Shown one piece after another: positions 1 through 42,492 of a DNA stretch of 42,492 bases (the stretch's first letter is position 1; every line of letters begins with the position of its first letter). Below the pieces are notes generated by a model, which saw nothing but the letters and a program-made list of their open reading frames with translations, ran no database searches and was not told the origin of the DNA. The stretch comes from an uncultured Bacillota bacterium (GTDB lineage Bacteria > Bacillota > Clostridia > Oscillospirales > Oscillospiraceae). The translations under genes and the position numbers were made by a program. The stretch is from NCBI GenBank assembly GCA_947073765.1, contig CAMTMZ010000023.1:1-42492 (forward strand), given 5' to 3'.

Positions 1-60
1 ATGATAGCAGAAACGAAAACGGAAATCGACGCTGAAAGAGAGCGTCTGAAAGCAGGCTGA
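1..60 (+). CDS. 3' end of an unidentified gene of the upstream element
   Basis: An open frame runs from the window edge to a TGA at 58-60 and ends in a charged, helical tail (TEIDAERERLKAG). A strong terminator follows at 71-110 and a tRNA-Thr attachment site at 225. In the two complete elements of this window the last gene before the attachment site is the integrase, so this is probably the C-terminus of a different integrase, but its sequence does not resemble the other two ends. The first codon is ATG by chance or otherwise; the 5' part is outside the window. Confidence 0.4.
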   Translation: MIAETKTEIDAERERLKAG

Positions 61-70
61 CAAAAATCTA

Positions 71-110
71 CGGCTCACCGAGTGGGATATCCTCTCGGTG
101 AGCCGTTTTT
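71..110 (+). terminator. Rho-independent terminator
   Basis: A perfect 12-bp stem (71-82 with 94-105, CGGCTCACCGAG) with an 11-nt loop is followed by TTTTT at 106-110. It ends the gene that stops at position 60. Confidence 0.9.
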
Positions 111-224
111 CTCTGTCTGTGGCTATTTGTGTGGTCAAACCCAAATTCAGAAATTCAAATCAGCGAGAAAAGTGCTGAAATACAAGAAAAATCCAGCCTT
201 TCCCACAGGAAAAACTGGACTTTC

Positions 225-270
225 TGGAGCTGCTGGGCGGATTCGAACCGCCGACCTCATCCTTACCAAG
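225..270 (-). repeat. Attachment site 1: tRNA-Thr 3' half (att)
   Basis: Read on the minus strand this is the 3' half of a tRNA-Thr: anticodon loop TTGGTAA (anticodon GGT), 3' anticodon stem GGATG, T arm GGCGG-TTCGAAT-CCGCC, acceptor strand CAGCAGC, discriminator T and encoded CCA (225-227). The 5' anticodon stem is missing: the bases beyond 270 do not pair with GGATG. It is therefore not a functional tRNA but the displaced 3' end left by integration. The 17-nt core at 253-269 (GACCTCATCCTTACCAA on the plus strand) is identical at 20831-20847 and 36862-36878. The T arm differs from the other two copies, so this end came from a different element or from the original chromosome. Confidence 0.85.
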
Positions 271-408
271 TGATTGGAAGCTCTGGGAATGCCGCTGTTT
301 GGCACTTTCAGGGCGTTTTTGTTTGGGAAAGGCATGCTCTTGGGCCATTTCCCGTCCACTGACTCCGTCCGCTTTTTTCGGCGTGTGGGTCACGGTGTGG
401 GTCAACCC
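270..408. repeat. Element 1 left end with arm-type direct repeats
   Basis: About 140 nt that recur beside the other att copies (20848-20985 and 36879-37016) with few changes. It contains two GTGTGGGTCA units separated by CG (383-404), preceded by CCGCTTTTTTC. The same double unit lies between each integrase gene and the following att site (20696-20717, 36727-36748). Paired short direct repeats inside both ends are the usual form of arm-type binding sites for the N-terminal domain of Tn916/lambda-type integrases; that role is inferred. Confidence 0.75.
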
Positions 409-414
409 GCAAAC

Positions 415-825
415 CTATAATTCTGTACGGTACCGCTGTTCCAGATACTCGCCTACATCTCCACAGAAAGTCACCGCACCGGAAAATAGCGCATTGGTAT
501 CTGCGACAGAGCAGATATAAAAATCCTCGTAATCACTGCGGTTTCGAATTAGTGAGGCATTAGAGATCAATTTGCTGTACTCTCTGGGCAATATTTCAGG
601 TTTCAAATAATTCAGGGTAAACCGGGCAATCACCGCCGAGTGCTTCCTGAAGTCTTCGCCATCCAGAGCCAGCACCGCCCGCATCGCATGAAAAATCGCA
701 TAGTACGCCCGGTTGTTGGCGGAAGCATAATCCCTTGCTTCCATATCCCGTTTGGCAGATGCCAGCATTTCCTCGGCTTTCTGAAAACGATACCGTGATA
801 GGTCAACTTTTGTGATATTAGGCAC
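415..825 (-). CDS. HEPN-domain protein (partner of MNT nucleotidyltransferase)
   Basis: 136 residues, all-helical HEPN type (PF05168-like): a YASANNRAYYAIFHAMRAVL helix, then DFRKHSAVIARF, then RNRSDYEDFY near residue 95. HEPN proteins often pair with MNT nucleotidyltransferases in toxin-antitoxin modules in which the HEPN partner is an RNase. The usual R-x4-6-H catalytic motif is not clear here: the RSDYEDFY stretch has no histidine, so RNase activity is uncertain. Its start overlaps the end of the MNT gene by 8 nt, implying translational coupling. Its stop lies about 10 nt from the element's left arm repeat. It sits in the first slot of element 1, where element 3 carries a GNAT/small-protein pair. 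Probable role: maintenance or phage-defence module. Confidence 0.8.
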   Translation of the reverse strand: MPNITKVDLSRYRFQKAEEMLASAKRDMEARDYASANNRAYYAIFHAMRAVLALDGEDFRKHSAVIARFTLNYLKPEILPREYSKLISNASLIRNRSDYEDFYICSVADTNALFSGAVTFCGDVGEYLEQRYRTEL

Positions 826-1159
826 TGATCCTCACTCCCTCACGCTCAATACTGCGGTAGAATGGGAACAGCTGCAAATTTTGGTTGAAATACTCCCGGT
901 TTTCCACAAGAGGTGACACCGCAATACCGTGATCCAGCAAGAGCTCAGCGGCCAGGTCTCCCACCTGCCAATTTCGGTCTGAGATATCCTGGCGGGAGGC
1001 ATCTACCAAAATCAGCACATCAATATCCGACCCAGGATCAGCGTCTCCTCTGGCATAAGAGCCAAAAAGGATGGCCTCTATTTTATCCTGCGGAAACAGC
1101 AGGGCGATCCTGCTGCACAATTCCGCAACAATCGTGGTCACTTCCTGCCTGGTACGCAT
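818..1159 (-). CDS. MNT-type nucleotidyltransferase (HEPN/MNT module)
   Basis: 113 residues from the ATG at 1159, chosen because GAGGAGGG lies 6 nt upstream; a longer frame reaches 1213 without a ribosome-binding site. The minimal nucleotidyltransferase signature is complete: LFGSYARGDADPGSDIDVLI gives GS-x-A-R-G-D followed by D-x-D, the metal-binding pair. In characterised HEPN/MNT modules the MNT protein neutralises its HEPN partner by adding AMP. It is first in a two-gene operon with the HEPN gene (8-nt overlap). Promoter is not obvious; the upstream 60 nt contain a boundary repeat shared with other elements. Confidence 0.85.
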   Translation of the reverse strand: MRTRQEVTTIVAELCSRIALLFPQDKIEAILFGSYARGDADPGSDIDVLILVDASRQDISDRNWQVGDLAAELLLDHGIAVSPLVENREYFNQNLQLFPFYRSIEREGVRISA

Positions 1160-1224
1160 AGGATGCCCTCCTCTCTCCAAGCAAGGTTTTTTGACACTAT
1201 GAGTGTAACACAATGGGCAGTAAA

Positions 1225-1350
1225 ATACAAGCGGACCTCATGCAGAAATTGCTACGCAGTAAACAACAGGGAAGCTGTAGGCGCTGTGTAATTCGCTTTA
1301 TTTTTATCTCTGCATTTCTTCATTGCAAATCACAGTTTTCTATAGGCCAT
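1225..1350. repeat. Boundary motif plus leader relic (element 1 copy)
   Basis: Starts with AAATACAAGC, then TTGCTACGCAGTAAACAACAG (split here as TTGCTACGCAG + TAAACAACAG, 1249-1269), then a segment (about 1275-1343) matching 41985-42050 of element 3, including CGCTTTATTTTTA and CTCTGCATTTCT. In element 3 the same sequence leads into the ribosome-binding site of a secreted-protein gene. Here it stops about 10 nt before the stop codon of the convergent GH3 gene, with no trace of the secreted-protein gene, so it looks like the left border at which cargo replaced that gene. No coding capacity is evident. Confidence 0.65.
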
Positions 1351-3762
1351 TTAATCGACTTTCAAAATCAGCTCTAATACCCGACCGGCGCAAATCTCCA
1401 GGTCACGGTGGCTGACTGCCCCCAGCTTCATGGCCTCCTGTACCCGCTCCAGGTAGCCGTTGGCCATTTTCAGGTCATTGCCGGCCAAAATTTCTTTGTA
1501 ATGCTCTCCCCGGGTCCACCAGTCGGTCATCACCATGCCGGTATAGCCCCAGTCACCCCGCAGGATATCCGTCAGCAGCTCCCGGCTCTCGGAGGCGCGG
1601 CGGCCGTTGATCACGTTGTAGGAGCTCATAATGGCCCAGGGTTTCGCCTCCCGGACGATGATTTCAAAGGCGCGCAGGTAAATTTCCCGCAGGGCCCGCT
1701 GGGACAGGCGGGAGTCGCTGTGCTTGCGGTTGGTCTCCTTGTTGTTGCAGGCGAAGTGCTTCACCGTGGCGGCCATGTTTTGGCTCTGAATGCCACGCAC
1801 CTCGGCCCCGGCCAGCTTTCCGGTGAGCAGCGGGTCCTCGGAGAAGTACTCAAAGTTCCGGCCGCACAGGGGATTGCGGTGAATATTGACCGCCGGGGCC
1901 AGCCAGACAGAGATATTGTTCTCCTTGACCTCCGCCGCCGCGGCGGCGCCCACCCGGGAAACCAGCTCCCAGTCCCAGGTAGCGGCCAGCAGAGTGGCGC
2001 AGGGCCAGGCGGTGGTACACACCCCCACCTCGGGCCGAATCCGCAGACCCGCCGGGCCGTCGGCGGTAGTCAGGTTGGGCACGCCGTACTCCGGGAGGTT
2101 GCCCAGTCCAAAGGTGTTGGACACTCCCACGTTGGGCTGTCCCCCCAGCAGGTGGATCAGATCGCCGTCGCTGAGCTGGGCCACAAATTCCTCCAGGGTC
2201 AGTTTCCCCTCCGCCACGGCGGAGAGGGGCTGTACGCCCTCGGCGTAGGGTTGGGTCAGCAGCCAGCGCCCCCGGCCAGGCGTCGCGGGGGCAACCGCCT
2301 CGGCCTGACCAGCGTGGATGGGCCGGAGCAGATTGATGTCGGTGTCCGCTACCGGGGCGGCGGGCAGCTCCTCCCAGCCCCCGTCCGCCAGCAGGCGTTT
2401 AGGAAGGTGGGACGGGGACAGGCTGTCGCTGACCGTGCGAGTAACCTCCGTTTCAACCTGCTCCCAAGCCCAGTCCAGCTCTGCCGCCTCCCGCACGGAG
2501 GTCCCCACATATAGGGCGTAGCGCCCCTGCTCCAGCACCCAGGCGGAGGGGACGATCTTCCCCAAATCGTCGAAGCTGGCCATATCCGAGACGGCAAAGG
2601 TCAGCTCTACCGTTTCACTCTCGCCGGGCCCCAGCAGCTTCGTCTTCTGGAATGCCGCCAGACAGCGTTTCGGCTTCTGGAGCAGCCCCCAGGGGGCCCG
2701 GTAGTAGAGCTGGACCACTTCTTTCCCCGCCCGGCTTCCGGTGTTGGTCACCCGGACGGCAACCCGAATTTGACCGTCCGACCCTCCGGCGTTCACCGTC
2801 TCCAGGGCAAAGGTGGTGTAGGACAGGCCGTAGCCGAAGGGGTAGCACACCCGCTCCGCCACCCCGGGGATGGTCTCGAAATACCGGTAGCCCACATAGA
2901 TATCCTCGGTGTACTCCACATAGTGGGGGGAGTCGTGAAAATGCTCCGTGGAGGGGTAGTCGGACAGGTCCCGGGCGAAGGTGTCGGGCAGCTTGCCGCA
3001 GGGGTTGGTCCTGCCGGTGAGCAGGGCGGCGACAGCCGCGCCCCCCTCCATCCCGCCCTGATAGGCCAGCAGGACGGAGGGGATGCGGTCATCCTCACAG
3101 AACCAGGAGACATCCATCACGCCGCCAACGTTGAGCACCAAAACCACCTGCGCAAAGGCGGCGCAGACCTGCCGCACCATATTCTGCTCAGCGCCAGTCA
3201 GATAGAAATCCCCCTTAGGGAAAATCGCTTTTGCCTTTTGGGGCATCACCAACTCATCGGGCCAGGGATAGTCTGGCTCCTGGTACAACACCGGCTCCCG
3301 GTCCCAGCCCTCCCCGGAGAAGCGGCTGAGGACAATCACCGCCACGTCCGTATTTTCCTTTGCCCCGTCCACCAGGCTTTGGGGCAGCTCCGGCTCGGCC
3401 ATCAGGCCGGGCACGTCCCCGGCCTTGTACCGCCCGGCCACATAGTCCCGGTAAAAATCGGACAGGGGCTCGCAGAGGGGCACCCCCTCTCCTTTTAGTC
3501 CGTCGTACAGGTTCCGGACATAGGCCACGGTCACGTCGCCGCTGCCGCCGCCCCCCTTCACATAGTCGAAGCTGCCCTTGCCGAACAGGGCCACCCGGGT
3601 CTCCGGAGCCAGGGGGAGCAGTCCCCCGTCGTTTTTCAGCAACACCATGCCCTCCTGGGCCGCCTGCCGGGACAGGGCGACGTGCTCTGGACTGGCCGTT
3701 ACACGCCGGTCCCCCTCCAGGGGCAGATTGGGCTGATAGCGGGCGCGAATCCACTTTTCCAT
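1351..3762 (-). CDS. GH3 beta-glucosidase, circularly permuted domain order
   Basis: 803 residues, cytoplasmic (no signal peptide). Domain order is reversed relative to classical GH3: residues ~25-280 form the alpha/beta sandwich (SRQAAQEGMVLLKNDGGLLP, GGGGSGDVT), ~290-425 the fibronectin-III-like domain (YPFGYGLSYTTF, VRVTNTGSRAGKEVVQLYY), and ~510-803 the TIM barrel (TADGPAGLR, NIHRNPLCGRNFEYFSEDP, KHFACNNKE, MVMTDWW). The nucleophile is Asp747 in VMTDWW. Permuted GH3 enzymes of this type are known from ruminal bacteria and cleave beta-glucosides or cello-/laminari-oligosaccharides. It is last in the ABC-transporter operon, separated by a hairpin terminator at 3776-3804, with its own AAGGAGG just upstream. 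Likely final step releasing glucose from imported beta-glucan oligomers; exact linkage preference cannot be read. Confidence 0.93.
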   Translation of the reverse strand: MEKWIRARYQPNLPLEGDRRVTASPEHVALSRQAAQEGMVLLKNDGGLLPLAPETRVALFGKGSFDYVKGGGGSGDVTVAYVRNLYDGLKGEGVPLCEPLSDFYRDYVAGRYKAGDVPGLMAEPELPQSLVDGAKENTDVAVIVLSRFSGEGWDREPVLYQEPDYPWPDELVMPQKAKAIFPKGDFYLTGAEQNMVRQVCAAFAQVVLVLNVGGVMDVSWFCEDDRIPSVLLAYQGGMEGGAAVAALLTGRTNPCGKLPDTFARDLSDYPSTEHFHDSPHYVEYTEDIYVGYRYFETIPGVAERVCYPFGYGLSYTTFALETVNAGGSDGQIRVAVRVTNTGSRAGKEVVQLYYRAPWGLLQKPKRCLAAFQKTKLLGPGESETVELTFAVSDMASFDDLGKIVPSAWVLEQGRYALYVGTSVREAAELDWAWEQVETEVTRTVSDSLSPSHLPKRLLADGGWEELPAAPVADTDINLLRPIHAGQAEAVAPATPGRGRWLLTQPYAEGVQPLSAVAEGKLTLEEFVAQLSDGDLIHLLGGQPNVGVSNTFGLGNLPEYGVPNLTTADGPAGLRIRPEVGVCTTAWPCATLLAATWDWELVSRVGAAAAAEVKENNISVWLAPAVNIHRNPLCGRNFEYFSEDPLLTGKLAGAEVRGIQSQNMAATVKHFACNNKETNRKHSDSRLSQRALREIYLRAFEIIVREAKPWAIMSSYNVINGRRASESRELLTDILRGDWGYTGMVMTDWWTRGEHYKEILAGNDLKMANGYLERVQEAMKLGAVSHRDLEICAGRVLELILKVD

Positions 3763-3775
3763 AATTTCCTCCTTG

Positions 3776-3804
3776 AAAAAGCGCCGTCAAGCCGACGGCG
3801 CTTT
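3776..3804 (-). terminator. Hairpin terminator/attenuator inside the ABC-GH3 operon
   Basis: Perfect stem of GCGCCGTC (3781-3788) with GACGGCGC (3794-3801), extended by A-T pairs; on the minus strand it is followed by TTTTT (3780-3776) and then immediately by the AAGGAGG of the GH3 gene. It lies between the permease stop (3815) and the GH3 start (3762), so it should lower, not abolish, GH3 transcription relative to the transporter. Confidence 0.85.
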
Positions 3805-3814
3805 GTGTGTTGAT

Positions 3815-4657
3815 TTACTCCTTGACGCCGCCCAGGGTGACGCCTTCCACAATAAATTTCGACAGCAGCAGATAAATGATAATGATGGGCACGATGGCGA
3901 TGGTAATCATCATATAAATTTTACCCATGTCAAAATTCATGTAGTCCGCGCCCCGGAGGGTGGCGATCATGATGGGCAGTGTCTGCTTGTTCTTGGAGGT
4001 GATGACCAGGGCGGGAATGAAGTAGTTGTTCCAGGAGCCCACGAAGGTGAAGATGGCCTGCACCGCAATGGCGGGCTTCATGATGGGCAGCACGATGCGG
4101 TTGAAGGTGCCGAACTCTTTAGAGCCGTCGATCCGGGCGGCCTCAATCAGCTCCCTGGGCAGGGAGGACTGCATATAGCTGTGCATGAAGTAGAACACGG
4201 CGGGGGAGGCGATAGAGGGGATAATCAGAGGCAGCAGGGAGTCGTCCAGCCCCATGCTGGTAATCAGGCGCAGGAAGCCCAGAGCGGTCACCTGGGTGGG
4301 CATGACCAGGATGGCCATGATGAAGGTGAAGGCCGCGCGCTTGAGCTTGAAGTCGTAGGCATAGATGCCGTAAGCCGTCAGGGCGGAGAAGTAGGTCACG
4401 ATGGCGGCGCAACAGCCGGAGACAATCAGGCTGTTCTGGATGCCCTTCAAAATGGGGATGGCAGGGTCGTTGATAACACTGTTCAGGTTGGTCAGGAAGC
4501 TGGAGCCGGGCAGGAAGGAGAAGCCCAGCTGGAGCTGCGCATGGGACCGGGTGGCGTTGATAATCAGGATGTAGAAGAAGAACAGGCACAAAAAGGCCAG
4601 GATGATCAGCACCACATGGGCTAAAATCGTCCGTCCGTTGGATTTTTTGCTCTCCAT
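3815..4657 (-). CDS. Carbohydrate ABC transporter permease, MalG type
   Basis: 280 residues, six predicted membrane segments starting with a hydrophobic helix at ~10-33 (LAHVVLIILAFLCLFFFYIL). The EAA loop that docks the ATPase is present (EAARIDGSKEFGTFNRIVLP, around residues 175-195). It forms the membrane channel with the MalF-type partner, whose stop overlaps this start by one nucleotide (TAATG). Family CUT1, which imports oligosaccharides. No ATPase gene is present in the operon; CUT1 importers in Firmicutes commonly share a housekeeping MsmX/MalK-type ATPase. Substrate inferred from neighbours: beta-gluco-oligosaccharides. Confidence 0.93.
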   Translation of the reverse strand: MESKKSNGRTILAHVVLIILAFLCLFFFYILIINATRSHAQLQLGFSFLPGSSFLTNLNSVINDPAIPILKGIQNSLIVSGCCAAIVTYFSALTAYGIYAYDFKLKRAAFTFIMAILVMPTQVTALGFLRLITSMGLDDSLLPLIIPSIASPAVFYFMHSYMQSSLPRELIEAARIDGSKEFGTFNRIVLPIMKPAIAVQAIFTFVGSWNNYFIPALVITSKNKQTLPIMIATLRGADYMNFDMGKIYMMITIAIVPIIIIYLLLSKFIVEGVTLGGVKE

Positions 4658-5613
4658 TATGCCTTGCCTCCCTTCCTGGCCCGCCTGGCCGCGGATTTGG
4701 AGCCGTCCGGGTCGCTGTCGGTGTTCATCTTAAAGACCATCCAGCAGAGAATGGCGCTGATGATGAACAGGAAGACGGACAGGGCGCCGGCGATGCCGTA
4801 GTTCTTGGCCTGCAGGTGCTTGTTCAGGTACATGATCAGGGTCATGGTGGTGCGGTCGGGGGCGCCCTTGCCGGCGGTCAGAATCTGGGGCACGTCGAAC
4901 ATCTGGAGGCCACCGATGAGGGAGGTAATCAGGGTGTAGGTCAGCAGGGGCTTGATCTGGGGCAAGGTGATCCGGAAAAATTTCTGAATGTGGGTGCAGC
5001 CGTCCAGCTCCGCCGCCTCAAAAATGGAGGGATTAATGCCCATAATGGCCGCCATAAGCATAATGGTGGTGTTGCCGAACCACATGAGGAAGTTCATCAG
5101 CCCCACCAGGGTGCGGGCGCCCAGGGTGGACTCCATAAACCGGATGGCCTCTCCGACGATCCCCATGCGCAGCAGGATGCTGTTGATAGGCCCGGCGTTG
5201 GAGAACAGAGCGAAGAACAGCATGGCGAAAGCGGAGGCCATGATCAGGTTGGGCAGGTAGATGACCACCTTGAAGAACTGCTTGCCCCGGATTTTCAGCC
5301 GGGCGTCGGTGAACCAGGACGCCAGCACCAGGGAGATGATGATCTGGGGCACAAAGCCCAGCACCCACATCACAAAGGTGTTCCAGGCGTACTTGGGCAG
5401 ATCGGAGGAGAGCAGCGAGATGTAGTTGGACAGCCCCGTCCAGTTGGGGCCCACGGTTTTCAGGCCGAAGGCGTAGTACTCATAGAAGCTGTTCCGGATG
5501 GTGTCCGCCAGCGGGATCAGGGAAAAAATGGCGTAGGACAGGAAGAAGGGCAGGATGAAGATATAGCCCCACTTGGCATAGCTGACGCTTTTGATTATAT
5601 TCTGTTTTTCCAT
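4657..5613 (-). CDS. Carbohydrate ABC transporter permease, MalF type
   Basis: 318 residues with a first membrane helix at ~14-36 (GYIFILPFFLSYAIFSLIPL) and about six segments in all. The EAA motif reads EAAELDGCTHIQKFFRITLP around residue 215. It pairs with the MalG-type permease downstream (1-nt overlap) and lies 24 nt after the binding-protein gene, so the three form one transcript. CUT1 family. The C-terminal tail is basic (SAARRARKGGKA) and cytoplasmic. Confidence 0.93.
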   Translation of the reverse strand: MEKQNIIKSVSYAKWGYIFILPFFLSYAIFSLIPLADTIRNSFYEYYAFGLKTVGPNWTGLSNYISLLSSDLPKYAWNTFVMWVLGFVPQIIISLVLASWFTDARLKIRGKQFFKVVIYLPNLIMASAFAMLFFALFSNAGPINSILLRMGIVGEAIRFMESTLGARTLVGLMNFLMWFGNTTIMLMAAIMGINPSIFEAAELDGCTHIQKFFRITLPQIKPLLTYTLITSLIGGLQMFDVPQILTAGKGAPDRTTMTLIMYLNKHLQAKNYGIAGALSVFLFIISAILCWMVFKMNTDSDPDGSKSAARRARKGGKA

Positions 5614-5637
5614 AAAAAGTCCCCCTCTCTCTCATTT

Positions 5638-7026
5638 TTATGGCCATTCCACGCCGCCGCCTACCAGCCAGGGGTAGCGCTCGGTGATGGACATCTCAAA
5701 GTTGGCCTTGGCCTTGTCCAGGCTGATCTTGCCGTTGAAGTAGTCGCCGAAGGTGTTTTGGAACTCCTCCACACAGCCCTGGTCGTAGGAGGAGATGTTG
5801 GACAGGTCCACCGTGGCCGCCACGTCGGAGAGCACGCCGATGTAATTCTGTCCGCCCAGCAGGTCGATGCCGAAGTCGGGGGACTGGGCCAGCTCCTCCA
5901 TCAGGGGCTGGTCGTTGCTCATCTCGCCGTAGTTCAGTGCCAGGGTGCGCAGGAGCTCCCGATCGGCAGTCATGGTCAGCATGATGTCCCTGACCTGGGA
6001 GGCGTTGTCGGTGCCGTTGGCAGCCACCAGCCAGGTGCCGCCCCAAAAGAAGCTCTGGGGGCTGGGGCAGACGGCCCAGTCCTGGGCGGCGGCGGTGTCC
6101 TTCACGTTGGGGGCGATGCACACGTCCAGGCCCCAGGCGGGGAGGAAGAAGCAGAACACCTTGGAGTCGGGGCCCATGTCCTTGTTCCACTCGTCGTTCC
6201 ACTGGCCCGGCACGTTGTGGCTGACGCCGCTGGCGATGTCCTCCATGGAGCGCTCCACCCAGTTCATCATGTTGGGGTCCACCACCACGGTCTTGTCGTT
6301 CTTCACCCAGGGGGCGGAGACGTTGTTGGAATACACCCGGGCGGTGTCGGCCCGGCCGGAGTACATATAGTAGCCGGCTTCCTTCATCTGCCCGGCGGTC
6401 TCGTAGAATTTGTCCCAGTCGGCCACGGCGGCGCCCACGACCTCCGGGTCGTCGGTGCCCAGGACGGCCTGGGCGATGGAGCGGCGGTAGACCAGCATGC
6501 CGGGGGTGGCCTGGTAGCTCAGGCCCCTAATCTCCCCGTCGGAGCCGGTCATGGCCTCCAAGGTGTAGCGGTACTGGTTGGCGATGTCAGCGTCGGTGAT
6601 GCCCAGCTGAGAGATGGGGAGGGCCACGTTGACCTCAGGGTCGACGTACTTCAAGGCGTAGTCGGCCTCCACCAGAAACATGTCCACCCGCTCGTCGGCG
6701 GCCGCCCTGCCCTGCTTGAGCAGCGCCTCATCCAGCTTCTGCTGATAGACGCCGTCCTGGGTGGGGTTGACGATCCAGTGAACCTCGGTGCCGTCTTTCA
6801 GATAGGCCACCGACTTGTCGTTGGACAGGCGCTCTACTTCGGGGTAGTTCTCGTTGAACTTGCCCTGGAACTCCTCATTCCACACGTAGATGTTCAGGAC
6901 CTTGCCGCCGTCGCTGGCCTGCGTGCCGCTGAGCAGGCCGCCGCTGCCGCCCCCTCCGCAGCCGCTGAGCAGCCCCAGAGCTGTCACGGAGGCCAGCGCC
7001 AGGCCCAGGATTCTCTTTTTTCTCAT
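5638..7026 (-). CDS. Sugar ABC transporter substrate-binding lipoprotein
   Basis: 462 residues from the ATG at 7026, which has GGAGGAG just upstream; a longer frame to 7164 has no ribosome-binding site and would hide the signal peptide. Signal: MRKKRILGLALASVTALGLL followed by the lipobox LLSGC (Cys about residue 23), then a Gly/Ser-rich linker and the mature family-1 binding fold (VLNIYVWNEEFQGKFNENYP). It should be anchored to the outer face of the membrane and deliver oligosaccharide to the two permeases. First gene of the transporter-GH3 operon, read from a promoter in the 7027-7261 region it shares with the divergent AraC gene. Confidence 0.93.
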   Translation of the reverse strand: MRKKRILGLALASVTALGLLSGCGGGGSGGLLSGTQASDGGKVLNIYVWNEEFQGKFNENYPEVERLSNDKSVAYLKDGTEVHWIVNPTQDGVYQQKLDEALLKQGRAAADERVDMFLVEADYALKYVDPEVNVALPISQLGITDADIANQYRYTLEAMTGSDGEIRGLSYQATPGMLVYRRSIAQAVLGTDDPEVVGAAVADWDKFYETAGQMKEAGYYMYSGRADTARVYSNNVSAPWVKNDKTVVVDPNMMNWVERSMEDIASGVSHNVPGQWNDEWNKDMGPDSKVFCFFLPAWGLDVCIAPNVKDTAAAQDWAVCPSPQSFFWGGTWLVAANGTDNASQVRDIMLTMTADRELLRTLALNYGEMSNDQPLMEELAQSPDFGIDLLGGQNYIGVLSDVAATVDLSNISSYDQGCVEEFQNTFGDYFNGKISLDKAKANFEMSITERYPWLVGGGVEWP

Positions 7027-7081
7027 GTTCCACTCCTCCTGTTCACAGTTTGCGTAGCCCGCGGGCCGCCGTATAATCAAA

Positions 7082-7134
7082 ATTATAGGCGGGCGGGCGG
7101 CGACCGTATATAAAAACCAATAGACAAATATCAA
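7082..7134 (-). promoter_or_regulatory. Promoter region of the transporter operon with possible AraC site
   Basis: On the minus strand TTGATA (7134-7129), 16 nt, TATATA (7112-7107) is a good sigma-A promoter; a perfect TATAAT at 7087-7082 is a second candidate -10 lacking a -35, as at activator-dependent promoters. The 11-mer TTGATATTTGT (7134-7124) and nearby TTTTATATA recur in front of the sugar symporter of element 2 (30623-30662), suggesting a shared regulator-type site. The rest of 7027-7261 holds the AraC leader. Confidence 0.6.
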
Positions 7135-7261
7135 ATCCATGACAGCTTTTGGATACTGTCCCAATTTTTCTCCGAATTTTACGCGTAAACCGCCAAGCTG
7201 CCTCTTGATGAAATGTCAGATTCATGATATATTTGTTCCAAAATTTCAGGGAGGTGCCATC

Positions 7262-8032
7262 ATGGACGGACAGAAGAACTGGCAGCCCGTTCTTCCGAAG
7301 GAGGACGGCGAGGTCACCAGCCACCGGGAGCCGGGGGAGGAATTTCTCTTCTACCGCTCGGTGGCGGCGGGGCTCATCGACGCCGTGCAGGAAAACTGCA
7401 GCCGGGGGGCCTTTGAGAACATGGAGGGTGCGGGCAAGCTCTCCGACAACCCGGTCACCAATCTGCGCTACCACTTCGTGGTCACCGCCGCCATGCTCAC
7501 CCGCTTCTGCATGGAGGGCGGGATGCCCATGGAGGAGGCTTTCGGCCTGAGTGACGAATACATCCGCAGGATAGACTGCTGCAACAACATGGCGGAGATT
7601 GTCTACGTTCACGACCAGATGGCTCTGGACTTTGTGTGCCGGATGCGCCACCTGCGGAAGAACATCGCCTCCTCCAAGCAGGTGGCCGAGGCCATCGACT
7701 ACATCTACGTCCACATCATGGACCGGATCACAGTCAACGAGCTGGCCGAGGCCGTCGGCATCTCCCCCACCCACCTGTCCCGCATCTTCAAGCAGGAGAC
7801 GGGCGTCGCTGTCAGCGAGTACATCCGCCAGCGGAAGATCGACATGGCGAAAAATCTCCTCCGGTTCAGCAATTACGACTTTGTGGAGATCGCCGTCATG
7901 CTGTCCTACTCCTCCCAGAGCCACTTCATCCAGCACTTCCGCTCCCAGACGGGGATGACCCCCAAAGCCTACCGGAAACAGAACTATCTGAACAACTGGA
8001 ATGTCAACCGGGAGCCCGCCGGCATTACATAG
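7262..8032 (+). CDS. AraC/XylS-family regulator of the beta-glucan locus
   Basis: 256 residues from ATG 7262, which follows GGGAGGTG; an upstream ATG at 7139 has no such site. The C-terminal ~100 residues hold the two HTH motifs of AraC proteins: VNELAEAVGISPTHLSRIFK and VEIAVMLSYSSQSHFIQHFR, followed by the conserved GMTPKAYRK. The N-terminal ~150 residues do not show the usual cupin-like GKG pattern, so the ligand mode is unclear. It is transcribed away from the transporter operon, with ~235 nt between, and its end overlaps the convergent GH94 gene by 8 nt. It probably activates both flanking operons in response to an imported glucan. Confidence 0.9.
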   Translation: MDGQKNWQPVLPKEDGEVTSHREPGEEFLFYRSVAAGLIDAVQENCSRGAFENMEGAGKLSDNPVTNLRYHFVVTAAMLTRFCMEGGMPMEEAFGLSDEYIRRIDCCNNMAEIVYVHDQMALDFVCRMRHLRKNIASSKQVAEAIDYIYVHIMDRITVNELAEAVGISPTHLSRIFKQETGVAVSEYIRQRKIDMAKNLLRFSNYDFVEIAVMLSYSSQSHFIQHFRSQTGMTPKAYRKQNYLNNWNVNREPAGIT

Positions 8033-10430
8033 TCAGCACGATCTCCGTGGTCTCGGTCAGCAGGGCCTCCGGCACGTAGTCCCCGAGCACTTCCCGGCCG
8101 TTGACCGTGAGCCCCGCGCAGCCCGTCTCCTTCCCGTCGGGATTCTCGATCCGGATATGCAGCTTCTTCCCCCGGAAATCCTTCCAGATCTCCAGCGCCT
8201 TCCACTCCTTGGGGATGGAGGGCGCTATTTTGATGCCTCCCAAATCGGGCCGCATCCCCAGAATGCCCTCCACACAGCCCACCATCACGGTAGAGGCCGT
8301 GCCGGTAAGCCAGTGGACGTGGGACCGGCCGGCGTGGGGGCTGGCCTTCCCCTCGGTGAACTGGCCGTAGCAGTAGGGCTCGATCTTCCGAATTTCCGCC
8401 CGGTCGTTCTGCATGGAGGGGGCGTTCTCCTTGAAGTAGGCAAAGGCCCGGTCCCCGTGGCCCAGCAGCGCCTCCGCCAGGATCAGCCAGCCCTGGGACT
8501 GGGAGAACACCCCGGCGTTCTCCTTCACCCCCGCATTGTAGATCACCGCCAGCGCCCCGTCGAAGGCGTGGGCGTGGTAGGGCGGGTCCATCAAAATCGC
8601 GCCGTAGTCGGTGTTCAGCCGGGCATAGACGTTGTCCATAGCCAGCTCTGCCTGTTTGGGGGCCGCCAGGCCGCTGATGACCGCCCAGCTCTGGGGGTTG
8701 AGCCACAGATTGGCCTCGGGGGCGCTGTGATGGCCAATCACCTCGCCGGCCTGGGTGAAGCCCCGGATAAAGCGGTCCCCGTCCCAGCACAGGTCGTTAA
8801 GCAAAACCCGGAGTTTTTTCTGTTCCCGCTCCAGCCACTGGAGATAGGCGGCATCCTGCTTCTGAGCGGCGAATTCCCGCAGGACGGTAAAGGCGTAGTA
8901 GAACTGGAAGGCCACAAAGGAGGACTCCCCGTTGGCCCCCAGCCGCAGGCAGTCGTTCCAGTCGGCGTGGAGTCCGGCGGGCATCCCGTGGGGGCCCAGG
9001 TGCTTCAGGGAGAAGTCCAGCGCCCGCTTCAGGTGCTCGTAGACGCTACCCTCGTCCCGGTTGGCAAAGGGGATTACCTCGTCCAGAAAGACGGTATTCC
9101 CCGTCTCGGCGATGTATTTGTACACCGTGGGGAACAGCCACAGGGCGTCGTCCGCCCGATAGGCGGGGTGGCCGGTCTCCCGGACATAGGACGCGTCCTC
9201 CGGGGTGTCCTCGTGGCCAGGGCTGTGGGTGAACTTCACCAGAGGCAGGCCGCCCCCGTGGTCCACCTGGGCGGAGAGCATGAAGCGCAGCTTCTCCGCC
9301 GCCCCCTCCGGCTCCAGGTGGATGATCCCCTGGATGTCCTGCACCGTGTCCCGGTAACCGTAGCCGTTGCGCAGGCCGCAGTAGATGAAGGAGGCCGCTC
9401 GGGACCAGGTGAAGGTAATAAAGCTGTTGTAGGCGTTCCAGGTGTTGACCATGGTGTCAAATTCCGCACAGGGGGTCTTCACCCGGAAGCGGGACAGCTT
9501 CCCGTGCCAGTACCGGACCAGCTCGTCCAACTCCTGCCGGCATTTCTTATGAGGATCACAATATTCTTCCAGCAGGACGGCGCTCTCCTGGTGGGGCTTC
9601 TCCCCCAGCAGGAAGGCAATTATCCTGGTCTCCCCCGGCTCCAGGGTCACCACGGCGGACAGCGCCCCGCAGCTGTTGCCGTTGTAGTTGAGCTCGCCCC
9701 CCAGGTCGCCCCGCTCCACACCGACGGGATTGCCGTAGCCCCGGTAGGGGCCGAGAAACTCCGCTCTGTCGCCGCAGAAGGAGGCTACCTCTGCTCCAAC
9801 CAAGCCGAAGAACCGCTCGATCACCGCTTTTTCATCCACATCGCTCTCCTGGGCATCCAGATTGCCGTGAATCTGCTGGCGGATGCGGCTGCCGTCGAAA
9901 AGAGTCCGGGTAATAAACTGGGAATATTGCAGGTTGACCTGGTCCTGCTCATAGTTGCCGTTGTTGGTAAGCTCGGCGTAGCCGGTTAGGGTCAGCTCCC
10001 GCTGCCGGTCGGAGCGGTTGGTCACCGACAGCTGCCAGACCTCGTGCTCCCCCTCCAGGGGCACATAGAACAGTGCCTCGCTGTGAATACCCCGGTAATC
10101 CGCGAGCAACAGGGTGTAGCCCGTCCCGTGGCGGCACTGGCTCTTATAAGTCTCCAGGTCCTTACCTACCGGCTGCCAGGAGGCCGACCAGACGTCTCCG
10201 TCCCCGTTGTCCCGGAGGTAGATGTACCGCCCCGGCTGGTCAAACTGGTTGAAGACATACCGCAGGATACGGCCGTTGGCCCCGGATTTCACAAAGCTGT
10301 ATCCCCCCGCGTTGTTGGAGATCAGTGCGCCGTACTTGGGCGACCCCAGGTAGTTGGCCCAGGGCGCCGGGGTGTCGGGCCGGGTGATGACATACTCCCG
10401 GGCCTGATCATCGAAATATCCGTACTGCAT
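8025..10430 (-). CDS. GH94 phosphorylase, cellobiose-phosphorylase type
   Basis: 801 residues, the usual length of cellobiose phosphorylases. N-terminal beta-sandwich (YGYFDDQAREYVITRPDTP, residues 3-21), linker, then an (alpha/alpha)6 barrel with the general acid Asp490 in HADWNDC (488-494) and GYGYRDTVQD near 357. It would split a beta-1,4 (or related) glucose disaccharide with phosphate to give glucose 1-phosphate and glucose in the cytoplasm, saving ATP. Last gene of the YesL-GH16-GH94-GH94 operon, 12 nt after the second phosphorylase. Overlap with the AraC gene at the 3' end leaves no room for a terminator. The exact disaccharide (cellobiose versus another) is not certain. Confidence 0.9.
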   Translation of the reverse strand: MQYGYFDDQAREYVITRPDTPAPWANYLGSPKYGALISNNAGGYSFVKSGANGRILRYVFNQFDQPGRYIYLRDNGDGDVWSASWQPVGKDLETYKSQCRHGTGYTLLLADYRGIHSEALFYVPLEGEHEVWQLSVTNRSDRQRELTLTGYAELTNNGNYEQDQVNLQYSQFITRTLFDGSRIRQQIHGNLDAQESDVDEKAVIERFFGLVGAEVASFCGDRAEFLGPYRGYGNPVGVERGDLGGELNYNGNSCGALSAVVTLEPGETRIIAFLLGEKPHQESAVLLEEYCDPHKKCRQELDELVRYWHGKLSRFRVKTPCAEFDTMVNTWNAYNSFITFTWSRAASFIYCGLRNGYGYRDTVQDIQGIIHLEPEGAAEKLRFMLSAQVDHGGGLPLVKFTHSPGHEDTPEDASYVRETGHPAYRADDALWLFPTVYKYIAETGNTVFLDEVIPFANRDEGSVYEHLKRALDFSLKHLGPHGMPAGLHADWNDCLRLGANGESSFVAFQFYYAFTVLREFAAQKQDAAYLQWLEREQKKLRVLLNDLCWDGDRFIRGFTQAGEVIGHHSAPEANLWLNPQSWAVISGLAAPKQAELAMDNVYARLNTDYGAILMDPPYHAHAFDGALAVIYNAGVKENAGVFSQSQGWLILAEALLGHGDRAFAYFKENAPSMQNDRAEIRKIEPYCYGQFTEGKASPHAGRSHVHWLTGTASTVMVGCVEGILGMRPDLGGIKIAPSIPKEWKALEIWKDFRGKKLHIRIENPDGKETGCAGLTVNGREVLGDYVPEALLTETTEIVLTM

Positions 10431-10442
10431 TCCATCCGCTCC

Positions 10443-13085
10443 TTACATCAATTCAATCGTGATTGTATTCCCGTCTTTCGGCAGGGTATCTACCACTTCC
10501 CGGCTGAGCACCTTCTTGACAGGGAGGTACTCCCCGAAATCCTTCTCCAACCGGTTGACAATCACCACATGGAAGCTCTTCCCGGCAAAGGAAAAGTCGA
10601 TTGCCGCCTCTCCGGTTTCGTCAAACTGTTCCCGCACCAGCTTGGGCTCGATCACCAGATCGCCCCCCTCGCCGTGTACGCCGAACACCTGAGTGATCAC
10701 CGTCAGCATGTACCAGCTGGCCGCGCCGGTGAGGTAGTGGTACATTCCCCGGCCGTCGGCGTTGAAGTATTCGGGGATACCGGGAAAAATTTTACTGGTG
10801 GGGAAGTCCATCGCCGTCTCCGCCAAGGTCTGGAGGGCCTTGTACCCCTCCCGGACAAAGCCCCTGCGGTAGAGGGCGTTGGCGTACATCACCGTCATGT
10901 GGGAGAACACCGCACCGTTCTCCTTCTCCCCATAGGCAAAACCGAACATCCTGCCCATATCCAGTTTCAGCTCGTGGAAATCCGTGTTCAGCCGGTAGCC
11001 TCCCGCCGCTTTCTTGTAGAGATAGCGGTCCGCACTTCGGACGATTGCCCTCACCTGCTCCGACCTGGCCGTGCCGCTCATAATGGCGAACACCTGCCCG
11101 GTGAGCATCATGCGCACGCCCTGCTCTGTGATCCCCTCCAGGGGCTGGCAGTGGTCGTCGTAGTAGCTGTTGAACCAGCCGTCCTCTCCGTCTTTGATCC
11201 ATTCCTGACGGCGGATGTGCTCCATCAGCCAGCGGGCCTTACCCTCCAGGTCCTCCGCCAGGGCGGTGAGGGGAACCGCGACAGTCTGCCCGCTGACCTC
11301 ATGGATACAACGCCGGGCGTACCCCTCCAGGACCGCTGTCTTGCGGGAGGTATCCTCATAGACCTCCGGGCCAGCCTCCAACAGCTCCTGAAGCTCCGCC
11401 AGCAGCTCGACTTTATCCTGCCGCTCGGCCAGTCGGCGCAGCAGCCCGGCCAAATCTAGGAGGTTCCCCGCGTAGGCACAGGTGAAGGCCACGCTCTCCC
11501 CGTTTTCAGCGGCCATATCCAGGGCGTCGTTCCAGTCGGCCCCCCGGAGGCGGAAGATGTTGTGGGCTCCCACCTCATAGAAGGCGGCCAGGTGCTGAAT
11601 AAGCAGGTGCTCCAGAATGCTGCCGGTGTACACCGCCCCGGACTGGCTCTGCTGCCGGTTCCCGTACTCCTCATTCCAGAGCGGGTCGATTTGCGTGCCC
11701 CGCATGGCCTGGGGGTCTTTGAAGTAGGGGGCGGGTTCCAGGAGAATATCCAGGTCTCCGGTCTGGTCGATATACAGCCTGGTGGTCATCAGCGGCCAGA
11801 GGGCGTGGTCCATCCATACCCGAGCGATGCCGTTGCGGTCGGCGATGAAGTTTCCGTCTCCCGCACCGATGATGGTGGCGTTGGTGCCGTCCACCCGGAC
11901 GCCGCCGAAATTTTTCCGGATCATCTCCCCCACGTTCTGGGGGGCCATGAGCAGCAGGGACAGACAGTCCTGCCACAGGTCCCGCCAGCCCCGGCCTCCC
12001 CGGCCATAGTCGTGGTGGGGGAGGAAGGAACAGCCGTAAATCCGGCGCAGGAAGGGCTGAAAGCTTACCCACCGCATCCAGCGGTCGAAATTGGGGTTGC
12101 CTGTATGGTAGAGGACGTTCACCTGTTCCTGCCAGTGGGCCTTTGTCTCGGCCAAGGCCTGCTCCACCTGCTCCACCGTAGAAAAGGTGGACAGGACCCG
12201 GTCCATCTCCAGCCCGTCCTCTGCAATGCCCAGCAGCAGGATATACACTACACTCTGTCCCGCCTCCAGCGTGACAGCCGGGAATCGGATACCGCCCATG
12301 GCCTCCCGTCCGTCGATCTCGGTCCCGGCGGGGACGCCCTCCGCCCTCTCGTAAACCGCCCGGGGGTGTAGGAATGTGCCGCCCTCGCCAAGGAAGCCCT
12401 CCACCGTGGGGTAAAAGGTCTCGGGAGCTGTTCCGTCCCCGGCGGAACCCAGCACATAGTAGATTTTGTGGTTCTCCCGGTGGCCCTTCTCGTCAAAGGA
12501 CATGGCGGGCTTCACCAGGACCCCATGCTCTGTGGTCCGGGTCCGATGGAGCATGGAGGTCACGTTCCGGTGGTCCCGCACGTTGTCCGCACTCCGTCCG
12601 TAGATGGGGACGGCCGCTACACAGGTCAGCTTCCGGGAAGCGGCCCCGGTATTGGTGATTTTGACCTCCATAATCTCCACATTCTCCCGAACGGGAACAA
12701 AGGAGATAATCTCCGACTGGAGGCCGAAACGCTTGGACTCCCGGCTCACTTTCTGCCACATCAGGCCGGCGATCAAGGTGCTCTCGTCCTGCTCCGGGGT
12801 GAAGCGATCCGCCTCCTGCTCCGCCGACGCCCCCGTGGCCGACCAGCAACCATCCTCCATGACGCACCAGAAATTCCGGGTGCCGCGGCGGCTGTGCAGG
12901 TCCTCCGCGCTCACCGGCTCCAGCAGAAAGGACTCCTGATCCAGTTTGCTGTCGCCCCCCAAGTTAGGAGTAATGGCGCTTTTTAGCCCTGTTTCGCTGG
13001 CCAGGGGGAAATAGAGCCCGCTTACATTTTCCGGGTTATTGAGCGTAAATGTTCCGTTTTCATCCAAAAAACGAATGTTATCCAT
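10443..13085 (-). CDS. GH94 phosphorylase, possibly laminaribiose phosphorylase
   Basis: 880 residues, longer than its GH94 neighbour. Residues ~1-300 are a beta-sandwich region (GLYFPLASETGLKSAITPNL). The barrel follows, with GRGGRGWRDLWQD (~361-373) and the general acid Asp517 in RGADWNDALD (514-523). This length and the RGADWNDA form resemble GH94 laminaribiose phosphorylases, and the gene directly upstream is a beta-1,3-glucanase-like GH16, so cleavage of beta-1,3-linked glucose disaccharides by phosphate is the best guess. It is distinct from the cellobiose-phosphorylase type downstream, so the operon may handle mixed-linkage (1,3;1,4) glucan. Start ATG 13085 follows ACGGAGGTG and overlaps the GH16 end by 8 nt. 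Confidence 0.85.
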   Translation of the reverse strand: MDNIRFLDENGTFTLNNPENVSGLYFPLASETGLKSAITPNLGGDSKLDQESFLLEPVSAEDLHSRRGTRNFWCVMEDGCWSATGASAEQEADRFTPEQDESTLIAGLMWQKVSRESKRFGLQSEIISFVPVRENVEIMEVKITNTGAASRKLTCVAAVPIYGRSADNVRDHRNVTSMLHRTRTTEHGVLVKPAMSFDEKGHRENHKIYYVLGSAGDGTAPETFYPTVEGFLGEGGTFLHPRAVYERAEGVPAGTEIDGREAMGGIRFPAVTLEAGQSVVYILLLGIAEDGLEMDRVLSTFSTVEQVEQALAETKAHWQEQVNVLYHTGNPNFDRWMRWVSFQPFLRRIYGCSFLPHHDYGRGGRGWRDLWQDCLSLLLMAPQNVGEMIRKNFGGVRVDGTNATIIGAGDGNFIADRNGIARVWMDHALWPLMTTRLYIDQTGDLDILLEPAPYFKDPQAMRGTQIDPLWNEEYGNRQQSQSGAVYTGSILEHLLIQHLAAFYEVGAHNIFRLRGADWNDALDMAAENGESVAFTCAYAGNLLDLAGLLRRLAERQDKVELLAELQELLEAGPEVYEDTSRKTAVLEGYARRCIHEVSGQTVAVPLTALAEDLEGKARWLMEHIRRQEWIKDGEDGWFNSYYDDHCQPLEGITEQGVRMMLTGQVFAIMSGTARSEQVRAIVRSADRYLYKKAAGGYRLNTDFHELKLDMGRMFGFAYGEKENGAVFSHMTVMYANALYRRGFVREGYKALQTLAETAMDFPTSKIFPGIPEYFNADGRGMYHYLTGAASWYMLTVITQVFGVHGEGGDLVIEPKLVREQFDETGEAAIDFSFAGKSFHVVIVNRLEKDFGEYLPVKKVLSREVVDTLPKDGNTITIELM

Positions 13086-13881
13086 GTGCCGTCACCTCCG
13101 TTGATGATTGTATTTTCTGATAGACCCGCACATAATCCACCTCAAAAGCGGCGTGCTCAAAGTCTGTGGTCTCGTCCGGATACCCGACCCAGCTTCCTCC
13201 CACGGCCAGATTCAGGATGAGGTACATATCGTGGTCAAAGGGGGCGGGGCAGGGCTTCTTCACACCGTCCGCCCCGGCGGAAAACCACTCCCTTGTCTCA
13301 TAGAAGGACCTACCGTCCACATACCATCGGAGCAGCCCCGGCTCCCAGAGCAGGGAGAAGTTGTGAAATTCCTCGGCAAAATCGCCGTTTTCCAGGGCCA
13401 CCGTCCCCTGGCTCTCCCGGTGGGGCAGGCCGTAGTGGATGGTCCCGTGGTTTTTCCCCGTATGACTTCCCCATATCTCCATGATGTCGATCTCGCCGCA
13501 CTCGGGCCACTGGCCGTAACGGTCCTCGTCGGTAGTCATCAGCCAGAAGGCGGGCAGAAAGCCCTTCCCTCTGGGCACCTTCAGCCGGGCCTCAAACAGG
13601 CCGTAGGTAAAGTCGTACTTGTGCTGGGTGGTGATCCGGCCGGAGGTGTAGGAAATTGTGCCGTTTTCGTGGACCGTTTTCACCGGGCGGATCAGCAATT
13701 TTCCGCCCCTGACGCTGATGCTTTCTGGGGAGTCCACATATTCCTGCAATTCTTCATTGACCCAGCCCGGCTCGTGCAGCTCCACGTTCCAGCGGCTCCG
13801 ATCCAGCTCAGCTCCATCAAAATTGTCCTCAAACACCAGGCGGCAGCCCTCATAGGAAAGCAAATCCTCCACCGTTATCAA
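13078..13881 (-). CDS. Intracellular GH16 endo-beta-glucanase (laminarinase-like)
   Basis: 267 residues starting at a TTG codon (13881-13879) that overlaps the TGA of the YesL gene; AGAGAGG lies upstream. GH16 fold with the catalytic signature GEIDIMEIWG: nucleophile Glu130, Asp132, acid/base Glu135. Other marks are FEDNFDGAELDRSRWN (18-31), YTSGRITTQHKYDFTYGLFEARLK (in the 78-101 region) and the C-terminal VDYVRVYQ. No signal peptide and no carbohydrate-binding module, so unlike most GH16 glucanases it should act in the cytoplasm on imported oligomers, feeding the two phosphorylases. Translationally coupled on both sides. Linkage (beta-1,3 or mixed) is inferred from family and context. Confidence 0.9.
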   Translation of the reverse strand: MITVEDLLSYEGCRLVFEDNFDGAELDRSRWNVELHEPGWVNEELQEYVDSPESISVRGGKLLIRPVKTVHENGTISYTSGRITTQHKYDFTYGLFEARLKVPRGKGFLPAFWLMTTDEDRYGQWPECGEIDIMEIWGSHTGKNHGTIHYGLPHRESQGTVALENGDFAEEFHNFSLLWEPGLLRWYVDGRSFYETREWFSAGADGVKKPCPAPFDHDMYLILNLAVGGSWVGYPDETTDFEHAAFEVDYVRVYQKIQSSTEVTAHG

Positions 13882-14495
13882 CCATCCTCTCTGCTTTCAA
13901 ATATCCGATTCAAATAAAAGGAATTGATCCAGGCCCCTGCCGCGAAGCCGAACAACAGCCAGAAGGCAAATACGACTCCGAGCAGAGCGGGGAACAACAA
14001 GCCAATCAGCAGGGGCAGCAGATTGACCGTGGTCATCAGAACAGTGACGGGCAGATTGGCCAGGGACAGCCGGATTGCGTTGCTCAGATGATGGGAAAAG
14101 GTATTCTCAAAGCGGGCCAGCAGGGGAAACAGGTAAGACAACAGGGCCGTCAAAAATACGGCGAGGATGGCCAGCATAACGAATACCGCCGGCGGCATCA
14201 GCAGCGTCTCGGCATAGAGCACACTGCGCAGGACGGCCAGAAGGGTCACATCCGCAAGGAACAGAATGGTGGCGAAGGACGACGACAGAAAATTTTCCCG
14301 CAACGCCCGGAGAAACCCTTTGACTGGGTCGCAGTCCTGCCCCCGCATCAATTTCAGCGTCATGGAGTAGAGCGCAGTAACAGCGGTTCCCGAAAGGACA
14401 ACGGTGCAGCAGGAAAGAACCAGCGCAATATTCAGAAGCAGCAGATCACAGATCCTTGCGAGAAATCGGATCAGACAACTGTCCGGATGAAACAT
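13878..14495 (-). CDS. YesL/DUF624 family membrane protein
   Basis: 205 residues, strongly hydrophobic with about five membrane segments (e.g. LLLLNIALVLSCCTVVLSGT, FVMLAILAVFLTALLSYLF, LLPLLIGLLFPALLGVVFAF). The opening (IRFLARICDLLLLNIALVLSC) and the SAALYSM-like turn fit DUF624. Such proteins regularly accompany CUT1 sugar transporters in Firmicutes; their function is unknown. First gene of the glucan operon, start ATG 14495 with GGGAGG upstream. The promoter should lie in 14496-14620, where no strong -35/-10 pair stood out. Confidence 0.85.
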   Translation of the reverse strand: MFHPDSCLIRFLARICDLLLLNIALVLSCCTVVLSGTAVTALYSMTLKLMRGQDCDPVKGFLRALRENFLSSSFATILFLADVTLLAVLRSVLYAETLLMPPAVFVMLAILAVFLTALLSYLFPLLARFENTFSHHLSNAIRLSLANLPVTVLMTTVNLLPLLIGLLFPALLGVVFAFWLLFGFAAGAWINSFYLNRIFESREDG

Positions 14496-14625
14496 TTTCG
14501 CCAGCCTCCCTGCAAATCGTTTTATTTATTTTATCTCTAACCGCCTTTGAGGATATATCATTGCCATGACTGAAATATCAAAATGCTTGCAGGCAAACTT
14601 CTGGACCATGAATTATGCCGGGGGG

Positions 14626-14665
14626 ATAATAAAACTCCGTCCGGGCGTCCTTACCGGGCGGAGTT
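14626..14665 (-). terminator. Terminator of the DUF6076-like gene (element 1)
   Basis: Stem AACTCCGTCCGG (14633-14644) with CCGGGCGGAGTT (14654-14665), one G-T pair, followed on the minus strand by TTTTATTAT. It ends the minus-strand gene whose stop is at 14729 and insulates the cargo operon from the chassis. Confidence 0.8.
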
Positions 14666-14728
14666 GAAAGCAATCAACACATTCAAGACAAAAGTCAACA
14701 TCATTAAAGCAAAATAAGGCGATCTTTT

Positions 14729-15697
14729 TCAAGAATCCCTTAACCAGCAACTGAACTCATCCAGCGTGATATTCCCAGCCTCGCACTCCGCTTTTCTCTC
14801 TCTGGCTTTCTCGCTCCAGGCGTAGAACTCGTCCTTCGAAATCTTACCTGCCCTGATCCAGGCAAAGCGCTTCTTGTACTCTCGGCGGTAAATCTTGAAC
14901 ACCTCGTCCTCGCTCTTACTCTTCTCCCAGACCCGGAACGCTCCGATCTCCTTGCAGGTGCGGCCTTTCTCATCAAAGGGACGGTCGCAATACTCGATGC
15001 CGCCGTGGCCCGTCACCGCAAAGAGACGTCCGCAGTTTTTGCACACCCGCATTTTGATCTCCCGCTTCAAGCACTCCCGGAGATGGTAGTCCACTAGATC
15101 ATAAACCGTCTCAGGACATAAAACCTCCGCAAAGGTCTCCTGATACAGCAGCTCGTAGCTCATCCGCTGCGGACGAAAGCAAAACAGTTCTTTCCCCGCC
15201 TGCTCCGCCGCAAGGTAGCAGGCGGTCATTTTTTCATCTACCGATTTCTCGCTGGTGTCCTTGACCCAAATCTGGGTGAGCAAGTCCAGTGCCTGCCGCT
15301 GAAGCGTCAAAAGTCTATCTGGCATCTCGTCCAGATACTCCACCTGCAAAAAGTTCTGCGGAAACTCGTAGCCCATATACCGCGCACGATCCAGGCGAAA
15401 CTTCCAGTCCAAGCGAAGCAGCTCAAAGTAGACATGAACATCCGCCAAATCACAAAAGAGCCTATAGACCCGGTCTGATTCCTCTCTGCTTTTTTCTGAA
15501 ATGACTCTGCGCACTCCGTCAGACAGGCGTCGAAGGGTCGGTCTCATCTGCTCCATGTCCAAGTACAGAAAGGAAATCAGGCTCTCCGGAAACATCGCAT
15601 TCCTCGTAGACATCCAGCGGTCATTCAGCTCTTCCTCCACAAACGCATAAAGCTCCTTGCCGTTTGTGATGCAGGTCTTGAATTGATAGTTAAGCAT
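14729..15697 (-). CDS. DUF6076-like zinc-ribbon protein (element 1)
   Basis: 322 residues from ATG 15697 (GGGAGGAG upstream; a longer frame to 15766 lacks one). The N-terminal ~200 residues are helical and not recognisable. A C-terminal zinc-ribbon-like region reads CKNCGRLFAVTG-x5-YC...CKEIGAFRVW, followed by a basic helical tail. This layout fits the DUF6076 family as I recall it. A homologue of the same layout is at 30794-31840 in element 2, but the two have diverged far more than the rest of the chassis. Divergent from the xis-like gene, 168 nt apart. DNA- or RNA-binding regulator of the element is a guess. Confidence 0.65.
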   Translation of the reverse strand: MLNYQFKTCITNGKELYAFVEEELNDRWMSTRNAMFPESLISFLYLDMEQMRPTLRRLSDGVRRVISEKSREESDRVYRLFCDLADVHVYFELLRLDWKFRLDRARYMGYEFPQNFLQVEYLDEMPDRLLTLQRQALDLLTQIWVKDTSEKSVDEKMTACYLAAEQAGKELFCFRPQRMSYELLYQETFAEVLCPETVYDLVDYHLRECLKREIKMRVCKNCGRLFAVTGHGGIEYCDRPFDEKGRTCKEIGAFRVWEKSKSEDEVFKIYRREYKKRFAWIRAGKISKDEFYAWSEKARERKAECEAGNITLDEFSCWLRDS

Positions 15698-15865
15698 AAC
15701 GGCTCCTCCCGTCTTAGACATAATTATATTTATTTTCAGATAGGACTTTACAAGTGATTGACGCAATGTTACACTACAAGCAAGAAGGACATATCGCCCG
15801 CCTGTTTTTATTCAGTCTACATCGTACCCGTTAGAAAGTCAAGTAAAGTTTGAAGGAGGATCAAA

Positions 15866-16078
15866 ATGAAAGAGTCGGTCTACAAGACCTATGAGGAACT
15901 GCCGCTGTTCCTCAACGCAGAGGTGGTTGCAAAGGTGCTGGGCATTGCGCCGTCCAGCAGTTACGAACTCATGCACGAAGTCGACTTCCCTGTACTGAAA
16001 GTCGGCAGCAGAATGGTGGTCCCCAAGGAGAAATTCATCCAGTGGGTAGAAGATCACACTCAAGGAGGTACACAGTGA
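15866..16078 (+). CDS. Excisionase-type helix-turn-helix protein (element 1)
   Basis: 70 residues with a winged HTH of the MerR/Xis kind: FLNAEVVAKVLGIAPSSSYE (helices), then FPVLKVGSRMVVPKEKFIQW (wing and last helix). Size and fold match recombination-directionality factors of Tn916-type elements, which bend the ends to favour excision. RBS GGAGG at 15857-15861. It overlaps the HTH_36 gene by 3 nt (GTGA). The region from here to the integrase is the part conserved between elements 1 and 2. Confidence 0.8.
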   Translation: MKESVYKTYEELPLFLNAEVVAKVLGIAPSSSYELMHEVDFPVLKVGSRMVVPKEKFIQWVEDHTQGGTQ

Positions 16079-16464
16079 GTAAGACGGGCAAAAACTATTT
16101 CCCCACCCCCAACGAAATTTTTTCTCTGGGATTATCCCCCGGTGAGTTTGCGGTGTACTCCTACCTGCTCCGCTGTGCAAATCGGCGCACCCGTCAGTGC
16201 TGGCCCAGCTACAAAACCATTGGTGCAGCAACTCAGTTGAGCGTCAATACGGTGCGCAAGCACGTCTGCGCTCTCGCTGACAAAGGGCTCATCAGCACAG
16301 AGGACACCATCGTATTCACCAGGACCGGTCTCAAGCACAACGGCAGCCTGCTCTACACCATCCGTCCATTCCATGAGGTGCTGGATGCGCATCAGCAGAA
16401 CGAACTGCGCCGACTGGAGGTACAAACAGCAAGATGGAAGTATGCAAAAACTGCGTCGCTGTAA
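16075..16464 (+). CDS. HTH_36 winged-helix protein, possible replication initiator-like (element 1)
   Basis: 129 residues from GTG 16075, which overlaps the xis stop and has AAGGAGGT 6 nt upstream; the in-frame ATG at 16042 lies inside xis. The core is a winged helix: SPGEFAVYSYLLRCANRRTR, CWPSYKTIGAATQLSVNTVR, then KHVCALADKGLI. This is the HTH_36 layout found in plasmid and ICE replication or regulatory proteins. The last codons and stop coincide with a copy of the recurring CGCTGTAAACAA motif (16451-16471). Role in transient replication or regulation is inferred. Confidence 0.75.
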   Translation: MSKTGKNYFPTPNEIFSLGLSPGEFAVYSYLLRCANRRTRQCWPSYKTIGAATQLSVNTVRKHVCALADKGLISTEDTIVFTRTGLKHNGSLLYTIRPFHEVLDAHQQNELRRLEVQTARWKYAKTASL

Positions 16465-16670
16465 ACAAGAGAAACCCCTCCGTGACGGCCTGTGGATCGC
16501 TGTGGATGCAGAACGCAGTCGTGTCCAAAAACGGCAAACGGAATATGACCACCGTCACCCCAGAGCGGCCCTGTGTGCCCTGGCTCCTGCTCGGGCAACA
16601 TCTGACCCAGCCCCACACACGCGGCGAGCTGTGCGCCCGTTGGGAGGTGCAAGGCGAGCGATGAGAGGGA

Positions 16671-16793
16671 AAGCAGGAGAAAGCGCCGGCGCTTTTGCTG
16701 CGCCGGTGCGGTCACAACCGCCCGCAGTGCGGGCGGTTTCAGAGACGGAAGCTGACGCTTTTCTGCGGGCTGACATCTTCGATTGACGCTGAT
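16671..16793. ncRNA. Near-invariant non-coding block with two hairpins (element 1)
   Basis: 123 nt that match 32705-32827 of element 2 with only two substitutions, while the 200 nt just upstream (16470-16670) are scarcely alignable and flanking genes differ more. It holds hairpin CCGGCGC-TTTTGCT-GCGCCGG (16687-16707) and hairpin ACCGCCCGC-AGT-GCGGGCGGT (16718-16738) followed by TTT. Could be a small or structured RNA, part of oriT, or the 3' end of a short gene: a plus-strand frame shares its last ~36 codons in both elements, which nucleotide identity alone explains. Confidence 0.45.
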
Positions 16794-16821
16794 CCTTTAA
16801 AAAGCAGAGAAAAACGCCGTT

Positions 16822-16869
16822 ATTGCAGAGTTTGCAATGACGCTATTACAGAGTAAGGGAGGTTTTACA
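16822..16869. other. Candidate origin of transfer (oriT), element 1
   Basis: 48 nt identical to 32856-32903, directly in front of the MobC-relaxase operon. Contains the inverted repeat ATTGCA-GAGTT-TGCAAT (16822-16838) and the direct repeat ATTGCAGAG / ATTACAGAG, and ends in the ribosome-binding site AAGGGAGG of the MobC-like gene. Position, inverted repeat and conservation are what an oriT shows; no nick site can be assigned from sequence. Confidence 0.45.
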
Positions 16870-16871
16870 CA

Positions 16872-17279
16872 ATGAATAAAAACAAGGACCGCCACACCGT
16901 CTGGCTGACAGATGAGGCCTGGGACAAAGTCAAGGATCACTACCGCACCGATAACTGCTCCACACAGAATGAGTACATCGAGAAAGCAATCCAGTTCTAC
17001 TCCGGCTATCTCGATGCCGAACAGGCCGACAGCTACCTGCCCCGTGTGCTTGCAGAAGTGCTAGAGGGTAAGTTGGGTGCGCTGGGCGGCCGAATCGGGA
17101 AACTGCTGTTCAAGCTGTCAACGGAGGAGGCAATCATGGCACAAATCGTTGCCTACGGGTTCAATGTGGATCTGGACACGCTGAAAAAGGTACGGGTCAA
17201 CTGTATCAAAGACATCAAAGAGACGAACGGCGAAGTCGATTTTGAGGCCGCCTACAAATATCAAAAGAGGCTCGACTGA
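16872..17279 (+). CDS. MobC-like relaxosome accessory protein (element 1)
   Basis: 135 residues. The N-terminus (RHTVWLTDEAWDKVKDHYRT...TQNEYIEKAIQFYSGYL) has the strand-helix-helix pattern of ribbon-helix-helix DNA-binding proteins; the C-terminal half is helical, with a conserved LDTLKKVRVNCIKDIKE. Its TGA overlaps the relaxase ATG (TGATG), the usual arrangement of a relaxosome protein and its relaxase. Likely binds the adjacent oriT region. Near-identical to 32904-33311. Confidence 0.75.
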   Translation: MNKNKDRHTVWLTDEAWDKVKDHYRTDNCSTQNEYIEKAIQFYSGYLDAEQADSYLPRVLAEVLEGKLGALGGRIGKLLFKLSTEEAIMAQIVAYGFNVDLDTLKKVRVNCIKDIKETNGEVDFEAAYKYQKRLD

Positions 17280-19033
17280 TGCAGGGACTGATCCAAAAGA
17301 GCGGCTACATCAAGCCGGGCGGCGGCGCCGGGAACTACGCGGAGTACATCGGTACCCGTGACGGTGTGGAACTGCTGAACGCCGGCGACCAGTACCTAAA
17401 GTACATCGCGGAGCGGCCCCGCTCTCACGGCCTGTTCTCCAACGTGCAAAATACTGATTTGGAAAAGACGATGCAGGAGGTGAACAGCCACCCGGCTCCC
17501 GTCTGGACGTTCATCTACTCCCTCAAGCGGGAGGATGCTGTCCGGCTGGGGTACGACTCCGCTGAGAGCTGGCGGAAGCTCCTCCTGGCTCACCAGACGG
17601 AGCTGGCGGAGGCGATGAAGATACCGCCTAACCAGTTCCGCTGGTGCGCCGCCTTCCACGACGAAAAGCACCATCCCCACATCCACCTGATGGTCTGGTC
17701 AGCAAACCCGAAGCAAGGTTATCTGACAGAGCAGGGTATCGAGATGATGCGCTCCAAGCTGACCAACAATATTTTTCAGGACGAGTTGCTGCACCTCTAC
17801 AAACAGAAGGACCTGTCCTACCAGGAAGTGCGCGATACGGCGCAGGAGGCAATGCGCAATCTGATCCGAGAGATGAAGTCCGGAATCTGTGACTGTCCTG
17901 TCATTGAAGACAAGCTGTTCACCCTGTCCGAGATGCTCCAGGACGTCAAGGGCAAAAAAGTGTACGGCTACCTGACGAAACAGGTCAAGGCTCAGGTGGA
18001 CGCCATCGTGGATGAGTTGGCCCAGCTCCCGGCGGTGGCGGAGTGCTATGAGGTCTGGAACAAACTGCGAGATGAGCTGGAGAACTACTACAAGGACAAA
18101 CCCAGGGAACACCTGCCGCTGTCTCAGCAAAAGGAGTTCAAGTCGGTCAAGAATATGGTCATCCGTGAGGCGGAGCGGATTCGGTTGGACGAGATCACAT
18201 TCGAGGACGAGCAGATGGTCGATGAATTGGATGAGGAGGAAGAAGTCCTGAACATCCACCCTCACTGGCGAGTGGTGAACGCATATCGGGAAGCCCGGTA
18301 TGTCCTCTGCGATGACGATTCAACTTGGACAGAACAGGAGAAGGCCGTCCAAGTCCTGGAACAGCTCTGGGATGCTGGTTTCGCTGTGGCAGCGCATCAG
18401 TTGGGTAAGTGCTGGCGGGATGGCTTGGGTGTCTTGCCAGATGACGACAAAGCGGAGCTGTGGTTCCGCCGCTCCGCTGAGGCCGGGAATGATTTCTCCC
18501 AGTATGCGCTGGGCAAGCTGCTGCAAAGTAGGAAACGGGTTGAAGAAGCTGTCAACTGGTTTGAAAAAGCCGCCACGCAGGGCAACCAGTATGCCAGCTA
18601 CCGGCTGGGGAAGCTCTATCTCCTGGGTGATGGTGCTCCAAAGAATACGGAAAAAGCCATCGAATACCTGACCCAGGCGGCTGAGAGCGGCAACCAATAT
18701 GCGCAGTACGCACTCGGCAAGCTGTACTTGGACAGGCAAGATGTGGAACAAGCTCACTACTGGTTCACTCAATCCGCTACACAAGGAAACGAGTACGCTC
18801 AGTTCTTCCTGGATCGCTGGGATAACCTGAAACCTCCCTCGGTCATGCTGTCGGTCACTCAGTTGCTCCACCACATAAGTGAATTTTTCCAGGATAACTC
18901 TATTCCTCCTCAAGCCCCAGCAGGACAACAGGTTGATCGAAAGCTGCGGCTCAAAATCGGAGAGAAGAAGATTGCTATGGGGCACAAGGCAGATGATCAC
19001 GAGGAGTACAACGGGCCGTCAATGTCCATGTGA
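17279..19033 (+). CDS. MobL/MobP-type relaxase with C-terminal Sel1 repeats (element 1)
   Basis: 584 residues. The relaxase domain (1-~270) has the metal-binding triad in FHDEKHHPHIHLMVW (His127, His134, His136 region) and the N-terminal SGYIKPGGGAGNYAEYI typical of MobL. It would nick oriT and lead the strand into a recipient. A linker of coiled, acidic sequence follows. Residues ~365-505 contain four or five Sel1-like repeats (AAHQLGKCWRDGLG, SQYALGKLLQ, ASYRLGKLYLLGDG, AQYALGKLYL, AQFFLDR), a protein-interaction solenoid. No type IV secretion genes accompany it, so it would borrow a helper's channel. Near copy at 33311-35065. Confidence 0.85.
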   Translation: MQGLIQKSGYIKPGGGAGNYAEYIGTRDGVELLNAGDQYLKYIAERPRSHGLFSNVQNTDLEKTMQEVNSHPAPVWTFIYSLKREDAVRLGYDSAESWRKLLLAHQTELAEAMKIPPNQFRWCAAFHDEKHHPHIHLMVWSANPKQGYLTEQGIEMMRSKLTNNIFQDELLHLYKQKDLSYQEVRDTAQEAMRNLIREMKSGICDCPVIEDKLFTLSEMLQDVKGKKVYGYLTKQVKAQVDAIVDELAQLPAVAECYEVWNKLRDELENYYKDKPREHLPLSQQKEFKSVKNMVIREAERIRLDEITFEDEQMVDELDEEEEVLNIHPHWRVVNAYREARYVLCDDDSTWTEQEKAVQVLEQLWDAGFAVAAHQLGKCWRDGLGVLPDDDKAELWFRRSAEAGNDFSQYALGKLLQSRKRVEEAVNWFEKAATQGNQYASYRLGKLYLLGDGAPKNTEKAIEYLTQAAESGNQYAQYALGKLYLDRQDVEQAHYWFTQSATQGNEYAQFFLDRWDNLKPPSVMLSVTQLLHHISEFFQDNSIPPQAPAGQQVDRKLRLKIGEKKIAMGHKADDHEEYNGPSMSM

Positions 19034-19044
19034 GCACTCAAAAA

Positions 19045-19070
19045 CTGCTGCGCAGTAAACAAGAGCAACC
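19045..19070. repeat. Recurring border motif after the relaxase gene
   Basis: CTGCTGCGCAGTAAACAAGA is one of eight clear copies of this motif in the window (others at 1249, 16451, 21142, 32566, 35077, 37842, 38038). This copy sits 12 nt after the relaxase stop. The remaining 19071-19159 segment carries the DUF6809 leader. Confidence 0.6.
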
Positions 19071-19159
19071 TATTAAATTTCTGATAACTCTGCTCAAAAG
19101 GGATGGCTATTCAGTTGCGATTGGGGTATTGTGTGTTGCTGCAAAGGAGGTTGATGAAA

Positions 19160-19456
19160 ATGAGAAAAACTCTGGAAGATCTCTACTATGGCAACATCAC
19201 ACCCAATGAACAGCAGATGACTCCCGGCTCAGAAATGGAGAAGGCAGTAGCCCGTGTCGCCAGCTGCGAAAAGCAGCTCTTGGAGCGGCTTGAGGAAACT
19301 GAACAAGATGCTCTCACAAAGCTCATTCGGTCGCAGCATGAGATCAACAGCATCACAGCAGTCGAAAATTTCATCCTGGGCTTCCGGCTGGGCGTCAGGA
19401 TCATGGCCGAGTGCATGGATGAGAATGACGGCGACATAAGGAACGGAGGTGGATAA
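19160..19456 (+). CDS. DUF6809 family protein (element 1)
   Basis: 98 residues from ATG 19160, nine nt after AAAGGAGG; an ATG two codons earlier is absent in the element 2 copy. The opening LEDLYYGNITPNEQQMTPGS and the C-terminal ENFILGFRLGVRIMAECM match DUF6809, a small helical family common on Clostridia mobile elements, of unknown function. It lies just upstream of the integrase gene and is probably co-transcribed with it. Confidence 0.8.
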   Translation: MRKTLEDLYYGNITPNEQQMTPGSEMEKAVARVASCEKQLLERLEETEQDALTKLIRSQHEINSITAVENFILGFRLGVRIMAECMDENDGDIRNGGG

Positions 19457-19459
19457 GCG

Positions 19460-20614
19460 GTGGCAAAGAAACGAGCAAACGGTGAGGGCAACATCCGCAA
19501 GCGCAAGGATGGTCGCTGGGAGGGCCGGTACACTGCCGGCTACGATTCAGAAACCGGCAAGCGGATCATCAAGAACGTCCTCGGCAAGACGCAAGCCGAG
19601 GTCAAGGAGAAGCTCGCCCAGGCGCAGCAGGAGACATCTGGTCTGGATGTGGGCCGCAGTGAGGACTACACAGTGGCTACCTGGCTCCGCAGCTGGTACG
19701 AACTCTATGCCAAGCCCAACGTCAGGCCGGCCACAGCGGACCGCTACTACCTGATCATCGAGACCTACACCATCCCTCGGATTGGCAAAATCAAGCTCAA
19801 CAAGTTAACCTCCCGTGATCTCCAAAAACTCTACAAAGACCTGATGGAGCGCGGCAGGATACAGAAGCGGAGCGGCAAGGGCAACCCTGGGCTGAGCAGC
19901 ACCACTGTGAGAAGCGTCCACCTCACCCTCCACTGCGCTTTCGAGAGGGCTGTCAAAGAGAGACTGATTCCCCGCAACCCCACCGATGACTGCATCGCTC
20001 CCAAGGTGCAGAAGGTGGAAATGAAAACGCTCCTGCCTGAACACCTGAAAGCCTATTTAAACGCCGCAAACGCCAGAGGGGTACTCCCCATGTTCTACTT
20101 GGAACTGGTCAGCGGGCTGAGAAAAGGTGAATTGGTGGCGCTCCTCTGGAGCGACCTGGATGCAGAGCATAAGACGATCTCCGTCAGCAAGCAGTACGTC
20201 CGCAACCCTAGCGGCGAAGTGATGCTCTCCAGGCCCAAAACAGAGACATCTGTCAGGCAGGTATCCATCCCACAGGATGCAGTCGACCTGCTAATCCAGG
20301 AGCACGACAAACACCTGGACAATCCGTATATGTTCCCCTCGCCAGTGACCGGAGAGATGTACCACCCGGACTCAGTGGTAAAGCTCCATGAGAAAATCCT
20401 GAGGGACGCCGGCCTGGAGCACATTCGTTTCCATGATCTCAGACACACATTTGCGACTCTGGCCCTCCAGAACGGTGTAGATGTGAAAACCGTCTCCAGC
20501 ATGCTGGGGCACTACGATGCGGGCTTCACCCTCCGCACCTACACCCACGCTACCCGGCAGCAGCAGAATCGGGCGGCGGAGACGATGGGAAATTTCATGG
20601 CACAGGTCATGTAA
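19460..20614 (+). CDS. int: Tn916-family tyrosine integrase (element 1)
   Basis: 384 residues from a GTG with CGGAGGTGG upstream. N-terminal arm-binding domain (ANGEGNIRKRKDGRWEGRY), SAM-like core-binding domain (~65-165), and catalytic domain with Arg221 (SGLRKGE), Lys244, His325-x-x-Arg328 (HDLRHTFATLA), His351 (LGHYDAG) and the nucleophile Tyr361 (LRTYTH). All six catalytic positions are intact, so it should be active on the tRNA-Thr core 200 nt downstream. It differs from the element 2 integrase at about 15 of 384 positions, so each may act on the other's ends. Confidence 0.95.
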   Translation: MAKKRANGEGNIRKRKDGRWEGRYTAGYDSETGKRIIKNVLGKTQAEVKEKLAQAQQETSGLDVGRSEDYTVATWLRSWYELYAKPNVRPATADRYYLIIETYTIPRIGKIKLNKLTSRDLQKLYKDLMERGRIQKRSGKGNPGLSSTTVRSVHLTLHCAFERAVKERLIPRNPTDDCIAPKVQKVEMKTLLPEHLKAYLNAANARGVLPMFYLELVSGLRKGELVALLWSDLDAEHKTISVSKQYVRNPSGEVMLSRPKTETSVRQVSIPQDAVDLLIQEHDKHLDNPYMFPSPVTGEMYHPDSVVKLHEKILRDAGLEHIRFHDLRHTFATLALQNGVDVKTVSSMLGHYDAGFTLRTYTHATRQQQNRAAETMGNFMAQVM

Positions 20615-20635
20615 GCCAAAAAAGCGACGAAAACG

Positions 20636-20665
20636 CCAGACAGGAAAGCAGAACTTCCTGTCTGG
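20636..20665 (+). terminator. Hairpin after integrase gene (element 1)
   Basis: Perfect 11-bp stem CCAGACAGGAA (20636-20646) with TTCCTGTCTGG (20655-20665). The T-run is poor, so it may be a terminator or an mRNA 3' end. Conserved at 36666-36697. Confidence 0.6.
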
Positions 20666-20695
20666 TGCTCTCTGTCCCTCTTCGGGCATTTCGGC

Positions 20696-20717
20696 GTGTG
20701 GGTCACGGTGTGGGTCA
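20696..20717. repeat. Right arm-type direct repeats (element 1)
   Basis: Two GTGTGGGTCA units separated by CG, between the integrase gene and the att site, in the same orientation as at the left ends. Inferred integrase arm site. Confidence 0.7.
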
Positions 20718-20767
20718 ACGAAAAGTCGCAAAAATAAATCGACCGAAAAAATTGAGAAAATAAGAGA

Positions 20768-20801
20768 AATCCCGCCAGAATCAATGGATTCAAGCGGGAT
20801 T
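20768..20801. terminator. Bidirectional hairpin abutting the tRNA-Thr end
   Basis: AATCCCGC (20768-20775) pairs with GCGGGATT (20794-20801), and inside it GAATC (20778-20782) with GATTC (20787-20791). TTTT follows on the plus strand and the tRNA CCA end lies 2 nt away on the minus strand, so it could end both integrase and tRNA transcripts. Also present before att at 36834. Confidence 0.7.
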
Positions 20802-20802
20802 T

Positions 20803-20848
20803 TGGAGCTGCTACCCAGATTTGAACTGGGGACCTCATCCTTACCAAG
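20803..20848 (-). repeat. Attachment site 2: tRNA-Thr 3' half (junction of elements 1 and 2)
   Basis: Minus-strand tRNA-Thr 3' half: TTGGTAA anticodon loop, GGATG, T arm CCCAG-TTCAAAT-CTGGG, acceptor TAGCAGC, T, CCA. The 5' half is absent. Core 20831-20847 equals that of sites 1 and 3. The T arm is that of site 3, not site 1, meaning elements 1 and 2 bring the same tRNA end. Confidence 0.85.
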
Positions 20849-20985
20849 TGATTGGAAGCTCTGGGAGTGCTGCTGTTTGGCACTTTCGGGGCGTTTTTGT
20901 TGCGGAGAGGCATGGTCTTTGACACTTTCCCATCCGTTGACTCCGTCCGCTTTTTTCCGCGTGTGGGTCACGGTGTGGGTCAAAC
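20848..20985. repeat. Element 2 left end with arm-type direct repeats
   Basis: Closely matches 270-408, including GTGATTGGAAGCTCTGGGA beside the core and the GTGTGGGTCA pair at 20961-20982. Confidence 0.75.
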
Positions 20986-20990
20986 CCAAA

Positions 20991-21130
20991 TCACGAAGCA
21001 GATGCGGGGTGCTCCTCAGAGAGCGGAAATTCCAGCCTGATTGCCCGCTCCTGCTCATAGGTGACTCTGGTAATCTCCTCTTTTGTAGGCAACAGTTTAC
21101 CATAGAGGGGTGTAAAATACAAGTCCCGCA
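20991..21130 (-). pseudogene. Remnant small ORF in the first slot of element 2
   Basis: A minus-strand frame ends at 20991 with KEEITRVTYEQERAIRLEFP and a short acidic tail, not recognised. Upstream its frame runs into the boundary repeat shared with 37817-37867 (the VWVRDLY... stretch is also found as untranslated sequence upstream of the GNAT gene). It holds the place of the HEPN/MNT pair of element 1 and the GNAT pair of element 3, so it may be the tail of a lost module or a tiny gene of ~35 codons from a TTG. Confidence 0.35.
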
Positions 21131-21312
21131 CCCACACAGAATTTGCTACGCTGTAAACAATATAGGGGCTGTGACGCTGTGCAGTTCGCTTATTTTTCAC
21201 CTCTACATTTCTCCGTTTATCCCTATCGACTTTCGTCTCCTATTTCGGTATTGCGTTGCTTACGAAGGCCCCACAAAATACTGAAATCAGGAGGAAACGC
21301 AAATGACCAACA
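21108..21312. repeat. Boundary motif plus leader relic (element 2 copy)
   Basis: Contains ATACAAGTCCCGCACCCACA and TTTGCTACGCTGTAAACAA (21142-21160), both also at 37817-37867, then a leader (21170-21305) parallel to 41982-42121: CGCTTATTTTTCACCTCT, TTCGGTATTGCGTTGCTT, and AGGAGGAAACGCAAATG. The start codon (21303) and ribosome-binding site survive but the gene after it is gone; the galT stop codon follows within 20 nt. This marks the left cargo border. Confidence 0.65.
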
Positions 21313-21318
21313 TACACC

Positions 21319-22812
21319 TCATTTTACCTCTTCCAAAAATTTCACAAAGGCCTGCTTGCCTGCATTACTACGCTTATAGACCCCAGCGTGCTCCAACACC
21401 TGGGCGAAGACCAGGCCGGTTTCCTTCTGGACGATGTCCAGGGCGTTTTCCTTCGTGATGGTGTACTTCCTGACAAACCCCTCCGCCCAGTCTGCGTGCT
21501 TGGCGGTAAGCTCATTGACTCGCAGGCCGGAACCGGTGGCCAGACACTTGGCCACTGCGGCCAGCTCCTCCTTCAGCCGGGCGGGGAGAACCGCCAGGCC
21601 CATCACCTCGATCAAGCCGATGTTTTCCTTCTTGATGTGGTGGAGCTCGGCGTGGGGGTGGTAGACCCCCAGGGGGTGCTCCTTCGTGGTGATGTTGTTC
21701 CGCAGGACCAGGTCCAGCTCGAACTTCTCCCCTCTCCGCCGGGCGATGGGGGTGATGGTGTTGTGGGGCTCGCCGTCGGTCTCGGCGAAGATGAAGGCGT
21801 CCTTGTCGGTGTAGCCCCGCCAGGCGGTGAGGATCCTGTCCGCCAGGTCGATGAGCCGCTCGGGATTTTCGGAGGCGATCCGCACCACCGACATGGGCCA
21901 CTTGACGATGCCGGCGTCGATGTCCTCATAGCCGGGGAAGGTGAAGGGGGTCTCCACCGGGGCCTTCTCCATGGCAAAGGTGTAGTGTCCGCCCTGGAAG
22001 TGGTCGTGGGCCAGGATGGAGCCGCCCACGATGGGCAGGTCGGCGTTGGAACCCACAAAGTAGTGGGGGAACTGACGGACGAAGTCCAGCAGCTTGGCGA
22101 AGCAGGCCCGGTCGATCTTCATGGGCACATGCTCGCTGTTCAGGCAGATGCAGTGCTCGTTGTAGTAGACATAGGGGGAGTACTGCAAAAACCAGGGGGA
22201 GCCGTTGATGGTGATGGGGACAATGCGGTGGTTCTGCCGGGCGGGGTGGTTGACCCGGCCGGCGTAGCCCTCGTTCTCGGCGCACAGCTGGCACCGGGGA
22301 TAGGCGGAGGCGGGGAGGTTCTTGGCCGCGGCGATGGTCTTGGGGTCCTTCTCCGGCTTGGACAGGTTGATGGTGATGTCCAGCTCACCGTACTCGGTGG
22401 GAGCCTTCCACTGCATATCCTTGGCGATGCGGTCCCGGCGGATGTAGTTGGTGTCCTGGCTGAATTTGTAGTACCAGTCGGTGGCCTTTCGGGGGTCCGC
22501 GGCGCACAGGGACTGGAATGCTTCGATCACCTGGGCGGGCCGGGGGATGAGCCGCCCCATGAGCTCGGTATCGAACAGGTCCCGGTAGACCACCGAGTTT
22601 TCGGTGAGCACGCCCCGGGCGTAGGCATCGTCCAGGAGCTTCCCCAGGATGGGGGCCAGCTCCAGCTCCCCCCACTCCTGGCCGGGATCGGTGTAGCTAT
22701 CCAGCTTTAGGACATCCAGAATGGTGTTGATGGCCCAGGTGTACTCGTTTTCCTGAATCAATCCGGTGCGCAGAGCATAGGTGGCCAGCTTGGAGACGGC
22801 TTCGTCGATCAT
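21319..22812 (-). CDS. galT: Galactose-1-phosphate uridylyltransferase (Firmicutes class II)
   Basis: 497 residues, the long Firmicutes type rather than the ~350-residue Escherichia type. Active-site segment GGSILAHDHFQGGHYTF (His269 and His271 region, 263-279) plus a cysteine pair CQLC (174-177). It swaps UMP between UDP-glucose and galactose 1-phosphate in the Leloir pathway. Third gene of galK-galE-galT, 3 nt after galE. Uses the glucose-phosphate pool fed by the same element's alpha-galactosidase products. Confidence 0.95.
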   Translation of the reverse strand: MIDEAVSKLATYALRTGLIQENEYTWAINTILDVLKLDSYTDPGQEWGELELAPILGKLLDDAYARGVLTENSVVYRDLFDTELMGRLIPRPAQVIEAFQSLCAADPRKATDWYYKFSQDTNYIRRDRIAKDMQWKAPTEYGELDITINLSKPEKDPKTIAAAKNLPASAYPRCQLCAENEGYAGRVNHPARQNHRIVPITINGSPWFLQYSPYVYYNEHCICLNSEHVPMKIDRACFAKLLDFVRQFPHYFVGSNADLPIVGGSILAHDHFQGGHYTFAMEKAPVETPFTFPGYEDIDAGIVKWPMSVVRIASENPERLIDLADRILTAWRGYTDKDAFIFAETDGEPHNTITPIARRRGEKFELDLVLRNNITTKEHPLGVYHPHAELHHIKKENIGLIEVMGLAVLPARLKEELAAVAKCLATGSGLRVNELTAKHADWAEGFVRKYTITKENALDIVQKETGLVFAQVLEHAGVYKRSNAGKQAFVKFLEEVK

Positions 22813-22815
22813 GGC

Positions 22816-23808
22816 TCAGCCCTCCTCATAGCCATGGGGGTGGCTCTTGTGCCAGTTCCAGGCGGAGGACACGATAACCTCCAGGTCGGCGTACTGGGGC
22901 TTCCAGCCCAGGACGGTCTTGGCCTTCTCCGAGGAGGCCACCAGCTGAGCGGGGTCGCCGGCCCGGCGAGGGGCGATCTCGGCGGGAATGGGGTGGCCGG
23001 TGACCTTCCGGGCCACGTCCACCACCTCCTTGTTGGTGAAACCCACCCCGTTGCCCAGGTTGAACACGTTGTTCTCCTCACCCTTGAGCAGGTAGTCCAG
23101 GGCCAGGATGTGGGCCTGGGCCAGATCGGTGACGTGGATGTAGTCCCGGACACAGGTACCGTCTTTGGTGGGATAGTCGCCGCCGAAGATGGACAGCTTC
23201 TCCCGCTGGCCGTTAGGCACTTGGAGGATCACGGGAATGAGATGGGTCTCAGGGTTATGGGCCTCGCCGATGGCCCCGGAGGGATGGGCGCCGCAGGCGT
23301 TGAAGTACCGCAGAGCCACATACCGCAGGCCATGGGCCCGGCTGGTCCAGGCCATCATCTTCTCCATGGACAGCTTGGTCTCTCCGTAGCAGTTGGTGGG
23401 GACAGTTTTATCCGTCTCCAGGATGGGCACCTGCTCGGGCTCGCCGTAGGTGGCGGCGGTGGAGGAGAAGACGATCTTGTCCACCCCGTGGGCCACCATG
23501 GCCTGGAGCAGCACCATGGTGCCATGGAGGTTGTTGTCGTAGTACTTCAGGGGATCGGACATGGACTCCCCCACCTGGGAGGATGCAGCAAAGTGGATGA
23601 CCCCGTCGATCTTCTCCGCCTGGAACAGCACGTCCAGGGCCGCCCGCTCCCGGATGTCCAGCTTGTAGAACCGGGCCTTGGGGTGGACGGCGGCCTTGAA
23701 GCCGGTCTGGAGGTTGTCGGCCACCACCACGTCCCGGCCGGCGTCGATGAGTTCGTACACGGTGTGGGAGCCGATGTAGCCGGCCCCGCCTAATACTAAA
23801 ATCGCCAT
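22816..23808 (-). CDS. galE: UDP-glucose 4-epimerase
   Basis: 330 residues from ATG 23808 (AAGGAAGG upstream); a longer frame to 23880 overlaps galK and lacks a site. Rossmann NAD motif GGAGYIGSH (7-15), SSTAATYGEP with the catalytic Ser/Thr, and the Tyr-x3-Lys pair in CYGETKLSME. Interconverts UDP-galactose and UDP-glucose, regenerating the GalT donor. Lies 20 nt after galK. Confidence 0.96.
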   Translation of the reverse strand: MAILVLGGAGYIGSHTVYELIDAGRDVVVADNLQTGFKAAVHPKARFYKLDIRERAALDVLFQAEKIDGVIHFAASSQVGESMSDPLKYYDNNLHGTMVLLQAMVAHGVDKIVFSSTAATYGEPEQVPILETDKTVPTNCYGETKLSMEKMMAWTSRAHGLRYVALRYFNACGAHPSGAIGEAHNPETHLIPVILQVPNGQREKLSIFGGDYPTKDGTCVRDYIHVTDLAQAHILALDYLLKGEENNVFNLGNGVGFTNKEVVDVARKVTGHPIPAEIAPRRAGDPAQLVASSEKAKTVLGWKPQYADLEVIVSSAWNWHKSHPHGYEEG

Positions 23809-23828
23809 AATGTTTCCTTCCTTTCTAA

Positions 23829-25124
23829 TTATTCTGCCACCACGCAGCCGCCCTGGGAACGGATGTGGAGAATGTGACACTTTCCCTGTCCCAGCAAAGC
23901 TTCCATGCCAGATTTAAAGGTATCCAGTTTTTCATTCGGAACAAAGGCCTGGATCGTTCCGGCAAAGCCGCCGCCATGGACACGGATTGCTCCCGCTCCA
24001 TCCAACAGCTTTCGTCCCAGCGCCAGCGTCAAGGGAATCGCCTGCTGATTGGGGGCAGAAACCGACCATGTATTTTTCAGATGGAGAGAGGAAGAGAGGC
24101 CGGAGGCGTTGACCAAAGTTAAAAAGCTGGAAAAGTTCCCTGCTTGTAAAGCCTGAAATTCCTTCACTGCCCGGCGGTCATCCTCAAAAAAGTGCATGGC
24201 CCGCAATACGGCCCGATCTCCGCACCGCACCCGCAGGGAGAAAAGCTCGTTCCAAAAATCCGCTTCTGAAACATCCCGTAAAAATTGCTTTCCCCAATGA
24301 CTCGCAACGCTCCCCATATCCCGGGTAATCTCAGCGTAGTCATCGGTGAGATCGCCATGACTGGAACAGGTATCCACAATACAGAGAGTATGGTTTGACC
24401 GAGTGAAATCGTAATCAACCATATTCACCATCGGGTCAGCAGGGTCGGCGAAGTCGATAGCCACCGCTCCCCCCACAGAGGAGCCCATCTGGTCCATCAG
24501 TCCACAGGGCTTACCAAAGTAGATGTTTTCGGCATATTGGCCGATTTTCGCAATGGTGACAGCGTCCAGGGTATTGCCGCAGCAGAAGCGGTTGATAATG
24601 TTTCCAATCAGAGTTTCGTAGGCGGCAGAGGAACTGAGCCCGGAACCGGACAGGACATTGGAGGTTACGTAGGCATCGAAACCAGACAGCGAATAACCAA
24701 GCTCCTGTGTTTTTGCTGCCATACCGCGTATCAAAGCTGTGGTTTTGTTTTTTTCCTCCTCTCTGGGCAGCAGGCTGTCCAGGCTGACCTCCAGAAGCGG
24801 GTAGCCCTCGGATTGAACTCGAATGGTGTTCAGTCCGTTGGGAGCGGCACAGGCCAGCATATCCAGGTCCACACTGCCGCACAGCACATGACCGTGCTGA
24901 TGGTCTGTGTGGTTGCCGCCGATTTCTGTGCGGCCCGGTCCACTGAACAAGGCGCAGCCCGCAGTGGGAGTAAACTGGTTGGCAAACTGTCCTGTCACCC
25001 GGACAGCGCGCTTCCTGGCCTGCTCCAGACTGGCCCGTGTGCCGTCCAGAGCGTACAGACGGGAGAGCGCATCATCATATGTGCCGGTTTGCAGAGCTTT
25101 GATAAGAGATTTTACGGAAATCAA
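23829..25124 (-). CDS. galK: Galactokinase
   Basis: 431 residues beginning at a TTG codon (25124-25122) with AGGGGGA about 7 nt upstream; no ATG occurs before the conserved region. GHMP-kinase marks: GRTEIGGNHTDHQHG (64-78), the phosphate-binding VLSGSGLSSSAAYE, and the C-terminal GGGFAGTIQAF. Phosphorylates galactose at C1. First gene of galK-galE-galT. The weak start codon may set low kinase output. Confidence 0.95.
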   Translation of the reverse strand: MISVKSLIKALQTGTYDDALSRLYALDGTRASLEQARKRAVRVTGQFANQFTPTAGCALFSGPGRTEIGGNHTDHQHGHVLCGSVDLDMLACAAPNGLNTIRVQSEGYPLLEVSLDSLLPREEEKNKTTALIRGMAAKTQELGYSLSGFDAYVTSNVLSGSGLSSSAAYETLIGNIINRFCCGNTLDAVTIAKIGQYAENIYFGKPCGLMDQMGSSVGGAVAIDFADPADPMVNMVDYDFTRSNHTLCIVDTCSSHGDLTDDYAEITRDMGSVASHWGKQFLRDVSEADFWNELFSLRVRCGDRAVLRAMHFFEDDRRAVKEFQALQAGNFSSFLTLVNASGLSSSLHLKNTWSVSAPNQQAIPLTLALGRKLLDGAGAIRVHGGGFAGTIQAFVPNEKLDTFKSGMEALLGQGKCHILHIRSQGGCVVAE

Positions 25125-25153
25125 TTGGAATCCCCCTATCTTTTTTGAAAATT

Positions 25154-25181
25154 ACAGTGTATAATAGCATAAAATCACTGT
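25154..25181 (-). promoter_or_regulatory. Putative extended -10 promoter of galKET with inverted repeat
   Basis: Minus strand TGC-TATTAT (25169-25161) resembles an extended -10; no good -35. It lies inside the inverted repeat ACAGTG (25154-25159) / CACTGT (25176-25181), a possible operator or weak hairpin. The left arm overlaps the stop codon region of the upstream DUF6198 gene. Confidence 0.4.
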
Positions 25182-25840
25182 TTTTTCTGTCCGGTCGCCT
25201 TTGCCAGCAGGGGGTCGCTCCAATGGACACGGAAAAACTGGATCAGCGGCCCGGTGCAAAAGGTCAGGAGGATGGTGCCGATGCCGATAATCTTCCACTG
25301 GATGCCCGCCTGGGAGCCGGTAAAGAAGGCGATCCCCACGCAGACAGCGTCCAGGATGATCCTGGCAATGCGAAACTGAACGGTCCCCTTTGTCAAGGTC
25401 TCCACCACATAGCCGGCGGCATCATAGGGGGCCATCCCCATGTCGGCGGAGATGTACAGGGCGTCGCCCACGCAGATCAGCAGGGCGGCTGCGGCCAGCA
25501 CAGCGATCCGGACCGGGATACCGGCAAAGGTGATCCCCAACTTCGCCACCAGCCACATCACAAAGTCCGCCGTATAGCCCACAAAGACCATGTTGAAGAT
25601 GGTCCCGAAGCCGATAAACTGCCGCTTGAACAGAAAAATCAGCACCAAAATTCCCGCGTTTACAAAGAGCTGGAGGGTCCCAAACTGCATATTCAGCACC
25701 GAGCTGATGCCGGTGTTCATGGCAGTAAAGGGGTCCGCGCCCATCTCCGCCAGCTTGAACAGCCCCACGGCGATACCTACCATGAAGATGCCCATCACCA
25801 CCGCCAGAGCGCGGATCAGGTAATGTTTTGAATGTTCCAT
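25175..25840 (-). CDS. YczE/YyaS/YitT-type membrane protein (DUF6198-like)
   Basis: 221 residues from ATG 25840; an alternative frame to 25948 would overlap the divergent AraC gene. Five or six membrane segments (LAVVMGIFMVGIAVGLFKLA, LQLFVNAGILVLIFLF, IAVLAAAALLICVGDALYI and two more near the C-terminus), with the family's MGADPFTAMNTGIS and MGMAPYDAAGYVVE loops, an internal duplication typical of the family. Function is unknown; the family has been proposed to include small-molecule exporters. It lies 50 nt upstream of galK in the same direction. Confidence 0.85.
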   Translation of the reverse strand: MEHSKHYLIRALAVVMGIFMVGIAVGLFKLAEMGADPFTAMNTGISSVLNMQFGTLQLFVNAGILVLIFLFKRQFIGFGTIFNMVFVGYTADFVMWLVAKLGITFAGIPVRIAVLAAAALLICVGDALYISADMGMAPYDAAGYVVETLTKGTVQFRIARIILDAVCVGIAFFTGSQAGIQWKIIGIGTILLTFCTGPLIQFFRVHWSDPLLAKATGQKKQ

Positions 25841-25868
25841 CAAGGATCGTCCCTTCTGTGAGGTAATT

Positions 25869-26723
25869 ATGGAAAACGCGATTTTTATTGAATTTCCAGA
25901 GGCCGAAAAAGAAGAGCTGCATATCAACAATTTCGGGCGCTCCGTCACCAGGCCCGGGCACAGGTACGGTCCCGCTGTCCGCAGCTTCTACCTTATCCAC
26001 TACGTCGTGGAGGGTAAGGGGGAGTTCTCCGCCAACGGCGCCGTCTACCGTCTCAAGCCGGGGCAGGGCTTTCTCATTGAGCCGGACTATCTGACCACCT
26101 ACACGGCGGATCTGGAGCGCCCCTGGACCTATGTGTGGCTGGGGTTCTCCGGGCAAAAGGCCAAAAGTATTCTGAACGCCATCGGCCTCAGCCAGGACTC
26201 CCCCATCTTCACCTGCGGCCCGGAGCAGCATCTGGAGCAGTATGTCATGGACATGCTGGAGCACAACTACGCCACCACCAGCGACCTCTACCGCCGGCAG
26301 GCTATGATGCTGCTGTTTTTCTCCGCCCTGGCCCAGAGCAAGCGGGACATAGTGGCCGACCGGTCGGAGAACGCCTATGTGGCTCAGGCCATCCGCTATA
26401 TCCAGGACTGCTACCACGAGCCCCTGCTGGTGGAGGACATCGCCCGGTATGTGGGGCTGAACCGCAGCTACCTCAGCACCCTGTTCAAGAAATACACCGG
26501 GCTGTCCCCCATCAAGTATTTGCAGACCTTCCGAATGACCCGGGCGGCCCATCTGCTCTCTCTGACCCAGCTGCCCGTCAGCGCCGTCGCCTACTCCTGC
26601 GGCTACCAGGAGACCGAATCCTTCCACAAGATCTTCAAGCAGCATACGGGGCTGTCTCCCAAGCGCTACCGGGCGCAGGAGCAGGCAAAGACCAAAACCA
26701 ATCGGGAAAACTTATCCGTTTAG
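25869..26723 (+). CDS. AraC-family regulator of the alpha-galactoside locus
   Basis: 284 residues. N-terminal cupin-like sensor with FYLIHYVVEGKGEFSANG and YRLKPGQGFLIEPD (35-75); C-terminal double HTH: VEDIARYVGLNRSYLSTLFK and VSAVAYSCGYQETESFHKIF, ending with LSPKRYR. This is the type that governs raffinose and melibiose genes (RafR/MsmR-like). The start lies only 28 nt from the divergent DUF6198 start, so its promoter must extend into that gene. A bidirectional terminator follows its stop. Likely activates the GPH-GH36 operon. Confidence 0.93.
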   Translation: MENAIFIEFPEAEKEELHINNFGRSVTRPGHRYGPAVRSFYLIHYVVEGKGEFSANGAVYRLKPGQGFLIEPDYLTTYTADLERPWTYVWLGFSGQKAKSILNAIGLSQDSPIFTCGPEQHLEQYVMDMLEHNYATTSDLYRRQAMMLLFFSALAQSKRDIVADRSENAYVAQAIRYIQDCYHEPLLVEDIARYVGLNRSYLSTLFKKYTGLSPIKYLQTFRMTRAAHLLSLTQLPVSAVAYSCGYQETESFHKIFKQHTGLSPKRYRAQEQAKTKTNRENLSV

Positions 26724-26727
26724 CGGT

Positions 26728-26749
26728 CCCCGCCCCTTTTGGGGCGGGG
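26728..26749. terminator. Bidirectional terminator between araC-type gene and GH36
   Basis: Perfect 9-bp stem CCCCGCCCC-TTTT-GGGGCGGGG between two convergent genes 36 nt apart. T-runs are short on both sides. Confidence 0.8.
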
Positions 26750-26759
26750 ATCATTCTCT

Positions 26760-28994
26760 TTACAGGCCCACGACCTCATACACCAGAGAGCGGAAATCCT
26801 CGCAGCTGCCGCTGCCGCCGCTGCCCTCAATGACCTGCCCGGAGGCCTGATCCTCCAGCATGAGGCCGAACTGCATCAGCTCGTCGCCGTAGGCCTCGTA
26901 GGAGAGATATTTGCTGTAGATGTGATACTTCCGGTCCGGGTCCAGCCCCAGGAGGGGCAGACGACGGTAGGGACCGTTGATCTCGCTGAGGATGCGGGTC
27001 ACCGTCACCAGGGCCCGGCTGCCGTCGTGCTCCGCCACCTCCCAGGCGGCGAAGTTGCCCTCAAAGGGGCTGAGCAGCCGGTAGAAGGCCCCCTGGACCA
27101 GCAGCTTCCGGTTTTGCTTGTAGAACACCACCTGCTGCTTGACGGCCTTCAGCTCCTCCTCGCTGAGCTTGTTCAAATCCAGCTCATAGCCGAAGGCCCC
27201 CGTCATGGCCACGTTGCCCCGGGTCTCAATGGGGGTGTTCCGCCCCACCTGGCTGTTGGGGCAGGCGGAGACGTGGGCCCCCATGCTGCTGATGGGGTAG
27301 ACCAGGCTGGTGCCATACTGAATCTTCAGCCGCTCGATGGCGTCGGAGTCGTCGGAGGTCCAGCCCTGGGGGGCGTAGTAGAGCATCCCGGCGTCAAACC
27401 GGCCGCCGCCGCTGGAACAGGACTCGATGAGCAGCTCCGGGAAGGCCCGGATCAGCCGCTCATGGAGGTCGTACACCCCCAGGATGTACCGGTGGAACAC
27501 CTCCCCCTGCTGGTCGGCGGGCAGGGAGGCGGAGTAGCACTCGCTGATGGAGCGGTTCATGTCCCATTTGATGTAGCTGATCTTGGCGGTACTGAGCAGG
27601 GCGTACATCTGATTGTAAATCTCATCCACCACCTGGGGCCGGGAGAAGTCCAGCACGAACTGGTTCCTGCCGTGGGAGGGGGTGCGGCCGGGGGTCTGGA
27701 TGATGTAGTCCGGGTGGGCCCGGAACAGGTCGCTGTCCCGGTTGACCATCTCCGGCTCAAACCACAATCCGAACTTCATCCCCAGCCCCTCAATCCGCTG
27801 GGCCAGACCCTTGATGCCGTTGGGGAGCTTGGCGGGGTTGGGCTTCCAGTCCCCCAGGCCGGCCCGGTCGTTGTTCCGGGCCCCGAACCAGCCGTCGTCC
27901 AGGACAAAGAGCTCGATGCCGCATTCCTGGGCCTTCTGAGCGAAGCGGACCAGGTCGTCCTCCACGTAGTCGAACATGGTGGCCTCCCAGTTGTTGATGA
28001 GCACCGGGCGTTCCCGGTCCCGCCAATATCCCCGTGCCAGCCGATTCTTGTAGAGGGAGTGGAACTGCCAGCTCATACCGTTGAGGCCCTGGTTGGACCA
28101 GACCATAATTGCCTCAGGAGTGACGAACTCACCGCCGGGGGCCAGCTTCCACCGGAAGCCGAAGGGATTGATCCCCAGCATCACCCGCAGAACATTGTAG
28201 TTGTCCACCTCCGCCTGGGCCAGGAAGTTGCCGCTGTACACCAGGCTGAACCCGTAGGCGTCGCCGGAGTGCTCGGTGGTGTGCTTTCGCTTCAGGGCCA
28301 GGAAGGGGTTGTGCTGGTGGGAGGAGTTGCCCCGCATACTGGACACGGCGGTGACCCCGGGCTGGAGGGGCCGGGTGACGATGGACCGCTCCCGGGCCCA
28401 GGAGCCGGAGAGCTGGACGCTCTCGTAGTCCGCGTCGGGAAAGTCCAGGCTCAGGCTCATGGCCCGGTCCAGGAACAGAGTCTTCTCCCCCTTGTTCACA
28501 AACCGGACGCTGCGGGCGATGGCGTCGCAGTCCCGGAAGATGGTGTAGGACAGCACCGCCTCCAGCCCCCGCCACGGGTCCCGCATCCGAATTTCCAGAG
28601 TCTCCGCCTCGGCCGGGTCCTCCACATAGGTGGCGGGCAGGCCGGGGAGCGGTTTTTTCCCTGGGATGATCTCATAGCCCTGGTACTCCAGCTTGCACAG
28701 GACGCTGCCGTCCGTCCCCTGAACCTCCAGGGCGGGGTAGCGGTAGTCAGAGGTACCGTAGGTGGGGTACTCCTGGCGCAGGTGCTCATAGGAGGTGTAC
28801 AGGTCCCCCTCGGTAATGTAGGTGGTCATGGGCCGGTGGGCCTTCTCCACCATGTGGAGGTAGCTGCCGTCTGACCGCAGCTCCTTGCCGAAGTACAGGT
28901 GGCCCAGCTGGCCGCTGTCCATTACATAAAACAGATAGCTCATGCGCCCGTTGTGGAGATGAAAGACGTGCTCTTTTTCGTTAACTGTAATCAT
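26760..28994 (-). CDS. GH36 alpha-galactosidase
   Basis: 744 residues, no signal peptide, hence cytoplasmic. N-terminal beta-supersandwich, TIM barrel (~330-640) and C-terminal beta domain, the full GH36 layout of ~730-residue bacterial enzymes. Nucleophile Asp478 in YIKWDMNRS, acid/base Asp548 in GWTSDDSD, and the FVLDDGWFGARNND and SCSSGGGRFDAGMLYY motifs. It hydrolyses alpha-1,6-galactosides such as melibiose and raffinose to galactose plus glucose or sucrose. Second gene after the GPH symporter; galactose goes to galKET. ATG 28994 follows AAGGAGG. Confidence 0.95.
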   Translation of the reverse strand: MITVNEKEHVFHLHNGRMSYLFYVMDSGQLGHLYFGKELRSDGSYLHMVEKAHRPMTTYITEGDLYTSYEHLRQEYPTYGTSDYRYPALEVQGTDGSVLCKLEYQGYEIIPGKKPLPGLPATYVEDPAEAETLEIRMRDPWRGLEAVLSYTIFRDCDAIARSVRFVNKGEKTLFLDRAMSLSLDFPDADYESVQLSGSWARERSIVTRPLQPGVTAVSSMRGNSSHQHNPFLALKRKHTTEHSGDAYGFSLVYSGNFLAQAEVDNYNVLRVMLGINPFGFRWKLAPGGEFVTPEAIMVWSNQGLNGMSWQFHSLYKNRLARGYWRDRERPVLINNWEATMFDYVEDDLVRFAQKAQECGIELFVLDDGWFGARNNDRAGLGDWKPNPAKLPNGIKGLAQRIEGLGMKFGLWFEPEMVNRDSDLFRAHPDYIIQTPGRTPSHGRNQFVLDFSRPQVVDEIYNQMYALLSTAKISYIKWDMNRSISECYSASLPADQQGEVFHRYILGVYDLHERLIRAFPELLIESCSSGGGRFDAGMLYYAPQGWTSDDSDAIERLKIQYGTSLVYPISSMGAHVSACPNSQVGRNTPIETRGNVAMTGAFGYELDLNKLSEEELKAVKQQVVFYKQNRKLLVQGAFYRLLSPFEGNFAAWEVAEHDGSRALVTVTRILSEINGPYRRLPLLGLDPDRKYHIYSKYLSYEAYGDELMQFGLMLEDQASGQVIEGSGGSGSCEDFRSLVYEVVGL

Positions 28995-29022
28995 GGTGGG
29001 TTCCTCCTTGTGAAATAGGTTG

Positions 29023-29060
29023 CCAGGGGCGGCGCGGCGCTATCTCCTTGCCGCCCCCGG
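29023..29060 (-). terminator. GC-rich hairpin between symporter and GH36
   Basis: GGGGCGGC (29026-29033) pairs with GCCGCCCC (29050-29057). There is no T-run on the minus strand, so it is more likely a processing or stability element within the operon than a full stop. Confidence 0.5.
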
Positions 29061-29065
29061 GAAAA

Positions 29066-30481
29066 TCAGTTGGCGTGCAGCTGGTTGATCTCCTTCGTCA
29101 GCTGCTCCAGCCGCTGGCCCTTCAGCTTGTAGACGAACTTGAAGATCAGGAAGCTGACCACGGCCAGGATGATGGGCAGAACGAACATCAGAACGCGGAT
29201 GCCCAGGATGGTGCCCGCCGCCTGGTGGCCGGCCATATCGGGGTCATAGCCCACGATGTCCAGGCCCACGCCGGTGAACAGGGCGGCCAGGGCGGTGGCC
29301 ATCTTCATCAGGAAGGTCTGGGCGGAGCAGGTGACCGACTCGTTCCGCTTGCCGAATTTCACTTCGCCGTAGTCAATGACGTCGGCGATGCAGCAGGTGG
29401 TGGTGCCCAGGGAGAGGCCGGAGCCGAAGAACAGCAGGCAGCAGGAGAGGATCACGCCGGGGGCGCTGGTGGGGGCGACGTAGCCCAGGACCAGCAGCAG
29501 GACCAGGCCCACGATGGGCAGGCCGCAGGCCAGGGCGTACACCTTTTCCCGGCTGATGCTCTTGGCGATGGTGGGGAACAGGAACAGGCCGGCCATCTCC
29601 GCCAGAATGGTGAAGCCAAAGACTGAGTACAGCATAGCACTTCCGCAGACCTCTTTGAAGTAGTAGACCGCAAAAGACTTCAAAACCTGGGTGCTGAGGT
29701 TGAAGGTGAGCAGCAGGCCGATGAAGGCCACAAGCTGGTCGTTGTGGATGATGATGCCGAAGGCCTCTTTCAGGTTGGTCTTCTGGGTCTTGGCGCCGAT
29801 AGTGGGTTCCTCCTTCACGTTGAACACGGTGATGGCAATGGTGAAGATGAACAGGATGGCGATGCCGATGGCCACCCAGGTGAAGCCGGTCTCGCTGATG
29901 TTCAGGATGGTGCCGTTCTCCTGCTCCTGGAGGACGGTGTTGTCCCCGGCCAGCTTGTTGCAGAAGTCGATCATGTACAGGCCGAAGGTGCAGATGATGA
30001 AGCCACCCAAGCTGGCGAAGATACGGGGGATGACGGAGATTTTTTCCCGCTCCTGGGGGTCGCTGGACAGGTTGGGCAGCCAGGACCGGTAGGGCACGTC
30101 CATAATGGTGTAGGTCATGCCGTAGAGAATATACATGACGGCCACATAGGCGCACTTGGCGGTCATGCTCTCAATGCCCAGGGTGGTGAACAGCAGGACG
30201 AAGACCACTGCGTTAAGCAGAGTGCCTACTACCAGCCAGATGCGGAACTTTCCGTACCTGGTGCGGGTGTTATCCACGATCATGCCCATCACCGGGTCGT
30301 TGACGGCGTCCCACATCCGGGCCACAAAGAACAGCACGCCTACGAAGGAGGAGGCAATGCCCAGAGTATCCGTAAAGTACAGCATCAGGAACGCGCCCAC
30401 CAGGTTCACGATGGCGTCCTTGCCGATGGCGCCGATGCCGAAGCACCATTTTTCTTTTGGGGCTCTTCTCAGTTCATTCAT
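29066..30481 (-). CDS. GPH-family sugar:cation symporter (MelB-like)
   Basis: 471 residues from ATG 30481 (ACAGGAGGAAA upstream; 13 earlier codons lack a site). Twelve membrane segments of the glycoside-pentoside-hexuronide family. Family marks near the N-terminus: YFTDTLGI, the [23 protein letters not shown] region (residues ~50-75), and [16 protein letters not shown] at ~125-140. Imports alpha-galactosides such as melibiose with Na+ or H+. First gene of the GH36 operon. Confidence 0.93.
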
Positions 30482-30745
30482 GATTATTTCCTCCTGTTGT
30501 TTGATTTGATGGTTTCCCACGTTCGGCCAAAACGAGAGAAAATCATGTTTTCATCGAAGAACCGGTTCCCTTTGATAAGATTACTATAACATATCTGAAC
30601 AATCACAGTCGTGTGCAGTTCTTATATAAAACTGTCCATTTGTTTGTTTTTACAAATATCAACTTACCTCCACTCGGAATATTGTACAAATTTACCCTCT
30701 GTTTTTTAGGCAATGCGCCAGATAATAGTAACCTAAACTATAAAT
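30482..30745 (-). promoter_or_regulatory. Upstream region of the symporter operon with candidate operator
   Basis: AT-rich leader with no confident -35/-10 pair. Holds the inverted repeat ATTTGT-N8-ACAAAT (30638-30657), the 11-mer TTGATATTTGT on the minus strand (30662-30652) and TTTTATATA (30631-30623); the last two also occur before the transporter operon of element 1 (7134-7107). This fits activation by the local AraC-family regulator. Confidence 0.45.
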
Positions 30746-30776
30746 AAAAACCTGGAGCAAATTATTCACTCCAGGT
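30746..30776 (-). terminator. Terminator of the DUF6076-like gene (element 2)
   Basis: On the minus strand ACCTGGAG-N11-CTCCAGGT is followed by TTTTATTTA. It ends the gene with its stop at 30794, as the hairpin at 14626-14665 does in element 1. Confidence 0.9.
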
Positions 30777-30793
30777 CTTTACAGATATTATGC

Positions 30794-31840
30794 TCAAAAC
30801 TTGCAAAACTGGTTTCGCATTTCCTCGTCTGTCAACTCTCCCCGTTCTGCCATATCTAGTACCTCCTGCGCTTGGGACACAATGGTGTTCCACTCATCCC
30901 TGCTGATTTTTCCTCTCTGCTTTCTTGCCTTCAAACGGTTGTAGACCTTCCGGTACTCCATGCCCGCAGGACTCAGCCCTGTGGGGTGATTCGCTTTTCT
31001 GTGCGCACCGACCTTACGGCAGGTGTGCTCCGTCTCACCCGGTGCGATGTTATTGCAGTAGCAGGTGTTGTACCCGGCGGTCAGCAGAAAATAGCGTCCG
31101 CAGTTGTGACAGCGACGGGGCGCATTGCCTACCATCAGCCCCCGGTAGAAATCCGTATAGAGAAAGTGGGAAAGATAACGGAACTCCACCTTTTCCGCCA
31201 AGAGAGCTTTTCCCGCTTCCGTAGGATCTGCCGTCGGGACAAAGCAAAGCTGAGCGGGAAAGCTCTGACTGAATTCCTGTCCGGGGAAAAACAGTTCTCC
31301 GGCGGCGGTCATTTCGGTAAAGTAAGTAGCGTAGGCTCCTGCGTATGCCTCAGCGCTACGGCGGGAAAGTGGTTCAAAGTAGGGCTCCAGCATTCCGTCC
31401 AGCTGTCCCCTGAAGTTCCGCAGGCTCTCTGAAAAGTATTCCAGTCCAGAGAGAAAGTCCTCAAACATTCGGTGCCCTTCTGAATCAACGTCCAGTGTCT
31501 CCGCCCACTTGGCCCGGTCCGACAGCAGGATAGGAAATAAATTTCGGGCGGTCTCCACATCCAAACGCAGACTGCGGTACACCGGCAGTTCAAAGACTAA
31601 ATCCCAGACAGCGTTGAGCTGTTCCTGTGCGGAGCAGGCAGCGCTGTCTGTTTTTTCCTGAAGCAGTGTCCACACAGCAGATATGAAGGCATTTACTCGC
31701 TGATCGATTTCCGTCAGCACCTCGCTGTCCAGATTCAGAACGTCTGTAGTAAGCCGGCCAAGCGGGAATACAGTCCCGTCCAAAAACACAGTGTCTCCAG
31801 TAAAGAAAACCGAGAAGCGGTCAAACGTATTCTCTGCCAT
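30794..31840 (-). CDS. DUF6076-like zinc-ribbon protein (element 2)
   Basis: 348 residues from ATG 31840 (GAGGGACAG upstream). Same layout as 14729-15697: a long helical N-terminal region and a C-terminal zinc-ribbon-like part, CHNCGRYFLLTAGYNTCYCN...CRKVGAHRK, with a basic tail. Overall similarity to the element 1 copy is limited to the C-terminal part and general layout, although the two neighbouring chassis genes are nearly identical. It is divergent from the xis-like gene (140 nt apart) and may have travelled with the cargo. Confidence 0.65.
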   Translation of the reverse strand: MAENTFDRFSVFFTGDTVFLDGTVFPLGRLTTDVLNLDSEVLTEIDQRVNAFISAVWTLLQEKTDSAACSAQEQLNAVWDLVFELPVYRSLRLDVETARNLFPILLSDRAKWAETLDVDSEGHRMFEDFLSGLEYFSESLRNFRGQLDGMLEPYFEPLSRRSAEAYAGAYATYFTEMTAAGELFFPGQEFSQSFPAQLCFVPTADPTEAGKALLAEKVEFRYLSHFLYTDFYRGLMVGNAPRRCHNCGRYFLLTAGYNTCYCNNIAPGETEHTCRKVGAHRKANHPTGLSPAGMEYRKVYNRLKARKQRGKISRDEWNTIVSQAQEVLDMAERGELTDEEMRNQFCKF

Positions 31841-31980
31841 ACTGTCCCTCCTGTATCCGATAGAGTTTTGGCGTTTCCCCATCCTGTGCCAAACCTGTTG
31901 TATAGCTGTTTGTTTTGTGCTACCCTCAGCATATCAGGGTGATCACCGGAAGTCAATTCAGATATGGAGAAGGAAACAAG

Positions 31981-32193
31981 ATGAAACAGTCAGTCTACAA
32001 AGCCTATGAGGAACTGCCGCTGTTCCTCAACGCGGAAACAGTGGCAAAGGTGCTGGGCATTGCGCCGTCTAGCAGCTACGAGCTGATGCACGAAGTCGGC
32101 TTCCCAGTGTTGAAAGTCGGCAGCAGGATGGTCGTGCCCAAGGAGAAGTTCATCCAGTGGGTGGAGGAGCACACCCAAGGAGGTACGCAGTGA
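31981..32193 (+). CDS. Excisionase-type helix-turn-helix protein (element 2)
   Basis: 70 residues from ATG 31981 (GAGAAGGAAAC upstream); upstream ATG 31915 is poorer. Differs from the element 1 protein at about 7 positions, with the HTH and wing (FPVLKVGSRMVVPKEKFIQW) unchanged. The region of strong similarity between elements 1 and 2 begins at its start codon. Confidence 0.8.
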   Translation: MKQSVYKAYEELPLFLNAETVAKVLGIAPSSSYELMHEVGFPVLKVGSRMVVPKEKFIQWVEEHTQGGTQ

Positions 32194-32579
32194 GTGCAGC
32201 AAACAAAAACTACTTCCCCACACCCAACGAAATTTTTTCTCTGGGTTTATCTCCTGGTGAGTTCGCAGTGTACGCCTACCTGCTCCGCTGCGCAAACCGG
32301 CGCACCCATCAGTGCTGGCCCAGCTACAGAACCATCGGCGCAGCAACTCAGTTGAGCGTCAACACGGTGCGCAAGCACGTCTGCTCCCTCGCTGATAAAG
32401 CTCTCATCAGCACAGCGGACACTACCGTATTCACCAGGACTGGTCTCAAGCACAACGGCAGTCTGCTCTACACCATCCAGCCATTCCAAGAGGTACTGGA
32501 TGCTCATCAACAGGACGAACTGTGCAGACTGGAGGAGGAGACGGCAAGATGGGAATACGCAAAAACTGTGTCGCTGTAA
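32190..32579 (+). CDS. HTH_36 winged-helix protein (element 2)
   Basis: 129 residues from GTG 32190 overlapping the xis stop, with AAGGAGGT upstream, as in element 1. Core SPGEFAVYAYLLRCANRRTH and CWPSYRTIGAATQLSVNTVR. The C-terminal codons and stop again coincide with the recurring CGCTGTAAACAA motif (32566-32586). Confidence 0.75.
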   Translation: MSAANKNYFPTPNEIFSLGLSPGEFAVYAYLLRCANRRTHQCWPSYRTIGAATQLSVNTVRKHVCSLADKALISTADTTVFTRTGLKHNGSLLYTIQPFQEVLDAHQQDELCRLEEETARWEYAKTVSL

Positions 32580-32704
32580 ACAAGAGAAGCCCCTCCGTGA
32601 TGGCCTGTGGGCCGTTGTGTGCGGCCTCCTCTGCTTCCAGCAGAAAATGTACCCACCGACCAAGGTGCACCGACTTGTGGGCCGTTTCCGAGGGACGAGA
32701 GGAG

Positions 32705-32827
32705 AAGCAGGAGAAAGCGCCGGCGCTTTTGCTGCGCCGGTGCGGTCACAACCGCCCGCAGTGCGGGCGGTTTCAGAGACGGAGGCTGACGCTTTTCTGC
32801 GGGCTGACATCTTTGATTGACGCTGAT
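32705..32827. ncRNA. Near-invariant non-coding block with two hairpins (element 2)
   Basis: Partner of 16671-16793 with two substitutions in 123 nt. Hairpins at 32720-32740 and 32751-32771. The stretch just upstream (32590-32700) differs completely from element 1 in its middle. Confidence 0.45.
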
Positions 32828-32855
32828 TCTCTAAAAAACAGAGAAACCCGCCGCT

Positions 32856-32903
32856 ATTGCAGAGTTTGCAATGACGCTATTACAGAGTAAGGGAGGTTTT
32901 ACA
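32856..32903. other. Candidate origin of transfer (oriT), element 2
   Basis: Identical to 16822-16869, with inverted repeat ATTGCA-GAGTT-TGCAAT (32856-32872), directly before the MobC-like gene. Confidence 0.45.
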
Positions 32904-33311
32904 ATGAACAAGAACAAGGACCGCCACACCATCTGGCTGACGGATGAAACGTGGAATGTGGTAAAGGAACACTATCGAAAAGACAATTGCTCCGCACAGA
33001 ATGAGTACATCGAGAAAGCGATCCAGTTCTACTCCGGCTATCTGGATGCCGAGCAGGCTGACAGCTATCTGCCCCGTGTCCTCGCGGAGCTGCTGGAGGG
33101 CAAACTGGATGCTCTGGGCGGCCGAATCGGAAAGATTCTGTTCAAGCTGTCGGTGGAGGAGGCGATCATGGCGCAGATCGTTGCCTACGGGTTCAATGTG
33201 GATCTGGACACGCTGAAAAAGGTACGGGTCAACTGTATCAAGGACATCAAAGAAACGAACGGCGAAGTCGATTTTGAAGACACCTACAAATATCAAAAGA
33301 GGCTCGACTGA
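32904..33311 (+). CDS. MobC-like relaxosome accessory protein (element 2)
   Basis: 135 residues from ATG 32904, six nt after GGGAGG; an upstream start at 32871 falls in the candidate oriT. Ribbon-helix-helix-like N-terminus (RHTIWLTDETWNVVKEHYRK). Overlaps the relaxase start by one nucleotide (TGATG). Confidence 0.75.
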   Translation: MNKNKDRHTIWLTDETWNVVKEHYRKDNCSAQNEYIEKAIQFYSGYLDAEQADSYLPRVLAELLEGKLDALGGRIGKILFKLSVEEAIMAQIVAYGFNVDLDTLKKVRVNCIKDIKETNGEVDFEDTYKYQKRLD

Positions 33312-35065
33312 TGCAGGGGCTGGTTCAAAAGAGTGGCTACATCAAGTCGGGCGGCGGCGCGGGGCACTACACGGAGTACATCGCCACCCGAGACGGCGTG
33401 GAACTGCTGAACGCCGGCGACCAGTACCTGAAGTACATCGCGGAGCGTCCTCGTTCTCATGGCCTGTTCTCCAACGTGCAAAATACTGATTTGGAAAAGA
33501 CGATGCAGGAGGTGAACAGCCACTCAGCTCCTGTCTGGACGTTCATTTACTCGCTCAAGCGGGAAGATGCTGCCCGGCTGGGTTACGACTCCGCAGAGAG
33601 CTGGCGGAAGCTCCTCCTGGCTCACCAGACGGAGTTGGCGGAGGCGATGAAAATACCGCCTAACCAGTTCCGCTGGTGCGCCGCCTTCCATGACGAGAAG
33701 CACCATCCCCATATCCACATGATGGTCTGGTCAGCGGACCCGAAGCAAGGTTATCTGACAGAGCAGGGCATCGAAGCGATGCGCTCCAAGCTGACCAACG
33801 ATATTTTTCAAGACGAGCTGCTGCACCTCTACAAGCAAAAGGACCTGTCTTATCAAGAAGTGCGCGATACGGCGCAGGAGGCAATGCGTGATCTGGTCCA
33901 AGAGATGAAGTCCGGGGTCTGTAATTGCCCCGCCATCGAGGACAAGCTGTTTACTCTGGCTGAGATGCTCAAAACTGCCAAGGGCAAAAAAGTATACGGC
34001 TATCTGAAAAAATCGGCCAAGGCTCAGGTGGACGCCATCGTGGATGAGCTGGCGAAGCTCCCGGCGGTGGCGGAGTGCTATGAGGTATGGAACAAACTGC
34101 GTGATGAGCTGGAGAACTACTACAAGGACAAGCCCAGAGAACACCTGCCTCTGTCACAGCAGAAGGAGTTCAAGACAATCAAGAATATGGTCATCCGTGA
34201 GGCGGAGCGGATTCGGTTGGGCGAGATCACATTCGAGGACGAGCAGATGGATGGCGAACCGTTCGAAGGGGAAGAGGTCTTGGTTCCTCAGACGCGCTGG
34301 CAGATGGTGAATGCGTATCGGGAAGCCCGGTATGTCCTCTGCGATGACGACTCCACCTGGGCGGAGCAGGAGGAGGCCGTCCAAACACTGGAACAGCTCT
34401 GGGACGACGGCCTGACAGTGGCAGCGCACCAGTTGGGCAAATGCTGGCGGGAGGGCTTGGGTGTCCTGCCGGACGACGACAAGGCGGAGCTGTGGTTTCG
34501 TCGCTCCGCTGAGTCCGGGAATGATTTTTCCCAATATGCGCTGGGAAAGCTCCTGCAAGGTCAAAAGAGAATTGCTGAAGCAGTGAAGTGGTACAAGCAA
34601 GCCGCCGCCCAGGGCAATCAGTATGCCAGCTACCGTCTGGGCAAGCTCTATCTCCAAGGTGAGGATGTTCCCAAAGACACAGCCAAAGCCATCGAACACC
34701 TGACCCAGGCATCTGAGAGCGGCAACCAGTATGCGCAGTACGCACTCGGCAAGTTGTACCTGGACAGACAAGACGAGGAACAAGCTCACTACTGGTTTAC
34801 CCAGTCCGCTGCACAAGGAAACGAGTACGCTCAGTTCTTCCTGGACCGCCGGGACAGCCTAAAGCCGCCCACGGTCATGTTGTCGGTCACTCGTCTGCTC
34901 CACCACATGAGTGAACTATTCCAAGACAATTCCGTACCGCCTCAAGCTCCGGTGGGACAACAGGCAGATCGAAAACTGCGAATCAAAATCAGGGAGAAGA
35001 AAATCGCTATGGGGCACAAGGCAGGTGACCACGAGGAGTACAACGGGCCGTCGATGTCAATGTGA
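33311..35065 (+). CDS. MobL/MobP-type relaxase with C-terminal Sel1 repeats (element 2)
   Basis: 584 residues, same length as the element 1 relaxase with no gaps seen. Metal triad FHDEKHHPHIHMMVW (126-140) is intact. Substitutions cluster in the acidic linker (~315-335: MDGEPFEGEEVLVPQTRWQM versus MVDELDEEEEVLNIHPHWRV), while the relaxase domain and Sel1 repeats (AHQLGKCWREGLG, SQYALGKLLQ, ASYRLGKLYLQGED, AQYALGKLYL) are well kept. Both copies look functional. Confidence 0.85.
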   Translation: MQGLVQKSGYIKSGGGAGHYTEYIATRDGVELLNAGDQYLKYIAERPRSHGLFSNVQNTDLEKTMQEVNSHSAPVWTFIYSLKREDAARLGYDSAESWRKLLLAHQTELAEAMKIPPNQFRWCAAFHDEKHHPHIHMMVWSADPKQGYLTEQGIEAMRSKLTNDIFQDELLHLYKQKDLSYQEVRDTAQEAMRDLVQEMKSGVCNCPAIEDKLFTLAEMLKTAKGKKVYGYLKKSAKAQVDAIVDELAKLPAVAECYEVWNKLRDELENYYKDKPREHLPLSQQKEFKTIKNMVIREAERIRLGEITFEDEQMDGEPFEGEEVLVPQTRWQMVNAYREARYVLCDDDSTWAEQEEAVQTLEQLWDDGLTVAAHQLGKCWREGLGVLPDDDKAELWFRRSAESGNDFSQYALGKLLQGQKRIAEAVKWYKQAAAQGNQYASYRLGKLYLQGEDVPKDTAKAIEHLTQASESGNQYAQYALGKLYLDRQDEEQAHYWFTQSAAQGNEYAQFFLDRRDSLKPPTVMLSVTRLLHHMSELFQDNSVPPQAPVGQQADRKLRIKIREKKIAMGHKAGDHEEYNGPSMSM

Positions 35066-35191
35066 TTACTCAAAAACTGCTACGCAGTAAACAAGAGCAA
35101 CCTATTAAATTTTTGATAACTCTGCTCAAAAGGGATGGCTATTCATCTATAGTTAGTGTATTGTGTGTTGCTGCAAAGGAGGCAGGCGAAA

Positions 35192-35488
35192 ATGCGAAAA
35201 ACCTTGGAAGATCTCTACTACGGCAACATCACACCCAGTGAACAGCAGATGACTCCCGGCTCAGAAATGGAGAAGGCGGTAGCTCGTGTCGCCAGCTGCG
35301 AAAAACAGCTTATGGAGCAGTTCGGGGAAGCTGAGCAAACGATTCTTACAAAGCTCATCCGGTCACAGCATGAGATCAACGGCATAACGGCTCTGGAAAA
35401 TTTCATCCTGGGATTTCGGTTGGGAGTCAGAATCATGGCTGAGTGCATGGATGAGAATGACGGTGACATAAGAAGCGGGGGTGGATAA
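35192..35488 (+). CDS. DUF6809 family protein (element 2)
   Basis: 98 residues from ATG 35192 with AAAGGAGG upstream. LEDLYYGNITPSEQQMTPGS and ENFILGFRLGVRIMAECM are as in element 1. Function unknown. Preceded at 35077-35100 by a copy of the TGCTACGCAGTAAACAA motif after the relaxase stop. Confidence 0.8.
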   Translation: MRKTLEDLYYGNITPSEQQMTPGSEMEKAVARVASCEKQLMEQFGEAEQTILTKLIRSQHEINGITALENFILGFRLGVRIMAECMDENDGDIRSGGG

Positions 35489-35490
35489 CG

Positions 35491-36645
35491 GTGGCAAAGA
35501 AACGAGCAAACGGTGAGGGGAATATCCGCAAGCGCAAGGACGGTCGCTGGGAGGGTCGGTACACCGCCGGCTACGATTCAGAAACCGGCAAGCGGATCAT
35601 CAAGAATGTCCTCGGAAAGACGCAAGCCGAGGTCAAGGAGAAGCTGGCCCAAGCACAGCAGGAAAGTGCCGGTCTGGATGTGGGACGCAGCGAGGACTAC
35701 ACAGTGGCCAGTTGGCTGAGGAGTTGGTACGAACTCTACGCCAAGCCTAACATCCGACCGGCCACCGCAGACCGCTACCAGCTGATCATCGAGACCTACA
35801 CCATCCCCCGTATCGGCAGGATCAAGCTCAACAAGCTGACTTCCCGTGATCTCCAAAAGCTCTACAAAGACCTGATGGAAAAAGGTAGAGTCCAGAAACG
35901 CAGCGGCAAAGGCAATCCCGGGCTGAGCAGCACCACGGTACGGAGCGTCCATCTCACCCTCCACTGCGCATTCGAGCGGGCGGTCAAAGAACGACTCATC
36001 CCTCGCAATCCTACCGACGACTGCATCGCTCCCAAGGTGCAGAAGGTAGAGATGAAGACGCTCCTGCCAGAACACCTGAAAGCCTACCTGGACGCCACCA
36101 ACGCCAGAGACGTCCTGCCCATGTTCTACCTGGAACTGGTAAGCGGACTGCGCAAAGGTGAACTGGTGGCGCTCCTCTGGAGCGACCTGGATGCAGAGCA
36201 TAAGACGATCTCCGTCAGCAAGCAGTATGTCCGCAACCCCAGCGGAGAGGTGATGCTCTCCAGGCCTAAGACAGAAACTTCGGTACGGCAAGTATCCATT
36301 CCGCAGGATGCAGTCGATCTGCTGATCCAGGAACACAGCAAGCACCCAGACAACCAGTATATGTTTCCCTCGCCGGTCACGGGAGAGATGTACCACCCTG
36401 ACTCCGTGGTAAAACTCCACGAAAAAATCTTAAAAGACGCTGGATTGGAGCACATCAGATTCCACGACCTCAGACACACCTTCGCAACGCTGGCTCTCCA
36501 GAACGGCGTGGATGTCAAAACAGTCTCCAGTATGCTGGGGCACTATGACGCAGGCTTCACCCTCCGCACTTACACCCACGCCACCCGGCAACAACAGAAC
36601 AGAGCAGCAGAGACAATGGGAAATTTTATGGCACAGGTCATGTAG
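35491..36645 (+). CDS. int: Tn916-family tyrosine integrase (element 2)
   Basis: 384 residues from GTG. Catalytic set intact: Arg221 (SGLRKGE), Lys244, His325-x-x-Arg328, His351, Tyr361. The N-terminal arm-binding region (1-55) is identical to the element 1 integrase, consistent with the same arm repeats at both elements' ends; differences lie mostly in the core-binding domain. Confidence 0.95.
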   Translation: MAKKRANGEGNIRKRKDGRWEGRYTAGYDSETGKRIIKNVLGKTQAEVKEKLAQAQQESAGLDVGRSEDYTVASWLRSWYELYAKPNIRPATADRYQLIIETYTIPRIGRIKLNKLTSRDLQKLYKDLMEKGRVQKRSGKGNPGLSSTTVRSVHLTLHCAFERAVKERLIPRNPTDDCIAPKVQKVEMKTLLPEHLKAYLDATNARDVLPMFYLELVSGLRKGELVALLWSDLDAEHKTISVSKQYVRNPSGEVMLSRPKTETSVRQVSIPQDAVDLLIQEHSKHPDNQYMFPSPVTGEMYHPDSVVKLHEKILKDAGLEHIRFHDLRHTFATLALQNGVDVKTVSSMLGHYDAGFTLRTYTHATRQQQNRAAETMGNFMAQVM

Positions 36646-36665
36646 GACAGAAACACAACGAAAAG

Positions 36666-36697
36666 GCCAGGCAGGAAGGCGGAACTTCCTGTCTGGC
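36666..36697 (+). terminator. Hairpin after integrase gene (element 2)
   Basis: GCCAGGCAGGAAG (36666-36678) pairs with CTTCCTGTCTGGC (36685-36697), with one G-T pair. Partner of 20636-20665. Confidence 0.6.
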
Positions 36698-36726
36698 GTT
36701 CTCTGTCCCTCTCCGGACATTTCGCC

Positions 36727-36748
36727 GTGTGGGTCACGGTGTGGGTCA
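36727..36748. repeat. Right arm-type direct repeats (element 2)
   Basis: Two GTGTGGGTCA units separated by CG, as at 20696-20717. Confidence 0.7.
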
Positions 36749-36833
36749 ACGAAAAGCGACAAAAATAAACCCGTCTAAAAAGTTGCAAAAATAATAGAAA
36801 TCCCGCCAGAATCAACCGATTCAAGCGGGATTT

Positions 36834-36878
36834 TGGAGCTGCTACCCAGATTTGAACTGGGGACCTCATCCTTACCAA
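36834..36878 (-). repeat. Attachment site 3: tRNA-Thr 3' half (junction of elements 2 and 3)
   Basis: Minus-strand tRNA-Thr 3' half with the same T arm and acceptor as site 2 and the same hairpin just outside the CCA end (36799-36832). Core 36862-36878. Beyond the core it reads CTGATTGCCAACCTCGGGA where sites 1 and 2 have GTGATTGGAAGCTCTGGGA, so the crossover lies within the 17-nt core and element 3 has a different left edge. Confidence 0.85.
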
Positions 36879-37016
36879 CTGATTGCCAACCTCGGGAGTG
36901 CCGCTGTTCAGCACTTTCGGGGCATTTTTGTTGCGGAGGCGCATGGTCTTTGGCACTTTCCCGTCCATTGTCTCCGCCCGCTTTTTTCCGCGTGTGGGTC
37001 ACGGTGTGGGTCAAGC
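36879..37016. repeat. Element 3 left end with arm-type direct repeats
   Basis: Matches 270-408 and 20848-20985 apart from the first ~20 nt. The second GTGTGGGTCA unit supplies the stop codon of the small gene at 37011. Confidence 0.75.
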
Positions 37017-37241
37017 GGATATCTCCGTGTCAAAAAAGCCACGGATGGGCTGCGCCACAGCACTTTTCTTTGCCGTCTCCCGCTCAAAATTGATGCGGGT
37101 CAGTTCCTCAATAAAGGCTTTTTGCATTTCGCCAGCCTTGGACCAGGACACCCCAAATTTCCGACACATGGAAAAAAAGATTCGATACCACAGTCTGTCC
37201 TCATCGCTCTCGTGCGTGAAATACCACTTTGCGTCATCCAT
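37011..37241 (-). CDS. Small protein paired with GNAT acetyltransferase
   Basis: 76 residues, not recognised: WYFTHESDEDRLWYRIFFSM, then a helical KAFIEELTRINFERETAKK. The ATG at 37241 lies 2 nt after the GNAT stop and uses the GGAGGAGG inside the GNAT 3' end, so the two are tightly coupled. GNAT toxins are known with small antitoxin partners, usually ribbon-helix-helix proteins encoded first; this gene is second and not clearly of that fold. Its stop lies in the element's arm repeat. Confidence 0.6.
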   Translation of the reverse strand: MDDAKWYFTHESDEDRLWYRIFFSMCRKFGVSWSKAGEMQKAFIEELTRINFERETAKKSAVAQPIRGFFDTEISA

Positions 37242-37243
37242 AA

Positions 37244-37768
37244 TCAGCCCTCCTCCAAGTAGGATGTGAAAATGTTTATGGCAGCCTCATCACAAATCAA
37301 GTACCGTGGAGCCGCGCCGCTCTTACGCCCCGGAATCAAGAGCGCACCAAAGTTCTGCTCGTAATGCTTCGCCAACTCCGGCGTTTTTGCGTCCAGTGTC
37401 ACATCTCCATTGAAACCGGCATCCACAGATAGCTTGATACCGTAGGCAACCAGCGCCCGTCCGATCCCCCGGTACTTCGGCTCTTTACAAAGGGTCGGAT
37501 TACTTTGAGCTTGGCTCTCCATGTAAACGATATGGACAGCAACAACATTTTCCTCAATCCCATAAGCACCCAGGGCCACCAATTCACCCTGCTTGGTTTT
37601 TAACGCATAGATTTCAAATCCGCTTTCTACAATATACTCAGTCGTCCAGTCCGTTTGCCATACGGGTGAGGCAACAGTAAATTCCAAGTCTTCTCTTGTC
37701 GCTCTAAGCGCCTTGGCAGGGACTTTCTTTCCCAACCGGTCCCAAACAAAAAGTTCAAATCTCGCCAC
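37244..37768 (-). CDS. GNAT-family N-acetyltransferase
   Basis: 174 residues from a GTG at 37768, with GGGGCGG 5 nt upstream; the frame upstream to 37837 runs into the boundary repeat. Acetyl-CoA loop in KYRGIGRALVAYGIK (R-G-x-G-x-A pattern), preceded by a beta strand with VAVHIVYMESQAQ and followed by DVTLDAKTPELAKHYEQNFG. Substrate unknown; could be a toxin, a resistance enzyme or a protein acetylase. Occupies the same first slot as HEPN/MNT in element 1. Confidence 0.8.
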   Translation of the reverse strand: MARFELFVWDRLGKKVPAKALRATREDLEFTVASPVWQTDWTTEYIVESGFEIYALKTKQGELVALGAYGIEENVVAVHIVYMESQAQSNPTLCKEPKYRGIGRALVAYGIKLSVDAGFNGDVTLDAKTPELAKHYEQNFGALLIPGRKSGAAPRYLICDEAAINIFTSYLEEG

Positions 37769-37816
37769 ATTAACCGCCCCACTTTTCTTTTTTAGTATAC
37801 CATAGAAAACCGAGAG

Positions 37817-37867
37817 ATACAAGTCCCGCACCCACACAGAATTTGCTATGCTGTAAACAATATAGGG
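37817..37867. repeat. Boundary motif, left border of the HD-radical SAM module
   Basis: ATACAAGTCCCGCACCCACA followed by TTTGCTATGCTGTAAACAAT; matches 21115-21166. A partial copy at 41705-41755 (AAATACAAGCGAGCCCCGCA, ATTGCTATAC) lies beyond the HD gene, so the three-gene module is bracketed. Confidence 0.6.
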
Positions 37868-37936
37868 GCTACTGCTGTATGTTCGTCGGAATCCCCAACA
37901 GCGTCAACTTCTATGCGTAAGCGAATAGTACTCAAA

Positions 37937-37966
37937 GAGGGCCGTCCAGGAAGCTGGATGGCCCTC
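37937..37966 (-). terminator. Hairpin terminator of the HD-radical SAM-DUF2284 operon
   Basis: GAGGGCCGTCCAG (37937-37949) pairs with CTGGATGGCCCTC (37954-37966), with one G-T pair and a 4-nt loop; TTTG follows on the minus strand. It lies 100 nt after the DUF2284 stop. Confidence 0.7.
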
Positions 37967-38037
37967 TCTCATGGCGGCAGGAACAGAGTGCAGACAGGAA
38001 AATATAGCACCGGGAAGTACAGATTTTCTGCTCAGAT

Positions 38038-38062
38038 ATTGCGTAGCAGTAAACAAGAACAA
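38038..38062. repeat. Recurring border motif after DUF2284 gene
   Basis: TTGCGTAGCAGTAAACAAGA, 4 nt from the DUF2284 stop; a variant of the TGCTACGCAGTAAACAA motif. Confidence 0.5.
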
Positions 38063-38065
38063 CAC

Positions 38066-38704
38066 TTATTCAATAAACACTTCATCAATTAGATTTGTTA
38101 AATTGTTGTACTCTATATGCCGATTATGTAGAATGAGGGATACAACGCTTGTATACTCAGGCAATCTTTTATTTTCATACCATAATAAACGATGATCCAG
38201 AAAATCAAGACACATTTGCTGAACATTTAAATATGTTGCTTCCATACTATACCGCATTTTGTCTGGATGCTGACATGGGAGACCACTTTTACACCGACAC
38301 GGTTTACACAACCTACAACTACCACTCAGCAGGGCATATCCAGCAGTGTAGTCTTCAATATGTCGCGCACACCGCTCTATAAGAGATTTCAGGGTGACAT
38401 TTGCCGCTTTAACTGCTAAATAAGTATTTTTTATATCAGAATAAAAACGCATTTTTGTAGAAAAGCACAGCAAACATGCAGACAAATATGGGCTACTGAT
38501 TTTGGGAAACGGTTTCGAATAGGGAGGACAACTCCATTTCTTTTTGTAATTAGGGCATCCAGCTTTACAAGCATCTTTTATTGTGGTGCCTTCATAATAG
38601 CCCTGGAGAATATCTACACTAGCAAACAAACATCCCTTAATTTGAATAGAGATAGTTCTGTTAGCCAGCCGTCGTTGCACTGTTGTACACAGAATATCTG
38701 TCAT
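38066..38704 (-). CDS. DUF2284 metal-binding protein
   Basis: 212 residues with many cysteines. CKAGCPNYKKKWSCPPYSK (residues ~45-63) and LLSGSCRLCKPCRCKSGLPC with the following QHPDKMRYSMEA are the marks of DUF2284, predicted to bind metal or an iron-sulphur cluster. The enzymatic role is unknown. It starts 1 nt after the radical SAM stop, so it is the third gene of one operon. It may act with the radical SAM enzyme as an electron-transfer or cluster-carrying partner (inference). Confidence 0.85.
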   Translation of the reverse strand: MTDILCTTVQRRLANRTISIQIKGCLFASVDILQGYYEGTTIKDACKAGCPNYKKKWSCPPYSKPFPKISSPYLSACLLCFSTKMRFYSDIKNTYLAVKAANVTLKSLIERCARHIEDYTAGYALLSGSCRLCKPCRCKSGLPCQHPDKMRYSMEATYLNVQQMCLDFLDHRLLWYENKRLPEYTSVVSLILHNRHIEYNNLTNLIDEVFIE

Positions 38705-38705
38705 A

Positions 38706-39671
38706 TCACACTACCAGTTTCGTCCGAAGCATCCTCTGAACCGGGCATTTTTCCCCGCAGCCTCCCCCTGACAAGTATTGTACCACAAATTCCCGCTCCA
38801 ACTTTAGATATGTTGAGTTAGCGTAGATATCCTCTAAGCTCATATCATAAATGGAATCCGGTTTCACGGGACATCCTTGGTTGTCACATAGTTGGATATA
38901 TTTGAACGCCTCACATCCAAAAACTAAACCGTCATAGCGAATACAGAGTTTATTCCTGCCCGCATAGCAACAATAATCGTTTTCTTCCAACTGCAGCGGA
39001 ATCCCAATCCTAATTTGTTGATTAGTCATTTGTGCCAGTTTTTCCTTTAGATCACGATTTTCTTCCTCGCTCAAAACCAGCTTATCTTTGTTCTGATCCG
39101 CTCTTCCGTGAGGAACCAATCCAAGAAAACTAACTTGATTAATTCCAAGTTCTCGTGCGAAATGAATTACATTTTCTACCTCACCAAGATTTATCTTGGT
39201 CGGAACAAAATGAATTTCTGTGCAAAGGCCAGCACGGTGCGCTGCTCGCACACTCTCAAACGCAAATTTCTGATATCCTGTACTCCCCATAAACCTATCA
39301 TACACAGCCTCATCGATTGCAGGGATATCAAAGATAATTTTATCTACAGCAATTGCATTTAGTTCATGTAGCATTTCTTCTGGAATACTTTCAACCCCGC
39401 CCGAATCATTGAAAACAACTCCACAGGTGTATATGTATACACTAAGCCCTTTCGCCTTAGCGTACGCCGCAATTTCTGTCAAACCAGTGTGCAAAAACGG
39501 CTCTCCTCCGGATATGCTCAAAATCTCAGTGTGTAACCTGGCCGCACTGTCAATAACTTTTTTTGCTTGATCTGTTTCTATCTTCAAAACACAATTGCGG
39601 TCGGCGAGCGATGAGCAATGCAGACATCTATTGGGACACTTTTGCGTAATTTCAACAGAAATTTGCTTCAT
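38706..39671 (-). CDS. Radical SAM protein with SPASM-like C-terminus
   Basis: 321 residues from ATG 39671 (GGGGAGGAG upstream), overlapping the HD stop as ATGA. Cluster motif CPNRCLHC (Cys12, Cys16, Cys19), then SISGGEPFLH for SAM binding, and a C-terminal cysteine group (YCCYAGRNKLC, GLVFGCEAF, GGGCGEKCPVQR) like the SPASM region of peptide-modifying enzymes. It is not a viperin by these motifs. No precursor peptide gene is seen near it, so the target may be a protein or nucleotide. Codon use is AT-richer than in the sugar cargo. Confidence 0.9.
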   Translation of the reverse strand: MKQISVEITQKCPNRCLHCSSLADRNCVLKIETDQAKKVIDSAARLHTEILSISGGEPFLHTGLTEIAAYAKAKGLSVYIYTCGVVFNDSGGVESIPEEMLHELNAIAVDKIIFDIPAIDEAVYDRFMGSTGYQKFAFESVRAAHRAGLCTEIHFVPTKINLGEVENVIHFARELGINQVSFLGLVPHGRADQNKDKLVLSEEENRDLKEKLAQMTNQQIRIGIPLQLEENDYCCYAGRNKLCIRYDGLVFGCEAFKYIQLCDNQGCPVKPDSIYDMSLEDIYANSTYLKLEREFVVQYLSGGGCGEKCPVQRMLRTKLVV

Positions 39672-41470
39672 TTTTGCTCCTCCCCATCTATCAGGAAATG
39701 AAACTCTCCGCAATTGTTTCTTTTTCGATACGAGTCCACAAGTTTTTTGAGGTCCTCACGCAACATATCCACCGTCTTCTTCATCTCCTCGGAGTCCTCA
39801 TCGCCGGAATTTCTAATATCCAACTCAAATTTACTCGGATCAGAGCCGCTGTTGATTGAAAAAATAATCTCAATCCGCTCAATGCTCCGATAGTCCTTAT
39901 TAATCTCAAGATGGAGACACTTGGAAAGCTCAAACGACCTTCTCGCCGTGTACTGGCCGTCCCGAAAGGTAGTAAGATACAAGATATATTGTTTCTTAAT
40001 AATTCTCTCCACATTGTCCGCCAGTTGTTTCGCATTGGCGTTTTCCATATGAACCGTTTCTACGTAATCAATCCTATTGGCGTGGAATTCCTTAACTGTC
40101 AATTCCGTAGATTTGTTTACGGCACCCTGATACATACTTTTCCATGATTTTCGTCCCCATTCTTGGAGCTCATCACAGGCAAACAAAATCATGGGCAGCG
40201 TTAATACATCAATGTGGTAAATGTTCTCGCAGGTATGAGAGGAGATTGCCCGCAGAATATCGCGCCGGATATAGAATTGCCGTGCGTCTTCATTGGCAAA
40301 GATATAGTCTGCATCGGGATTATTATCAGTTTCAATAAAATAAATCAGCATTTTATAGACGATAATCGCACTCACGATACCGTGAGAAAAATCCTCCAGA
40401 GAGAGCTTGTATTTAAACCTATACTTATCTTGTATGCTGGCTTTATATTGGGCGATTATCTGATCGGTCCCTTCCATTTTTTCCACGACCGGTTTCATCT
40501 TCTTGCTCATGAAAGTGATAATATCCAGATTGTTCGAATCCTGAGTGCCATCAAATTTAAAGTTTTTTTCTACATAAGGATTCGAGACAAAAGCCTCCAT
40601 CATTTTCTCGGTTTTTTCCAGGACATTTTTGGATTTCTCCAGAGGGTATCCAAGGTCATGGCACAGTGCGGCAACGGTCCACATACTAAGTTTTTCTAGA
40701 ATGTTGATTTCACTACTGAACGTCTTTATCGAGGCAAGTAAATACTTGGGAGCTTCCGTACCGTCTACTCGTTCACACACCTTGTACTGCTTGTTTTCTT
40801 TTTCAACAACTAAGCACTCTCCGGCTCTCTCGCTTCCGATTCGCTCCGTCTCCCGCTCCTCGCCGTCCACTCCACCATCCTCAGCATTCTCACACATAAA
40901 CGCTTCTGTTTTTTCTATGTCGTCTTGTTCCGCCACTCGTGTTTTATAGACACGTTCTCCTTCAAAATGAACCTGATCAATCAGCCGGCCATTCCCTCCA
41001 GTAAGGTGCGTATTTTTGTTCAAAAGCAAATAGACACCCAGCAGCCACACACGCACAACATGAAATACATGGTCACGGTAGTAGGCATCGCTACCATAAA
41101 GGACTCCCTCAAAAGCAGTATAGTTCTCATGATATTTTTTGAGCTTATCCAGTCCCAAAACATACTGGCGCTTTCCATTTTTCATAAATGGTTCCCGTTT
41201 ATCAAAAAAACGCAGGCAAATTATGGATCTTTCAATTAAAAGGCTCCACAACTCGTCAATTTCATCATTGGCTTCATACGTCAATTCATCTTCTCCATGC
41301 CCAAGCCCTTTTTGTTGAATGGTATTCAGCTTTTCAAGCACAGTATGATCCAATGGATAGGCTAATTCCTGTCCGTCCTTCTGATAGATTTCTACAATAC
41401 GTTCATTTTTGAGTTCTTCTCCTAACCGGCAAACCTCTTTAAACAGAGTGCTGTCACAAATTTTACTCAC
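39668..41470 (-). CDS. Large HD-superfamily phosphohydrolase
   Basis: 600 residues from a GTG at 41470, nine nt after GGAGG; an ATG seven codons upstream has no good site. Metal ligands of an HD phosphohydrolase appear in order (numbering from that ATG): His141 (YYRDHVFHVVRVWLLG), His278-Asp279 (AALCHDLGYP), His370 (EDFSHGIVSA), His419 (AISSHTCENIYH) and Asp440 (FACDELQEWG). An acidic insert of ~60 residues (190-245) separates the first ligand from HD. The last ~120 residues are a separate domain. Such enzymes cleave nucleotides, cyclic dinucleotides or RNA. First gene of the operon with radical SAM and DUF2284. Confidence 0.85.
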   Translation of the reverse strand: MSKICDSTLFKEVCRLGEELKNERIVEIYQKDGQELAYPLDHTVLEKLNTIQQKGLGHGEDELTYEANDEIDELWSLLIERSIICLRFFDKREPFMKNGKRQYVLGLDKLKKYHENYTAFEGVLYGSDAYYRDHVFHVVRVWLLGVYLLLNKNTHLTGGNGRLIDQVHFEGERVYKTRVAEQDDIEKTEAFMCENAEDGGVDGEERETERIGSERAGECLVVEKENKQYKVCERVDGTEAPKYLLASIKTFSSEINILEKLSMWTVAALCHDLGYPLEKSKNVLEKTEKMMEAFVSNPYVEKNFKFDGTQDSNNLDIITFMSKKMKPVVEKMEGTDQIIAQYKASIQDKYRFKYKLSLEDFSHGIVSAIIVYKMLIYFIETDNNPDADYIFANEDARQFYIRRDILRAISSHTCENIYHIDVLTLPMILFACDELQEWGRKSWKSMYQGAVNKSTELTVKEFHANRIDYVETVHMENANAKQLADNVERIIKKQYILYLTTFRDGQYTARRSFELSKCLHLEINKDYRSIERIEIIFSINSGSDPSKFELDIRNSGDEDSEEMKKTVDMLREDLKKLVDSYRKRNNCGEFHFLIDGEEQK

Positions 41471-42121
41471 AACCAACCGCCTCCGTCTCATTTCTTCTAT
41501 GAACTCTTGATATTTTCTATTTAAATTTACCGACTGGCCATCTCCAATGCGCTATAACCAGCATCTTGAGAGTCCCTAATCGCTGGAAATAAAATATTTA
41601 TTTGCTCTCTGCGCTATCGTTTCTTTCTCTTACTTCCTAAATCTAGTGAGCGAAGTAAAATTATTAGTTAGGTATTATGACATTAATTCAATATATTGTA
41701 CCACAGCAGACGACAAAATACAAGCGAGCCCCGCATAAAAATTGCTATACTAAATTAAGTTTCAAATTTATAGGGATTTTCCCTTTAACTTACGCCTTTG
41801 TCTACAACTGCCACGGCAATACTTTTCACATATTTTTCATTCGTTTACAAACGTTTTTCTCTATTTTACTTGTTTTCCTGCACTTCTTGAAAGCAGTATT
41901 TCCACGTGTTCCACATCTGTCTGCAGCTAATTATGTGGTCAAAAAATCGTTGCATCGAAAGAAGCCCTCCACAAACATATCAACGTGCTGTGCAATACGC
42001 TTTATTTTTACCTCTGCATTTCTATATTTCAGATTACAGTTTTCTATTGACTTCTAGCCAACCTTTCGGCATTGTGTTGCTTGCTAAAAATCCAACAAAA
42101 CACTGAATGGAGGAAATGCAA
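41471..42121. promoter_or_regulatory. AT-rich divergent intergenic region with boundary motif and leader
   Basis: About 650 nt between the HD gene and the divergent secreted-protein gene. 41705-41755 carries a degraded boundary motif. 41982-42121 is the leader also seen as relics at 1275-1343 and 21170-21305, ending in GGAGG (42109-42113) 8 nt before ATG 42122. A 126-codon plus-strand frame here (41677-42057) has no ribosome-binding site and low-complexity composition, so I do not call it. Promoters could not be fixed. Confidence 0.55.
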
Positions 42122-42492
42122 ATGCCCAGTACGAAAAAGCGCATCACCGCTGCACTGACGATAGCAATCCTCGCAACGACCCTCGCCATCCCCACCACGG
42201 CAGCGGAAGCCCCGACCATCCGAGTGAGCAGCTACAAGGGCAGCACCCTGGAGATGGGAGAACGAAGCGGCATCATCGGCCCCAGTGGTGCGGACTACGC
42301 CGTCACCTCCAGCGATCCGGACACGGTGGCGGTGTATCAGATTATGACCCTCTGGGTGGCTGTCGCCAAGGCAGAGGGGAACGCGGAGATCACCGCCTCC
42401 AACAGCGCCGGGGAGTGCGGGAGCATGACGCTGACGGTCGGCTCCGCCGCCCCCGCCGCGCCGGAAGCTCCCGCCAGCATGGACAGCGCCAG
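42122..42492 (+). CDS. Secreted Ig-like (BIG2-type?) protein, 5' part
   Basis: Open from ATG 42122 to the window edge (123 codons). Signal peptide: KKR, then ITAALTIAILATTLAIPTTA, cleavage after AAA/TAA-like AxA near residue 28. The mature part (IRVSSYKGSTLEMGERSGII, VTSSDPDTVAVYQIMTLWVA, GNAEITASNSAGE) has the spacing of bacterial Ig-like domains, followed by a Pro/Ala-rich linker. Probable surface or secreted protein. The leader in front of it is conserved in elements 1 and 2, where the gene itself has been replaced. Confidence 0.7.
   Translation, partial: MPSTKKRITAALTIAILATTLAIPTTAAEAPTIRVSSYKGSTLEMGERSGIIGPSGADYAVTSSDPDTVAVYQIMTLWVAVAKAEGNAEITASNSAGECGSMTLTVGSAAPAAPEAPASMDSA

Follow-up and report, generated by a model that had tools for sequence, protein, structure and literature searches.

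The locus studied here, from a gut bacterium, raises the question of whether its two sugar operons belong to the chromosomal background or are the cargo of mobile elements stacked at a tRNA gene. The window (i.e., the whole stretch of DNA analysed, one complete contig of 42,492 nt from a 61-contig draft assembly, with open reading frames called mechanically by script) contains repeated fragments of tRNA-Thr(GGT) at intervals of 16 to 21 kb. We conclude that it is very probably part of a tandem array of integrative and mobilizable elements (IMEs) formed by accretion at the 3' end of tRNA-Thr(GGT), with sugar pathways as cargo.

Cores, borders and contents of the elements

The initial annotation described three tRNA-Thr(GGT) 3' halves on the minus strand, each lacking a 5' half and followed by a similar left end of about 140 nt. 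Both observations hold. We found the core GACCTCATCCTTACCAA(G/C) three times on the same strand (Table 1), where 0.08 occurrences are expected and none of 100 shuffles gave three, and ARAGORN found no tRNA in the window. The cores lie within a 187-nt direct repeat (222-408, 20800-20986 and 36831-37017, with 100, 87 and 81% identity to the first copy), and elements 1 and 2 have 88% identity in their left ends over 143 nt on the right side of the core. When two mismatches were allowed, a search of the own assembly gave one extra site, a decayed half (C20:70-87). The second and third halves are each preceded, as had been claimed, by an intact tyrosine integrase; the two proteins (384 aa each, 96% identical) match PF00589 and carry the catalytic motifs R, HDLRH, LGH and Y. 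With att cores bounding both and intact integrases in each, the stretches at 0.25-20.8 kb and 20.8-36.9 kb are two whole elements, as initially proposed. Arm-type sites lie 112 nt either side of the core.

Table 1. Features of the window, in order of position.
Feature	Position	Strand	Remarks
Element 0, right end; type carrying two tyrosine recombinases in tandem	1..252	+	
tRNA-Thr(GGT) 3' half no. 1	222..270, core 253-270	-	att separating elements 0 and 1
Element 1, complete IME, 20.6 kb	253..20848		att cores at both borders; same unit in Pseudoflavonifractor sp. 60
Left-arm site GTGTGGGTCACGGTGTGGGTCAA, element 1	383..405	+	112 nt from core; putative integrase arm site
HEPN (415-825) and nucleotidyltransferase (818-1213) pair	415..1213	-	Pfam PF05168, PF01909
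Cargo 1: GH3, two ABC permeases, solute-binding protein, AraC regulator, GH94, GH16, DUF624	1351..14495		
DUF6076 protein, element 1	14729..15766	-	border of cargo and mobility parts
Small HTH_17 protein and HTH_36 protein, element 1	15866..16464	+	
Candidate oriT, element 1	16655..16869		intergenic; GC-rich inverted repeats 16683-16709 and 16716-16738
135-aa protein preceding relaxase, element 1	16872..17279	+	listed by position alone
MobL/MobP3 relaxase with C-terminal Sel1 repeats, element 1	17279..19033	+	3-His motif HHPHIH
DUF6809 protein, element 1	19103..19456	+	
Tyrosine integrase, element 1	19460..20614	+	PF00589, catalytic motifs
Right-arm site, element 1	20696..20718	+	112 nt from core
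tRNA-Thr(GGT) 3' half no. 2	20800..20848, core 20831-20848	-	att separating elements 1 and 2
Element 2, complete IME, 16.0 kb	20831..36879		att cores, both arm sites, relaxase, integrase; borders placed by cores
Left-arm site, element 2	20961..20983	+	
Cargo 2: GalT, GalE, GalK, AraC regulator, GH36 alpha-galactosidase, MelB-type GPH symporter	21319..30520		
DUF6076 protein, element 2	30794..31882	-	
Mobility module, element 2	31900..36861	+	relaxase 33311-35065, integrase 35491-36645; small genes assigned solely by homology to element 1
Right-arm site, element 2	36727..36749	+	
tRNA-Thr(GGT) 3' half no. 3	36831..36879, core 36862-36879	-	one mismatch
Element 3 remnant	36862..41795		left end, arm site 36992-37014, 197-aa protein, DUF2284, radical SAM, 607-aa protein
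Left end of further element, other type	41796..42492	+	no tRNA half; predicted start of CAP-domain gene

These features suggest how the array may have formed. The attP of such an element would consist of a core that corresponds to the anticodon arm plus 3' half of the tRNA and of two GTGTGGGTCA arm sites, one 112 nt to each side. The integrase would recombine this attP with the tRNA gene or, conceivably, with a tRNA half that a previous insertion had left behind. An incoming element would supply its own 3' half, such that the tRNA stays whole and the old half becomes the far border, and repeated integration would build the array. Elements 1 and 2, each with a MobL relaxase and a probable oriT, could be excised as circles and transferred by way of a helper's conjugation pore, and the cargo of each complete element would represent one sugar pathway.

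The cargo of element 1 probably serves the use of beta-glucan or cellodextrin; it also contains a second, weaker GH94 match. That of element 2, whose MelB scores above the NCBIfam cut-off, resembles a melibiose/Leloir operon. Cargo 2 was also found at 89% identity in a further genome (G009), lying the other way round on a contig that has no core, and no full copy of element 2 was found elsewhere among the compared loci. The coding parts of the two mobility modules are 82-90% alike at the DNA level, and the intergenic candidate oriT upstream of the relaxase operon agrees at 94%. The relaxase of element 1 matches PF18555 (143 bits) in addition to Sel1, as well as the MobP3 model NF041499 (325 bits, cut-off 150). 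Upstream of it, the 135-aa protein had no Pfam match at E 0.001 (one chance-level match, E 0.065) and none in NCBIfam, and its position suggests a relaxosome accessory protein. The small HTH_17 protein (26.5 bits, just below the cut-off of 27), which is next to the HTH_36 protein (54.5 bits), may be excisionase-like, and the HEPN/nucleotidyltransferase pair, the latter protein matching PDC-S09 in PADLOC, is presumably toxin-antitoxin-like. The DUF6809, DUF6076, 197-aa and 607-aa proteins are known here by family name or size alone, and two open reading frames in element 2 (25422-26645, minus strand, and 25145-25831, plus strand) matched no family and are probably not genes.

The window also contains parts of neighbouring elements. 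That the right end of a further element precedes the first half was confirmed in two relatives with the tandem-recombinase type: positions 1-252 are 86% identical to the right end of the element left of element 1 in Pseudoflavonifractor sp. 60, and positions 1-270 are 95.6% identical to sequence directly beside the intact tRNA-Thr(GGT) of Oscillibacter sp. 1-3 (rpoB region 79-84%). The tandem recombinases at these two loci are 88-90% like those of a third genome, G005. We assigned positions 1-60 to the 3' end of element 0's second recombinase gene; the distance to the core is the same as in G005. On the other side, element 3 had been expected to extend beyond the window. Instead, it is a remnant without an integrase that ends at about 41.8 kb, at the att-less left end of another element type. 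We placed this border (~41,796) by aligning the region with three junctions of that type that are intact and with a decayed one on contig C20 of the own assembly, and the sequence beyond it matches another locus (L141) at the DNA level, where the encoded protein is a CAP protein. Element 3 gave no relative of either the integrase or the relaxase of the window, its GC content is 43% (vs. 57-58% in elements 1 and 2), and its left end (36833-38057) is 99% identical to that in G007.

Integrase specificity and arrays at tRNA-Thr(GGT) in relatives

We examined the link between integrase and tRNA in 83 integrase copies from 76 loci. Among the 41 copies with at least 76% identity and at least 230 nt of downstream sequence, 33 had the tRNA-Thr(GGT) core 195-316 nt after the integrase gene (accepting up to 3 mismatches) and 8 did not. 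In the integrase tree, where 30 of the 83 rows carry no tRNA label, all 35 rows labelled Thr(GGT), including both window rows, fell on one side of a branch with an SH-aLRT of 100. An arm pair was present 95-114 nt before the core at each of the 33 Thr(GGT) loci tested (up to 3 mismatches). The far-side pair was present at 6 of 17 half-type junctions (halves judged by ARAGORN) and absent at 11, which is expected if other element types follow there.

Arrays at this site recur across the genus, with at least two cores in 19 of 64 same-genus genomes (own included). An intact tRNA-Thr(GGT) accompanied by further halves was found in 11 of 30 stretches (window included), and all 16 of these halves lie on its 3' side and on the same strand. 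The claim that an intact tRNA lies to the right thus stands as regards position, from the relatives, but the gene itself is missing from the own assembly. ARAGORN identified each of the 34 Rfam tRNA hits, and the only threonine tRNAs among them are TGT and CGT. Because tRNA-Asn and tRNA-Trp, the neighbours of tRNA-Thr(GGT) in relatives, are also absent from the same 34 hits, we read the missing gene as an assembly gap. Tandem accretion is therefore represented by two whole elements in the window and by an intact tRNA at one end in relatives.

The initial annotation further held that accretion order could be read from the array, the newest insertion being next to the tRNA. Such an order was not established: any half might serve as a target, as all of them contain the core; element 1, whose sharing is recent (see below), is internal; and the decayed element 3 is on the presumed tRNA side of it. 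We hence rejected array position as a guide to element age. In a search for empty sites that covered the window-integrase family alone, three genomes (G012, G029 and, of another genus, G044) had an intact tRNA-Thr(GGT) with no window-integrase relative among the open reading frames in the 8.9, 6.9 and 6.3 kb, respectively, on its 3' side; we consider these sites candidates only. When the outer flanks of the arrays were compared over at most 7 kb each, they shared integrase regions, and no common chromosomal flank could be named.

Sharing of element 1 between species and alternative explanations

The comparison of single elements in relatives, proposed initially as a check, located element 1 in another species as a discrete unit whose limits are the att cores. 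Specifically, Pseudoflavonifractor sp. 60 carries element 1 at about 99.8% identity except for one tract of about 1 kb (~9.4-10.4 kb). In bins of up to 2 kb across 253-20830, identity was 99.60-100% with the exception of 9001-11000 (91.6%), values that ignore bases inserted only in Pseudoflavonifractor sp. 60; BLAST gave 98.87% over 20,850 nt. Left of the first core identity falls to 86.1%, and right of the second there is no similarity; the rpoB regions of the two genomes are 87-88% identical. The recently shared unit is therefore element 1 alone. This comparison shows recent sharing of element 1 between two species, and the element has therefore passed from one lineage to another as a single piece bounded by the cores. 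The reading of the sugar operons as cargo of the elements, made in the initial annotation, is supported.

The same contrast between inside and outside bears on whether the window is one composite island that moved or was duplicated as a block, its internal halves being relics and its elements not singly mobile. Joint tandem transfers of a CIME and an ICE have been described (PMC5704250), and element 1 has a similar tandem-recombinase right end on its left in both genomes. Identity of about 99.8% inside element 1 (outside the one tract), dropping to 86% on the left and lost on the right, nevertheless makes this explanation very unlikely. An assembly chimera, in which repeats joined elements that lie apart, might be suspected in a 61-contig draft with mobility modules as similar as these in their coding parts (82-90%). 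However, an independent assembly has the same left junction of element 1, and same-genus genomes with long contigs (e.g., G007 in 1 contig and G017 in 7) have arrays on single contigs, such that we regard a chimera as highly improbable.

Whether the elements can still be mobilised is a separate matter. Each has an intact integrase, attL and attR cores and a PF18555 relaxase above the cut-off, as expected of an IME. Excision as a circle with mobilisation by a helper draws indirect support from the sharing of element 1 at about 99.8% identity between genomes whose rpoB regions are 87-88% identical. No family of conjugation pore, coupling or type IV secretion proteins was found among the 18 proteins of element 1 or the 12 open reading frames of element 2 that were scanned, and thus no sign of the type IV secretion system that would make either of them an ICE. 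It is conceivable, if unlikely, that these are integrative elements that are no longer mobilizable, with relic relaxases, and that they spread by transduction or natural uptake followed by integrase-driven insertion. Besides the lack of coupling and mating-pore families, elements in G007 and G022 fit this reading, as their integrases are 95-96% identical and their open reading frames include no match to the window relaxase. Against it, both window relaxases are full-length open reading frames with the 3-His motif, the 94% conserved stretch precedes their operon, and contig C28 of the own genome encodes a type IV coupling protein and a TraG-type ATPase. Moreover, another element with a 96% identical integrase has a PF03432 relaxase, which hints at selection for having a relaxase. 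An array of prophages or phage satellites is the explanation to which we give almost no weight. While integrase relatives were found in 2,924 phage records, only two were 60-80% identical and the rest below 60%; the best five of six listed phage-record matches are unannotated faecal scaffolds (MT839855.1 and MT835887.1 being marked UNVERIFIED), the best named phage among the matches listed, of Flavonifractor, is 33% identical, and the scanned proteins of elements 1 and 2 include no phage structural or packaging family. Scaffolds matching the integrase or relaxase were set aside as evidence, being unannotated records.

Relation to known systems

Mobilizable elements accreting in tandem thus remain the preferred reading, a mechanism of a known kind in an apparently undescribed family: a literature search over titles and abstract openings, outside subscription papers and preprints, did not find these elements or their site described among the papers listed. 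Element 1 shows, with borders near base-level resolution, how a complete sugar operon can pass in one piece between gut species and where it inserts. As the tRNA-Thr(GGT) site is easily read in any genome of the group, the turnover of cargo (sugar operons, tricarboxylate transporter genes and a restriction-modification pair were seen there) could be followed across hosts and diets.

The closest likeness is to streptococcal IMEs in accretion (PMC5704250), which have a site-specific tyrosine integrase, a tRNA 3' end as target and their own relaxase, in which no mating-pore genes were found, and which lie in tandem with related, unrelated or decayed elements. By contrast, the integrases of those pairs are 21-69% identical, compared with 96% between the window neighbours, and the window cargo consists of whole sugar pathways, whereas the main text of that source contains neither "carbohydrate" nor "sugar". 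We tentatively suggest, with rather less than even confidence, that tRNA-Thr(GGT) may serve these gut Oscillospiraceae throughout the genus as a docking site, where a single vehicle made up of integrase and attP, its relaxase being exchangeable, delivers and stacks complete sugar or organic-acid pathways and shifts dietary range by gain and loss of cassettes, and that adjacent elements whose integrases are 96% identical tolerate one another, in contrast to the streptococcal pairs, which are less closely related. Element 3 resembles a CIME (a cis-mobilizable remnant keeping both att sites; PMC5704250) in that it retains the core and the arm site at its left end and that no integrase or relaxase was found in it. 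Unlike a CIME, it has no right att, since its right border, where the next left end begins, carries no tRNA half.

The window relaxases share with RelLS20 of pLS20 (MOBL; PMC5313138) a Pfam MobL match above the cut-off and the 3-histidine motif, but RelLS20 is on a conjugative plasmid and the window proteins are on IMEs, fused to Sel1 repeats, a term absent from the text of that source. Its authors reached no firm conclusion on the nature of MOBL clade 2, and some MobL relaxases, one clade of which was left unexplained in 2017, now gain a concrete home on IMEs, the window relaxase being placed by family and not by clade. Finally, IME_Rho_tet (PMC12904643) is likewise an IME of gut Bacillota with a relaxase, but it uses a serine recombinase, belongs with elements for which MAFF2-type genes are the largest target-site group, and carries tetracycline resistance as its cargo.

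tRNA halves and the build of the elements

A tandem array of at least three related integrative elements had been proposed for the window in the initial annotation, and the three minus-strand tRNA-Thr(GGT) 3' halves on which that reading was built were indeed found at three att cores, compared with 0.08 cores expected by chance. The 5' half is absent from all three copies and ARAGORN predicted no tRNA in the window. A related left end lies to the right of every half (3/3), those of elements 1 and 2 being 88% identical over 143 nt. The T-arm sequence of the first half differs from the other two, and every T stem self-pairs (pairing by eye). The intact tRNA-Thr(GGT) presumed to lie to the right is missing from the genome's own assembly (2.33 Mb in 61 contigs, with the window making up all of contig C23). 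Elsewhere in this assembly, C20:1-891 carries a decayed tRNA-Thr half with two core mismatches and an altered T arm and 3' end; it lies next to part of an integrase gene and to the left end of an element, is 85% identical to a contig of another genome (G005, C88), and is perhaps the old far end of the array.

Features of the window
Feature	Positions	Strand	Remarks
tRNA-Thr(GGT) 3' half, core 1	253-270	minus	18 nt
tRNA-Thr(GGT) 3' half, core 2	20831-20848	minus	18 nt
tRNA-Thr(GGT) 3' half, core 3	36862-36879	minus	18 nt, one mismatch
HEPN/nucleotidyltransferase pair	415-1213		element 1 left end
GH94 tract	9400-10400		deviates from Pseudoflavonifractor sp. 60
Candidate oriT	16655-16869		94% conserved, inverted repeats
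Radical SAM protein	38706-39713		element 3 remnant
Motif TTGCTACGC(A/T)GTAAACAA	1249-1266, 19045-19062, 21143-21160, 35077-35094, 37843-37860
Same motif, weaker	16451-16468, 38039-38056

Whole elements had been claimed between the halves, and elements 1 and 2 do share one build, each with cargo on the left and a mobility module on the right. In element 1 this module begins with HTH_17 and HTH_36 proteins; an intergenic stretch that is conserved separates these from a 135-aa protein, which is followed in turn by a MobL relaxase bearing Sel1 repeats, DUF6809 and a tyrosine integrase. In element 2 the relaxase and integrase come from a family scan and the small genes were inferred by homology. 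Coding parts of the two modules are 82-90% alike at the DNA level. The integrases are 96% identical, with the expected catalytic motifs in each; the 3-histidine motif is present in both relaxases, and relaxase 1 is MobP3 by NCBIfam (325 bits vs a cut-off of 150).

The cargo of element 1 comprises GH3, GH16 and GH94 (with a further, weaker GH94 match), together with an ABC transporter and an AraC regulator, and its HEPN/nucleotidyltransferase pair is possibly a maintenance toxin-antitoxin; the 197-aa protein at the corresponding place in element 3 had no Pfam, PADLOC or NCBIfam match. Element 2 carries GH36, a MelB-type symporter, GalK, GalE, GalT and an AraC regulator, families which suggest melibiose import and hydrolysis followed by the Leloir pathway. 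The motif TTGCTACGC(A/T)GTAAACAA occurs seven times at up to 3 mismatches in the window (0.04 expected), among other places close to element left ends and behind relaxase genes, and is perhaps a common promoter or regulator site.

Element 1 as a unit and the site in relatives

Single elements were to be sought in relatives, and element 1 was found as a unit in Pseudoflavonifractor sp. 60 (NZ_QWKI01000055.1), where window positions 1-20850 are present at 98.87% identity. In bins of up to 2 kb from 253 to 20830, identity was 99.60-100%, except for 9001-11000 (91.6%), compared with 86.1% over positions 1-252; to the right of the second core likeness is lost (36-40% over the next 52 nt) and a different sequence starts. 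Given that the rpoB regions of the two genomes are only 87-88% identical, this near-identity ending at the cores shows, at the level of sequence comparison, that element 1 was recently shared, as a unit, between the two lineages. The deviating tract (~9.4-10.4 kb) lies within a GH94 gene, differs by ~17% and contains no Ns in the Pseudoflavonifractor assembly, as though a stretch of a related gene had replaced it by recombination. In Oscillibacter sp. 1-3 (NZ_KE159714.1; rpoB region only 79-84% identical), the match to window 1-270 (95.6%) directly adjoins an intact tRNA-Thr(GGT) and diverges immediately past the core; by this alignment, the locus is a site of the same kind lacking element 1.

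We examined 30 stretches around cores, a subset of all cores found and including the window. An intact tRNA-Thr(GGT) was present in 17, with further halves in 11 of these, and all 16 such halves lay on its 3' side and on the same strand. Upstream, where on the stretch, came tRNA-Asp first, then mostly Trp, Met and Asn. Among 64 same-genus genomes (own included), 34 had at least one core at up to 1 mismatch and 19 at least two, although many of the remainder are incomplete. One genome of the set (G066) appears to be the same genome as Pseudoflavonifractor sp. 60 (matching contig numbers and positions). The tRNA-Thr(GGT) genes of same-genus genomes, and the halves within a single array, differ from one another in T arm and acceptor end, as though the 3' half of the gene were being exchanged by elements; in one genome (G023) the pairing at 7-66 would be an A-C mismatch (by eye).

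Integrase specificity and cargo of related elements

Integrase relatives were the best 80 of 181 from a scan of a species-genome collection (76 loci, 83 copies). Among the 41 copies with at least 76% identity and at least 230 nt downstream, a tRNA-Thr(GGT) core follows at 195-316 nt in 33, and in the other 8 there is no such core downstream. Among the more distant copies, L080 and L094 are likewise at Thr(GGT); some of the others adjoin tRNA-Thr(CGT), tRNA-Tyr or tRNA-His, and for many no tRNA was recognised. In a quick tree of the 83 integrase rows, the 35 labelled Thr(GGT) form one side of a branch (SH-aLRT 100), within which some of the 30 unlabelled rows may also fall. The arm sequence GTGTGGGTCACGGTGTGGGTCAA has five copies without mismatch in the window (none expected), all 112 nt from a core and with both sides represented. 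A similar pair, with no more than 3 mismatches, precedes the core by 95-114 nt in all 33 Thr(GGT) loci tested and follows it in 6 of 17 junctions carrying a half; we read these as putative arm-type integrase sites of a symmetric attP.

Some of the two or three related integrases in each of three loci (L116, L117 and L097) lie next to tRNA-Thr(CGT) or tRNA-Tyr, which suggests that stacking among these relatives is not confined to Thr(GGT). Three faecal scaffolds deposited as bacteriophage and marked UNVERIFIED (MT835887.1, MT839855.1 and MT836036.1) also carry relatives of the integrase or the MobL relaxase or, in MT835887.1, both; they are perhaps such integrative and mobilizable elements (IMEs) filed as phages.

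Cargo at the site is diverse, with sugar genes just a part of it: a Pfam tally covered 103 of the 199 ORFs in complete stretches (minimum length 150 aa; integrases, two long stretches (36 and 38 kb) and certain other ORFs excluded) and matched 112 families, mostly once each. Stretches between cores held tricarboxylate transporter genes (G017) or a methylase and a type III restriction-type protein (G007). An element in another genome (G016), whose 96% identical integrase adjoins an intact tRNA-Thr(GGT), encodes GH36 and an AraC regulator together with one GH13-type and one PTS enzyme I-like protein; the element also has a PF03432 relaxase and gave no match to MobL. The element 2 operon recurs in G009 (89% over 9.4 kb, in reversed orientation), where neighbouring sequences resemble the left end at 41.8 kb and the HTH_36 backbone gene; G074 has two fragments of the operon at 83-87%. 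The three contigs concerned carry no core.

Order of insertion, mobility and known accretions

Element 3 had been taken simply to extend beyond the window. Its left end (36833-38057) matches an integrase-carrying element of G007 at 99% identity; since element 3 contains no relative of the window integrase or relaxase, its GC drops to 43%, and an element of a different type begins at ~41,796, its left end not preceded by a tRNA half, we consider it a remnant with a scar, ended there by that other element. The radical SAM protein of element 3 gives weak matches to viperin-like defence models and to numerous further radical SAM families, the latter all below cut-off among the matches listed.

Nor can the accretion order be read from position, as had been claimed. 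In the parts of two studies available to us, att sites of resident elements are proposed as integration targets elsewhere (PMC5704250, PMC5357655); by analogy a tRNA half, whose core is the same as the tRNA's, might serve as a target. Moreover, the recently shared element 1 lies inside the array and the decayed element 3 between it and the presumed tRNA. An order with the newest insertion next to the tRNA may still be correct.

The att cores, the repeated arm-type sites and the intact recombination and relaxase genes are established, as are, from comparative sequence data, the integrase specificity in relatives and the unit borders of element 1. In the mechanism we propose, the HTH_17 protein would act as excisionase, the elements would form circles, 16655-16869 would be the oriT, and transfer would proceed through a helper; contig C28 of the same genome encodes a possible one, with a TraG-type ATPase and a coupling protein.

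Among the records listed, our literature search found no account of this IME family or of tRNA-Thr(GGT) as its site, nor of MobL on such IMEs or near-identical integrases side by side. Tandem IME accretion at tRNA ends is itself of an already known kind; in the part of a streptococcal survey available to us, however, integrases in accretion are 21-69% identical (PMC5357655), whereas the neighbours in the window reach 96%.
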